Assembly (NCBI GenBank): GCA_963855995.1
Contig: OY979719.1
Span: 2,046,001-2,110,000, forward strand
DNA length: 64,000 nucleotides
Origin: Muricea muricata
Taxonomy: Eukaryota > Cnidaria > Anthozoa > Malacalcyonacea > Plexauridae
Direction of reading: 5' to 3'
Shown here: one piece after another, positions 1 through 64,000 of the stretch
Numbering within the stretch: position 1 is the stretch's first letter
Layout: each line of letters starts with the position of its first letter
Program-made: the position numbers and the translations under genes
Notes under the pieces: generated by a model
Databases searched by the model: none
Told to the model about the DNA's origin: nothing
Seen by the model: the letters and a program-made list of their open reading frames with translations, nothing else

Positions 1-293
1 TTCAGTAGCAGCAAAAGTTGCAGCTAGACTTTACCATGACACAATATTTAGGAATACAGGTTACATTAAAAGATTGAAAGATATTAGGACTATTTCCATT
101 ATATACAGTGCATGTATTTACAAAATGAGAAAGTTGCTCGAACGTGTTTAGAAACAGAATTCCTTAGTAAGTTTATTTTTAGTAACACTATAATTGATAA
201 GTTAAAATCACATGCTTGATCCGTAATGTCACTATTGCTTTATGAGGACAAGAATAAGATATATTAACGAAGATATGTTAGTAAACTTGTTAT

Positions 294-1679
294 TTAAGCA
301 AATAAGATGACCGCCAAGAGGCCAGCGACAAAGACTGCTTGATCAGCGCCACTTCCCCCAGAACCCCCACTCAGTGATGGGAATTCCCCATTGCATTTAT
401 TTGACTGACAACATTCCACTTTGCATTTCGTGTACCCGGATACTGTCATCAGACCAGTACAATATGCTGACGGATTGGCGCACACGCCTGATGAAATACA
501 TGCTTTTCTGTAGTAGGTCGTTTCATTCTTTACGAGAACTTGCGCTCCGCAGTACGTGTCTGAGAGGCCGGTGCACGTTTCCACATTGCTGCTGTTGCAA
601 GTGCGTTGCGCAGACGTCATGGATGAGTCATAATCACATTTATAGCAACCCAAACATGTTCCTAAGCAACGAAGAAAATATAGATATATGCAGAGTTTTT
701 CGGTTAAGTGAAAAGGGCTGGCAAAGCCAACACTGTAAAAAATAGATTGGTAACTTGTCTCAAGATGCATTTCATCCGTCCAATATTTCATTGGTTAAAG
801 AAAACCAAAAATGATTTTTTCAACCATTTTTTGGTCGTTCGTATACCAAATGATATCGGTAAAAAGCAAATGGGTCTGGGATTACCAATTTTGAATTGGT
901 TGATTTTAACAAAAAAATTTTTGCAGTGAAATAAATGACGTTCTTACGCCACTATAGTTGTCCTTTGCACGTGCGAATAGACGATTTGCATGTTAGACTA
1001 ACTTTCAATCTAGGCAAGACGAACAAAATCTTTTACCACAGTTAAAAAGAGCATCCTAAAATTATTAGAATTGCCAAGTTTGGTGGCGAAATGTTGTAAA
1101 GCATGGAAAATATGGCGTCGCAAAGTTTGCAAATTTGTATACATTTGTATTACGCGAGGAAAAAGTTACCACTTTTCAGCTAAAATTGTTTCAAAAGTGG
1201 TAACTTTTTCCTCGCGTAATACAAATGTATACAAATTTGCAAACTTTGCGACGCCATATTTTCCATGCTTTACAACATTTCGCCACCAAACTTGGCAATT
1301 CTACTAATTTTAGGACGCTCTTTTTAACTGTGGTAAAAGATTTTGTTTGTCTTGGCTAGACTGAAAGTTAGTCTAACATGCAAATTGTCCATTGGAAAGC
1401 GATATCACAATAGACCGGCCTAAGGTTTTCTTGGCCGTTTAGCTTCGTTTTAGCATTTTAAACCGTGGTTTCCTGTCCCTGTTTTATGCTGTTACTGATG
1501 TCTGTTTATTATTGTTTGTTATTTGTCTATTTATTGTACCCAAAGAGGTCAGTATAGTTGCAGAAACTAATCATTGCAGACTCCATTATATAGCAATTGT
1601 CGCGGCGGGCCTTACCTGTTTGAAAACAGATGGCTGAAACCACAAGCGCCAAGATAGAAATGTTTCTTTCAAAAGACAT
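294..1679 (-). CDS. GPI-anchored Ly6/uPAR-domain (three-finger) protein, two exons
   Basis: Two exons: 1616-1679 and 294-661, giving 143 aa. Exon 1 starts at the ATG at 1677-1679 and encodes a signal peptide (MSFERNISILALVVSAI) ending at a GTAAG donor. The acceptor is TTGCTTAG at 669-662, and both exons agree in phase 1. The mature part has 13 cysteines, starting CLGCYKC and ending with CC-x4-CN (CCQSNKCN), the signature of the LU domain. A Gly/Ser-rich stretch (GGSGGSG) is followed by a hydrophobic C-terminus ending ILFA, which fits a GPI-attachment signal. The protein is therefore expected on the outer face of the plasma membrane. Ligand unknown; LU proteins are often lineage-specific, so no gene symbol is given. 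The intron (662-1615) carries a 410-bp inverted repeat. Domain and gene structure are seen; GPI anchoring is inferred. Confidence 0.85.
980..1389. repeat. Long near-perfect inverted repeat (~200-bp arms) inside the Ly6-like gene intron
   Basis: The sequence from about 980 to 1178 (from GACGATTTGCATGTTAG to TTACCACTTTT) is repeated in reverse complement from about 1192 to 1389, with a spacer of only about 15 bp. The symmetry centre is near 1184. It resembles a fold-back miniature element; no clear target-site duplication was found. It lies wholly within the single intron of the Ly6-like gene, so the primary transcript could form a long hairpin. Confidence 0.85.
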
Positions 1680-1689
1680 CTTGATGAGA

Positions 1690-2639
1690 GAAAAAAGGGA
1701 GAATAAACGTTTGCTACTCGCTACTTAGATACTTTTCACGGTGCGCGTTTTCATGTGCAATGACAAACCGAGTTCCGTAAAGTTTTTATGTTCTTGTCCC
1801 GTCTCGAGGAAAAACAGAACACTAAAACAGGGCATGAATGCTACCTCACATTTTCAGTATGTATATATAATATATGCATGCCTATAAGACACAACTAGAA
1901 ACATTGATATTAAACTCTTGGACTAACCAAGAAACATTGTTGCGGAAATATTGTTTGCAGTTTATGTTTGTACTTAGTATGGGTAAACTAGGACGTATGT
2001 TTTGATGAGATGTATCACCTTGAGAGTGTGAAAATATTGCTAATATGTGCTTGTTTGTATAGTAAAACATGTTCAATCGAGACATGTTCCTCTAGCATGC
2101 AGTATAACAAGAAAACATATGCAGTTAGCTTGTATTTTCTACAGAATTCTGAAACGTTTTTGACTGAGTTGTTTGGAGGAAGCAAGTTTTCCTTCAGCAA
2201 CAATGTTTTCTAAACATACAGGATTAAAGGTAACATTGTAACATAATAATATTGGGCTCAACAACAAAATATTTTTAGGACTCCGAGCGCTGGTTGAAAA
2301 AATTGCCAAGGTAGTACAGTCATTTTCTATTTGAAGCAATAAAGAATCTGCATTAATAGCCATACCTTTGATGACTTTCTTCTGCAAACTTATTTCTTTG
2401 ATGAGTTTCTTCTGCAAGCTTATTTTTCTGTTGGGCTTTATTTTAGAATGTACTTCGTCCGTGTTGGGCGATTTTGAGTCTTCGCGTCGCACTCTTGTTG
2501 CTTTTGGGCGACGAAAATACTTCACAATGTTAGCCAATCAACGCGCTGAAACGCAGTCACAGTAGTAAGTACCTGCGCGTGAGTATTATGTAATATTTAC
2601 AGAAAACATCTAAACTCCAAGAAGGCTCTATGTGCAAAG
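1690..2639. other. Intergenic, no supported gene
   Basis: Upstream of the Ly6-like gene. Only short frames occur. The longest (2139-2537, minus) has no ATG near its start and a stop codon immediately before it, so it is not called as a gene. A short direct repeat of TTTGATGA(C/G)TTTCTTCTGCAA lies near 2366-2420. Confidence 0.5.
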
Positions 2640-2755
2640 ATGCAGAACAGAAATAAAGAAATATACCCCTCCCTCAGTTAACACTCTAGTTACTGCCCTG
2701 CTTGGCCTTGTGCCCATTTTCGCCTTGGCAGGCGGGGTGAACGCCTTAGCAGTTT
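2640..2755 (+). repeat. Dispersed repeat; inverted copy at 30,218-30,328
   Basis: The stretch containing GGCCTTGTGCCCATTTTCG and GTGAACGCCTTAGCAG recurs in reverse complement at 30,218-30,328. Both copies also share CAGAACAGAAATAA at their outer side. No coding potential. Confidence 0.7.
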
Positions 2756-4041
2756 AAGATGTTTAGGCAGGTATTATTATTCACTTGCATTGGTTGAGCT
2801 CGGTTTTGCGTTTGTGTCGCTACAGGGAGTCAAAACACATAGCAGGTATGTTGTCGCTATGGCGACCTGTTGTACTGCGAAATTCCTACTTTACTACACT
2901 TCAGTTATCTTCACACTGAAAACGTTATAAGTAAAAGGCATTAAAGCCTTTTACTTTTTTTTTGCCAAATCTGATGTTTGTCCTATACTTTGTCTTTAGT
3001 TTGTTCACATTTTCATTCACATTCGTGAGGAAAAAATCTCCGATTCTTATTTACGACAATTGTGAACCAGGCGTAGTAAGTATTACATAGTTTACTAGGG
3101 AAACATTGTGCGCTAACATGTTCTTTCCTATCTATCCTCCCCTGTTTGGCAAAAATGTTTCTCAACAAACTCGACAATCTTTTTTGGTTTGCATGTTATC
3201 GGGCTTTTAGCGTGATTTCCCCCAGCCATTTTATATAGTTTCAAGAAAATTGGGGAGAAGAACTCGCACGCATTTGTATGGACCGTTGACGTTTTCTTTC
3301 CTCAAGTTTTAAAAGCTTTCTTTTGAAAATGTATTGAAAAGCAGAAACTGCACGGGGTCACACTTTACGCCAGGGCTATAACGCTTATTCGCCTTTGAAT
3401 AAATAGCGCCAGGTGAATGGGCTGGAACCGTGAATAAACAAAATCGGCTATCGTTTGTTTATACCCAATTCACATTTTAAGATCACTCACATGCCTAGTT
3501 ACTATCATATTAGCTTGCGGCAGCGTAACGGAGAACAAAAGTAACTACGCATTTAGAAGTATGGACATGAGTGAATAACTCGTATTCATCACTCCTATGC
3601 CTATTTACTTTTGTCCTAATGTACTCTTCTGCTACAAACGAGAACAATGGTATCCAACCATGTGAATAATCAAACGGGTGGCAACGGTGTAAACAAATGT
3701 TAGCCGAATTTGTCTATTGTCATTAATAATTCTGTCATTTATTAGCCAACTAGTCAGATGATGTCGAAATTAATAATTGAAGCGTAGAAGTAAAGTAGAC
3801 TCGCGTCGCCGAAGGAATAAATGGATCTTACTGAGAGCTGTCCCCTTCTCTTCGGTGATATGACCTGTGTTGATCTGTGAACGACCAATGACGCAGTGCC
3901 TGGTACTTCGCGCACACACAAACACCAAAACGTAATATTAACAATATATCATGGCAAAATTTAATTCTTTATCATAATCATAGTATACATAGACTATAGT
4001 TAAAATAAGTCTTTACAAATTGATTCCGAAAATTCGTTCTA
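2756..4041. other. Intergenic, no supported gene
   Basis: AT-rich sequence between the dispersed repeat and the PMVK 3' end. Around 3,480-3,610 there are short imperfect inverted repeats (CTAGTTACTAT / ACTTTTGT repeats). No open frame with recognisable protein similarity on either strand. Confidence 0.5.
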
Positions 4042-4055
4042 TTTATTAATTTTGA

Positions 4056-4634
4056 CTATTTACATTTCTGACTCTTCATTAAACTTTGCGCAAACTGCGT
4101 TAACTTTTCTAACGTCTTTTGCAAGGTCTCCGCATCGCCATCATTGTTCACAATAGTGTCAAACTTCTGACTATCGAGTCCGCATTCGGATTCTGCGTCA
4201 TCTACTCCGGCCACAAAAGTCCAACCTCGCAAAGCTCGTGTTTGCTCGGTGGCCGTAACTCGAACGTGGATAGTTCTATACCTAGAGTTAAAGTAAGCAA
4301 GATCTGTCCTTCTTCGTGCATCGGATATAATCCAAATGGGTTTTCTAGCTTTTTCTGTCGCTAAATTACAAAAGAAATCGGGGTTTTGTCGTCTTTTTTC
4401 CTCGCCCCAAGAGATCATCGCACCTCGAAATTTCTCCTTGTAAGAGGACGAGTCTAATAGCTTGTCAAAATCTAGGTTGTGCTCCATCGCATACTGTTTC
4501 TTCAAAGGAGCAGAAAGCCGCATTACCTGGCAATTTGCATCTCCTAGCATTTCTGATAGTTTCGTCACAACGTAGTCTTTGCCGGACTTTCTTTTGCCGC
4601 TAAACAATAGTACAATTGCTGGGTCGTCCGCCAT
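4056..4634 (-). CDS. PMVK: Phosphomevalonate kinase (animal type)
   Basis: Single-exon frame of 192 codons, the same length as human PMVK. It phosphorylates mevalonate-5-phosphate to the diphosphate with ATP, in the mevalonate route to isoprenoids and sterols. Visible family features: the N-terminal P-loop-like GKRKSGKD (residues 13-20), RLSAPLKKQYA (39-49), SSYKEKFR, MISWGEEKR and the conserved VDDAESECGLD near residues 144-154. The ATG at 4632-4634 is the first in frame and aligns with the family start. The stop TAG (4056-4058) is followed within about 10 bp by a minus-strand AATAAA (4042-4047), implying a very short 3' UTR. The C-terminus ends KSQKCK, lacking the peroxisomal-type SRL ending of mammalian PMVK, so cytosolic location is the safer inference. 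Divergent from DPP3, with start codons 371 bp apart. Confidence 0.95.
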   Translation of the reverse strand: MADDPAIVLLFSGKRKSGKDYVVTKLSEMLGDANCQVMRLSAPLKKQYAMEHNLDFDKLLDSSSYKEKFRGAMISWGEEKRRQNPDFFCNLATEKARKPIWIISDARRRTDLAYFNSRYRTIHVRVTATEQTRALRGWTFVAGVDDAESECGLDSQKFDTIVNNDGDAETLQKTLEKLTQFAQSLMKSQKCK

Positions 4635-5005
4635 GTTCGATTTAAAAGTGCTTATTCAGCACTTTCTGCTGCCTCCTCTCCATGCATCAAAATGATACGT
4701 GTATTTTCCTTGAGAATTTTTATTTCAGCAAACCATAAATGAAGCACTGTGTGGTTTTTCATCGAAGGAAAATACATTTATGAAAAACGGGTTAAATTTG
4801 ACGGTAGTTTCAAACTGGTAGAATGTAATAAAGAAACACAAAATATACTATAAAAATACTATAAAAAGATCGCAAATAGAAATGTAACGTTGGATATAAA
4901 GTGGAAACATTTATTATTCTGAATGATGTTTCTTATCTCTAAATGAAAGTATAAACTATAACAGAAGTATAAACTGTGTATGCATGAGCGTGGCCGAATT
5001 CGAAA
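4635..5005. promoter_or_regulatory. Shared divergent promoter region, PMVK (minus) / DPP3 (plus)
   Basis: Only 371 bp separate the two start codons, so both promoters must lie here or overlap the first exons. No convincing TATA box, only AT-rich tracts. Assignment rests on gene layout alone. Confidence 0.55.
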
Positions 5006-8000
5006 ATGGCAAAAACAACTGATTTGTCACAATTTCTGATTCCAAACGAAGTTCCATTCAATTTCTTAGAATGCAAGAAGGCATTCGATGGTCTGAGTGC
5101 AAAGGAAAAGCTGTATGCTCATTATATATGCCAGGCATCCTGGCAAGGTGCTCGGATTTGTCTCTTACAGACATCGCCGGAGTCCCCGGGCATTTTTTTG
5201 CTCTTTCAAAAGATTTTCTGTGCTGAAAGCGTGGAAAGTTTTAGCGCTGCGGCCCAGCAAGGAGAGAATGGTTTGTCTGGCAACGAAATACAGGTATGGT
5301 GGGCCGAGGGGGGAGGGGGCTCTTGGGGTGTCATGTGATCTTGATAATTGATCAGTGATTGGCTTATAAGCATGCCAGGCTCGGACAAAAGAAGTTTTTT
5401 TAAAAAATAAAAATCTTTTTTTTTTATTATTGGAATATCAGAAAAATAACTATGACATCACAATATGATGTCATTGCCATATTGTGATGTCATTGTAGTC
5501 TCATTATTGTACGGCAGTACACCAGCTATACTCAGTTCGCCTCTCTAATCCCCAAGGTGTATTCCATGCACTCCACACCATTATCTTCAGTGTACATTTG
5601 GCAAATCACAGTGTTGTGCATATAGTAAATATTGGCATATGCACAATACTGAGATGGAGTTTACATAGAATACACCCTAGTCTTATTCTCCTTACCTGGG
5701 CTAGAAACATTGCCTGGCTGAATTGCTTATCTTAGTTATGTAGCACCATGTTGTAACTTAGCAAAATTTTGTATTCTCTTTGGACGCTTGAACGGATAGA
5801 AAATCGACAGTATAATATATTTAATATTGTTGACTTTTTCCAAATTTCAGAGTTTGTTAGTTTATGTGGCAAGTTTTTATGGAAATATGGGAAACTACAA
5901 GTCTTTTGGGGATACAAAATTCATTCCAGGATTAGAAAAGGTGGTTTAAAGTACTTTGATAAGCCTCATTGTAGAAAGTGTAGTTTTTAGCCCAAATTAT
6001 TGATGTCAAGAAGATAAGGTGGACAGTAGCTTAGCCTGCCCAACAATCTAATTTGATTTAATTTTTCAGATTATAAGCTTTGTCACAATGTATATTGGGC
6101 ATATTTCAAATAACATGTTTACAAAACTTTTTGTGTTCATTGATTGTGAAGACAACAATTTCTAAAGAAATGAATAATTATCATGACTTGAAATTTGTAT
6201 AGTGGGACTAAATAGTCGGGCTAGCTATGCCACTGAAGTTGGAGTGCATTATGATAGACTTGCATCATGACTTGATTATTTGACTTTATTATGTGCTTCA
6301 AATGCCAGATGATTTCACTTTTCACGTGGAGAGCTCAGAGCACCTTATAAACAATTTGACCCGCTAAAATTCTGACTAACTACTGCATCAGTTGTCAATG
6401 CTACAATTTATCAAATTCACCCAATGTGTAGTGAGTTAATTTTAATGTATCAGTGCTAGAGTTAATTTAGATATGCCCATACTATTACAAATACTAGCTA
6501 AAAAATCTATGTCTAACTTGCAGACAATCTCATTTCAAGATACTTGGTTTCAAATGGGAGAGCCAGGCATGCTCCCAGAGCCTCCTAGATGGCTTGTGAC
6601 CTCACACTTTAAACCACACACTTTAAAATATTCCAACTGACATAAAACCCTTCAGTACCAGGTTACCCACATGTACGTATTACGTACCTGTTTTTTCCAA
6701 CAATTTTTTGCTCGAAAACTTTATGCATAACTGCCCCATGACAATCGTTCAGGAAAGATTCAAGTATGCCATTACATGCAGTGCTGCTTATAAGAAGGAA
6801 AGCGAGATTGTTGAAAAACTATGTACAGCAGTTCTGGACGATTTTTATAACTTGAGTGACAGAAGAAAACAGCTTGGCTTAGAGGAACAGGTCAGAAGAT
6901 AACGTAAACATAAAATTGTAAATAATTGAAAAGAGACACAGGAATCATTTGGAAACTAATAATATGAGAATGATTTAATGAAAGGTACAGCAACTGAACA
7001 TGGTCTACAAACATGCTTTAGTTTAATTTGTCCTCTTTTTATGACATTTTAGTTGTCTTTTTAGGGCTTGTCAACATATTACTCTAGCAACTGCACCCGT
7101 GATGATGTCGTGCTTGTTCAAGATTTCATGAAAGAAAAGGTTAGAATTCGCAACAAAAATTAGACGTAGTTCAACAATTAAGTAAGCTTGGAGCAATCAG
7201 ATGTGTTTAATTTATCACATTTACCAATTGGGCCGTAGAGAGGTTGTAGTAGACTTTCAAACCTGTCTATCATTGAGTTAAAAGTTTTTATCCATATAGG
7301 AAATTAGCCCGTACAATACGCGTCTTTTCAAAGTAGAAAAGGATGGCACTGCGGAATACCAATTACGGTTGGCCTCAGTAGCAACCACAGGTGAGTGGTG
7401 TTTAAGATGTTAGGTAATAAATAAAATGAGTGTCTGCCTGCCCTTTGTTAGTGTATGAAGATACATGTGCTTCCACATGTCGAGTAACTTTGTACATTGA
7501 TAAAGAACGAACGTACATTAATTTATTAAACAACGTCAAAAACGTACTCAAATAGTCGTTTAAAAGATTAGAAAATCGCGATTAAATTGCGATGCTGATT
7601 GGGGCGATTTCAGATCAGCTCTATTAGATACTGTATATATTAGATACTGACTTGTTAATGAGTTTTTGATAAGGACATCAAAATTGGCACGCGACGTGAT
7701 ATTTAACCTAAGCCATCGTCCCAGAAGTGATAATAACTTGATCAACCATCTTCGCTGTTTCTGCTATATTCAGAATTGTTATTGGTATAATTGACTTTAT
7801 TCAGTTTTATCATGTTATTTGACAATAAAACTTGTTTAATATAACGTGCTCCGTGTAAATTCGCGTTGCGGATATTCAGCTCTCTCTTCCCCACTTACTG
7901 GCGTTTTTAAAGAATAAGTCAAAAACAAGGACGAATTTACACTACTGCAAAAGTTGTATGTTGTAATTTTCTGTTCCCAGCGGAGCCAATGACAGGACCA

Positions 8001-11000
8001 GGTGGCCAGGAGGACACGGTACCTTCTTATCTTGGTGATCACGTGTTTAAAAAGCACACCATCAAAGTAACGCGTGGTGATTACTCTGGAATTCTCAAAG
8101 CTATGGTACAACATCTGACCGAGGCTGAGGTAGATGATTGAATTTAGGAAAAGGTTTTGCAATGGATTTCGACCAAATTTAGGCCTGCGTTTTACCATTC
8201 CAGAAATCTTCAGCCAACAACAATCAATCTGCGATGCTCAAAGACTATATTCATTGTTTCAATACGGGATCTATAGAAGCGCATAAGGATGGTTCAAGAC
8301 ACTGGATCAGAGATAAAGGTCCTGTTATCGAGAGGTAGGCCGCTGTACTGAGGCGTGAGGGGTGTACTGTAGGTAATGCTCAACCCCCTCCCCAAGGCCA
8401 CAGCCAAAAATGAAGTCAAACTTTTTCGTTCGGATTGGCTTGTTTGTGTTAATTTTTGCGCTGAGGTATAAGTTAGAGTTAAATACCGAGAAGGAGGGAT
8501 GTATGTCATATACAACCCCCGAGCACGCGCAGCGTCCGAGGTCCGTATATGACATACTCCCTCCTTTCGAGGTATTTAACTAACTTAATTTATTTTTGAA
8601 GAGGTTTTCTAACAGAGTCCTTTGACTTTAAACAATTTAAGTCGAGATTCGTCGAGATTTTTCCACAACTTTGATCTAATTATTTATTCAAGGTAAATAA
8701 CCTATATACAACCCGCTGTACATCAAAGAAAACCGACTCAAAAATAAATTAAATATGTATTATTTCCAAAATGAGCAGTCGTGTGTATCGGATATACTAA
8801 ATTACTAACTCGGGCCGAAGGCGAGAGTTGTAATGTGTATATCTGAAACAACACGGATACCAATGTAGTAAATGGCTTGTGAAACCTACCAATTTTATAG
8901 ATTTATTAGCAAAGTTATTTTGAGAACATATCTTACGTAAGACGAGAAAATCAAAGTTAAGTTTATGCAAATCAAGAGAAATGTGTATCACATATGCAGA
9001 CTCCTTCACGCTCATGATTTCTTTTGTCTTTTCTTTTTAAATTACTAAGTTTCAAAAAAATTAGAAACTGTCCATCTGTCTGTTTATATTTTAAGTTTTA
9101 TACATATAAATTTTTAGCTTTAATTTTTTATCAGTTATATAGGTTTTATAGAGAGCTACCGTGATCCGTTTGGTGTACGCGGAGAGTTCGAAGGTACCGC
9201 AAGTTTTTCATCAGTTCACACTTTACGGACAGGTCGTATATCCACAGTTCTTGACTTAATAATGTTTTAAATTTTAAGGTTTTGTTGCGATGGTTAACAA
9301 AGAAATGAGCAAAAAGTTCGCAGATTTGGTCAACACCGCCACAGATTTACTCCCGCTGTTGCCATGGCCACAAGAATATGAAAAAGATAAGTTCCTGAGA
9401 CCAGACTTCACATCATTGGATGTCTTGGGATTCGGTTCTAGCGGAGTTCCGGCAGGAATTAATATTCCCAATTGTAAGTTGAATGAAAACTGTACTTGGA
9501 ACGACAAGTGGGTTTAACCAGGGGGTGGAGAAACCATCCCGCGCAAGACCCCAGTTTTATAGGTACTCCCCTCCAATGATTTCTTAATAACAAACCAATC
9601 GATCTGATGGTAGTGAATATAAAAAAGTAGCTAAAATAATTACGAGCAAAGTCTAATAGTAAAAGGGAAACTGGAAATCTTCAACAATATCAAAAGTGTA
9701 TTGAGTGATAAAATACTAAATATGCTCTATTCGTTTTTAGATGATGATATTCGACAAAAGGAAGGGTTTAAGAACGTGTCCTTAGGCAATGTACTCGCAT
9801 CTCATAGCAGCAACGATAAAGTCACTTTTGTGGCCGCTGAATATCAGGTAAGGATCCAACGAATTTTCTAGTCACGGAAAACACGAGAGGTCAATTGTTG
9901 TTGAATTGAGAACTCGTGGCTTTTTACCATGCATCTTCATCTATATTACATATGGTACGAAAAGCCTATTAGAGTTTTCCATGTTGGAAACTTGATTACC
10001 CACAATTCTTATAAAATTATAATTATACAGGAACTGTTTAGCAAGTTAAAAGCGCCTTCATTCGAAGTCCAAGTTGGCTTACACGAGTTATTAGGACATG
10101 GTAGTGGGAAGCTATTCCAGTTGGTAAGTGTTATTGAGATGACTACATTGTGCTCAACAAACGCCTCGATGGTGAAAGAGCTTTTGGCAAAAAAGACGCA
10201 AGACGCGACGTTAGAGAGGGAGGGGGAGCGGGAGGCAAAAGTTAGAGAGAGGGGAGGTAATTTAGAGGGGAAGGAGCCAAGTTAGAGAGGGAGAGAGGTA
10301 AGTTAGAAAGGGAGGGGGCAAGTTAGAGAGGGAGGGAAGTAAACTATTGACGATGCTAGTCCACTTTACAAAACATTGTTTTCTGATTTAAATGGCAGAA
10401 CGAAGACGGATCTTACAATTTTAACGAAAAGACGCTCATCCCCGACACGGACACTGCTGTTAGCAGCTGGTACAAGCCTGGCGAGACCTGGGATATAGTA
10501 TTCCAAGAAATTGCTTCGACCTACGAAGAATGCCGAGCAGAATGTGTGGGGTTGTATCTTTGTGTAAATAATAAAGTGTTAAGGTGTGTTGAGCTGCTTG
10601 CGATGAAAAACGTCCATCTTGGTCACTAGAAATCGTGTGGTCTAAATTTCCTATGCAATCATATACTGTAACATACAAATTGTAAAATACCATGCTGATA
10701 GTATAGCATAACAAAACATACTATACAATATGGTATATACCTTAGCATATGTATTGTGTCATATCGTACATATTGTGTCATATCATAGAATGGTATATAC
10801 CGTGTAATATTTTTGTTTTTGATTGAAAACCATTATCAGACAGATTGAGAATACAAGATTTCGCGATACCGAAATATTACAGTTTTAATGATTTCTTGTT
10901 TTTAACTCGAGTACTGAGTTTACGAGATGCAATATAAAAAAATGTAATATACCATATCATTTTATACCATAACATATAATATTGTACCATAACATCCTAC

Positions 11001-12915
11001 CATACCATATTGTACCACACCAAATATATAACATATAATGCTAGTACTGTGCTCTACCATAATCTACTGTACCATACCATAGCAGTATTATTTGTTTTGC
11101 AGTATATTTGGCCACGACGGTGAGCAAGCAAAGAACATTACGTACGTTAACTGGCTAAACATGGTCCGAGCTGGCTTGATCGCTCTTGAATTTTACACAC
11201 CCGAAAATAAAAAATGGCGACAGGTTAGATTATTTATTAGTGTGTCTTTTAAAATACTGGTGAATAAAGTTTTCACGGGGAACATTATTCATATACTTTT
11301 TGTGACATGGCTTTTTAAGTAGGGGTCTTTTCAGGGTTTTTTTCTCGCCAACACGTTCAACGTAGTTTAAATGAATTTGTTGGAGGTAAATTCGTCACAG
11401 GTAGAAATTCTTTTCAGCTGAAAACTCAGAAATTGGGAAGAAATGCCTGGAGACCATTTCACGACTCAAGACAAACTATGCATTATAGTGATAGTCGTAG
11501 CCAGGACTCGATCTTCTCATTTCAAATAGTACCCCCTGTCTCAAATGCTTTTAGGGGGCAGCCAGTTTCCACCCCCTGTAGTTCACCTAAACTTAATCTT
11601 CTTTGCTAAAAACAGACCCAAGGGAAAACCTTGAAAGGGAACCTGCTTTTGTGCTTTAGGCGCACATGCAAGCGAGGTATGTGATCCTACAAGTCTTGCT
11701 AGAAGCTGGGGATGGTTTGGTCACTATAAACAAGACTCTAGACGAAGATGGTAGAGGAAACCTTATGATTCTACTTGATAAAGATAAAATACCTACAGTT
11801 GGAAAAGATGCCATTGGAAACTTCCTCAAGCGACTTCAGGTTTGTTCTTAAATAATCTAAAGTGTTTTGAACATTTGAGTTTTCATGTTGGACATCAGTT
11901 CAATTTAGTTGACCTGTAAATACCTGACCTCGCATGATAAATCCTGATGGTGTTTCCACAAAACTGAACTGATTAAGGTTTGTGTTCTTGTGCTCTTAAC
12001 AGAAGAAAAATCCATACTCATCTCTATATAGACTTCTCCAATGAGTACAATAAAATGCTAAACTCAGGTTGAATTTAAAACTATACAAGACAGGAACTGC
12101 CCAGGAAATTTGAACAAAGATCAGCTTGTTATTAATGCTGTTTGGTACAATATTTAACAAGTGATTTTCAATTATTAGATTTACAAATCGACAGCAGATT
12201 ATGAGCGAGGTAAAAAGATGTATGATGGGTATTCTAACGTTAATGAAGAATTCTTAGAGCTGCGTAAACTTGTCTTGGCGAGGAAACAACCCAGGAGGAT
12301 GTTAGTTCAAGCAAATACGAGTATACAAGGTACAGTAAGACGATGAACTGTTATTCTTCAAAATGTTGAGACCTGTTTATACAGAAATTTCTGCTGATTT
12401 TATCTATTGGACAAAATGGAAGGATGGGTTAGGGATCTGTGGATTTCAGATCTACTGATTGTGTCGAGCTAATCCACTTTTTCCCATCCATCAAAAGTAA
12501 AAAATCACATGTACTATTCTCAAAACAAGCAGCTATATTACATAGGATATACAAACAGTGAGGCAAAGGCGAGTTTTATATACGATACGACCCAGACGCT
12601 GTTGTAATTGGCCTGTGAAACTCTCCAATTTTATTGATCTATTACCAAAGTTAATTTTAATGCAAGGGTTCAAAATTGCTGATGTTAATCACTGACCTAC
12701 ATGCAGTTGTTGTACATCATAGAGCTTTAAACTTTAAGGGATGTTAATATTAATAATAGATTAATTTTATTATTTCAGGTGATGAGGTCATGCTGAGTGA
12801 ATATGCTGCCAGTGCTGCTGGAATGATCAAATCATTCACTGAGAGATACCCTTCCCACGATGCAGTACTGGAGCAACTCTGGCACCAGGAGGCTGGTTTC
12901 CATCAATACAAATAA
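5006..12915 (+). CDS. DPP3: Dipeptidyl peptidase 3 (M49 zinc metallopeptidase), 16 exons
   Basis: Cytosolic zinc exopeptidase that removes dipeptides from the N-terminus of short peptides. Exons: 5006-5293, 5851-5940, 6753-6890, 7065-7139, 7300-7390, 7981-8129, 8204-8334, 9135-9193, 9279-9473, 9741-9847, 10031-10123, 10399-10583, 11103-11223, 11660-11839, 12179-12329, 12779-12915. All junctions are AG/GT, phases agree, and the product is 729 aa (human 737). Zinc and catalytic motifs are intact: HELLGH at residues 459-464 (exon 11) and EECRAE at 515-520 (exon 12), the two M49 signatures. Other family blocks: [57 protein letters not shown]. The donor of exon 2 (GTGGTT) is weak. An AATAAA overlaps the stop codon (12911-12916). 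Introns hold miniature elements and low-complexity tracts, listed separately. Convergent with FRG1, 220 bp apart. Confidence 0.95.
8472..8585. repeat. Fold-back hairpin in DPP3 intron 7
   Basis: GTTAGAGTTAAATACC...GGAGGGATGTATGTCATATAC on the left is mirrored by GTATATGACATACTCCCTCC...GGTATTTAACTAAC on the right, with a GC-rich loop of about 35 bp. A terminal-inverted-repeat element or its remnant. Confidence 0.7.
8780..8995. mobile_element. Miniature element of the TATCGGATATAC family, DPP3 intron 7 copy
   Basis: Starts TGTATCGGATATAC, followed by GGGCCGAAGGCGAGAG, AATGGCTTGTGAAAC and AATTTTATAGAT. The same ordered blocks occur at 12,545-12,660 (DPP3 intron 15) and at 36,858-37,020, with the mirror of the latter at 58,155-58,317. 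Non-coding, dispersed, MITE-like; termini not resolved. Confidence 0.6.
10205..10345 (+). repeat. Purine-rich imperfect tandem repeat in DPP3 intron 11
   Basis: Repeated TTAGAGAGGGAGGGGG-type units, almost pure G/A on the plus strand, just downstream of the HELLGH exon. It has many runs of three or more G. Confidence 0.8.
10670..11090 (+). repeat. Degenerate ACCATA/ATATACC low-complexity tract in DPP3 intron 12
   Basis: Many variants of TACCATA, ATAACAT and GGTATATACC over about 420 bp, running close to the acceptor of exon 13. Decayed microsatellite-like sequence. Confidence 0.7.
12545..12660. mobile_element. Partial TATCGGATATAC-family element in DPP3 intron 15
   Basis: Contains GGATATAC, GAGGCAAAGGCGAG, TTGGCCTGTGAAAC and AATTTTATTGATCTATT in the same order as the copy at 8,780-8,995. 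Diverged and partial. Confidence 0.5.
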
Positions 12916-13135
12916 AAAAAACTCCCTCAGTAGGTAGAGATGTTCAAACAACAAGAAGTTATGTAGATCTGCGATGTAGTTCATAACCTCAGATTACAAT
13001 GAGGATCTAAAACAAGATACATATATGCTAAAAACTATGTATGATGTTTGATAGTACTGTGACAAATAATTTTGCATTAACTGGATTGTAATCTACAAGA
13101 TTTGAATTTGTCTGTCTCTCAAAAATTCCTAGAAG

Positions 13136-14416
13136 CTATTTACAATATCTATCTGCCTTCATCTTTTCTCGTCTGTCTAGTAGTTTCTCGCGTATATTTC
13201 CTTGCTTTTTTGCTTTCTTGAGATCGCTTACGGCCTCGTCACTAACTCGTAATTTTCTGTCTTGAAAGCTTTGAAATTTTTTCACGTACGACAGTTCACA
13301 ACTCTTAATGTCCTGTATATCTTCCGGTAAATCACTCTTCTCTTGCTTGCTGGAAAAGGTAAGGAAATTTGTTAGAAATATTTTAAAACTAAGCTAGGCA
13401 ATGTATTTCAAACACAAACACTCTCTTTGATCAGAAGTTTATCTCATTTGCTCCATACTTACAATCTTTCAGCATCAGTTCTTAGGTAAAACTGTGCATT
13501 TTCGGCCGCAGTTTTTTGTGTTGCTTTAAGTTCTCCATTGTCTGTTATTGAAATAAAGCACCCATTGTATGTCTGAAGTGCCACTTTGTCTTCTTCAAAA
13601 ACAAGCTCGATCTGTTGTTGAGGCCCAATAGCTTCGGCTGTCCCACTTACATCTCCCATCATATTGACTGACAGGTATCTTCCTGTTAACATATAGACAA
13701 ACAATATTATATGTATATAATTTTAAATAAAAATATAGCGTAAAACATAAGCCAAATATTAATTATATCTTGAAAACTAGTATATAGATTAACCTAGAAA
13801 AAATTAGAGAGTGTTATTTCAATCTTATTGCAATTCAATCTCTAGCACTGTCGTTAGGTAATATAATATGCAGGGGGTGCAACCCTCTCCTCCCTCAAAG
13901 TTTTATAGCACTGCCTCCCCCCTGAAATAACTGTAATATTGTGTATACTGTTTGTTTTTATTAGACTTTCTTTAATAAAATTTGACTGAAAAGACAATCA
14001 ACAATGGCAGAAGATGAACAGTCTGGTTGCCCCCCCCCCCCCTAAAGTAGCCGAATTTTATAACATCACATACCATAGCCAGACTTCAAAGCAATTTTAT
14101 TTTGTGAGACTTTTACAGCAGTAAATACTTCCACAGGTGCCGGAGAGTTAACCGAGTCTCTAAACTCTCCCATAACGTAACCGCCAGTGTCCGTCGCCTC
14201 TATATATTTCTGTGAACTACAGCTTTGTAAAGCCACGCTTGAGCCAAGTGAATGGTAGCTTATTAACTTCCACCAACCCCCATGTCTTAATCCATCCATG
14301 TCTTCAGGATTGTCGCTATCATTTTCTCTCTTCCGTTTCCTATTTTTGTGTTTCTTTGAAGATTTTTCGCCCTTTAATTTCAGTTTTCCACTCTTAACTT
14401 GCTGGTAGGCAGACAT
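13136..14416 (-). CDS. FRG1: FRG1 homologue (nuclear RNA-processing protein), three exons
   Basis: Exons (5' to 3' on the minus strand): 14074-14416, 13463-13682, 13136-13349. Phases 1 and 2 join correctly to give 258 aa, the same length as human FRG1. The N-terminus carries the family motif KSGKLKLKG and a strongly basic nuclear-localisation stretch ([11 protein letters not shown]). The middle is a fascin-like beta-trefoil with [21 protein letters not shown] and EAIGPQQQ. The C-terminus has [14 protein letters not shown] and [15 protein letters not shown], both hallmark FRG1 blocks. FRG1 proteins act in the nucleus and nucleolus, associate with spliceosomal complexes and have been linked to actin bundling. 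The ATG at 14414-14416 is 289 bp from the divergent SLC46-type start. The stop lies 220 bp from the DPP3 stop, in convergent orientation. Confidence 0.95.
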
Positions 14417-14705
14417 CTTGAATTTGACTTTATATTGCCCTAAAATTCACAGGCTGTGAGGCTAACTTTTATATTTGTTTTATTTTATAGTAACATAAAA
14501 TACACAACAGTTTGTTTTCCTGTCAATTTCTAATCGAAATGCAATGGGGGTAGTATTATTTTCAAATATTGCATTGTCTTTACAAACGTTTTGGTCAAAA
14601 GTTGCGAAAATTACTTTAATAGTCACCCTAAAATCGAAAGGCAGTTCTTGAACTTTCAGGCAACAATTTTCCATCGTTCAAAGAGTTCTTGTTTCCACCA
14701 AAACA
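14417..14705. promoter_or_regulatory. Shared divergent promoter region, FRG1 (minus) / SLC46-type gene (plus)
   Basis: 289 bp between two head-to-head start codons. AT-rich with no clear TATA box. Assigned by layout. Confidence 0.5.
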
Positions 14706-17700
14706 ATGTGGCGTTTTCTGCGGCAAGTATCTGTAGAACCAGTTTTGTTTGTTTTTATGCTATGTACTTTTCTTAAATTACCTGTGAACCAGCAGCTGAT
14801 CTTCCGCAAGAGCTGTATACAGTTGTACAACAAGCCATTTTGTGCACACAACTTCACAACCAAGGGATGCGGAGAGACTTTAAATGAACAAGAAAATGCC
14901 GTTCAAAAGTCAAGTTCTCAATGGATTTTTTACAACACAGTTGCGTATTCGGTTCCGTCAATCGTTTCCTCGCTTCTTTTGGGTTCATGGTCTGATAAAT
15001 TTGGTCGGAAAGTAGCCATCTTGTTACCACTTGTTGGGTTGGGGATTGAAGCAATTTCAGCCATGGTAAACGTGCACTTTTATGATGCATCACCAGCTTA
15101 CCTACTGTATGGTAACATACTTTCTGGAATGTTTGGTGGGTTCAGCACGATCCTTATGGCTTTGTTCTCATACATCGCCGACATTACCAAAGATAAAACC
15201 AATCGGACACTGCGGATAGGCCTACTTGAATCCATGACGTTTGTCGGCGGCGCGACGGGGGAGTTAATAAGTGGTGTTTTAATTGAGAAACATGGTTTTA
15301 TGGCTCCATATATAATGATTTTATCTTTGATTGCATTGACAATATTTTATGTCTTGTGGGTTTTAAAGGAATCGTATTTTCCGAACCAGCAATCGAGGTT
15401 CTTTTCTCTTGATACTTTTCATGGCAGTTTCAAAGTATGGTTCAAACATCGACCACAGAATAGAAGACTCCACCTTTTATTGTTGCTGGCTGTTGGATTT
15501 TTTATACCAATCATTAGTAAGCATTTCTTATTTATTCTCCACCACTAAATTTAACTCATTAAGTAAGGTTAGCAATAGGCTTGGTCAAATAGTGGGGTCA
15601 TTTCTGAACAAGGAAACATTGAAACAAAACAAAGAAACATAACAGAATAATAATGAATTGAAACAGGGAAACAAAAGAATAAAACGAAAGAATGAAATGA
15701 TGAAATGAATATATAAATTTATTTCAATGCTTTCATTCAAGCATTTTGCTGTTTTCTTTTTCATTTGTTATTTCAATGTTTTTTTTTGCTGTTTGTGTAA
15801 AAATGTCTGGATGAAAGCATCAAACAAATAATGATGAAATTGGAGGTTTGCATAGCAAGACAAAGTTGTTGAGCTGGCTTTGCCACTAGGTACAATATTC
15901 TCAATTGAGGAAAATTATCTAGTGTTAGTCAGAGTAAATGAAAGAATATGGTCACTATATATGCAGTGTCAGCGTAGCAAATTGTTGCAGAACACTTCTT
16001 GGACGAGGGTATAATTAAAAGTGCACTAAAGTTTTGATTGTTTCTTCTAGTTTTCACTGGTACCAATGATGTTCTTATTTTATTTGTTCTTCGTCGTCCC
16101 TTCTGTTTCTCGTCTGCTATGATTGGCTACTTTCTTGCAGTGTCATTGGTCGTCAAAGGCATTGGCACAATTCTTGGGATGCCAATCATGACTCGTGTTT
16201 TTGCGTTCTCTGATACAACAATTGCATGTGTTGGTATCCTCACAAATATTTCTAGCACAGTGTTTATGGCTTTTACAAAGAATAGGTGGCAAGCTTTTCT
16301 AGGTAATGTAAGTTAATTTCACTTAAAAATGGGGAAGCTATTTAGCAATGCCAATCAGTTAGGCCAAAAAATTACTGAGTTCCCTATTTCTTGTTGCAAA
16401 AACATAGGTAGAGTTGGATGTATCAGATTACCCATTATGAGCTTTTTTATGCACATTATTCAAAGATTTTTATAAACTTCAAAGAGATTAGGGTCGGTGA
16501 TTTCATAGGCCAAAAAATATACGTACGGCCGGGAAACCAGAAACACAGGTATTTTTTTCTTGGTCTTACGTTACTGGATGAGACTTGACTGTTTTTGTTA
16601 AAACACACATAGTATTATATTGAAAAATATGATGACTTGTATTCAAACACATTGGTTGTTGTTTTTCAGCCATTTCTTCTGGCATATTTAATGGTATTAC
16701 TATTCCCTCTGCTCGAGCAATGATGTCAAAATTAGTTGGTAGTGATGAACAAGGTTTGTCTTTATGCTTAAGTTGTAATTGCTACATATATCCTGGAGTT
16801 GCCAGTTGCATATAGTAAATTTTTGGCTAACATGGTCTACATTTAAAATATGATTTCTTACATGAAAACAATGTCTAAAGTAAAAACAAAATGTTTGCAA
16901 AAATTTCATCAATTTTGGTGACCAATACTACTACAACTGCTCAGTGGTGTAGTCAGCTTCAATACCGGTAATTGGAGGGCAAATGTTCCTGCATTTGTGA
17001 GCGAATATTCATGTGTTCTTGTTTGCAGACCTTAAAATAATCAATTTCAAAGGAAGTTGATGATGTAAAACACAATATATTCGCCCTCCAATTATCCAGG
17101 CTGGCAATGCCACTGCCGACTTGTTTCCCTGTAGCTTCACTCAAAAACTGTTGCTACCCTATATGTTTAACAAATACTTTTAATTTCAGGAAGTTTATTC
17201 GCTGGGATAGCTAGCGCATCAGCTGTCTCAACACTTGTTGCATCATCCATATTCAACAATATTTACAAAGCAACTGTCTCCACTTTACCTGGACTGTGTT
17301 TCCTTGTTATGTCTGGAATGCTACTATTGCCTCTTTCATTGATGATGTAAGTTAGGATGTGATTACATAAAGCCTGAGCTCATGTATGTTTGCATGATAA
17401 TTATCAGTCTAAGTATTGGGAAAACGACAGTCTATATTGGGAAAACCATAAGTGGAAACACCACGTAAATGTACTATATTGCAAAAATTTCGATATTATT
17501 AGTACCACTGATGAAGATCCAAGCTTACAGATCGAAAGCATTGCGGTGATAAATTTATGTGGTTTTGCAGACTGTTTTCCACATGGCAAGTTTGCTCATA
17601 TGAACAGAAATTTAGCTGTAAAAATTATGGATGCTTTCTACTTTTTCATACCAAACTCTTTTGCTAGCCAATGAAGTGACATTTATTATTAAGTACTTTA

Positions 17701-18127
17701 CTGGATAAATATACCAAGAGGAAGGAGTGCAAACGGTACTCGAGGTCCCATGCAAGGAACTCCTCCACTAAGAGATACAACATACAGTACCTACAATGAT
17801 AAATACACAAACTCTTCAGATAAACATATGCCAGTAACTCAAAGACAAGATTAAAGATGGCTTTGAGGAATAATACCTTGAAATGGTTTAAGGAACTTGC
17901 AATCAAGTTTAAATTAAACGAAATTAAAGCTTGACCAAAAGTATACGTTTACCTTGCTTGTTCAACCCAATGCCATGAACAAGTTCGATATAATGACCAC
18001 GTACAGGTCATGTTTACGTCATAACTAGGTACGTCTGAGCAGTTCTACAGGCAATGTACCAAAGATGTACGATGCAATTAAAAAAAATGGATTCTTGTTT
18101 TTGTGCAGTATGAACAAATCCACGTAG
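14706..18127 (+). CDS. SLC46-family major-facilitator transporter, five exons
   Basis: Exons: 14706-15516, 16051-16302, 16670-16753, 17190-17346, 18109-18127, joined in consistent phase to a 440-aa polytopic membrane protein. The N-terminal segment is a first transmembrane helix followed by a Cys-rich extracellular loop with an N-glycosylation sequon (NFT, residues 49-51), as in SLC46/proton-coupled folate transporter relatives. The major-facilitator motif A is GSWSDKFGRK at residues 93-102. Later helices include GNILSGMFGGFSTILMALFS and GYFLAVSLVVKGIGTILGMP. If the exon-4 donor (GTAAGT at 17347) is not used, the frame reads straight into TAA (17348-17350) and ends at 435 aa; either end is short after the last helix. 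The substrate cannot be read from sequence: the family includes folate, steroid-conjugate and muropeptide carriers. SLC46A1/2/3 assignment is not attempted. Confidence 0.88.
16940..17117. mobile_element. Short terminal-inverted-repeat element in SLC46-type intron 3
   Basis: TAATTGGAGGGCAAAT on the left pairs with ATTCGCCCTCCAATTA on the right. The outer blocks CAGTGGTGTAGTCAGC and GCTGGCAATGCCACTG also pair. About 178 bp, non-coding, MITE-like. Confidence 0.7.
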
Positions 18128-18663
18128 TGGAAAACAGGTGGTAATCATTCTTGTCTTTGTTTTTTCTTTAACTTGCCAAAACTTTCTAATTGTGTTTAGT
18201 GAAGAGAATTATAAAATAATGTACCATAAATTTAGAAGCAATGCATATTTTATCAAGCATTAATTTAGTGGCTTTTGTTGAAAATGGATTTCTTTTGACA
18301 AATAGTGCCATGCCACATTTGTTTGTTTGAAATGTCCGTATTTGATAGTGATTTATTTTTATTCCACTCAAGATATTTCCGAACATGCGTGAAGGCAACA
18401 AACTGTCAGTTGGAGGTGAATGATGGAGAAACATTAGTTGATTCTGAGGAGAGTGTAACCTAATCAAAGATAAGCAGAAACTAGACCAAGATATATTTAG
18501 CACAGAACTGTAACACCAATACCAGGTTTCCTCCTTTGCGTAAAAATGATATGAAAATATTACTCGTATCTGATTTAGATTTATGTCTAGATATAAAAGA
18601 TAGAGAATTATACGTTTTGAATTGCAGTAATTAAGACTAATAATAATTAATATGAATTACTAT

Positions 18664-18820
18664 GAATGATCTTATAGCAAAGCCAGTTTTGAGAATTGTA
18701 TCAATCTTTATAAGTGAAACACTCTGCTTTTAGAAAAGAATGAGAATGATCTTATAACAAAGCTAATTTAGACAATTGTATCAATCTTTATGTGAATCAC
18801 TCTGCTTTTAGAAAAGAATG
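18664..18820 (+). repeat. Two-unit tandem duplication (~80-bp period)
   Basis: GAATGATCTTATA...CTCTGCTTTTAGAAAAGAATG occurs twice in direct orientation with a period of 80 bp and a few differences. It lies 3' of the SLC46-type gene, possibly in its 3' UTR. Confidence 0.85.
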
Positions 18821-18852
18821 GATCTTAAAGTGCACATTCTGTCATTGGGATT

Positions 18853-19055
18853 TGTTATAGTTGTAAAATTTACTACATTTTAAGACGAAATGCAATAAAT
18901 TATTTGTGACAGAACCTTTATCTTCATGTTTTTTTGTTGTTTAAGTTGGAGGAACAGACATCATTTAAGTGATTTTTGAAGCACAAAACAATGGAAAACT
19001 CCTTTGCATTAACTAAATGACATCAGTCCCGGTAACTTAAAGAAACTGCAGTTAT
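18853..19055. mobile_element. Fold-back miniature element, intact relative of the one at 28.5-29.5 kb
   Basis: Blocks such as TGTAAAATTTACTACATTTTAAGA, TTATCTTCATG, GACATCATTTAAGTG and GAAGCACAAAACAATGGAAAAC match, in order, the flanks of the TTAA element at 28,630-29,409. Here TTAA at 18,965-18,968 is uninterrupted, so this copy shows the empty site for that insertion. Confidence 0.65.
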
Positions 19056-19542
19056 CTTTTCAAACACAATGTACTATTTATTTCAATATTTATTTACTTC
19101 CATCATTGTACTACATATTTTTGCCGTGTGCAGATGCATGTACGCGTAGCGTACCTATTGTTTCTCTTGGAAAAACTTACATAGATATATAGCACAGCCT
19201 GTTTGTAATCTAATCTATTGGTTTGACAATGTCTTTGGAATAAAGACGAAATATCACCAACTCCGTCTTTTTCTTGTTTTTTCTTGAATATCAGGAATAC
19301 AGGATGTCTATTTTCGGAATTTGTTTTATTTTGTATTTCCTTAAGTTGTCTGCTTGTCGTGGTTTCTGAATTAAGTGTAATACTGTAGAATTGAAAAACG
19401 AAATTCTAATCATAAATGGATTTGATTTTTTTCTCTATACAATATAAATAGTAGGTGCAATCAATCAATTTCAGTTATTTTGAAAAAGACTGAAATTATG
19501 CTAGTATACACGCGCAGACACGCGCGCGCAATTATCTGCATG

Positions 19543-19550
19543 TGACGTCA
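19543..19550. promoter_or_regulatory. Perfect CRE palindrome TGACGTCA upstream of the CDC14-like gene
   Basis: The full 8-bp CREB/ATF consensus lies 80 bp before the ATG, in a locally CpG-rich stretch (ACGCGCGCGCA, GCGCCGCGC), with a second half-site TGACG at 19,564-19,568. Position and GC content suggest a core promoter; binding is inferred. Confidence 0.5.
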
Positions 19551-19629
19551 TGCGCCGCGCATAATGACGCAAGAAACGTTGGCATGGTGACAACAAAACG
19601 AAGTGCGCAATTGTCAAAGTGAAAAAAAG

Positions 19630-21843
19630 ATGGAAGTCATCTTGGAACTTGTATCAAATCGCGTCTTCTTTCAAATTCGCCCAGATAATCCTTCGAGTGG
19701 AATTCATATGAACGAGAGGGATGGCTTCATCTATCACTACCACAGTATGGATAACTTGTACAAATCTGCGAAAATACGAAAGTACTTTGGACCAATGACT
19801 TTGTCGAGCATACATCGACATTGTGCGTTGATAGACACGAGTTTAAAGCACACTGCAGGAAGGCATCTCTTCTACACTAACAATTTCGAAGCGCTCGGCT
19901 TCCAGCAGAAACGTACGAACGCTGTCTTCCTAATGGGCTGCTATCTTATACTGCGGCAAAATTTTACTCCCGAGCAGACAAAGGACATGTTATATGAAGT
20001 GTCTCGGAGCGTCGCACTTTTCACGGACATGGAGGGCTCAACGGCTCATGCGTTAACTCTCCTAGACTGTTGGCGAGCTCTATATCATGGTGCGGTGGTA
20101 AATGAATGGTTCAGAAAGAGAGAATGCGAAGTAGATGTAGACCTGTGCGACGGGAGCGATGATGTTTTAAACTGGATCGTACCAGGACGCTTGCTAGCCC
20201 TCGAAGACCCGAAGGAACCACGGTACACGGGACGGGGGCCCAGAGTCCGTTGTTCTATCGTGGAAATATTCAAACGGCAGAAGGTCGACGTAGTGGTCAG
20301 ATTGAACGGCAGGGATTACGAGTACCGCACGAGCTATGGCCAACCGTATGACTCGGAAGAGTTCGTGTGTCGCGCGATAAAACACTACGATATCTTCTTC
20401 AAAGATGGCGGCATTCCTTCGGAATCGCAGCTCAATACTTTCTTGAAGATTGTGAAGAGAGCAAAGAATCCCGTGGCGGTCCACTGTCACGCCGGGCGAG
20501 GACGGACCGGAACGATGTTGGCTTGTTCTCTAATACGATTTTGGGGCTTCGAGGCAGTTCATGCGATCGCCTGGGTTCGAATGTGTCGAGCAGCCTGCAT
20601 CGTTGGAATACAGCAGGGTTTTGTAAAGATGGTGGAGAGCAATTTGCTGGAGAAGGCCTGCTCCTCTACCTCAAGACAAGATGCTAATCAAGCTCAATCC
20701 ATGCACGCCAGGACTAAAGGTATACGACAGATTCAACTCGTCCCTCCGCCGCGTGTACGAAAGCGTTCCAGCCCTAACCGCTCAAACCCAACTCCGGCAA
20801 ACGTGACAAACAATGAGAGAAACGACCAAACCTCCAGCGAGAAAAACGTAGAGACCATTACGCTCCTGCCGATCAATGGCGTTGTGAACGGAGGACAGCG
20901 TAGGAGACTAAGAAATAATCTACACGTGAAAGGGCAAAACGTAGTGAAGAATAAAGGACGCGTCAGTCACGAGCCGAAGTTGAGAAGCCACTCGCATAAA
21001 TGCAACAAGACGCCGCAGGAACTACGGGGACAATCGCTGAAGCAAACGAAGACCGCGGAACAAGCAAAAGTGACAAAGGTCTTGCTCAACACAAACACCC
21101 AACTGCGTCTTAGTGGCATTCTCGATGTAAATCTACTCAGAAAGTTGCGTATGTTGCAAGAGCAGGAACCAAGAAGCAAATATCTGCGTGCAAACATCTC
21201 CGACAAAATTTCGTGCTACATCGCAAAGCCGGGAAACGTGAACTATTTTCATCAACCGAAGCGACGTACTATTGATTCGGCCAAGGTCGCCAGACTCGAA
21301 GCGATGCTGCAGTTTCAAAGTAAACCAACCAAATCCGAACAAAAAGAGACGAAACAAAAAGTAGGCAAAGCCCAAGACGATATTACGAAAATTTATCCGT
21401 CAAGACATCAGATTAATGGCACTAAATCTTCCGTCCCGTTTGTTAAGGTGCCTGTCAAGTACTCGAGCTACCAGCCAACCTTCGACCACCTTACAAAGTT
21501 GCTTAATTTTGATAGAGAAAGCAAATCGCCGGTCTCCAGTGGCTCAAAAGATTATAAAATTCCCTCAGTCTCAACGGAAAACAAGGACAAGGCTCCAGAC
21601 TCCAAAGTGGAGAAGGCGGTTTTACGCAACACGACCGAGCGCCGTGTGGCCTGGGAAGAGCCTGAAGTGAGCCTGCAGTGTGCAAAAGCCAGTGGTGCCG
21701 CGCTACTTCGTGAGAACAGAAAAGATACTATTGTTTTAAACGACTTTCTCGAGAGGCACAAACAAACGTTACTGGCGTCAAAGACTGCAAACTGCGCCGG
21801 GGGAACTAGAGACAATAGCAAAATACGAAATCTCCATAGATGA
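19630..21843 (+). CDS. CDC14-like dual-specificity phosphatase, intronless
   Basis: 737-codon frame from the ATG at 19630 (reading MEVILELV), with no introns. The N-terminal half follows the CDC14 core: an N-terminal pseudo-phosphatase domain, LNWIVPGRLLALEDP, VDVVVRLN, and the catalytic domain with general-acid D259 in HYDIFFKDGGIPSE. The P-loop HCHAGRGRTG supplies nucleophile C286 and R292. The D-to-C spacing of 27 residues matches vertebrate CDC14, and IIAWIRICRPG-type sequence is represented by AIAWVRMCRA. CDC14 enzymes remove phosphate from CDK sites (Ser-Pro) and act in mitotic exit, cilia and DNA repair. The P-loop differs from the usual HCKAGLGRTG. The last ~380 residues are a basic, Ser/Lys-rich, probably disordered tail without recognised domains. 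Lack of introns among intron-containing neighbours suggests a retrogene, but the long open frame and intact active site argue that it is functional. Confidence 0.9.
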   Translation: MEVILELVSNRVFFQIRPDNPSSGIHMNERDGFIYHYHSMDNLYKSAKIRKYFGPMTLSSIHRHCALIDTSLKHTAGRHLFYTNNFEALGFQQKRTNAVFLMGCYLILRQNFTPEQTKDMLYEVSRSVALFTDMEGSTAHALTLLDCWRALYHGAVVNEWFRKRECEVDVDLCDGSDDVLNWIVPGRLLALEDPKEPRYTGRGPRVRCSIVEIFKRQKVDVVVRLNGRDYEYRTSYGQPYDSEEFVCRAIKHYDIFFKDGGIPSESQLNTFLKIVKRAKNPVAVHCHAGRGRTGTMLACSLIRFWGFEAVHAIAWVRMCRAACIVGIQQGFVKMVESNLLEKACSSTSRQDANQAQSMHARTKGIRQIQLVPPPRVRKRSSPNRSNPTPANVTNNERNDQTSSEKNVETITLLPINGVVNGGQRRRLRNNLHVKGQNVVKNKGRVSHEPKLRSHSHKCNKTPQELRGQSLKQTKTAEQAKVTKVLLNTNTQLRLSGILDVNLLRKLRMLQEQEPRSKYLRANISDKISCYIAKPGNVNYFHQPKRRTIDSAKVARLEAMLQFQSKPTKSEQKETKQKVGKAQDDITKIYPSRHQINGTKSSVPFVKVPVKYSSYQPTFDHLTKLLNFDRESKSPVSSGSKDYKIPSVSTENKDKAPDSKVEKAVLRNTTERRVAWEEPEVSLQCAKASGAALLRENRKDTIVLNDFLERHKQTLLASKTANCAGGTRDNSKIRNLHR

Positions 21844-22559
21844 AAAATGTAAAAAAGCTAGAATTTTGTTTAGTATAATGAAAATACATTGTTTAAAACA
21901 AATATTTGGAAACTATATCATTCTGGCCTCCCGCTTCTTTGTGACAACAATTTATAACAAACCCTAATTTATTAGCCTTTAGTGAGAGGTTTCCAGGGGG
22001 GGGGGAAACGAGCTCCCATGTTCCCTTGTGCCCCTAATGACCTAGTTTACCAGTAAGGGGACAAAAAGCTTGTAATCCTTGTTAACGCCTGCTAACCCCG
22101 GCCCGGGGGGGAATACAGGGATTCACATTGACTGCTGCATAGACGAAATTGCTGTTCTTGTTAATATGCAGATTTGTCATCAAAATTGTAGGGGAATAAT
22201 TTGCGTTAAGCATTCGTGCCAAATATTCGTTAACATTTGTCAGAAGCAGGGCGTATCTTCTGCTTTGTTAGGGTGAAGGGTGGTATTTTATCTGAGAAAA
22301 AAAATGGCTTAATGTCTATATACAACAACCAATTATGAACTCGATAAATACTGGAACGCTAACTCCAGATAAAAAATCCCGATGTTTAAGTGAACAATAA
22401 ACAACGTCCGACGTCCTAAACAGTCTTAGTAGCATTTTCCCAAACAATTTAGAAGTTTTTAAACCATAGCATTATTTTTATATTTAAGTAAAGACAAATC
22501 TCGGTGCATGCTTCGTATCAACCGCGCCGACAGAAGCAATGGGCAGATACTGGAACTTG
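21844..22559. other. Intergenic, no gene seen
   Basis: CDC14-like 3' flank, AT-rich, with a G-run (GGGGGGGGG near 22,000). The block ATACTGGAACGCTAACTC at 22,350-22,367 resembles the end of the TIR element at 32,075, possibly a remnant. Nothing codes. Confidence 0.4.
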
Positions 22560-23700
22560 GAAGCTAATTTAGCTTCAAAGATATGCAGACAATGACCAAG
22601 TTATCGTTGCAGTTTAATGCAGAGTTTACGGACACGACCCCAAGTCCATATGAAAGAGAAATAAACTGTCTGACAAAATTACTTTCAAATTATCTCCTCC
22701 GCACACGTACAAAAGCTTCTGTGAGGCTTTTTTGTTATTTCTATGTAATAAATGCGTGTTTATTCTCGTGGTGTAAGGTACTGGTTTAAGGTACAAGTAG
22801 TAATTAAATCTCTACATACGCTAAGCTAAAATTACTTTTTATGACTCGAATGAAGCTATATTACTATTATTTCAGTCCAGATGTTTCTTCTACTTCTTTA
22901 CTTCCAGTTTACTTAGTTAATTCGCCCAAAATCGCGCCTATATTTTTTATTTCCATGCTGATGAGCAAGAAAAGACCCGTTCGAGTTTTCATTGGCAAAC
23001 ATCTTTCCCTCCGTCTCCGAGAGATTACTGTCTTCCGAATGGCACGTCGTTTAACTTTGATTTTGGGTGGTTCGCGGACCAGTCAAGTCCAACTGAGTTT
23101 TTGTGAGAATTTAATTCTTCGCTCACTCAGTTGGATAGAACGGTCCCTAATCCACCCACAACTGAAGTCAATGCGTCAATGCCGGGCGTAGAGTGCAGGA
23201 AAACACTAGACAACACTGTTTTTTAACTATTGTTCAAGCAAATTTCTTTAACTTGACTGTTGGGTGCAGTCCTGTAGGGTTGGTGCATTGATTGGTGCGA
23301 TCTCACCGTTATTTCTCTTTCTTCGAGAAAACAAGTTGTCTTCCCCGAGAAATAGCGACGAGATGGCCGACTTCTTCCCAGAGCTTACGGTACAAGCATG
23401 GATGCACAAACGCTTTAAAGCAAGTGTTTTCGTTTAGGAAAGAGTCAAAGACAACAACGTTTACTAAATCAAAGCCGTATAGCCGGGTTTTAAGTTGTGT
23501 AGCTATGTTTGACGATCTTTTATGGCGAGGTCTTTGTGAGCTTAAGAGAAGTTGGAGTTTGTATAGAAGTTGGAGTTTGTCTTCTTTCACGATCGAGCTT
23601 TATATGCCATTACGTTCAGTGTCCTTGATATAGGAGTCATTTATTTATGGCCTTGGGTTTAATTCCCAAACACTGAATGGCAGTCTTCAGCTCTTCAAGT
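22560..23700 (-). repeat. Family F repeat, copy 1 (inverted relative to copy 2)
   Basis: Ordered blocks AGCTTCTGTGAGG, GTAATAAATGCGTGTTTATTCTCG, TTTCATTGGCAAACATC, TTTCCCTCCG, TTTTAACTATTGTTCAAGC, GTAGGGTTGGTGCATTGA, TTTGACGATCTTTTATGGCG and TTAATTCCCAAACACTGAATGG also occur at 26,430-28,330 (opposite strand) and in both palindrome arms. No intact protein. A non-autonomous element or an LTR-like or foldback unit of unknown class. Confidence 0.7.
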
Positions 23701-23979
23701 AATAAATTAACATTGCAACAAGATGGCACTACGTTGTCACGCTGTAACCAATTTGTGAGCACGTCACTCGCACCGAAACAACGACAGACAAACACATAGT
23801 ATATTCTGTAAGACTTCACAACAAGCAGGCTTCAGGAAGAAGCACTCTACACAAACTTCCCTACTTAACATTACAAATCAGTGGCTAATGAATATGGACA
23901 AGGGTTGTTTAAATGGTATTATTATACATTGCAGTTGCTTTATGCGCTGTAATTGGTCAATTGCATGCAGATAAATGCG

Positions 23980-24498
23980 ACTATCACGCAATCTGCAGAT
24001 AACTCAGTTATCTGCTAGCAGATAATTGAGTTATTTGCATGTTGAGCCTACGGTATTCGTTGGCATCAATGGTTGGCATGGCAACAACATTTTTTTCTCT
24101 CGATATTTTCTGTTTCATGTTGTGGCATCTCGCCGAAGACGAAATTCGTCAATTGCTTGAGGAAAAAGACTCCAAAAACACATGCAAAAGAATATATAAA
24201 GTCGCTCAACAAGTGTTTCATGAATATTTGTTGGAAAAGGGGATTGCAGAACAGCGAAATTGCTCGAGAAAAGCGAAATTGCTCGAGTTTTAAAAAGGTT
24301 TTGGAAAGAGAAATCTATTCTTTCGTTACCATGTTTATTTTCTCCGCTTACAATGTATAATAAAACAATTATCGGATTCGGTTTTTGTGCGGAATTATCA
24401 ATGTCTCGGTAAGAGTTATCTGCCTCGCCTTCGGCTCGGCTGATAACTTTTACCTCGACGTTGATAATTCTGCATATCACAAAAACCTCATCCAATAA
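23980..24498. mobile_element. Palindromic miniature element (TCTGC / CGAAGGCGAG family), copy 1
   Basis: CAGATAACTCAGTTATCTGC-type palindromes at 23,996-24,045, then GGCATGGCAACAACAT, then an inverted pair TCGGTAAGAGTTATCTGCC...GGCTGATAACTTTTACCTCG around CTCGCCTTCGGCTCGG, ending CACAAAAACCTCATCCAATAATTG. The same structure recurs at 41,525-41,940 and 53,155-53,512. The LINE fragment begins at its right end. Confidence 0.65.
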
Positions 24499-25800
24499 TT
24501 GTTTATTATCTTTCTGGACCTCAAAAAGGCATTTGATTGCGTTGACCATGATGTGTTGTTTAAGAAAATGTATTATTATGGAATAAGGGGACTTGCATTA
24601 AAATTGTTTCAATCATATCTTACTAATAGGACTCAAATATGTAAAGTAGACCAAACAATGTCCAACACAAGAACTGTTAAGTGTGGTATACCTCGAGGTT
24701 CAAATTTAGGCCCATTATTGTTCTTACTATATATAAACGATCTACCAAATTGTCTGACTTCGTCTTCTACAAGTATGTTTGCTGATGACACGAATATCTC
24801 AACCCAAGGTACGACTGAATATGAAATACAAGAACGCTTAAACGCAGACTTAGAAAACGTGCATCAGTGGCTAGTTGCAAACAAACTTACACCAAACAAA
24901 CAAAAAACTGAATACATGATTATTGGCTCACGACAGCGTATTTCAAATATTATAACTGATCCTAAAATTGAACTTGGTGTGTCAGTAATCAAAAGGGTTA
25001 ACAAATCCAAAACTTTAGGCATCGTTATTGATGCGAGTACCTTTCTTGGAACGATCAAATTCAAAATATTGTCACGAAAGTTTCAAAAGGAATAGGAATG
25101 TTGCGGCGAATAAGATAGTTCGTTCCCAAATTAACATTATTGAGAATATATAATGCCATTGTGCTATCACACTTTGACTATTGTAGCTTGGTTTGGGACA
25201 ACTGCTGCGAGTACTTGACCGATAAACTACAAAAATTACAAAACAGAGCTGCGAGAATTATCACTGGTAGAACATACGATGTTAGCAGCACGTTCTAAAG
25301 GAATTAAACTGGGAACCCTTGAAACAACGTTATAAAATCAATAAGACGATTTTCATGCACAAAGTAAGAAACGACATAATGCCATCATCTTTAACTAACC
25401 TGTTTAAAATCAAAATTAATGATCGATATGACTTGCGAAGTAATAACAACAATTACGTACTTGGAAAGCCAAAAACAAACTTTATGAAAAAAAGCTTTAC
25501 TTACTCAGCTGCGTCGCTTTGGAATGGCTTATCAAGTACAGCCAAAGAAAAAGGCATTAGCCTCAACAAATTTAAATGTACTCTTGGCAGCACCTGATTT
25601 AACATAACTTTTGTAAATAGGGTTTTTAAATTTAATATTTAGCGTGTGTAAAATTATATTAATGTATTAGTAAATGATGTAATTAGTGTGATATATTAGA
25701 TTGTAATAGTGTGTAACAAACGGCTCCTATCAGGTGCCTATGTGCCCTGAAGGGTTACCGTTTTCAAATATTTTTGAATAATAAAATAATAATAATAACT
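24499..25800 (+). pseudogene. 5'-truncated, frame-broken non-LTR (LINE) reverse transcriptase
   Basis: Opens directly at RT block A (FLDLKKAFDCVDHD), followed by block B (GIPRGSNLGPLLFLLYINDL) and block C (FADDT), the catalytic aspartate box. The frame runs to a stop at 25,093-25,095; downstream coding similarity continues in other frames, with a second open stretch at 25,319-25,597 (ending LWNGLSSTAKEKG...) that resembles the C-terminal tail of CR1/RTE-like elements. The 3' end is an (AAT/ATA)n run at 25,780-25,800, typical of such LINEs. No endonuclease or N-terminal region remains, so it is a dead-on-arrival copy. Confidence 0.85.
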
Positions 25801-25892
25801 TACGCAGAACGTGCAATTCAATTTGTATCATTTGATGGTTTTATACAAGCTGCGAGTGTCAAGCTTTCTGGTTGATAGGAAACTGGATTCCT

Positions 25893-26133
25893 GGGGCCGG
25901 TTGTATCAAAGTCGTTTAGCCTAAACGGTGGATAAGAGAAATTTAAAAATCACTTTTACATCTGGTACGGAACCGAAATTATGTATTTAATAGAATAAAT
26001 ATTTAGTTTTATATATAATTGTTCTTCTCAGGTCAAATAACTTTAGCTGCTTTGTTTATACAACATGCAGACTTGTTTTATATTTTTGACTTATCCACCG
26101 TTTAAGCTAAACGCCTTTGATACAACCGGCCCC
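25893..26133. mobile_element. Miniature TIR element (GGGCCGGTTGTATC family), copy 1
   Basis: 241 bp with near-perfect TIRs: GGGCCGGTTGTATCAAAG at the left and CTTTGATACAACCGGCC at the right, with inner paired GTTTAGCYTAAACGGTGGATAAG. Both ends abut CCTG, which can be read as a 4-bp target duplication. Further copies at 39,650-39,891 and 55,284-55,525. Confidence 0.85.
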
Positions 26134-26429
26134 TGAAGTGTAAATATAAGTTTGTTTTAAGACCACGACATGCACATATAGTTTCTGCTCTGCAGTTTAC
26201 TTGTGTTGTAACCTGTAAAATGCCTGGTTATATACAAGCTGTAAGCGTCAAGCTTTTTCGTTGATAGGAAACTGTTTTCCTGCAGAGCTGGACTTTAGAC
26301 GACAAGCATATAGTTTGCTCTGCAGTTTAGCACTATATTTTTCTTATCGAGCACGCTTTACACTCACAGCTTGTGTGTAGTGACTAGGCAAAGTAGAATA
26401 TCTCTGTTGCAATGTTATCTCACTACTTA
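26134..26429. repeat. Short repeats of the GATAGGAAACTG / AAGCTGTAAGCGTCAAG type
   Basis: Units such as TACAAGCTGTAAGCGTCAAG and TTGATAGGAAACTG occur here, at 25,838-25,885, and many times in the core of the giant palindrome (46,440-46,900 and 47,500-48,000). Non-coding. Confidence 0.55.
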
Positions 26430-28330
26430 AAAGAGCCAAAGACAGCCATTCAGTGTTTGGGAATCAAACCCAAGGCATAAATACATGACTCCTGTATCAA
26501 GGACACTGAACGTAATGGCATATAATGCTTGAGCAATAAGGAAACTGGCCACGGCCGGAAAATCAAGACAAAATTTACTAATCATGCAAACTTCGACTTC
26601 TCTCCTCGCAAAGACCTGGCCACAAAAAATCGTGAACCATGACGAAACAACTTGAAATATAACTACACAGCTTTGATTTAGTAAGCATTGTTTTTTTACT
26701 CTTTCCTGAAAGAAAACGCTTGTTTTAAAGCTTTTAAAGTGTTTGCGCATCTTTGCGCATCCGTACTTGCACCGTAAGCTTTGGGAAGAAGTCCGCCATA
26801 TACATTTGGCACAGTGTATTGGTTTAGTCAGCTAAACCACTACACTGTAGTTTGACAGTGTGGTGGTTTAGTGGTGCCTTGGAGTCTTCTCTTCGTTATT
26901 TCTCCACGAAGACAACTTGTCTTCTTCAACGAAGGAAAATAACGACGAGAATTCTTCAATGCACCAACCCTACAGGTCTGTCCCCAACAGTGAAGTTAAG
27001 GAAATTTGCTTAAATATTAGTTAAAGACACCAGGCAAATAACGTTTCCTCCTTGGCCTCGCGGTACTGCCTAGTGTTTTCCCGTGCTCCACGTCCAGTTT
27101 TGACTTCAGTTTTGGGTGGATCGTTGACCGGTCTGTCCAACTGAGCGAGTGAAGAATTAAATTCTCACAAAAACTCAGTAGAGATTTGACCGGTCGACGA
27201 TGCACCTAAAACCAAAGTTATGAGTAGTCCGGAAGACAGTTTTTACCGCTCGGCCACGGAGGGAAAGATGTTTGCCAAGGAAAACTCGAACGGGTCATTC
27301 CTTGTTCATCAACATGCAAATAAAAAAAAATTACAAAAACGACCCTTACCGGCGTTTCTTTGGCGAAATAAGTAAGTAAACTAAAAAAGTAAACGAAATT
27401 AGAGCATCCTCTAAGTGTAAAATGATGGCAAAAACACTTCATTCTCGCAATAAAATCTTACTTTAAGCTTCGTGCAAAGACCATTAAAGATTATACATAC
27501 GGGTATTTTCTGGCGGACAATGGTCATCTGACGTCATTTGCTGCTGGTAGTCCAAGAAGAAGCTTCGGGAAAATGTATGTCTGCGAGGGCGAAATATGAC
27601 TGAACAACGGTCTTGAAAATACCTTACAAAACGAGAATAAATACGAGTTTATTACACAGAGATAAGAAAAACACCTCACAGAAGCTATGTGTATGAAAAT
27701 CAAACCAAAATGACGAAGAAATGGGCCAAAAACGGCGAAGCATATCTCGGACAAATTCAAAATCAAAATGGCGTCGTCTTCTCCAATCTCAAAGATGCAA
27801 GCAAAATCGTTCTAGTGAAGTTGGATATCAACATTATTGGGTATTCATTAAACACGTAAGTATTCTTTAACTATTCTGCGTATTTAAATAGTAAATATTT
27901 TAGTTATTGAATGCTTTTTGACAAAAATCCGGCCTCCTCACCAGGTCGTAATCTCAATTTTCTGTAATTGAATAAAATTTACTTTAATGTAATGATATGA
28001 CTGACTTTCTATTTCTCTCGCTCTTTCTATAGCTGGACCGTGAGAGGACCGTTCGAAATGGAACACCAGTGAAACACGACTGAAACAGAGCCTTGTTGAG
28101 GTAAAATTATTTTTATCAAAGGTCTGCGTCACTTAGCTCAACAACTGACAGACTAATTTTGTTGAAAAAGTTAAAGTATTTGCCGCCATTTGAAATGTTT
28201 CTACTTTTCATATTTTACATATTGAATTTTGCATTATAGATATTCCAGAGACATTGTGAGACAACCACGTGACAACTGTGGTGCAACATGCCACAGCCAA
28301 AAAGGACTTTCAAGACGATTTAGTGGTAAG
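26430..28330 (+). repeat. Family F repeat, copy 2
   Basis: Same ordered blocks as 48,030-49,770, from CCATTCAGTGTTTGGGAAT through TAGTGGTTTAG palindromes, GAAATAACGACGAGAA, CCTACAGGTCTGTCCCCAACAG, AATTTGCTTAAATATTAGTTAA, CTTGGCCTCGCGGTACTGCC, ACGGAGGGAAAGAT, TACATACGGGTATTT, AAAATGGCGTCGTCTTCT, ending with GATATTCCAGAGA...TTTAGTGGTAA. Two parts look exon-like (27,713-27,857 before a GTAAGT; 28,239-28,325 before a GTAAG), but they are not conserved as open frames between copies. Confidence 0.7.
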
Positions 28331-28475
28331 AAAACCAATTATTACAATATGTTTAATATCATTGCAAATCCTCTATTATCCCCCTCCTGCCCAAACCGTG
28401 AGCCATTCAGAAATTTAAATTGGAAAAATAAATTAAGCTCCTTTCTTAAATTGGGCACACCAGGCTCTGGGGATT

Positions 28476-29530
28476 GACATATTTGTGATATTTAGGACAT
28501 TTTAGAAAATATAAGTTCTTTCCAAGAGAAAAAGTCATCTTCATGGTCTTCTGGCTCTTGAAGTGACGGGACCTGACGTCATTTAAGTATGCAAACGAGT
28601 TTTCCATTGTTTCGTGCTTCAAAAATGACTTAAGGGGGTCCAATAGTGGAAAAAATTTTTTGTGTGTTTTAATGCTATGCAGTTCATCTTTGGTCAGGTG
28701 TTAGCACATGGTACCACAAACATAAAAATAAGTTTTTCAAAGTTACCATTGCCATGGTTACCATGTTAATTACTCCCTGATGGTGAAAAATCCATATATT
28801 TGCAAACATGATATCTCAACAACTATGAATGATAAAAATCTAAAATAACTTTATTTTAATGGTATATCACATGCTCTTGGAGATAAACCAGAACTATGGT
28901 GATTGAGGCAAAAATAATTTTTTTGGGGACAAAATATTGAAACTAGATATTATCGAAATGATACTGACTATCATAACTTGCATGCTATTGCAAATATTTT
29001 TATGATTCTGGTTCATCTCCAAGAGAATGTAACACAGAACACACACTGAAAGTTTGAAGTCAATAGCTTACATACTTCTTGAGATATTGTGCATGCAATA
29101 ATGGCGATTGGTGGTTTTCGGCAATTTGAGAAAAACTGCTTTAAAGTTTTTGCATGCATTAGAATAACATTAATCGAACAATGCTATGGAAAAGGACACA
29201 ATAGAGTAAACCAATTGCATACCATTATTTGCTCTGGGTAAAATCATGGTTTTACCCTAACACGGTGTAGAATTTGTTGAATTTCTCCGTTTATAATTCA
29301 TTTTGTTGTTTGAAATTTTGGATATGTTTAGAGAACGCCGTTAACAATATTTTGTAAAATTTTTGAAAATCGATGAATTTTGAAATTATTTACTATTGGA
29401 CCCCCTTAAATGACGTCAGCTTCTCTAACTCGAGAAGCCAAAAAACCATGAAGATGAAGTTTTTCTCTAAAACAATATGCTGCATTCCATCTTAAAATGT
29501 ACTAAATTTTACAAATATAATCAGCTTGTG
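28476..29530. mobile_element. Fold-back miniature element interrupted by a TTAA element
   Basis: The left flank (AGAAAAAGTCATCTTCATGG...CCTGACGTCATTTAAG) and right flank (AAATGACGTCAGCTTC...CCATGAAGATGAAG) are inverted copies of each other and together match the uninterrupted relative at 18,853-19,055. Confidence 0.7.
28630..29409. mobile_element. piggyBac-like non-autonomous element with TTAA target duplication
   Basis: TTAA (28,630-28,633) followed by GGGGGTCCAATAGTGG; the right end is TACTATTGGACCCCC followed by TTAA (29,406-29,409). TTAA duplication plus G/C-run termini is typical of piggyBac-type elements. The ~770-bp interior has no transposase frame. It also contains internal inverted motifs (TGGTTTATCTCCAAGAG / CATCTCCAAGAGAATG). 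Confidence 0.75.
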
Positions 29531-29699
29531 CAAATGACAGCTCTGTGCACTGTAACGTTACTTTCATGATCAAATTGGCAATGCAAGTGATGAATAAATC
29601 ATGCAGCTCTCTTTTAAAGCCTTCCTCCTCTCCAGTAAAACCACACCCACCCTATGTGGATTAATAGAGAGTTTATAATGATGATCCTTATGTTTCTGT

Positions 29700-30030
29700 T
29701 ATAAGTATTTTATAATTTAATCGTATACAATTACTTCATGCTCTCCGTGTTTGGATGGCCTGATCCAAACACGCGGGAAAGTTGCGAGAGTTAGGAAAAG
29801 CGCGCGAAACACAAGCCGAAGGCTATTGATTTTTCGCGCTTTTCTTAAATCGAGGAACTTTCCCAAGTGTTTGGATCAGGCCATCCAAACACGGAAACCA
29901 TAAAGTAATTGTTTTATAAAATAACAGCAATCGGGCAGTTTTGATTTCCGTGTTTGGATGGCCTGATCCAAACACGGCTTTCGGCCAATCAGAGCACGCA
30001 TTATATGTATATTATTTTATAATACTTATT
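29700..30030. mobile_element. Fold-back element with three CCGTGTTTGGATGGCC units
   Basis: CCGTGTTTGGATGGCCTGAT at 29,745-29,764 pairs with ATCAGGCCATCCAAACACGG near 29,874-29,893, and a third unit lies at 29,947-29,978. Outer AT-rich imperfect TIRs are ATAAGTATTTTATAAT and ATTTTATAATACTTAT. Non-coding. Confidence 0.7.
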
Positions 30031-30217
30031 ACCTAACCGATACGATTCTTTTATTTCCAAATGCGATAGGCGTGTAAAGAAGCGAAAGAGAAAAAGATCA
30101 GAATGAACGATCCTGGATGACATTGACCACAAAACAATAACAATCCATAAGAATGAGAACACACGGCATTGTAGTAGAAAGCAGTGGTAATTTGCAAGTT
30201 AGTAAAAAACAAGACGC

Positions 30218-30328
30218 CTGCTAAGGCGTTCACTCCGCCTGCCAAACGAAAATGGGCACAAGGCCAGGCAGGGCTGTAACTAGAGAGTTCATTGGGGGTG
30301 GGGTACATTCACTTATTTCTGTTCTGTC
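30218..30328 (-). repeat. Dispersed repeat, inverted copy of 2,640-2,755
   Basis: Reverse complement carries CCTGGCCTTGTGCCCATTTTCG and GTGAACGCCTTAGCAGG, as in the copy at 2.7 kb. The upstream stretch 30,095-30,215 also resembles 53,750-53,870 in the right palindrome arm (GAATGAACGATCCTGGA, GTGGTAATTTGCAAGTTAGTA). Confidence 0.65.
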
Positions 30329-30699
30329 CAACTAATTCCTTTTTAAATCAATTATTATTACGGTACCTTCCAAGGCATTTTAAGACATTGCTAGCACATC
30401 TTATGCAATCACTAAGATAACCAAAAATCAATGTCTGAGTGACCTGCCAGGCACTCTGTCCAGAGTCCTAGTAGGATTGCATTTTTTAGAATTTAATTTA
30501 GATTAAAGACTTTAATAGTACATATGTTAAACAAGATTCTTTTGCCATAATGCCACCAACAAATAGCTGTTTTATTTTGCAAGTAAAGAAAATTTTACTA
30601 AAAGTGTATACAATACATCAGTCTATTAAATCCATCAATTTATTAAATCTATTCTGTAGCACACTGCCTGAAGTCTCCACGATATAATTTGTTGGGAAA

Positions 30700-31215
30700 A
30701 TGTTGGCTAGCCTTTTGATATATTGACCAGCTTTGAATTAGATATTTGATGTGTTGATAAGGTGTCAGGTAAATATTTGGCATGTTTATAAAATGTTGGT
30801 AAGGATTTTGACTAGTTGACAAGTTTTCGAGCAGACTTTTGACATGTTGATAAGATCTGAGTTAGTCTTTTGATATGTGGACAAGCTTTGAAATGGACTT
30901 TTGACATGTTGATATGCTCCTAGTTAGATTTTTGGCATGTTGACAAGATGTCGACAAGATGTCGGTTAGGTTTTTGGCTTGTTGACAAGATGTCAGTTAG
31001 GCTTTTGGCTTGTTGAAAAGATGCTGGTTAGGCTTTTGGCTTGTTGACAAGATGCCGGTAAGGCTTTTGGCTTGTTGACAAGATGTCGGTAAGGCTTTTC
31101 ACTTGTTGAAAAGATATCAGTTAGGCTTTTGGCTTGTTGACAAGATGTCGGTTAGACTTTGACCTGTACATGCCCACAAGTTGTCAGTTAGACTTTCGAC
31201 ATGCTGACAAAGTAT
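30700..31215 (+). repeat. Degenerate ~31-bp minisatellite
   Basis: About fifteen imperfect copies of a unit like GTTAGGCTTTTGGCTTGTTG + ACAAGATGTCG. The best-conserved units lie between 30,940 and 31,160. Outer units are more diverged (GACATGTTGATAAGATCTGAG). Confidence 0.85.
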
Positions 31216-31739
31216 TTACTTCCAGAAAGCTTCAGGTGTCAGTTAAAACATTGGTATATAGGCAGGGTGTCTGATAAAGTTTTGGCAAATTAAGAAAGTG
31301 CCAGTTGAAATTTTACTAAATTTAAGTTAAATTTTGTTCTTTTTTTTATTTTGCATTTTTGAGTTTTTTTCTTGCTATTTTAATAATTATAGCAACAATC
31401 TTTACAGTAATCGACTTAAAAGTATTTCTGTGATCTGTATTTTCTGTGATATCCAATTTGAAATCCTTTCTCTGAGTCAACTATTCAACGTGACGTTCTA
31501 ACAAAACAAGTATTAAAATCGCTCATAAAAACAACAAAAATTAAAAATTAGACTAAGCTATTAAGTCTGAAGTCTCCACGATATAATTTGTTGGGAACTT
31601 TAGACTAACATATGTATTTCTGGAATTGGAATGTAAAATGTCTCTTACCTTTTATTTGCCGTTTTAAAACATTTCTGGAGCAATTTTTTGATAAAGAACC
31701 TTCCTGTCCCTTTTTGTTGACTATTACATGTTAAAAATT
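31216..31739. other. AT-rich spacer, nothing recognised
   Basis: No open frame. The block CTGAAGTCTCCACGATATAATTTGTTGGGAA occurs twice, at 30,669 and 31,566. Confidence 0.4.
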
Positions 31740-32074
31740 GTGTTTTGTATGTAGATATTTCAGTAGAATTTGCGTTTGATTCTTGTGTAGAAATTTCTAA
31801 ATTTCCTTAAAAGTAGGAATACAACAGAAAATGACGGAAGCACGCTCTCATCGCTCCTCGGTAAAGTTTCGCGGTGGAATTTGTCGTTTTAAAACATTTT
31901 GCATGAGAATTTTTGCACGTAAAACCTTCTTCGGGTTTAGATGTTCTAGCATACATGTTAAAATGCGTGTTTTGTTGACATATTCCGCTGGAAATTGAGT
32001 TTAAACGACGTGTTTAGGTCGGCTCACGCGGCTTGTGCCCAGCGGTATCACCCATTAGCGGCGGCACCGACTTC
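31740..32074 (+). repeat. Palindrome-flanking direct repeat X, left copy, part 1
   Basis: Matches 61,534-61,860 in direct orientation (e.g. GTAGATATTTCAGTAGAATT, GCATGAGAATTTTTGCACG, TTTAGGTCGGCTCACGCGG), with scattered substitutions and a short indel. The match resumes at 34,282 after the three inserted elements. Confidence 0.85.
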
Positions 32075-32511
32075 CAGTGAACTGTAATACAACTGGAACG
32101 CTAACTCAATACAAAAGTTCAATTAATGGCTGAAGCCAAGTTAGTTTTTCTGAGTTTTGAGACGAAATACTTAACGCCAAAAATCAGACCGTATATCAAA
32201 TTGAAGCTATTAAAAAGTTACATTTAATATAAGAAATTCAAGACTTTATACAAAAAAGAAATGCCTTAAAAATACAAAAACAACGGCAATTTTGCAAAAT
32301 ACGGCAAATTTCCCTTCAAAGTTTAAGGTGTTTGTCTTTCACCTAAAGCCTCAAAATTTTTACACCAAATACAACTTTTTAATAGCTTTCATTTGATATA
32401 CGACCCATTTTGTGACGTTCAGTATTTCAACTCAAAACTCAGAAAAACTGAATCAAATTGGCTTCAATTTTCCCCCCTGACTTATCGTTCCAGTTTACTT
32501 ATAGTTCAATG
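32075..32511. mobile_element. hAT-like TIR element E1 with 8-bp target duplication
   Basis: 437 bp. The left end CAGTGAACTGTAATACAACT pairs with the right end (reverse complement CATTGAACTATAAGTAAACT), both continuing GGAACG. The target duplication CCGACTTC is at 32,067-32,074 and 32,512-32,519. Non-coding. Its right end is nearly identical to that of E2. Confidence 0.85.
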
Positions 32512-32524
32512 CCGACTTCTGACC

Positions 32525-33445
32525 CATTGAACTATAATAGATCTGGAACGATAACTTCAGTGTTTTAAACCTATGATTGGCTGAAGCCGGCGCGCTGGAA
32601 AATCAACATTCAAAAAGACTGGGGAGAGGTCGGATTTGGTTTTCGAGGAGTGAGAATTTTTGTTTTCGAGCAAAAATTGGCAAGAAATACACTGTTTTTG
32701 TCGAAAGACATCATTATTTTGGATTCAGACCAGGTTTCCTGTTTAGTTCCAACTGTCTTACACCTATCTGCAGCAAAAAGTGAGCATTTTGACTTTAATA
32801 CTTTTAAAAAATTACAAATGTTTGTACGTGTCAAAGAAAACTTTGCTCTTGAGCTCAAAAAAAATATATAATGAAACCTTTAGACAGTCCCAAACTTATT
32901 TTGCAGTGAACGCCAGGTACTCCTCTTTATTCTGAACTTTTAATCCTTGCTTTAACCCTTTTAAAACATGAAGAAATTGACGTTTTTCATGCGTTTTTCG
33001 TAAACAATGTTTTTTAAATGCATTTTTTTCGACCCTAAAACGTCCCATCTTCCTAAAACTTCACACACGGATGTATTTTGCATGGAGTTTAATATTTCCT
33101 GTGGTTTCACGTCTTGGTTCTTACTTGAACTTTCAAAAACTCAGAAAAAGTAGCCAAAATCTGGCGGATTTTTCGTAATTTTCGCCTTTGCTTCAACATT
33201 TTTCCGTGGTAGTACGATTTTTGTCAAATTTTATAACATATTATATAAATTCAACTGTCATTGTTTAAATATTTCTGAATCTTAGAGATCTGTTAGTAGA
33301 TTTAAATAAAGAATTTTACGGATCCAAAAATGATATTTTTTACACGAAATTCTTAAAAAGGACTGGGTCTACCTGCAAAGTGAACACAAAGTCGGCTTCA
33401 ATTTCCCCCCCTGACTTATCGTTCCAGATCTATTATAGTTCAATG
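32525..33445. mobile_element. hAT-like TIR element E2 (same family as E1)
   Basis: 921 bp. Perfect 26-bp TIRs begin CATTGAACTATAATAGATCT and continue GGAACG. Flanked by CTTCTGACC (32,516-32,524 and 33,446-33,454), an 8-9 bp duplication. No transposase frame; only short frames in the interior. Confidence 0.85.
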
Positions 33446-33453
33446 CTTCTGAC

Positions 33454-34281
33454 CATAGAGATTATAAAAGAATAGAGGCGGCATCCTGATTAAAATTCAG
33501 TCAAGCTCGCGGGACAAATTGAAGCTCGCTAATGGGGGGCAAATTTAAAACCCGGATGTAACATCTTACACCTATTGGCTGTTGATCGACTGTTCGCAAC
33601 AACAGATTGAGAAAGCTGAGAAAAAACTTTTTACGATTTTTTCGCACTAAGAGTTTTTTAATAAAAACTAAGGCGAAAATGTTAAAGATTAGTGCGGGAT
33701 TGCCTTGAAAGGTTTGAATTTTGTGTTTTGAATACTGGATAAAATTGGGTATGTTTAATATTGAGTATTTGTTAGCGAAAATGCAATTTTTGTATTCGAA
33801 AAATCAAATGAACACACTTGAAAAGTCTTTAAAGTTTAAATAGATCGCAGTATTGTGGCTGTACACCTTGTTGCACCTCTAAAACAATTTTGATAACTGC
33901 CTGAAGGCAAAAAAGTTCAATTTGTGTCCAGATGTGAGATATTTTGGCAGATATTTTGCAAACCCTCGCTGTGAAAAGCCGGTCAAAAACTGGTTGCTAT
34001 GCGTTGCTAGGGAGAACCTAAGGTTGAAAAACTCTGATATTTACACAAAAATCTGGCTGTCTGCACCTAAAATTACAAAAACTAGAAAGCTAAAAACATG
34101 TTTTCCTAGTATAGTCAGTATCTGTGTGCATCATGGTCATAAAAACAAGCAAAAATTGACAAAAACAGTATGTTTTTCATCGCTATACATCCGGGACCTA
34201 AATTTGCCCCCCATTAGATTTGTTCAATTTGTCCCGCAGTTTATCCCGCGATGCCGACTCTATTCTTTTATAATCTCTATG
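33454..34281. mobile_element. TIR element E3 with ~100-bp imperfect TIRs
   Basis: 828 bp. Ends CATAGAGATTATAAAAGAAT on both strands, continuing into paired CGGCATC, CGGGACAAATTGAA, CTAATGGGGGGCAAATTT and CCCGGATGTA. Target duplication CTTCTGAC at 33,446-33,453 and 34,282-34,289. Different family from E1/E2. No transposase. Confidence 0.85.
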
Positions 34282-34354
34282 CTTCTGACACCGAAAAAAA
34301 AAAAACAGAAACCGGGCGAATTTAAAACTCCGCCTCGCCTACGGCAGGCGGAGT
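34282..34354 (+). repeat. Palindrome-flanking direct repeat X, left copy, part 2
   Basis: Continues repeat X: GACACCG, an A-run, CGGGCGAATTTAAAACTCCG and the hairpin CTCCGCCT...AGGCGGAG. It ends exactly where the palindrome begins. Matches 61,861-61,954. Confidence 0.8.
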
Positions 34355-36857
34355 AAAAAGGCAATTTAATTTTAATTTTGTGAATTTCGATTACAAAACA
34401 TGCCTTGGACTGTCGACCAATTGATTTCGTCAGGCGATTACAGACTTGTGAGAGGAGGGGGGTAGCCTAATTACTAAAATGTAGTGAAAAAAGGACTTTC
34501 CATCTAATGGTGGGAGCAGGTTGGCGGGAACACTGGAGAATAAAGGTCCTGTCACAATGCAATTTTTCTTGCAACTTGAAATGCAATTCTACTATTGGGA
34601 GATGTAAAATTGGCAAATGCAAGTTTCCATCACAGTTTGCTGGGGTTTTTTAACGTACCAAACATTTGTCACAAATTTACTTAAGAGTAGATTTTCCCTG
34701 TAGCAAAAAAGATGGCAAATGTCGATTTTACCAGAGTGCATGGTAGTCTGAAATTGTTTAAAAAGGCAAATTAACGTCTTTTAAAGAACAGACAGAAGAC
34801 AATAGGTTATTTTCACACTTGTGTTAAAATTTCAATCCAGTAGCTTTGTTTCTTGTCATCTTTTCCCACGTATTCTTTCTTGATACCTGCAATGCATTCT
34901 GGTAAAATCGACATGTCGCCATCTTTTTTGCTACGGTGAATGCAAGGAAAAGTGCACCGTGTGACAGGGCCTTAAGGGTAAGAGGTGGATAGAGAAGGAG
35001 ACGGAGCAGTTACAAGTGCAAGAAAAATTGCACCGTGTGACAGGGCCTTGAGGGTGGGAGGTGGATAGGAGGAGACGGAGCAGGATGTGGGAGTCGTGCA
35101 AGGTCGGGATGTTAAAAAAGAACAAGGAATGTTATGTTTTTAATGCCTTTTAGACTTTTCTTGAGGCAATTAAAATTCAAACTGTCAAATCCAAACACTG
35201 TACAGAATGGCCGACTTTATGTGGTCTTTAGTTTTTACACAACCACTTGCATTGTTATCTTTTGCAGTTTGTTTACCATTTCAGTTATCTATCTTCAATA
35301 GAATTCTTTGAAATTTGTTTGTAGATCGACAAAATGCTTAACCTCCTCTCAACAACTGGCAGATTATGAAAAATGAAATTGTTAAAGGTATTGGAATATT
35401 GCATGTACAATATTGAATATGGGACAATTTGGGACAGTATAATTTTGGACATGACGGTTTCATTCTCACCTAATTTGACGATTATTTTGTGGGTACACAT
35501 ACCGTGGAATCTCATGTGCTCCAGAAGCATTTTAATCTTAGAAAAAGTCAAATAATGATGAACTGTGTTTTAAAAGAAAGTTAGAATCTTATTTGGTTCA
35601 AATCAATTGAATTATGGCCCAAGAGTTCATGAAAACACATACAAAAGGCTTTCTTAAAAAACTGAAATATCAAATCTAGCAATTTTATATGTTATGCCTC
35701 TAAACAACACAATTCTGTTTCTAAAAATTGGTACCCTACTAGACCTATATGCATGATTATATTAATTTGGACATATTTATTTTTACCCATTAAAATATAA
35801 ATTTGTGTTTAATCATTCGTGTTTGTCATTATTTGACTTTGTAATGTTGGTTAAACATAAGGAGATTGAGGTGACTTTGCCAGAAACAAAAACATCCATT
35901 ATTATACTAAAATTTCAATATATGTAGCAATTAAAACTAACCACAGGAAATATATTTCTACTTTTTAATTGAAATGTTTCTGTTATATGCACTATATCAT
36001 ATTTTTGATAAAAAATTACAACACCTATGTTATTTCCTGGTTTACTATCTCAATCATCTTTTGTTTAAGCTGGCTTTGAGTGTTCATTTGAAAGTTTGGA
36101 AAGTTCATTTGAAAATCACAATAGTTCTCAATGTTATATTGGACCCTTTAAAGTTAAAAAAATACTTTGTAATATTTTATACTACTCGTAATTTATCTTA
36201 GATACAGACTTTGTGATTTTGTACTAGAATGTTGACTTTCAAACTTTAAGATGAACTACTTATTAAGGACAAAATAAGCTAGCATATTGTCTTTTGTTTA
36301 CAAAGTGGAACTTGTTTGGAATTGAGATGAACTGATGCAGTTGTTCTTTAACTTTATCAATTAATTACATATCTTAAATGAAAAAGAAAACCACAACTTG
36401 CCAAATAAATTCTGTGGGCTCTTTTTATTAGCAAAGAAAAGATGTGGCAGATGTAAGAATTTAAGAGTAAAAAAGTTTCCTTGGACTAAAAAAATTGACA
36501 GTATGCCAGATTTTCTAGATAAACAAGCAGTACAGATGTTGGCCAATAATAAGTATAAGTAACTACAATTTTTAATTTTAAAAGTTTTCTATTGATGCCT
36601 GGATACAGTAAATACTTTACCAGAGTTCTTCGTATTACATCGACTTGAAAAAGTTTTAAGTCACATGAAGCTTTTAGTTGATACTATGCAATTTCAAATT
36701 TTACAGACTTCTTAATTAACATGCCAAATTTACCTTGTTGAACATAAGGTCTTTCCTGAGAAAAAGTAAAACTGTCTGGCATTATATGGAGTAGAATAAT
36801 TTAAATTAGTTTGAGACTTTGATTTGATAACAATTTTGATTTGTACTATTTACAATA

Positions 36858-37020
36858 CAAGTGACCGGGTTGTATCGGATATACAAACCCAAGCTGAAGG
36901 CGAGATATCTGACATACACAGATGCGAATGTTGTAAATGGCTTGTGAAACTCGTCAATTTTATACATCAGATCTATAGCAAAGTGATTTTGAAAATACCG
37001 ATTCTGTAAGATGAGAAAAT
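36858..37020 (+). mobile_element. TATCGGATATAC-family element, left-arm copy
   Basis: TTGTATCGGATATACAAACC, GCTGAAGGCGAGATATC, AATGGCTTGTGAAAC and AATTTTATACATC in the same order as at 8,780-8,995. The right-arm mirror is 58,155-58,317. Confidence 0.6.
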
Positions 37021-38657
37021 GATTTCTTTTGTGTTTCCTGTATGATTTATTACTTTATAAGTTTCTTAATTAAAATTACAACATATTGCCTACTGGAACT
37101 TTTTATATTGTTTGGTTGTGGTGAATTTGTATTTTGGCAATTGAAATATTTCTGAATTTGTATGTGCATTTCCTTTGCTTCAGTTCAAGTTTACATTTCA
37201 AATATTCCACTTTGTAATACTTGCGTGGTAATAATAATATAAGAAAACAGGTTTACATGGCTCTTGAATATAGTCTTTTCAACAAGTAAGTAAAGATGAA
37301 TTTATACTTCAAAGAGATATGTTCCTAACCTGACAATGGTACCTTCCAAAAAGACTAAATTTAAATTGATTCTTCGAATAAATTTTTTACTTTTCAATCC
37401 AAGATCAATCTAAGTTATGTATTTCTACTTTTATTTTGGTCTCTTTAACACTGAAACTATCAATTGTATATAAAGCAACTTCACTATCGAGTGACTTCAT
37501 TAGTTGCTGGGCAAAGCCAAAGCATTGATTTTTCGGCTGTTTTCAATGAAAAATAGAATTTTGCCCAAAGTTATCTCAAATAAATTATCACAATTTGAAC
37601 AAAAAGCTTCTGTTCTTGTGCCCACCAGAAAAATGAGATGTCTGAGACTTTCTTTGTATTTTTTTGCGAAAAATAGATCGCATGCACTGTTATGCAAAGA
37701 AAAGTGTAAGAGATTGGTTTCTGAAAAATGTCGTGCTACACACAATATTCTAAAAATGCTTGGTTTTTATTCTATGTATTTTTGAATTTTTTGTTAAAAA
37801 AAATAAAGGTAGCAATGTTTAGTGCATTTCACATTGTCAGGTTAGAAACGCAATAAGAAAAATGTGGCTCCGAACATTACAGCTTGGTCAATTTGGAATT
37901 TATAAAAAAATCGTTTCTTCGTTGTTTTTCGACGTTTTGAAGGGTTGTTTCGAGTACAAAAAAGTATTTTTAGGAAGAATTATGTGCCCACGTTACATGT
38001 CTCAAAGCCATCAAAATTCGTTGGTAATTCGTGCATGTATTTTTTCTGACTTATAAAAGCACAATTGATTAAAAATGATATTTTTCTTTTGACAAAAATA
38101 CCTTTCTTCTGTGAGGCTGGCTGTATTTGAAAAAGCGTTGGTCAACGCTCCGCCAAAACTCGTGGGTTTTCTCCGGGTACTCCGGTTCTTCCCACTGGGA
38201 GAGTTGACAGGGTAGTTACATATGGTTATAAAAATGTGACTAACTTTTGAAAACCTTTCTACTTAGACTTGTTAAGCCTTCTCGTCATCTCTATCAGTTG
38301 CATGTTTTGAGCCACATGTTTTTCTTTGTAATTGTGAAACAACTCGTTATATGCTGGGTAAACCTTTGCAAAACTCTCAAAATTTATCACTTCAAGTTGT
38401 TTCATTGTTATAATATATTTTGAAGTATAAACATTTACTTACGTTGAAAAGACCCAAGTTATTTAGGACTTTGTTCATTCACTTGTGTTATTGTTCTCTC
38501 TGCCATGTTCTGTTTTCTTCTGTTGTTATTTTAATAAGTACAATGTGTGGTAGTTAATCTCTTTTTATTGTTATTCAAATTGTATGTAATCTTTACAAAT
38601 TTTTTCAATAAATTGTTTACAAAATTTACTTGTGACCCCTTTTTAATTAAAAATTCA

Positions 38658-38671
38658 ATTCCCATGGGAAT
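38658..38671. promoter_or_regulatory. EBF/COE-type palindrome ATTCCCATGGGAAT
   Basis: Perfect match to the ATTCCCNNGGGAAT form. Two more lie at 40,276-40,289 (AT centre) and 40,374-40,387 (TT centre), with mirrors in the right arm. Function is inferred from consensus only. Confidence 0.35.
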
Positions 38672-38697
38672 TGAGAAATTGAGTAAAAAAAATCCCC

Positions 38698-38814
38698 CTA
38701 CCCCGGCCAGCTCCCCAAGTGCCACTTCCACCTAAGTAGAAGTACTTATACATGTAGTACAAGTACTTCTACTTATTCACGGTGGAAGTAGCACTCGGAG
38801 AACTGGCCGGGGTA
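38698..38814. repeat. 117-bp hairpin, left-arm copy
   Basis: CTACCCCGGCCAG...CCACTTCCACC...AGTAGAAGTACTT on the left pairs with AAGTACTTCTACT...GGTGGAAGTAGC...CTGGCCGGGGTAG on the right. Mirror at 56,361-56,477; a third, diverged copy starts at about 63,889 and is cut by the window end. Confidence 0.85.
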
Positions 38815-39649
38815 GCCGGCAAAGAGAAGACCAACTTTGCAAGTGCTAATACAATTGCTAAGTTGATCTTCCCTTGAGAGTAGCCGCGCGTACCTAACAA
38901 ATTAAAACAACAAACGTTAGTGACTTAAGTACTTAGCATGCAAATTTGATTCCCAAAGCCAAAATGTCAAGTGCCCCCCGCTGATCCTACCAACTGCCTA
39001 CCTGCCTCAGTTCTAAGCTGTCTTCCTCAGTTCTAAGCTCCTGCATTCCATTCGTTACCTTCACTTTCCTCACCATCGCACAGTCACTCACAGCTGATAA
39101 ACCCGCATGCACCACCACCACCCCGACTGCCACCCAATTTCGAAAATTAAAAGAGTTAAAATTTCGGTAAAGTATGCGTTTTAAATGCAATTTATTTGGA
39201 TATTTTAGATCAAACGTAAACAGAAAAAGCTCGTACATAAAAACAGGTGAGAATTCTATTTAAAATTTGCTTGCAAAATATAAAACTTAATTTGCATTTT
39301 TCTTAGTTAATAGTATAGATCAATTTAGTTGATGTTGAAACCTACTCTTAACTGTTTTATTAGAAGTGACGACAGATTTTGGTTTTTAAGCATACTTTCA
39401 AAAATTTTAATTCCTTTAATAAACCTAATCCCATGCAACTTACACACGGCGCACACCCTCGCAGTCCATACATTTAGCTAATAAATTACGTTATAAACAA
39501 AAAAGCAAAATAAAAAGATAAATTACGTTATCTCTAGCTACTTAAACCCACTTAGACTGAGTTTTTGATTGAATTTTCAAACGTAAAACCTTAGCTGAAT
39601 GGGCATGGGCTTTTCGTTGTGTTAACTGTTCCGGAGTAAATATAAACCT

Positions 39650-39891
39650 GGGGCCGGTTGTATCAAAGGCGTTTAGCTTAAACGGTGGATAAGTGAAATT
39701 TAAAAATCAGTTTTACACCTAGTACGGAACCGAAATTATGAGTTGAAATAGAATAAGTATTTAGTTTTATATATAATTGTTCTTCTCAGGTCAAATAACT
39801 TCAGCTGGTTTGTTTATACAACATGGAAACTTGTTTCATATTTTTGACTTATCCACCGTTTAAGCTAAACGCCTTTGATACAACCGGCCCC
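39650..39891. mobile_element. GGGCCGGTTGTATC-family TIR element, left-arm copy
   Basis: 242 bp, same TIRs and interior as 25,893-26,133, again abutting CCTG on both sides. The paralogous place in the third arm copy (near 63,037) lacks it. Confidence 0.85.
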
Positions 39892-41524
39892 TGATACTTA
39901 CCAAAGTCCAAGGCTGGGTCAAATAAGCATGAGAATTAGGCAAAAATAAAAAGCAATTGAAACTCAACAGATTCACTAAAGTTGTTTTTTTTTTGGCAAC
40001 TTATATCCTTAAGTGTAGATGACATGCAATTTTTAATGCCGTAATTCTCACACTTATTTAACCGAAACGCCTTCATTTGCATGGTACCTCGCAGCTGCTC
40101 TCAAACCACCTTCGTAATTTGCTTTAGTGTACACAAACAATGACTTCATTGTTCCTGCTTACCAAAACAAATCTGAAAGCACCAAGATACTTATCATATT
40201 AATAATCAAAGAGGATTCGCATTATGCAGTAATTACCATAAACAGACGCATCACCATTGAAACAAAGCATGCCGTATTCCCATGGGAATTTAAAATGCAC
40301 AAAAAAATATAATGATCCTACTGATTTGCATGGATGTATGAACCAAATTAGCTAAGAAACAAAGAAATGATATATTCCCTTGGGAATTTAATGTAGCAAA
40401 AAGATGGCGGGTGTTGATTTTACCAGAATGCCTTACGGTCTGAAATCGTTTAAAAACTTAAGGTAAATTAACCTCGTTTGAGGAACAGACAGATAGGTTA
40501 TTTTGTCACTTGTGTTAAAATTCCGTCCATTAGCTTATGTTAAATATCATTTCACTGCTATTCTTGATTGATACCCGCATTAAATTCTGGTAAAATCGAC
40601 ATGCCACCATTTGTTTTGCTACGGTGAATTGGAATACAAGTCAAATTTTCTCGCTTTTTAACCAGAGAACACATTCTTTAAAGGTAGAACGACGGAATTG
40701 ATCGTTTACAATCGACGCCATCTTTGTTGACGTTTGAAACACATGGCAACCACAAAGTATCTATTCATTATATCTGATCCTATCGAGCCATACATCTTTA
40801 AAGTATCATTCATAATACGCTAAAACTAACGATGAAATAGTAAATTGACACAAGTACTTCGCTGTAAACAGCTGAAGTAATCTGCAGAGTCAACCAAGAT
40901 GGCGCCCAATCACACGAAATGACGGCATGTGCAAACCAAAAATAGTGACCAAATGCATCAACTATAATTTAGTGGCATTATTACGAAACTTATTTTTGTA
41001 AAACGTTCAATCCTACATGTTATTTTGTTTTGTTTTTAGAAATATCCAAATCCAAATGTTAGAGACGAAATTTCCAGGCGTTAAGGTATTGTTTCTTTAA
41101 AAAATATTGTCGACATTTACCATATTTTTACCTGTTTTTTGACTCGAAAATTGACTGCCAAACTCCTAGGTATTCTATTTAATTATTTTGTTGAATGTAT
41201 TTGATATCAATGTTATTTCAATCCAATTTTTTTCACTTAATTTGCTGTCTTCTCTTTTTCATTAACGAGAAATATCTATTAAATCCTCTTTGATCCCTCA
41301 ATAATAAGTATCTTGTTTTCTACTAACTTGCACATTACCACTACTTTCTATTACAATGTCGTGTCTTCTCATTCTTGTGGATTGTTGTTTTGTGGGTCTT
41401 GTCGTCCAGGATCGTTCATTCTTTTCTTTTCTTGTGCGTTTTTTTCACATCCCATCACCCTTTGCAATAGTAGAAAGAATTAAATCATGAGATGATAGTT
41501 ACGAGTAATTTATAAACTATAACA

Positions 41525-41940
41525 TATTAAACAATTATTGGATGAGGTTTTTGTGATATGCGGAATTATCAATGTCGAGGTAAGAGTTATCAGCCGAGCC
41601 GAAGGCGAGTCAGATAACTCTTACCGAGAGATTGATAATTTTGCATATCACAAAAACCGAATCCGATAATTGCTTTATTATACATTTTAAGTCTTTTTCC
41701 TCGAGCAATTGACGCATTTCGCCCTCGGAAGAGCTTAAAAAGGAAGATGCCATAACATGAAACAGAAAATATCGAAAAAATGTTGTTGCCATGCCAACCA
41801 TTGATGCCAACGAATACCGCATACTGTAATAATCTGCACCGTAGGCTCAACATCCAGATAACTCAGTTATCTGCTAGCAGATAACTGAGTTATCTGCAGA
41901 TTGTGTGATAGTCGCATTTATCTGCATACAACTGATCAAT
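41525..41940. mobile_element. Palindromic miniature element (TCTGC / CGAAGGCGAG family), left-arm copy
   Basis: TTGGATGAGGTTTTTGTGATATG..., paired GAGGTAAGAGTTATC / GATAACTCTTACC around CGAGCCGAAGGCGAG, then the double palindrome of GATAACTCAGTTATC at 41,857-41,900. Same order as at 23,980-24,498, inverted. Confidence 0.65.
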
Positions 41941-43655
41941 CACAACGCATAAAACAACTGCAATGTATAATAAAATAGTTTATTAATTAGGCCGGCCAAA
42001 TTATTGTGTAAGCTGTTAATATGAAATTTTTTTATTAAAATCTCGAGAATCATTAGTAAATCGTGAACAAAACACAAAAGAAAATCATAGCCGTGAAGGA
42101 GTCTTTATTTCTCACACGCACACAACTTGCAGCTACCCTAATTTATGATTTTAAATCAAAATATCTCGAGAATTAAACAACACGTAAGGAATGTGTAAAT
42201 TCTTAAAGCTCTTTCGAACAATAAAAATTAATATCTCGCACTAATCTCTCTCAAAAGCTCTCTCAAATTTATTACCAATATCTCTTCAACTATTACTTTG
42301 CAGGTGAAATGTAACTTCTATCAAAACTAGCTTACTTCAAGTTGTTTGGGAATTAAGATTTTACGTGTCAACGAGATCAAATATGAATCTAAGATGGCAG
42401 ACAGCGCATTAAATTTCTATCTTTACGACCAACTCCCCAACGAAAGGCTTTAATTCGCTCGAAAGTCGAATTTTGTTTTTTTATTGTTTAATGTAGTGAA
42501 AGATCCTGTGTGCTTTTTACAGCACTGCTAACACTAGCAACGTTAGTGCGAGATGTTAATTTTTATTGAAACGAAAGCTGAACTGCTAAAGAAAATAGAA
42601 ACGACAAGATAAAATCAAAAAACTTACTTTCACTCTATCTTTGGATCTTCTTGGCTTCGGTTGTTCTCGTTTCATCATGCTGTTTATGGTTTCATCTGGT
42701 TGGCGCACTCTCCTCACGGAACATCACGCCGGTCCAGTAGGTAACTAGCTCACTCGTGTCCAGTCAACCAACATAAAATAAGGAGAAAATTAATGTTACA
42801 AAATATTTTAGAATATAGGACACTAAGCGTTAATTGAAATTGACTTTAACAAACCGTACATTGTGATAGTATTTGCATCTTAACATCTGATGGAGACGGC
42901 TTGTGATTTACTTCTTATGTCGATATGAATTCTTTCCCATCTTGTTGCATCATTAGTTGATGGTTGTTGTATTCACTTTTTACTTGGCATTCTTTGAAAA
43001 AAAAATTACGATGTTCAGAAAACTGTTTACAAGATAAGCAAAGAAAACTACGTTCACAAGCATTAGAGAGGACTAAGTAATTATAATAGGCGTGACAGGT
43101 CACAGAGGTTAGTCGACGAAGAAACTCATGGACAAATTCCCGGCATGATGATATTCCGATAGCAAGAAGTACAGCAAGTGTAGAACGTGTACGTGTAAGC
43201 TTAAACTGTATCTATGCAAATCCAAGAAAAGCGCAACACAAAATGGCGGAATTTAAAGACATTTCTGGTGTCATTTCCAGTTCCCTAACTTTCGCGGACA
43301 AATATATTTATATATTTTTCTCAAATTTTTTTGAAGTAAATCTAGATGGATTTTGTGAATAAACAAATTGAAAAAAGTATTGCCCACGTTAGGAAACTAG
43401 AACGGGCGCCCAAGAATGCCCACAATTTCTCCAATCTGGATTATATTTATTGATTGCGCAAATGACTGATAAAAAATAAGAGAGTAATAAAATACCAAAT
43501 GGTTTCCTCTTCAAGATAGTGTCATACATGCGCGCGGCATTTCGGGATATTTGGGAAAACTCATGTTGAAGTTGAACCTAAGGCAACATGCCAAGTACAT
43601 GGATGACGCTATCCTGCTCAGGAAACTATTTAGTAATTGTCTTACAAAATGATTA

Positions 43656-43977
43656 CAGTGAAACACAAGTCAACGCCACGGCATTTAAATTTCTCGTGTA
43701 GGATTGTTTAATCCTGCACAGTAATAGCCAAGTGGCGCAATCGTCAGAGCAAACGCCTATCACATGTGAGGTCGTGGGTTCAATCCTTACTTCAGACTCG
43801 TGACACCCATGTGAGGAGTTAGTCAGTCGTGGGTTTATCCCGGGTACTCCGGTTTGCGAATGTTGACTGGATGGTTAAAATTGTAAAATATCAGTAATCA
43901 CCGGAACACGGGTACTTAACTAAACTGCTGACGATGAGGCGGAACTCATAATGAATTAATGAAAATGTGTTTCACTG
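43656..43977. mobile_element. TA-flanked TIR element containing tRNA-like A and B boxes
   Basis: Ends CAGTGAAACACA / TGTGTTTCACTG, each flanked by TA, giving about 322 bp. Inside, AGTGGCGCAATCGTCAGAGC and GGTTCAATCC resemble pol III A and B boxes of a tRNA, followed by CCCGGGTACTCCGGTTT, a motif I associate with cnidarian short repeats and also present at 38,174-38,189. Could be a SINE captured in a MITE. It is not a tRNA gene: no cloverleaf closes. Mirror at about 50,470-50,791. Confidence 0.55.
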
Positions 43978-44639
43978 TAGTTATCATACAATGTAATTGC
44001 CAAGCTGAATGAATAATTCTCCAGTAACTACGTCATATGAATAATTTACAATTATGAGAGTAGTGGGGGGGGGGGGGCAGCATAAAGATTGAAGTAGTGT
44101 CAAGGAAGGGGTACTACCCTGACGGGTACTAGGCGAAGAAGTAGAGTAAACAGGAGGAAGAAAATTAAATTGGAGTAAATAAGGGGGATTGGGGTAAAGA
44201 AGGGGAGAAGCAGGATAAAGAAACCAGTGGAAGGGGGTGCTATCCTGGAAGGAGTACCCGGGAAAGAAGAGGGTGAACAGGAGGAAAAGTAGATTGGAGT
44301 ACAGAAAGGGGAAATTAAACGGATCAGGAAATTCAGACTTGCAATTCAAATGAAAGGCAGCTCATTGGTCATGTAAACACTCGTTAAATCATGGTTCTCG
44401 CTTGCCTTTAGCTTGGAATCATCTTTGAATTTGAACTGAAAGTCTGAATTTGCATGTTTCTTGTATAGATTGCAGTGTATCAGAACAGAAGAGGTTTTGA
44501 AGAAAAAGAAAGAAAGAATAAAAGTAAGTTAAAATTTGTAAAGAATAATGAAGAAACTATTGGTACAGCACTTGATACATGATGATAATCATCATTATAA
44601 ACTCTCTATTAATCCGGGGGGGGGTATAATAGAGAATTT

Positions 44640-46430
44640 GCAATGATAGTAAGTATATTGTAATATTTGGGTTTTTACCACTAAATCCTCTTGAAAGTTC
44701 TTTTTGGCTGTGGCTTCTCTCATCACAGTTGTCTGTGCTTGTCTTGCAAAATCTCTGGAATATCTATAACGTGAAGGTCAATATTTAAGATTAGAAAAAT
44801 AGAAACCGTAAAATAGAAAGAAATTTAAATCGTGGCGAATACTTTTTACGGTCTTGCTGGCATGACAAAAAGAGAGTATAGATTTATAAGATCATGTTGA
44901 TTTATCCTTTATCTGAACTATATTTAACTTAGATTTTAAAATAGATTTCACCCTGGTAAGCAGACCGAATGGGTTTTCAAACAAGATAACATTTAATGAC
45001 TAAAACGTGCACAGAATAGTTAGAGAATGCTTACATGTCGAATAAAAATCCAATACTTTTAATGTCCAACTACACAATAGCGATTTTCGTTGCATTTCTA
45101 GACTGGAGAAGAAGACGACGCCATTTTGATTTTGATTTCTCCCGACAACGGCAGATTTGTCTTCGCAATTTTTTTCCATTTCTTCGTCGTTTTAGCTCCA
45201 ATTTGCTCGTTGTGTTTCTTTCGTACCTTCCTCGCCATTTCCGTACAACCAATGGACATTTATACTCAAGATTAAGACTGTATTGAGACTTTCAAAATGT
45301 TCGTCAGGAGACATAAAAATCGAAGCTTCTTCTTCGGGTTGCAGAAGCAAATGACGTCAGACGACCTTTGTCCGCCAGCAAATACCCGTATGTATAACAT
45401 TCAATGATCTTTTTAGGAAGCTGAAAATCAGTTTTTATTGCGCGAACGAAATGTTTTTGCCATTATTTCTTACTCAGGTCTTTGTTCTACTACTTTACTT
45501 CCAGTTTAGTTAGGTAACTTGCCAAAAGAAACGCCTGTAAGGGACAATTTTGCATTTTTTTTTTATTTCGATGCTGATGAAGAAGAGAAGACTCGTTAGA
45601 GCTTTCATTGGCAAATATCTTTCCCTCCGTGGCGGAGAGGTAAAGACAACTGTCTTGACTTCGATTTTGGGTGGATCGAGGACCGGTCCAGTTCAACTGA
45701 GTTTGGTAAGAATTTAATTCTGATCGGTGCTCGATCCACCCAAAACTGAATTCAAAGCTGGGCGTGGAGTGCAGGAAAACACTAGGCAGTACCGCGAGGC
45801 CAAGGAGGCAAACGTTATTTTCCTAGTGTTGTTAACTAATATTTAAGCAAATTTCATTAACTTGACTGTTGGGGACAGACCTGTAGGGTTGGTGCATTGA
45901 AGACTTCTCGTCGTTATTTCCCTTCGTTCAAGAAGACAAGTTGTCTTCATCGAGAAATAACGACGAAAAGACTTCAAGACACCACTAAACCACTACACTT
46001 TAAAGCTACAGTGTAGTGGTTTAGCTAGCTAAACCACTACACTGTGCCAATAATATATGGCTGACTTCTTCCTAACGCTTACGGTACGACCATGGATGCG
46101 CAAAGATGCGCAAACACATTAAAGCCTTGAAAGCAAGTGTTTTCTTTTAGGAAAGAATCAAGGACGACAACGCTTACTAAATCAAAGCCGTCTAGTCATG
46201 TTTTAAGTACTTCAGCTATGTTTAACGATCTTTTACCAGATCTTTGCAAGAGGAAAAGTAAAATTTTGCATCATTATTATTAACTTTCCGTCAGTCGTTT
46301 CTTTCTTGATCGAGCATTATATGCCATTGTGTTCAGTGTCCTTGATATAGGAGCCATATACTTATGGCCTTGGGTTTAATTCCCAAACACTGAATGGCAG
46401 TGTTTTGCTCTTCCAATGAGATAACAAGAT
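44640..46430 (-). repeat. Family F repeat, left-arm copy
   Basis: Reverse complement of 48,030-49,770, with the blocks listed for copy 2. It contains an internal perfect palindrome of GTAGTGGTTTAGC with its reverse complement near 46,013-46,040. Confidence 0.75.
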
Positions 46431-46922
46431 GGCACTGTAGAACGCGTGGTTTTATATAAGCTACGAGCGTCAAGATATCCTTGATAGGTAACTATTGATC
46501 CTACAATGGCACTTATGTTCACTGCCAATAGGAACGTTTTCAACTCACAGCTTGTACATAATGGCTTTTATAGGTTGTGTCACAAGGAAACTGCAGTTCG
46601 GTCGTAAAATCAACTTGTTTTCAAGGTTGCCGGGTTTTAAACATTACTGACACTGTTAATGTTGTAGCTCGGAATTGTAAAACAACGGCGGCAATGCAGT
46701 TTTCTTGTGCCATAACCATATAAGCTACGACCGCCAAGCTTTATCCTTGATAGGAAAGAATTGATCCCACCAACGACATTTGTATTCTCTACCGATAGGA
46801 ACGTTTGAGACTTACAGCTTGTACATAACGCATTTTATCGGTGAGTCGTAAAACCAACCTGTTACTGCTCAGCAAACTACCATTTCCCTCGATCAACGAT
46901 AGTCGATGAAGCTTGGCGCTCG

Positions 46923-47497
46923 AGTTGTTCAGCTAAGTTAAACGATCTTTTATGGCGAGGTCTTTTCAAGAAGGCATGAAGCATAGATGCGCAAACACTG
47001 TACAGCCTGTAAAGAATATGTCTTCTTTCGGGAAAGAGTCAAAGACGATAACGCTTATTAAATCAAAACTGTGTAGGCATGTTTTAAGTTGCTCAGCTAT
47101 GTTTAACGATCTTTTATGACCAGGCCTTTGCAAGAAGGAAAGTCGAAGTTTGCATATACTATTGACTTTCCGTCGGTCGTTTCTTTCTTGATCGAGCTTT
47201 ATATGTCATTGTGTTCAGTGTCCTTGATATAGGAGTCATGTATTTATGGCCTTGGGTTTGATTCCCAAACACTGCATGGCAGTCTTCAGCTCTTTCAAGT
47301 AATAAGATAACTTTGGAACAAGATGGCAATGCGTTATTTACTATATGCCTGGTCATGCTGTAACTAATCATGTAGTATATTCTACAAACCTTAACTCAGA
47401 ACGTTGGCTGTCAGTTTCTATTCGTGGTTGCTTTGAAACATTGCAGATACTGCTAACCTGGCTATAACCTGTAAAATGCTTGGTTTTACACAACCTA
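46923..47497 (+). repeat. Loop of the giant palindrome (575 bp)
   Basis: Unpaired centre between the two arms. It is not unique: 47,083-47,320 is a direct, diverged copy of 46,199-46,430 (TCAGCTATGTTTAACGATCT, GATATAGGAGTCAT, CCCAAACACTGCATGGCAG). The loop is thus another partial family F unit. Confidence 0.85.
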
Positions 47498-48029
47498 CGA
47501 GCGCCAAGCTTCATCGACTATCGTTGATCGAGGGAACTGGTAGTTTGCTGAGCAGTAACAGGTTGGTTTTACGACTCACCGATAAAATGCGTTATGTACA
47601 AGCTGTAAGTCTCAAACGTTCCTATCGGTAGAGAATACAAATGTCGTTGGTGGGATCAATTGTTTCCTATCAAGGATAAAGCTTGGCGGTCGTAGCTTAT
47701 ATAAATGATAAAACCACCCATTTTACAGGTTATGGCACAAGAAAACTGCATTGCCGCCGTTGTTTTACAATTCCGAGCTACAACATTAACAGTGTCAGTA
47801 ATGTTTAAAACCCGGCAACCTTGAAAACAAGTTGATTTTACGACCGAACTGCAGTTTCCTTGTGACACAACCTATAAAATCCATTATGTACAAGCTGTGA
47901 GTTGGAAACGTTCCTATTGGCAGTGAACATAAGTGTCCATTGTAGGATCAATAGTTATCTATCAAGGATATCTTGACGCTCGTAGCTTATATAAAACCAC
48001 GCGTTCTACAGTGCCATCTTGTTATCTCA

Positions 48030-49770
48030 TTGGAAGAGCAAAACACTGCCATTCAGTGTTTGGGAATTAAACCCAAGGCCATAAGTATATGGCTCCTATA
48101 TCAAGGACACTGAACACAATGGCATATAATGCTCGATCAAGAAAGAAACGACTGACGGAAAGTTAATAATAATGATGCAAAATTTTACTTTTCCTCTTGC
48201 AAAGATCTGGTAAAAGATCGTTAAACATAGCTGAAGTACTTAAAACATGACTAGACGGCTTTGATTTAGTAAGCGTTGTCGTCCTTGATTCTTTCCTAAA
48301 AGAAAACACTTGCTTTCAAGGCTTTAATGTGTTTGCGCATCTTTGCGCATCCATGGTCGTACCGTAAGCGTTAGGAAGAAGTCAGCCATATATTATTGGC
48401 ACAGTGTAGTGGTTTAGCTAGCTAAACCACTACACTGTAGCTTTAAAGTGTAGTGGTTTAGTGGTGTCTTGAAGTCTTTTCGTCGTTATTTCTCGATGAA
48501 GACAACTTGTCTTCTTGAACGAAAAGAAATAACGACGAGAAGTCTTCAATGCGCCAACCCTACAGGTCTGTCCCCAACAGTCAAGTTAATGAAATTTGCT
48601 TAAATATTAGTTAACAACACTAGGAAAATAACGTTTGCCTCCTTGGCCTCGCGGTACTGCCTAGTGTTTTCCTGCACTCCACGCCCAGCTTTGAATTCAG
48701 TTTTGGGTGGATCGAGCACCGATCAGAATTAAATTCTTACCAAACTCAGTTGAACTGGACCGGTCCTCGATCCACCCAAAATCGAAGTCAAGACAGTTGT
48801 CTTTACCTCTCGGCCACGGAGGGAAAGATATTTGCCAATGAAAGCTCTAACGAGTCTTCTCTTCTTCATCAGCATCGAAATAAAAAAAAATGCAAAATTG
48901 TCCCTTACAGACGTTTCTTTTGGCAAGTTACCTAACTAAACTGGAAGTAAAGTAGTAGAACAAAGACCTGAGTAAGAAATAATGGCAAAAACATTTCGTT
49001 CGCGCAATAAAAACTGATTTTCAGCTTCCTAAAAAGATCATTGAATGTTATACATACGGGTATTTGCTGGCGGACAAAGGTCGTCTGACGTCATTTGCTT
49101 CTGCAACCCGAAGAAGAAGCTTCGATTTTTATGTCTCCTGACGAACATTTTGAAAGTCTCAATACAGTCTTAATCTTGAGTATAAATGTCCATTGGTTGT
49201 ACGGAAATGGCGAGGAAGGTACGAAAGAAACACAACGAGCAAATTGGAGCTAAAACGACGAAGAAATGGAAAAAAATTGCGAAGACAAATCTGCCGTTGT
49301 CGGGAGAAATCAAAATCAAAATGGCGTCGTCTTCTTCTCCAGTCTAGAAATGCAACGAAAATCGCTATTGTGTAGTTGGACATTAAAAGTATTGGATTTT
49401 TATTCGACATGTAAGCATTCTCTAACTATTCTGTGCACGTTTTAGTCATTAAATGTTATCTTGTTTGAAAACCCATTCGGTCTGCTTACCAGGGTGAAAT
49501 CTATTTTAAAATCTAAGTTAAATATAGTTCAGATAAAGGATAAATCAACATGATCTTATAAATCTATACTCTCTTTTTGTCATGCCAGCAAGACCGTAAA
49601 AAGTATTCGCCACGATTTAAATTTCTTTCTATTTTACGGTTTCTATTTTTCTAATCTTAAATATTGACCTTCACGTTATAGATATTCCAGAGATTTTGCA
49701 AGACAAGCACAGACAACTGTGATGAGAGAAGCCACAGCCAAAAAGAACTTTCAAGAGGATTTAGTGGTAA
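48030..49770 (+). repeat. Family F repeat, right-arm copy
   Basis: Same orientation as 26,430-28,330. Short exon-like frames (e.g. from the ATG at 49,212, reading MARKVRKKHNEQIG) are not preserved in the other copy, so no CDS is called. Confidence 0.7.
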
Positions 49771-50469
49771 AAACCCAAATATTACAATATACTTACTATC
49801 ATTGCAAATTCTCTATTATACCCCCCCCCCCGGATTAATAGAGAGTTTATAATGATGATTATCATCATGTATCAAGTGCTGTACCAATAGTTTCTTCATT
49901 ATTCTTTACAAATTTTAACTTACTTTTATTCTTTCTTTCTTTTTCTTCAAAACCTCTTCTGTTCTGATACACTGCACTCTATACAAGAAACATGCAAATT
50001 CAGACTTTCAGTTCAAATTCAAAGATGATTCCAAGCTAAAGGCAAGCGAGAACCATGATTCAACGAGTGTTTACATGACCAATGAGCTGCCTTTCATTTG
50101 AATTGCAAGTCTGAATTTCCTGATCCGTTTAATTTCCCCTTTCTTTTCTCCAATCTACTTTTCCTCCTGTTCACCCTCTTCTTTCCCGGGTACTCCTTCC
50201 AGGATAGCACCCCCTTCCACTGGTTTCTTTATCCTGCTTCTCCCCTTCTTTACCCCAATCCCCCTTATTTACTCCAATTTAATCTTCTTCCTCCTGTTTA
50301 CTCTACTTCTTCGCCTAGTACCCGTCAGGGTAGTACCCCTTCCTTGACACTACTTCAATCTTTATGCTGCCCCCCCCCCCCCCACTACTCTCATAATTGT
50401 AAGTTATTCATATGACGTAGTTACTGGAGAATTATTCATTCAGCTTGGCAATTACATTATATGATAACT

Positions 50470-50791
50470 ACAGTGAAACACATTTTCATTAATTCATTAT
50501 GAGTTCCGCCTCATCGTCAGCAGTTTAGTTAAGTACCCGTGTTCCGGTGATTACTGATATTTTACAATTTTAACCATCCAGTCAACATTCGCAAACCGGA
50601 GTACCCGGAATAAACCCACGACTGACTAACTCCTCACATGGGTGTCACGAGTCTGAAGTAAGGATTGAACCCACGACCTCACATGTGATAGGCGTTTGCT
50701 CTGACGATTGCGCCACTTGGCTATTACTGTGCAGGATCAAACAATCCTACACGAGAAATTTAAATGCCGTGGCGTTGACTTGTGTTTCACT
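50470..50791. mobile_element. TA-flanked tRNA-box element, right-arm mirror copy
   Basis: Mirror of 43,656-43,977. The inner end reads TTTCACTGTC rather than TTTCACTGTA, one of the arm-specific substitutions. Confidence 0.55.
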
Positions 50792-52478
50792 GTCATCATT
50801 TTGTAAGACAATTACTAAATAGTTTCCTGAGCAGGATAGCGTCATCCATGTACTTGGCATGTTGCCTTAGGTTCAACTTCAACACGAGTTTTCCCAAATA
50901 TCCCGAAATGCCGCGCGCATGTATGACACTATCTTGAAGAGGAAACCATTTGGTATTTTATTACTCTCTTATTTTTTATCAGTCATTTGCGCAATCAATA
51001 AATATAATCCAGATTGGAGAAATTGTGGGCATTCTTGGGCGCCCGTTCTAGTTTCCTAACGTGGGCAATACTTTTTTTAATTTGTTTATTCACAAAATCC
51101 ATCTAGATTTACTTCAAAAAAATTTGAGAAAAATATATAAATATATTTGTCCGCGAAAGTTAGGGAACTGGAAATGACACCAGAAATGTCTTTAAATTCC
51201 GCCATTTTGTGTTGCGCTTTTCTTGGAGTTGCATACATACAGTTTAAGCTCACACGTACACGTTCTACACTTGCTGTATTTCTTGCTATCGGGGTATCAT
51301 CATGCCGGGAATTTGTCCATGAGTTTCTTCGTCGACTAACCTCTGTGACCTGTCACGCCTATTATAATTACTTAGTCCTCTCTAATGCTTGTGAACGTAG
51401 TTTTCTTTGCTTATCTTGTAAACAGTTTTCTGAACATCGTAATTTTTTTTTCAAAGAATGCCAAGTAAAAAGTGAATACAACAACCATCAACTAATGATG
51501 CAACAAGATGGGAAAGAATTCATATCGACATAAGAAGTAAATCACAAGCCGTCTCCATCAGATGTTAAGATGCAAATACTATCACAATGTACGGTTTGTT
51601 AAAGTCAATTCAATTAAAGCTTAGTGTCCTATATTCTAAAATATTTTGTAACATTAATTTTCTCCTTATTTTATGTTGGTTGACTGGACACGAGTGAGCT
51701 AGTTACCTACTGGACCGCCTTGATGCTCCATGAAGAGAGTGCGCCAACCAGATGAAACCATAAACAGCATGATGAAACGAGAACAACCGAAGCCAAGAAG
51801 ATCCAAAGATAGAGTGAAAGTAAGTTTTTTTATTTTATCTTGTCGTTTCCATTTTTTTAGCAGTTCAGCTTTTGTTTCAATAAAAATTAACATCTCGCAC
51901 TAACGTTGCTAGTGTCGGTAGTACTGTAAAAAGCACACAGGATCTTTCACTACCTGAAACAATAAAAAAAAACAAAATTCGACTTTCGAGCGAATTAAAG
52001 CCTTTCGTTGGGGAGTTGGTCGTAAAGATAGAAATTTAATGCGCTGTCTGCCATCTTAGATTCATATTTGATCTCGTTGACACGTAAAATCTTGATTCCC
52101 AAACAGCTTGAAGTAAGCTAGTTTTGATATAAGTTACATTTCACGTGCACAGTAATTCTCAAAGAGATATCGGCAATAAATTTGAGAGAGCTTTTGAGAG
52201 AGATTAGTGCGAGATATTAATTTTTATTGTTCGAAAGAGCTTTAAGAATTTACACATTCCTTACGTGTTGTTTAATTCTCGAGATATTTTAATCTAAATT
52301 CATAAATTAGGGTAGCGGCAAGTTGTGTGCGTGTGAGAAATAAAGACTCCTTCACGGCTATGATTTTCTTTTGTGTTTTGCTCACGATTTATTAATGATT
52401 CTCGAGATTTTAATAAAAAAATTTCATATTAACAGCTTACACAATAATTTGGCCGGCCTAATTAATACTATTTTATAA

Positions 52479-52841
52479 TATACTGAGTGTCAAAGTTCAT
52501 TTATTCCTGTTTCTTATTGGTTAAGAACGTATCACGTGATAGTGGAGAAATTCTATTGTCTCCCTGGCAACGTAGCTAAGCGGTGGACATTACTTTTATT
52601 CACCGGTAGACAACAAATCCACAAAGCCTCACGTAGCCATGTCAGGTAAAAGGTAATCCTTTTTACACATGTTTGATTGATTTGTGGTACTTTTCTTCTC
52701 TTTTGGCACTCAGTATATAATAAAATACTTATTGACTGAGACCTCGGGAAAGCAGTATGTTTTGTGGACCCTCGACATCGACAGTCTCTGGTCCACAAAA
52801 CATACTGTTTCCCTCGGTCTCAGTCAATAAGTGTTCATTAC
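52479..52841. mobile_element. Right-arm-specific insertion (~362 bp) with internal fold-back
   Basis: The left arm reads continuously CTATTTTATTATACATTGC (reverse complement of 41,961-41,979), while the right arm is split after CTATTTTATA. The insert contains a strong inverted pair: TTATTGACTGAGACC...GTATGTTTTGTGGACC and GGTCCACAAAACATAC...GGTCTCAGTCAATAA. Confidence 0.75.
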
Positions 52842-52926
52842 TATACATTGCAGTTGTTTTATGCGTTGTGATTGGTCAGTTGTATGCAGATAAATGCGAC
52901 TATCACACAATCTGCAGATAACTCAG

Positions 52927-53151
52927 TCATACAATAAGAATACATAGAAGGGCCACTCAGCAGTGCAACATGTCACGCTATGTTTATGCAGTTTACTGGC
53001 TGCCACCAGCCAGTTCAGCATTCCTATTGGCCAGAAAATGCAATTGACTGGCTGAGAAAATGCTAATAACGTGCGTAATGCGACATGCGCGGCTTCAAAA
53101 ACTCCAAAGGCTCCGACGCGAGTGGCCCTTCTATGTATTCTTATTCTATGG
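52927..53151. mobile_element. Right-arm-specific TIR element (225 bp)
   Basis: Long TIRs AATAAGAATACATAGAAGGG and their reverse complement. Flanked by CTCAG on both sides (52,922-52,926 and 53,152-53,156), while the left arm has the uninterrupted site at about 41,882-41,892. A clean insertion after or during arm divergence. Confidence 0.85.
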
Positions 53152-53154
53152 CTC

Positions 53155-53512
53155 AGTTATCTGCTAGCAGATAACTGAGTTATCTGCATGTTGAGCCTAC
53201 GGTGCAGATTATTACAGTATGCGGTATTCGTTGGCATCAATGGTTGGCATGGCAACAACATTTTTTCGATATTTTCTGTTTCATGTTATGGCATCTTGCT
53301 TTTTAAGCTCTTCCGAAGGCGAAATTCGTCAATTGCTCGAGGAAAAAGACTTACAATGTATAATAAAGCAATTATCGGATTCGGTTTTTGTGATATGCAA
53401 AATTATCAATGTCTTGGTAAGAGTTATCTGACTCGCCTTCGGCTCGGCTGATAACTCTTACCTCGACATTGATCATTTCGCATATCACAAAAACCTCATC
53501 CAATAAGTGCTT
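53155..53512. mobile_element. Palindromic miniature element (TCTGC / CGAAGGCGAG family), right-arm copy
   Basis: Mirror of the 41,525-41,880 part of the left arm; the GATAACTCAGTTATC palindromes are interrupted by the 225-bp element just before it. Confidence 0.65.
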
Positions 53513-53527
53513 AATATGTTATAGTTT

Positions 53528-53611
53528 ACTTATTAAGCTTTGTGGAAACACCACGTAAATTTATTATTGCAATAATAAATTTACGTGGTGTTTCCACAAA
53601 GCTTAATAAGT
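53528..53611. repeat. Perfect 84-bp palindrome, right arm only
   Basis: Two 42-bp halves, ACTTATTAAGCTTTGTGGAA...TTATTATTG and its exact reverse complement, with no spacer. It is part of a ~134-bp insertion; ATGTTATAGTTTA on both sides looks like a target duplication. GTGGAAACACCACGTAAAT also occurs at 17,453-17,471. Confidence 0.9.
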
Positions 53612-55283
53612 ATATTGTATTCACCATGCAAACGTACAAGAAACTTATCATGTTATAGTTTATAAATTATTCGTAACTATCATCTCATGACTTAATTCTT
53701 TCTACTATTGCAAAGGGTGATGGGATGTGAAAAAAACGCACAAGAAGAGAAAAGAATGAACGATCCTGGACGGCAAGACCCACAAAACAACAATCCACAA
53801 GAATAAGAAGACACGAAATTGTAATAGAAAGTAGTGGTAATGTGCAAGTTAGTAGAAAACAAGATACTTATTATTGAGGGATCAAAGAGGATTTAATAGA
53901 TATTTCTCGTTAATGAAAAAGAAAAGACAGCAAATTAAGTGAAAAAAATTGGATTGAAATAACATTGATATCAAATACATTCAACAAAATAATTAAATAG
54001 AATATCTAGGAGTTTGGCAGTCAATTTTCGAGTCAAAAAACAGGTAAAAATATGGTAAATGTCGACAATATTTTTTAAAGAAACAATACCTTAACGCCTG
54101 GAAATTTCGTCTCTAACATTTGGATTTGGATATTTCTAAAAACAAAACAAAATAACATGTAGGATTGAACGTTTTACAAAAATAAGTTTCGTAATAATGC
54201 CACTAAATTATAGTTGATGCATTTGGTCACTATTCTTGGTTTGCACATGACGTCATTTCGTGTGATTGGGCGCCATCTTGGTTGACTCTGCAGATTACTT
54301 CAGCTGTTTACAGCGAAGTACTTGTGTCAATTTACTATTTCATCGTTAGTTTTAGCGTATTATGAATGATACTTTAAAGATGTATGGCTCGATAGGATCA
54401 GATATAATGAATAGATACTTTGTGGTTGCCATGTGTTTCAAACGTCAACAAAGATGGCGTCGATTGCAAACGATCAATTCCGTCGTTCTACCTTTAAAGA
54501 ATGTGTTCTCTGGTTAAAAAGCGAGAAAATGTGACTTGTATTCCAATTCACCGTAGCAAAACAGATGGTGGCATGTCGATTTTACCAGAATTTAATGCGG
54601 GTATCAATCAAGAATACCAGTGAAATGATATTTAAGATAAGCTAATGGACGGAATTTTAACACAAGTGACAAAATAACCTATCTGTCTGTTCCTCAAACG
54701 AGGTTAATTTACCTTAAGTTTTTAAACGATTTCAGACCGCAAGGCATTCTGGTAAAATCAACACCCGCCATCTTTTTGCTACATTAAATTCCCAAGGGAA
54801 TATATCATTTCTTTGTTTCTTAGCTAATTTGGTTCATACATCCATGCAAATCAGTAGGATCATTATATTTTTTTGTGCATTTTAAATTCCCATGGGAATA
54901 CGGCATGCTTTGTTTCAATGGTGATGCGTCTGTTTATGGTAATTACTGCATAATGCGAACCTCTTTGATTATTAATATGATAAGTATCTTGGTGCTTTCA
55001 GATTTGTTTTGGTAAGCAGGAACAATGAAGTCATTGTTTGTGTACACTAAAGCAAATTACGAAGGTGGTTTGAGAGCAGCTGCGAGGTACCATGCAAATG
55101 AAGGCGTTTCGGTTAAATAAGTGTGAGAATTACGGCATTAAAAATTGCATGTCATCTACACTTAAGGATATAAGTTGCCCAAAAAAAAAAACAACTTTGT
55201 GAATCTGTTGAGTTTCAATTGCTTTTTATTTTTGCCTAATTCTCATGCTTATTTGACCCAGCCTTGGACTTTGGTAAGTATCA

Positions 55284-55525
55284 GGGGCCGGTTGTATCAA
55301 AGGCGTTTAGCTTAAACGGTGGATAAGTCAAAAATATGAAACACGTTTCCATGTTGTATAAACAAACCAGCTGAAGTTATTTGACCTGAGAAGAACAATT
55401 ATATATAAAACTAAATATTTATTCTATTTCAACTCATAATTTCGGTTCCGTACTAGGTGTAAAACTGATTTTTAAATTTCACTTATCCACCGTTTAAGCT
55501 AAACGCCTTTGATACAACCGGCCCC
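55284..55525. mobile_element. GGGCCGGTTGTATC-family TIR element, right-arm copy
   Basis: Mirror of 39,650-39,891. Confidence 0.85.
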
Positions 55526-56360
55526 AGGTTTATATTTACTCCGGAACAGTTAACACAACGAAAAGCCCATGCCCATTCAGCTAAGGTTTTACGTTTGAAA
55601 ATTCAATCAAAAACTCAGTCTAAGTGGGTTTAAGTAGCTAGAGATAACGTAATTTATCTTTTTATTTTGCTTTTTTGTTTATAACGTAATTTATTAGCTA
55701 AATGTATGGACTGCGAGGGTGTGCGCCGTGTGTAAGTTGCATGGGGTTAGGTTTATTAAAGGAATTAAAATTTTTGAAAGTATGCTTAAAAACCAAAATC
55801 TGTCGTCACTTCTAACAAAACAGTTAAGAGTAGGTTTCAACATCAACTAAATTGATCTATACTATTAACTAAGAAAAATGCGAATTAAGTTTTATATTTT
55901 GCAAGCAAATTTTAAATAGAATTCTCACCTGTTTTTATGTACGAGCTTTTTCTGTTTACGTTTGATCTAAAATATCCAAATAAATTGCATTTAAAATGCA
56001 TACTTTACCGAAATTTTAACTCTTTTAATTTTCGAAATTGGGTGGCAGTCGGGGTGGTGGTGGTGCATGCGGGTTTATCAGCTGTGAGTGACTGTGCGAT
56101 GGTGAGGAAAGTGAAGGTAACGAATGGAATGCAGGAGCTTAGAACTGAGGAAGACAGCTTAGAACTGAGGCAGGTAGGCAGTTGGTAGGATCAGCGGGGG
56201 GCACTTGACATTTTGGCTTTGGGAATCAAATTTGCATGCTAAGTACTTAAGTCACTAACGTTTGTTGTTTTAATTTGTTAGGTACGCGCGGCTGCTCTCT
56301 AGGGAAGATCAACTTAGCAATTGTATTAGCACTTGCAAAGTTGGTCTTCTCTTTGCCGGC

Positions 56361-56477
56361 TACCCCGGCCAGTTCTCCGAGTGCTACTTCCACCGTGAAT
56401 AAGTAGAAGTACTTGTACTACATGTATAAGTACTTCTACTTAGGTGGAAGTGGCACTTGGGGAGCTGGCCGGGGTAG
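56361..56477. repeat. 117-bp hairpin, right-arm copy
   Basis: Mirror of 38,698-38,814. Confidence 0.85.
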
Positions 56478-58154
56478 GGGGATTTTTTTTATTCAATTTC
56501 TCAATTCCCATGGGAATTGAATTTTTAATTAAAAAGGGGTCACAAGTAAATTTTGTAAACAATTTATTGAAAAAATTTGTAAAGATTACATACAATTTGA
56601 ATAACAATAAAAAGAGATTAACTACCACACATTGTACTTATTAAAATAACAACAGAAGAAAACAGAACATGGCAGAGAGAACAATAACACAAGTGAATGA
56701 ACAAAGTCCTAAATAACTTGGGTCTTTTCAACGTAAGTAAATGTTTATACTTCAAAATATATTATAACAATGAAACAACTTGAAGTGATAAATTTTGAGA
56801 GTTTTGCAAAGGTTTACCCAGCATATAACGAGTTGTTTCACAATTACAAAGAAAAACATGTGGCTCAAAACATGCAACTGATAGAGATGACGAGAAGGCT
56901 TAACAAGTCTAAGTAGAAAGGTTTTCAAAAGTTAGTCACATTTTTATAATCATATGTAACTACCCTGTCAACTCTCCCAGTGGGAAGAACCGGAGTACCC
57001 GGAGAAAACCCACGAGTTTTGGCGGAGCGTTGACCAACGCTTTTTCAAATACAGCCAGCCTCACAGAAGAAAGGTATTTTTGTCAAAAGAAAAATATCAT
57101 TTTTAATCAATTGTGCTTTTATAAGTCAGAAAAAATACATGCACGAATTACCAACGAATTTTGATGGCTTTGAGACATGTAACGTGGGCACATAATTCTT
57201 CCTAAAAATACTTTTTTGTACTCGAAACAACCCTTCAAAACGTCGAAAAACAACGAAGAAACGATTTTTTTATAAATTCCAAATTGACCAAGCTGTAATG
57301 TTCGGAGCCACATTTTTCTTATTGCGTTTCTAACCTGACAATGTGAAATGCACTAAACATTGCTACCTTTATTTTTTTTAACAAAAAATTCAAAAATACA
57401 TAGAATAAAAACCAAGCATTTTTAGAATATTGTGTGTAGCACGACATTTTTCAGAAACCAATCTCTTACACTTTTCTTTGCATAACAGTGCATGCGATCT
57501 ATTTTTCGCAAAAAAATACAAAGAAAGTCTCAGACATCTCATTTTTCTGGTGGGCACAAGAACAGAAGCTTTTTGTTCAAATTGTGATAATTTATTTGAG
57601 ATAACTTTGGGCAAAATTCTATTTTTCATTGAAAACAGCCGAAAAATCAATGCTTTGGCTTTGCCCAGCAACTAATGAAGTCACTCGATAGTGAAGTTGC
57701 TTTATATACAATTGATAGTTTCAGTGTTAAAGAGACCAAAATAAAAGTAGAAATACATAACTTAGATTGATCTTGGATTGAAAAGTAAAAAATTTATTCG
57801 AAGAATCAATTTAAATTTAGTCTTTTTGGAAGGTACCATTGTCAGGTTAGGAACATATCTCTTTGAAGTATAAATTCATCTTTACTTACTTGTTGAAAAG
57901 ACTATATTCAAGAGCCATGTAAACCTGTTTTCTTATATTATTATTACCACGCAAGTATTACAAAGTGGAATATTTGAAATGTAAACTTGAACTGAAGCAA
58001 AGGAAATGCACATACAAATTCAGAAATATTTCAATTGCCAAAATACAAATTCACCACAACCAAACAATATAAAAAGTTCCAGTAGGCAATATGTTGTAAT
58101 TTTAATTAAGAAACTTATAAAGTAATAAATCATACAGGAAACACAAAAGAAATC

Positions 58155-58317
58155 ATTTTCTCATCTTACAGAATCGGTATTTTCAAAATCACTTTGCTAT
58201 AGATCTGATGTATAAAATTGACGAGTTTCACAAGCCATTTACAACATTCGCATCTGTGTATGTCAGATATCTCGCCTTCAGCTTGGGTTTGTATATCCGA
58301 TACAACCCGGTCACTTG
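58155..58317 (-). mobile_element. TATCGGATATAC-family element, right-arm copy
   Basis: Mirror of 36,858-37,020. Confidence 0.6.
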
Positions 58318-60820
58318 TATTGTAAATAGTACAAATCAAAATTGTTATCAAATCAAAGTCTCAAACTAATTTAAATTATTCTACTCCATATAATGCCAGA
58401 CAGTTTTACTTTTTCTCAGGAAAGACCTTATGTTCAACAAGGTAAATTTGGCATGTTAATTAAGAAGTCTGTAAAATTTGAAATTGCATAGTATCAACTA
58501 AAAGCTTCATGTGACTTAAAACTTTTTCAAGTCGATGTAATACGAAGAACTCTGGTAAAGTATTTACTGTATCCAGGCATCAATAGAAAACTTTTAAAAT
58601 TAAAAATTGTAGTTACTTATACTTATTATTGGCCAACATCTGTACTGCTTGTTTATCTAGAAAATCTGGCATACTGTCAATTTTTTTAGTCCAAGGAAAC
58701 TTTTTTACTCTTAAATTCTTACATCCGCCACATCTTTTCTTTGCTAATAAAAAGAGCCCACAGAATTTATTTGGCAAGTTGTGGTTTTCTTTTTCATTTA
58801 AGATATGTAATTAATTGATAAAGTTAAAGAACAACTGCATCAGTTCATCTCAATTCCAAACAAGTTCCACTTTGTAAACAAAAGACAATATGCTAGCTTA
58901 TTTTGTCCTTAATAAGTAGTTCATCTTAAAGTTTGAAAGTCAACATTCTAGTACAAAATCACAAAGTCTGTATCTAAGATAAATTACCAGTAGTATAAAA
59001 TATTACAAAGTAATTTTTTAACTTTAAAGGGTCCAATATAACATTGAGAACTATTGTGATTTTCAAATGAACTTTCCAAACTTTCAAATGAACACTCAAA
59101 GCCAGCTTAAACAAAAGATGATTGAGATAGTAAACCAGGAAATAACATAGGTGTTGTAATTTTTTATCAAAAATATGATATAGTGCATATAACAGAAACA
59201 TTTCAATTAAAAAGTAGAAATATATTTCCTGTGGTTAGTTTTAATTGCTATATATATTGAAATTTTAGTATAATAATGGATGTTTTTGTTTCTGGCAAAG
59301 TCACCTCAATCTCCTTATGTTTAACCAACATTACAAAGTCAAATAATGACAAACACGAATGATTAAACACAAATTTATATTTTAATGGGTAAAAATAAAT
59401 ATGTCCAAATTAGTATAATCATGCATATAGGTCTAGTAGGGTACCAATTTTTAGAAACAGAATTGTGTGGTTTAGAGGCATAACATATAAAATTGCTAGA
59501 TTTGATATTTCAGTTTTTTAAGAAAGCCTTTTGTATGTGTTTTCATGAACTCTTGGGCCATAATTCAATTGATTTGAACCAAATAAGATTCTAACTTTCT
59601 TTTAAAACACAGTTCATCATTATTTGACTTTTTCTAAGATTAAAATGCTTCTGGAGCACATGAGATTCCACGGTATGTGTACCCACAAAATAATCGTCAA
59701 ATTAGGTGAGAATGAAACCGTCATGTCCAAAATTATACTGTCCCAAATTGTCCCATATTCAATATTGTACATGCAATATTCCAATACCTTTAACAATTTC
59801 ATTTTTCATAATCTGCCAGTTGTTGAGAGGAGGTTAAGCATTTTGTCGATCTACAAACAAATTTCAAAGAATTCTATTGAAGATAGATAACTGAAATGGT
59901 AAACAAACTGCAAAAGATAACAATGCAAGTGGTTGTGTAAAAACTAAAGACCACATAAAGTCGGCCATTCTGTACAGTGTTTGGATTTGACAGTTTGAAT
60001 TTTAATTGCCTCAAGAAAAGTCTAAAAGGCATTAAAAACATAACATTCCTTGTTCTTTTTTAACATCCCGACCTTGCACGACTCCCACATCCTGCTCCGT
60101 CTCCTCCTATCCACCTCCCACCCTCAAGGCCCTGTCACACGATGCAATTTTTCTTGCACTTGTAACTGCTCCGTCTCCTTCTCTATCCACCTCTTACCCT
60201 TAAGGCCCTGTCACACGGTGCACTTTTCCTTGCATTCACCGTAGCAAAAAAGATGGCAACATGTCGATTTTACCAGAATGCATTGCAGGTATCAAGAAAG
60301 AATACGTGGGAAAAGATGACAAGAAGCAAAGCTACTGGATTGAAATTTTAACACAAGTGTGAAAATAACCTATTGTCTTCTGTCTGTTCTTCAAAAGACG
60401 TTAATTTGCCTTTTTAAACAATTTCAGACTGCCATGCACTCTGGTAAAATCGACATTTGCCATCTTTTTTGCTACAGGGAAAATCTACTCTTAAGTAAAT
60501 TTGTGACAAATGTTTGGTACGTTAAAAAACCCCAGCAAACTGTGATGGAAACTTGCATTTGCCAATTTTACATCTCCCAATAGTAGAATTGCATTTCAAG
60601 TTGCAAGAAAAATTGCATTGTGACAGGACCTTTATTCTCCAGTGTTCCCGCCAACCTGCTCCCACCATTAGATGGAAAGTCCTTTTTTCACTACATTTTA
60701 GTAATTAGGCTACCCCCCTCCTCTCACAAGTCTGTAATCGCCTGACGAAATCAATTGGTCGACAGTCCAAGGCATGTTTTGTAATCGAAATTCACAAAAT
60801 TAAAATTAAATTGCCTTTTT

Positions 60821-61533
60821 TCAATAAATTTGAACCAGAACCAACTCTATACATAGAACTGTCTCAGCATACTTTCTTCGACAATCTCAACAATTCAAGA
60901 CCTCATTCAGTTTCTATAGCGGATTTCATGGTATTATTATCGAACCAACTTCAACTGAAAACGGTAGCCTTAATCTTACATGCGACCATAGCCATGCTTG
61001 GAAAGCACAAACTTACAATACTCGAAAATTGTACTTATTTCCAGTCTGATCTCTCAAAAATCGATCTCTATGCACAATCTAAGTACTTTGCTACAAATAA
61101 TGATAGAAAATAAAGCATATTACCTTAAAACAAAGTTAGGATGCATGAAAATTTAGAGGACTTTCAAGGAGCAAAATCTTCGAGCTAGAGAAAAATTTTG
61201 AAAAAATAGTATTCGGAAAATCTTCGAGCAGCGTCGGAAACCGACGAATTCCGAGGAACGCCGAAACTACCACTTTGTGTCGACATGCTCCGAGCAAGTT
61301 CCTTGTTCCTGATTCAGAAGAAGCTGTATCACAGATCAGATATAAACAGATAGGGAACTCGCACTCAATAACCTCAATTTTTGTGTCCCCGTGCTCACGT
61401 CATTCCACGCGCCACGCAAATTGCTCTGGCAAGTGTCGTTCGTCGTGTTTTCAGTCAAAAGCATAGGAAAAACGCCGTTCGAAAGTACAAAAATGAATAT
61501 TTTTGCGAAGTTCCTTCACCGATCTTCATTTTG
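60821..61533 (+). other. Unique segment between palindrome and repeat X, with one unassigned open frame
   Basis: An open frame runs through 60,811-61,113 (PEPTLYIELSQHTFFDN... ending ATNNDRK) without an ATG near its start, so it could be a 3' exon or a gene fragment. I recognise no domain. Downstream 61,114-61,533 shows no convincing frame. Confidence 0.35.
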
Positions 61534-61868
61534 TATGTATGTAGATATTTCAGTAGAATTTGCGTTTGATTCTTGTGTAAAAATTTCTAAATTTCCTTAA
61601 AAGTAGGAATAAACCAGAAAATGACGGAAACACGCTCTCAAAACTTCACCGCGACACATCGCTGGAATTTGTCGTTTTAAAGCATTTTGCATGAGAATCT
61701 TTGCACGTAAAACCTTCTTGCGGTTTAGATGTTCTAGCATGCACGTTTAAATGCGTGTTTTGTTGACACATTTCGCTAGAAATTGAGTTTAAACGCCGTG
61801 TTTAGGTCGGCTCACGCGGTTTGTGCCAGCGGTATCACCCATGAGCGCTGCACCGACTTCTGACACCG

Positions 61869-61906
<38 letters not shown>

Positions 61907-61957
61907 AAAAACGGGGCGAATTTAAAACTCCGCCTCGCCTACGGCAGGCGGAGTAAC
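61534..61957 (+). repeat. Palindrome-flanking direct repeat X, right copy (uninterrupted)
   Basis: Direct copy of 31,740-32,074 plus 34,282-34,354, including the same CTCCGCCT...AGGCGGAG hairpin. The site CCGACTTCTGAC at 61,853-61,864 is intact, i.e. without the E1-E3 insertions. An A-run of about 37 bp lies at 61,869-61,905 (12 A in the left copy). Confidence 0.85.
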
Positions 61958-62067
61958 AAGATACTTATTATTTAGAAATCAAAAAGGATTTAAGTAAATT
62001 TTCTTCATTCCCTTTGAAAAAATCATTCCTCGTTCAGAAAAAAGAAAGCAAAAGCAAGGAAGAACTC

Positions 62068-62433
62068 TACAGGGTGTCCCAAAAAACCCCAAAAACTATT
62101 GAAAATGATCTATTGTTAGAATTTCAATGCCTAGCACTAAATTGAACCCACGAGTGGATAAAGTATTGACATAACCGTCATAATTAATAGTAATCCTCAG
62201 GGTTAACCATTTTTATGCCAGACAAAAAAACTAAACCTACAAGTGCATATTAAAAATGCAATCAAATTTTATGCATGGTTATTTGATTTAGAGAAAACAA
62301 TTTACAAAATTCCCATGAGCAAAACAAACGTACTTTACAAAGATATTTTAATTTTTTAACAAGTGCTAGGGCATTCAAATGTTAACAATAGATCATTTTC
62401 AATAGTTTTGGGGGTTTTTTGGGACACCATGTA
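62068..62433. mobile_element. mariner-type non-autonomous element, TA target duplication
   Basis: TA at 62,068-62,069 then CAGGGTGTCCCAAAAAACCC; the right end is the reverse complement (GGGACACCATG then TA at 62,432-62,433). TIRs are about 50 bp (inner block AACTATTGAAAATGATCTAT). Interior ~270 bp, no transposase. It separates repeat X from the third arm copy. Confidence 0.85.
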
Positions 62434-64000
62434 CATTTTTTTTCATATTCCCCAGAGAATATGCTATTTCATTGTTTCCTACTTAGCTTCATTGATACAT
62501 GAAAAGAATAGTAATATTGATTATATTTTTTGAGCATTTTAAATTCCCAAGGGAATACAACATGCTTTGGTTTCCATGGTGATATTTAAATTCATGGTGG
62601 AGACTTGACCTAATGAAAATCCTCTTTGATTATTAATATAAGTATCTTGGCGCTTTCGGGTTTGTTTTGGTAAATACAAACAATTGGACAATTAAGCCAT
62701 TGTTTGTGTACACTAAAGCAAATAACGGAAGTGGTTTGAGAGCAGCTGCGACGTACCATGCAAATCAAGGCGTTTCGGTTAAATGAGTATGAGAATCGCA
62801 GACAATTAATATTCCACTGTGAAATATGAATGAAGTGTATGCACGTATACTTCATCCGGCAATTTATACTAGGATTGAACCTCGTATAGATTACCAAAGA
62901 TAAAGACAGCAAAGTCTTAAACTTTTATTTTCATGTTTCGCAATAACTGAAAAAGTCAATTTCACATTTTATAATTTCGTCTGCTAGGCTAAATGTATTT
63001 TCATACTTATTTGACCCAGCCTTAGATTTTGGTAAGTATTAGATTTATATTTACTTCGGAGCAGTTAACACAACGAAAAGCCCATGCCCTTTCAGCTAAG
63101 GTTTAAGGCTTGATAAATCAATCAAATACTCAGTCTAAGTGGGTTTAAGTAGCTAGAGATAACGTAATTTACCTTTTATTTTGATTTTTTGTTTATAACG
63201 TAATTTATTAGCTAAATGTATGGACTGTGAGGGTGTGCGCCGTGTGTAAGTTGCATGGGGTTAGGTTTATTAAAGGAACTAAAATTTTTGAAAGTATGCT
63301 TAAAAAATCTATCGCTACTTTTAACAAAACGGCTAGGAGTAAGTTCTCAACATTTAATTGCTCTAGTAATATTAGTATGTGCTGTGGCAAGATATTAGTG
63401 TCAAAATGTAGAATTTAAGTATAAGTTAGACAGCTCACCTGTTTTTGTTTAACGACCTTTATGTTTGTTTATTCGACCTTTTCTGTTTACTATTAGCCTA
63501 AAATATTGGAATACAATTACATTTAAAATGCATACTTTATCAAAATTTTAATTCTTTTAATTTTCGGTTTTGGGTGGCAGTCGGGGTGGGAGTGGTGCAT
63601 GCGGGTTTATCAGATGCGAGTGACGGTGCGATGGTGAGGAAAGCGAGGGTAACGAATGGAATGCAGGAGTTTAGCACCGAGGAAGACAGCTTAGAACTGA
63701 GGCAGGTAGGCAGTTGGTAGGATCAGCGGGGGGCACTTGTCGTTTGGCCTTGGGAATCAAATTTGCATGCGAAGTACTTAAGTTGCTAACGTTTGTTGCT
63801 TTAATTTTTTAGGTATGCGCGGCTGCTCTCTAGGGAAGATCAACTTAGCAATTTGCACTAGCATTTGCAAGGTTGGTCTTCTCTTCGCCCCGCTACCCTG
63901 GCCAGCTCTCTGAGTGCTACTTCCACCGTAAATAAGTAGAAGTACTTGTAATTGTAATATATACAAGTACTTCTACTTAGGTGGAAGTAGCACTTGGGGA
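62434..64000 (-). repeat. Third, diverged copy of part of the palindrome arm
   Basis: Direct relative of 54,780-56,460 and inverted relative of 38,715-40,395: shared blocks include TTGTTTGTGTACACTAAAGCAAAT, AACACAACGAAAAGCCCATGCC, GGACTGTGAGGGTGTGCGCCG, GGTGGCAGTCGGGGTGG and the terminal 117-bp-type hairpin. More substitutions and indels than between the two arms; lacks the GGGCCGG element. Runs off the window. Confidence 0.8.

Follow-up and report, generated by a model that had tools for sequence, protein, structure and literature searches.

Canonical Helitrons (Helitron1) carry 5' TC and 3' CTRR ends and insert between A and T, and in foldback and TIR transposons the insertion boundaries are the inverted-repeat ends themselves, accompanied by a TSD. 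In Helitron2 elements, as described by Bao and Jurka (2013; PMC3627910), a 5' hairpin encloses one copy of an asymmetric inverted repeat, set 0-2 bp in from the 5' end, and the other copy lies about 20-30 bp short of the 3' end and precedes a 3' hairpin; the elements insert after T-rich sites, some with TSDs of 7-19 bp, and the non-autonomous Chlamydomonas Helitrons given there measure 657 and 673 bp. The Helentrons and HINE/DINE-1 elements described by Thomas et al. (2014; PMC4067079) have subterminal inverted repeats of 12-15 bp, a 3' hairpin, a TT target whose boundary carries additional Ts and, in some, tandem repeats; in the mite HINE the 3' repeat lies 38-60 bp and the palindrome 8-35 bp from the end. 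Giant gene-capturing Helitrons are put at up to 39 kb in maize (review PMC6431247). No palindromic Helitron is described in the titles or opening abstract text of the papers listed in searches of the open PMC literature.

The window analysed here is a 64,000-nt stretch of Muricea muricata DNA, and coordinates throughout are positions in it. It holds a 26.5-kb palindrome that is genuine. Self-BLAST of the window returned the inverted pairs 34355-41525/60820-53650 (99.4%) and 41966-46717/52480-47728 (98.5%), and global alignment of arm against arm gave 12,457 identities in 12,567 aligned columns (99.1%), the left arm having gaps of 134, 230 and 365 bases relative to the right and 25 more near the loop. 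This confirmed the palindrome that a sequence-only reading had placed at 34,355-60,820, and no difference was found between 37504-37785 and 57390-57671, which that reading had called identical; its 575-bp loop came to 561 bp in the alignment. A 621-bp query with the loop inside matched at 100% identity at 40 of the 40 genome sites scored (of 1,529 candidates).

The mobile unit extends past the palindrome, so that 34355-60820 stands as the limits of the palindrome but not of the unit, which reaches 30210 (its 3' end) and 61954 (its 5' end) on the minus strand. These insertion boundaries lie 4.1 and 1.1 kb, respectively, beyond the palindrome's outer ends and have asymmetric termini of the rolling-circle type (Table 1). 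The 5' terminus can form a hairpin (computed DNA fold -12.8 kcal/mol, z -5.4), and its 30-mer has 803 exact copies genome-wide. At the other end, the repeat copy GGCAGGCGGAGT lies 22 nt from the 3' end (24 including TT) and is followed by the hairpin ACGCCT-TAGC-AGGCGT (computed fold of the 3' terminus -6.3 kcal/mol, z -3.2); the 3' 36-mer has 579 exact copies. TT precedes all 13 outer 5' ends found, in 11 different flanks, and follows all ten 3' ends found, in ten different flanks, against a background TT frequency of 0.121 in the window. Six B sides and five A sides showed no such terminus within the stretch read.

Table 1. Features of the palindromic unit in the 64,000-nt window.
Feature	Position	Strand	Remarks
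Complete mobile unit, 31,745 bp, at TT; probable non-autonomous Helitron2/Helentron type	30210..61954	-	termini, TT flanks, empty-site paralogues
3' terminus	30210..30243	-	inverted 12-bp repeat copy 30232-30243, hairpin 30214-30229, CTTG, TT; from sequence
Segment A, small member of the same family, about 1.94 kb once the nested insert is discounted	30210..34354	-	own 5' end 34354; 3' end serves whole unit
2.2-kb insert within A of the window copy	32075..34281		32074 meets ~34282 in other A ends
Left palindrome arm, L type	34355..46928		deletions near 41512, 41883 and 41969, common to c4 and c6
Paralogue of the empty target of the window insertion	41268..41430	+	85% over 170 columns spanning junction; repeat also in arm
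Loop, 561 bp	46929..47489		between the two arms
Right palindrome arm, R type	47490..60820		full length, 13,331 bp
Segment B, 5' end region of unit	60821..61954	-	about 330 bp in common with A, 90%
5' terminus	61925..61954	-	TT + ACTCCGCCTGCC asymmetric inverted repeat (complement of 61943-61954); from sequence

The asymmetric terminal inverted repeat (8-15 bp, with the 3' copy subterminal) places the unit within the definition of Helitron2/Helentron, its folds provide the hairpins typical of that group at both ends, and insertion is at TT with no duplication past the Ts, as in Helentrons. Compared with Helitron2 as described in PMC3627910, the 5' repeat, 5' hairpin, 3' copy at 22/24 and T-rich target are alike, whereas a unit of about 30 kb, of which 26.5 kb is one palindrome, with no recognisable gene and no 7-19 bp TSDs, is unlike it. 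Inverted repeats, 3' hairpin, TT with extra Ts and tandem repeats are shared with Helentrons and HINEs, but the 3' repeat at 22-24 and the hairpin 4-6 from the end differ from the mite HINE, and the Helentrons and HINEs as described in PMC4067079 include no giant palindromic member. Size, downstream DNA captured through a later terminator, and an exon carried by copy c6 recall the giant gene-capturing Helitrons of the review (PMC6431247); unlike those described there, the Muricea cargo is an inverted duplication in about 255 copies. Canonical Helitron1 was ruled out, as the ends are ACTCC and CTTG, at TT. We consider that the palindrome very probably travels as cargo in a giant rolling-circle transposon, non-autonomous and of the Helitron2/Helentron kind.

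Empty-site paralogues were found for three copies, the one in the window, L035/L036 (92%) and L037/L038 (73%), and in all three the filled site carried two extra T relative to the empty site, with no target duplication beyond these. A local empty-site test covered seven joined flanks, and the four others gave no clean paralogue. That of c7 gave a ragged paralogue alone, in the arm repeat (78%), and it also matches SINE copies spanning the junction (best 91%); no paralogue crossed the junction in c6, c4 or L045/L046, and none spanned it for the flanks of c8a.

Exact 30-mers at the loop edges number 510 in the genome, which gives about 255 palindromes. Exact junction matches (345 B/arm, 161 A/arm) total 506 ends as against the 510 loop edges. 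The genome search proposed by the sequence-only reading returned some 255 copies with recurrent B/arm and A/arm junctions. Copies with two B (5'-type) ends or two A ends are also present, an AA copy sitting on C3. All three sets of palindrome matches begin at C3; exact matches are therefore absent from C1 and C2 (at least 191 Mb), where transposon ends do occur.

The unit appears to be a composite of segment A and a B-led palindrome. The 5' end of A sits at TT (GCCTTTTT^TTCAATAA), at a point where B would otherwise run on, which suggests that the whole unit took over A's terminator as its 3' end. Elsewhere in the genome the same two ends are paired 1.2-2.4 kb apart, and of the 86 exact 5' ends on C1, 36 lie no more than 2.5 kb from a 3' end on the same strand, where 0.07 would be expected. 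Segment A also has a 31-bp minisatellite (~30806-31160), and its 2.2-kb insert was absent from the other A ends read.

Neither arm contains a stop-to-stop frame of at least 150 aa, and the longest right-arm frame is 130 aa (100 shuffles: mean longest 110, maximum 164). Pfam returned no family for ten frames, eight from among the longest of the right arm and two from segment B. Eight further long frames all fall outside the arms, and the one of them within the unit (33883-34356) likewise had no Pfam match. Nothing in 30000-62200 matched Rfam at gathering scores. The description of the arms as gene-free was thus upheld for the frames tested, and no coding cargo was found in the sequence scanned.

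The arms exchange sequence. In six copies compared, the arms differ by 15 to 130 substitutions in a consistent L/R pattern, and 47 of 54 private doubletons occurred in the two arms of a single copy, where chance would give a share of 6/66, which indicates that the arms convert each other. In c8a and c8b, R sequence replaces the L arm across most of the marked length, and in c7 in part. Private doubletons and L/R marker replacement together support gene conversion between arms, one of the options, next to recent inverted duplication, raised earlier from the sequence. Of 24 copies, 7 have the inner block inverted with respect to the ends and 17 have it in the other orientation, and the mirror halves probably flip each other. 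In chloroplast genomes the single-copy part flips between inverted-repeat arms; the block between the Muricea arms is likewise inferred, from 24 copies, to flip, although a chloroplast genome is no transposon. The flips and the AA and BB forms could represent lineages of a few masters rather than site-by-site events.

Under the Helitron2/Helentron reading, a RepHel protein encoded at another locus would introduce a nick at the 5' end (61954), and one strand would be unwound or copied by a rolling-circle route from segment B through arm, loop and inverted arm to segment A, ending where A has its hairpin and CTTG (30210); the copy, perhaps via a circular intermediate, would then be joined into a TT site. 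Arm conversion would place a copy's private mutations in both of its arms; crossing over, probably confined to the outer half, would invert the arm-loop-arm block with respect to the ends. The genome contains RepHel genes with long open reading frames (150 PF14214 matches scored of 352 candidates). On C1, none of the 105 Rep matches listed precedes an exact 3' end on its own strand by 30 kb or less, and no autonomous element with the unit's exact ends was found there. The copy c8a has 5'-type ends at both sides, with no 3' end in 5 kb outward on either side, a form not predicted by a one-way rolling-circle model; its two flanks are inverted relatives (96%), and the junction of flank and 5' end occurs at 12 genome sites, 8 of them on C8.

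A variant of the same transposon, in which the flips, AA/BB forms and homogenised arms arise ahead of insertion, through fold-back synthesis or dimer circles in intermediates that are circular or single-stranded, and not by chromosomal recombination, is possible but rather unlikely. In its favour, BB pairs about 27.2 kb apart recur, the size of two full-length arms; Helitrons make circles, as described in PMC4778049, and a circle with two inverted arms would be expected to flip. Graded conversion tracts and both-arm private mutations, however, require that the arms of each copy exchanged sequence when it arose or later, and the conversion evidence cannot tell circle from chromosome as the place of exchange. 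Similarly tentative is the idea of an isomerising palindromic replicon, a giant hairpin-former whose AB, BA, BB and AA forms would be interconverted by arm-to-arm recombination or fold-back synthesis, and which would amplify and repair itself, filling small chromosomes while nearly absent from the three largest.

Three further explanations were rejected on the copies, junctions, termini and empty sites. The sequence-only reading had suggested a very large fold-back mobile unit, and the large mobile unit stands; a cut-and-paste, FB-like transposon or giant MITE with the arms as terminal inverted repeats is very improbable, even for a multicopy element that is mostly inverted repeat with no coding capacity found. 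The arm ends 34355/60820 adjoin A or B in the copies read, not varied target, and the variable boundaries (30210/61954) are asymmetric 5' and 3' termini with two extra T alone at the three clean empty sites. Since the palindrome's outer ends differ from the insertion boundaries, the unit is not a TIR-ended fold-back element. Like mammalian sex-chromosome palindromes as described in PMC8981503, the arms are over 99% alike and held so by conversion, and some BB copies, mostly on C8, have common flanks; an immobile ampliconic family spread by segmental duplication and gene conversion is nevertheless hardly credible, and is contradicted for AB copies, because the flanks are unrelated right up to the transposon termini and there are clean empty sites, the Muricea palindrome being mobile, interspersed and without recognised genes. 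An assembly fold-back or chimeric read copying one arm in reverse, a classic source of large near-identical palindromes and another earlier suggestion, has a negligible chance given, from the assembly sequence, about 255 copies that share loop and junctions and lie in different flanks, the patterned arm substitutions in each of six copies and the empty-site paralogues of three.

As a rule, long palindromes are unstable and replicate with difficulty. Helitrons are generally held to transpose via a single strand, which for the Helitron2/Helentron-type unit proposed here could snap into a 13-kb hairpin. That roughly 255 young copies exist suggests that DNA of this kind can be carried intact to new sites. 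The same 26-kb palindrome with marked arms at hundreds of sites amounts to a natural experiment on palindrome stability, in which conversion tract length, flip rate and loss are measurable. The copies are informative, too, about the acquisition of new 3' ends by Helitrons, with segment A apparently serving as terminator of a far longer unit; in c6, whose A-type 3' end lies beyond B', a sorbitol dehydrogenase exon lies between B' and its 3' part.

The sequence-only reading had placed a palindrome with near-identical arms at 34355-60820 and proposed aligning the window to its own reverse complement. That alignment yielded two long inverted blocks, of 99.4% and 98.5% identity, and together with an arm-by-arm alignment (12,457 identities in 12,567 aligned bases) bore out these coordinates, with a loop of 561 bp. 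The host genome measures 453 Mb, and the window is part of its contig C4. A query of 621 bp around the loop was 100% identical at all 40 best-scored sites (best 40 of 1,529 candidates), and 22 additional listed matches represented an 83-84% relative located in the arms. Exact genome-wide patterns returned 510 loop-edge 30-mers, two per palindrome, along with 345 junctions of arms with segment B and 161 with segment A; the resulting 506 ends agree with the 510 loop edges. With about 255 units, each close to 29.5 kb, we estimate that the family of palindromes would occupy some 7.5 Mb of the genome. The palindrome was present in all five further genomic copies read over 40 kb each (c8a, c8b, c7, c6 and c4), with block identities to the window of 95.7-99.8% (long blocks 98-99.8%); c4 lacked 97 bases at the outer end of one arm. 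The ends of ten more copies were also read. Unit length was 28.8 to 33.2 kb in seven copies for which both ends were available.

Coordinates of the palindrome-bearing unit and of other features, in window positions except where a contig or stretch is named
Feature	Coordinates	Remark
Whole unit	30210-61954	minus strand
Segment A	30210-34354	3' end
Left arm	34355-46928	L type
Loop	46929-47489	
Right arm	47490-60820	R type
Segment B	60821-61954	5' end
AA palindrome	G000:C3:19891989-19918465	A ends on both sides
Sorbitol dehydrogenase exon, c6	L021:5764-6084	between B' and 3' part; E 5e-8 to 1pl6
Phosphomevalonate kinase match	4056-4655	frame outside element
MFS transporter match	14652-15548	frame outside element
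Pfam DSPn match	19591-21843	frame outside element; CDC14-like dual-specificity phosphatase
Reverse transcriptase match	24499-25095	frame outside element

In most copies read, segments A and B bordered the palindrome at opposite ends, and the flanks varied beyond them. The 5' end (61954, minus strand) consists of TT followed by ACTCCGCCTGCC, with a possible hairpin, while the 3' end (30210) repeats these 12 bases in inverted orientation, followed by a hairpin and then CTTG abutting TT. TT preceded all 13 outer 5' ends found, in 11 different flanks because two c8a ends and one end of the stretch L032 have one kind of flank, and followed all ten 3' ends found, in ten different flanks; the TT share of window dinucleotides is 0.121. 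No 5' end was obtained on B of c8b, B' of c6, L029, L031, L033 or L041, and no 3' end on the A sides of L032, L039, L042, L043 or L048, these being truncated, interrupted or beyond the stretch. By structure the unit fits the definition of Helitron2 in PMC3627910, and it shares the TT target with Helentrons as described in PMC4067079. What is new relative to known elements is the cargo and its behaviour. Within segment B, 61285-61296 is a frequent insertion point, with inserts in several copies; in c7 the insert has those 12 bases repeated on both sides.

For seven insertions, and likewise for c8a, the two flanks were joined and compared with local sequences. An empty-site paralogue of the window insertion (85%) and two other sequences (77-78%) were continuous across the junction, and repeats elsewhere ran across the junctions of the L035/L036 (92%) and L037/L038 (73%) insertions. 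In all three cases the filled site held two extra T relative to the empty paralogue. The joined flank of c7, whose target is a SINE, gave a 78% match to an arm repeat, ragged at the junction; when it was searched against the genome, 38 of the best 40 matches (769 candidates) crossed the junction at 79-91%, the remaining two being the c7 flanks themselves. No junction-spanning match to local sequences was present for c6, c4, L045/L046 or c8a.

Genome-wide, the exact 5' end occurred 803 times and the exact 3' end 579 times. Of 86 5' ends on contig C1, 36 were paired on the same strand with a 3' end no more than 2.5 kb away (0.07 expected) and six more with one 2.8 to 29 kb away; for the other 44 there was none up to 40 kb. 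The pairing shows that short elements, 1.2-2.4 kb long and bounded by these ends, are common; segment A is of that kind. Segment A begins at TT, and in segment B the sequence continues past that point; internal 5' ends of A read GCCTTTTT followed by ACTCC in 11 of 12 cases, with TTTTC in one (L039). In the simplest order of events, A would have inserted into the inverted copy of B and then acted as 3' terminator. Helitrons are known that end at a terminator further downstream (PMC4778049). The 3' part of c6 differs: a truncated B' and an A-type 3' end are separated by 320 bp that contain an exon of sorbitol dehydrogenase, which looks like capture of a gene fragment. A second sorbitol dehydrogenase piece was seen by eye in c6.

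We defined the L type from the left arms of the window, c4 and c6, so that the L/R contrast in these three holds by construction. The marks comprise 65 substitutions and ~730 bp of deleted sequence, all in the inner half of the arms. They were partly lost in c7 and nearly all gone in c8a and c8b, whose left arms retained 5 and 4 of the 65, mostly near the loop. Within a single copy, the two arms differed by 117 substitutions in the window, 130 in c4, 116 in c6, 64 in c7, 16 in c8a and 15 in c8b. Among 54 variants present in exactly two arms, 47 paired the arms of the same copy and 7 those of different copies, against a chance expectation for same-copy pairing of 6 in 66 pairs. This sharing of private variants shows that the arms exchanged sequence when each copy arose or later.

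The palindrome was also found in both orientations relative to its ends. Among 40 oriented perfect loops, a single A junction was listed for 24; it lay on the L side in 17 of these and on the R side in the other 7. Arm lengths could be compared in four flipped copies: the L side of their loop still had the short arm, which now bore B. The crossover likely fell in the outer half of the arms, where the L and R types show no differences. Exact patterns, which miss mutated ends, typed the 53 palindromes from C3 to C6:7.33 Mb (fully listed) as 31 AB, 6 BB and 1 AA, with one end identified in 13 and none in 2. Copy c8a was bounded left and right by 5'-type ends, with no 3' end in the adjoining 5 kb or so; its two flanks matched each other in inverted orientation (96% over 198 bp), and this flank type joined a 5' end at 12 places, 8 of them on C8. 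In L032 such a flank gave way, some 600 bp further outward, to A sequence from 31941 on, suggesting that c8a-like copies may have their 3' end at a greater distance.

No cargo genes were found in the unit by comparison of the longest right-arm frame with shuffles, of ten frames with Pfam, or with Rfam. The longest stop-to-stop frame of the right arm was 130 aa, whereas in 100 shuffles the longest frame averaged 110 aa and reached at most 164 aa. Ten frames, eight among the longest of the right arm and two from segment B, had zero Pfam matches, and zero Rfam families were detected at gathering scores in 30000-62200.

Three listings of palindrome patterns in contig order had their first entry on C3, which leaves C1 and C2 without any; C3 carries two palindromes and the rest are on other contigs. 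At least 55% of the genome falls on C1-C3, and by length these contigs should hold about 141 of the 255 palindromes. The family's 5' and 3' ends are present on C1 and C2, and copies of the SINE targeted by c7 on C2 and C3. With the CCT/Hsp60 family as gene marker, the 49 matches fell on C2, C4-C7 and C10-C14 and none on C1, C3, C8, C9 or C15; since C8, C9 and C15 also lack matches, this only weakly hints that C1 and C3 are gene-poor. Matches to RepHel, the Helitron replicase-helicase protein, fell on C1 in 105 of the best 150 (352 candidates). On C4, palindromes were clustered, 15 of 16 lying within the first 6.71 of 19.16 Mb.
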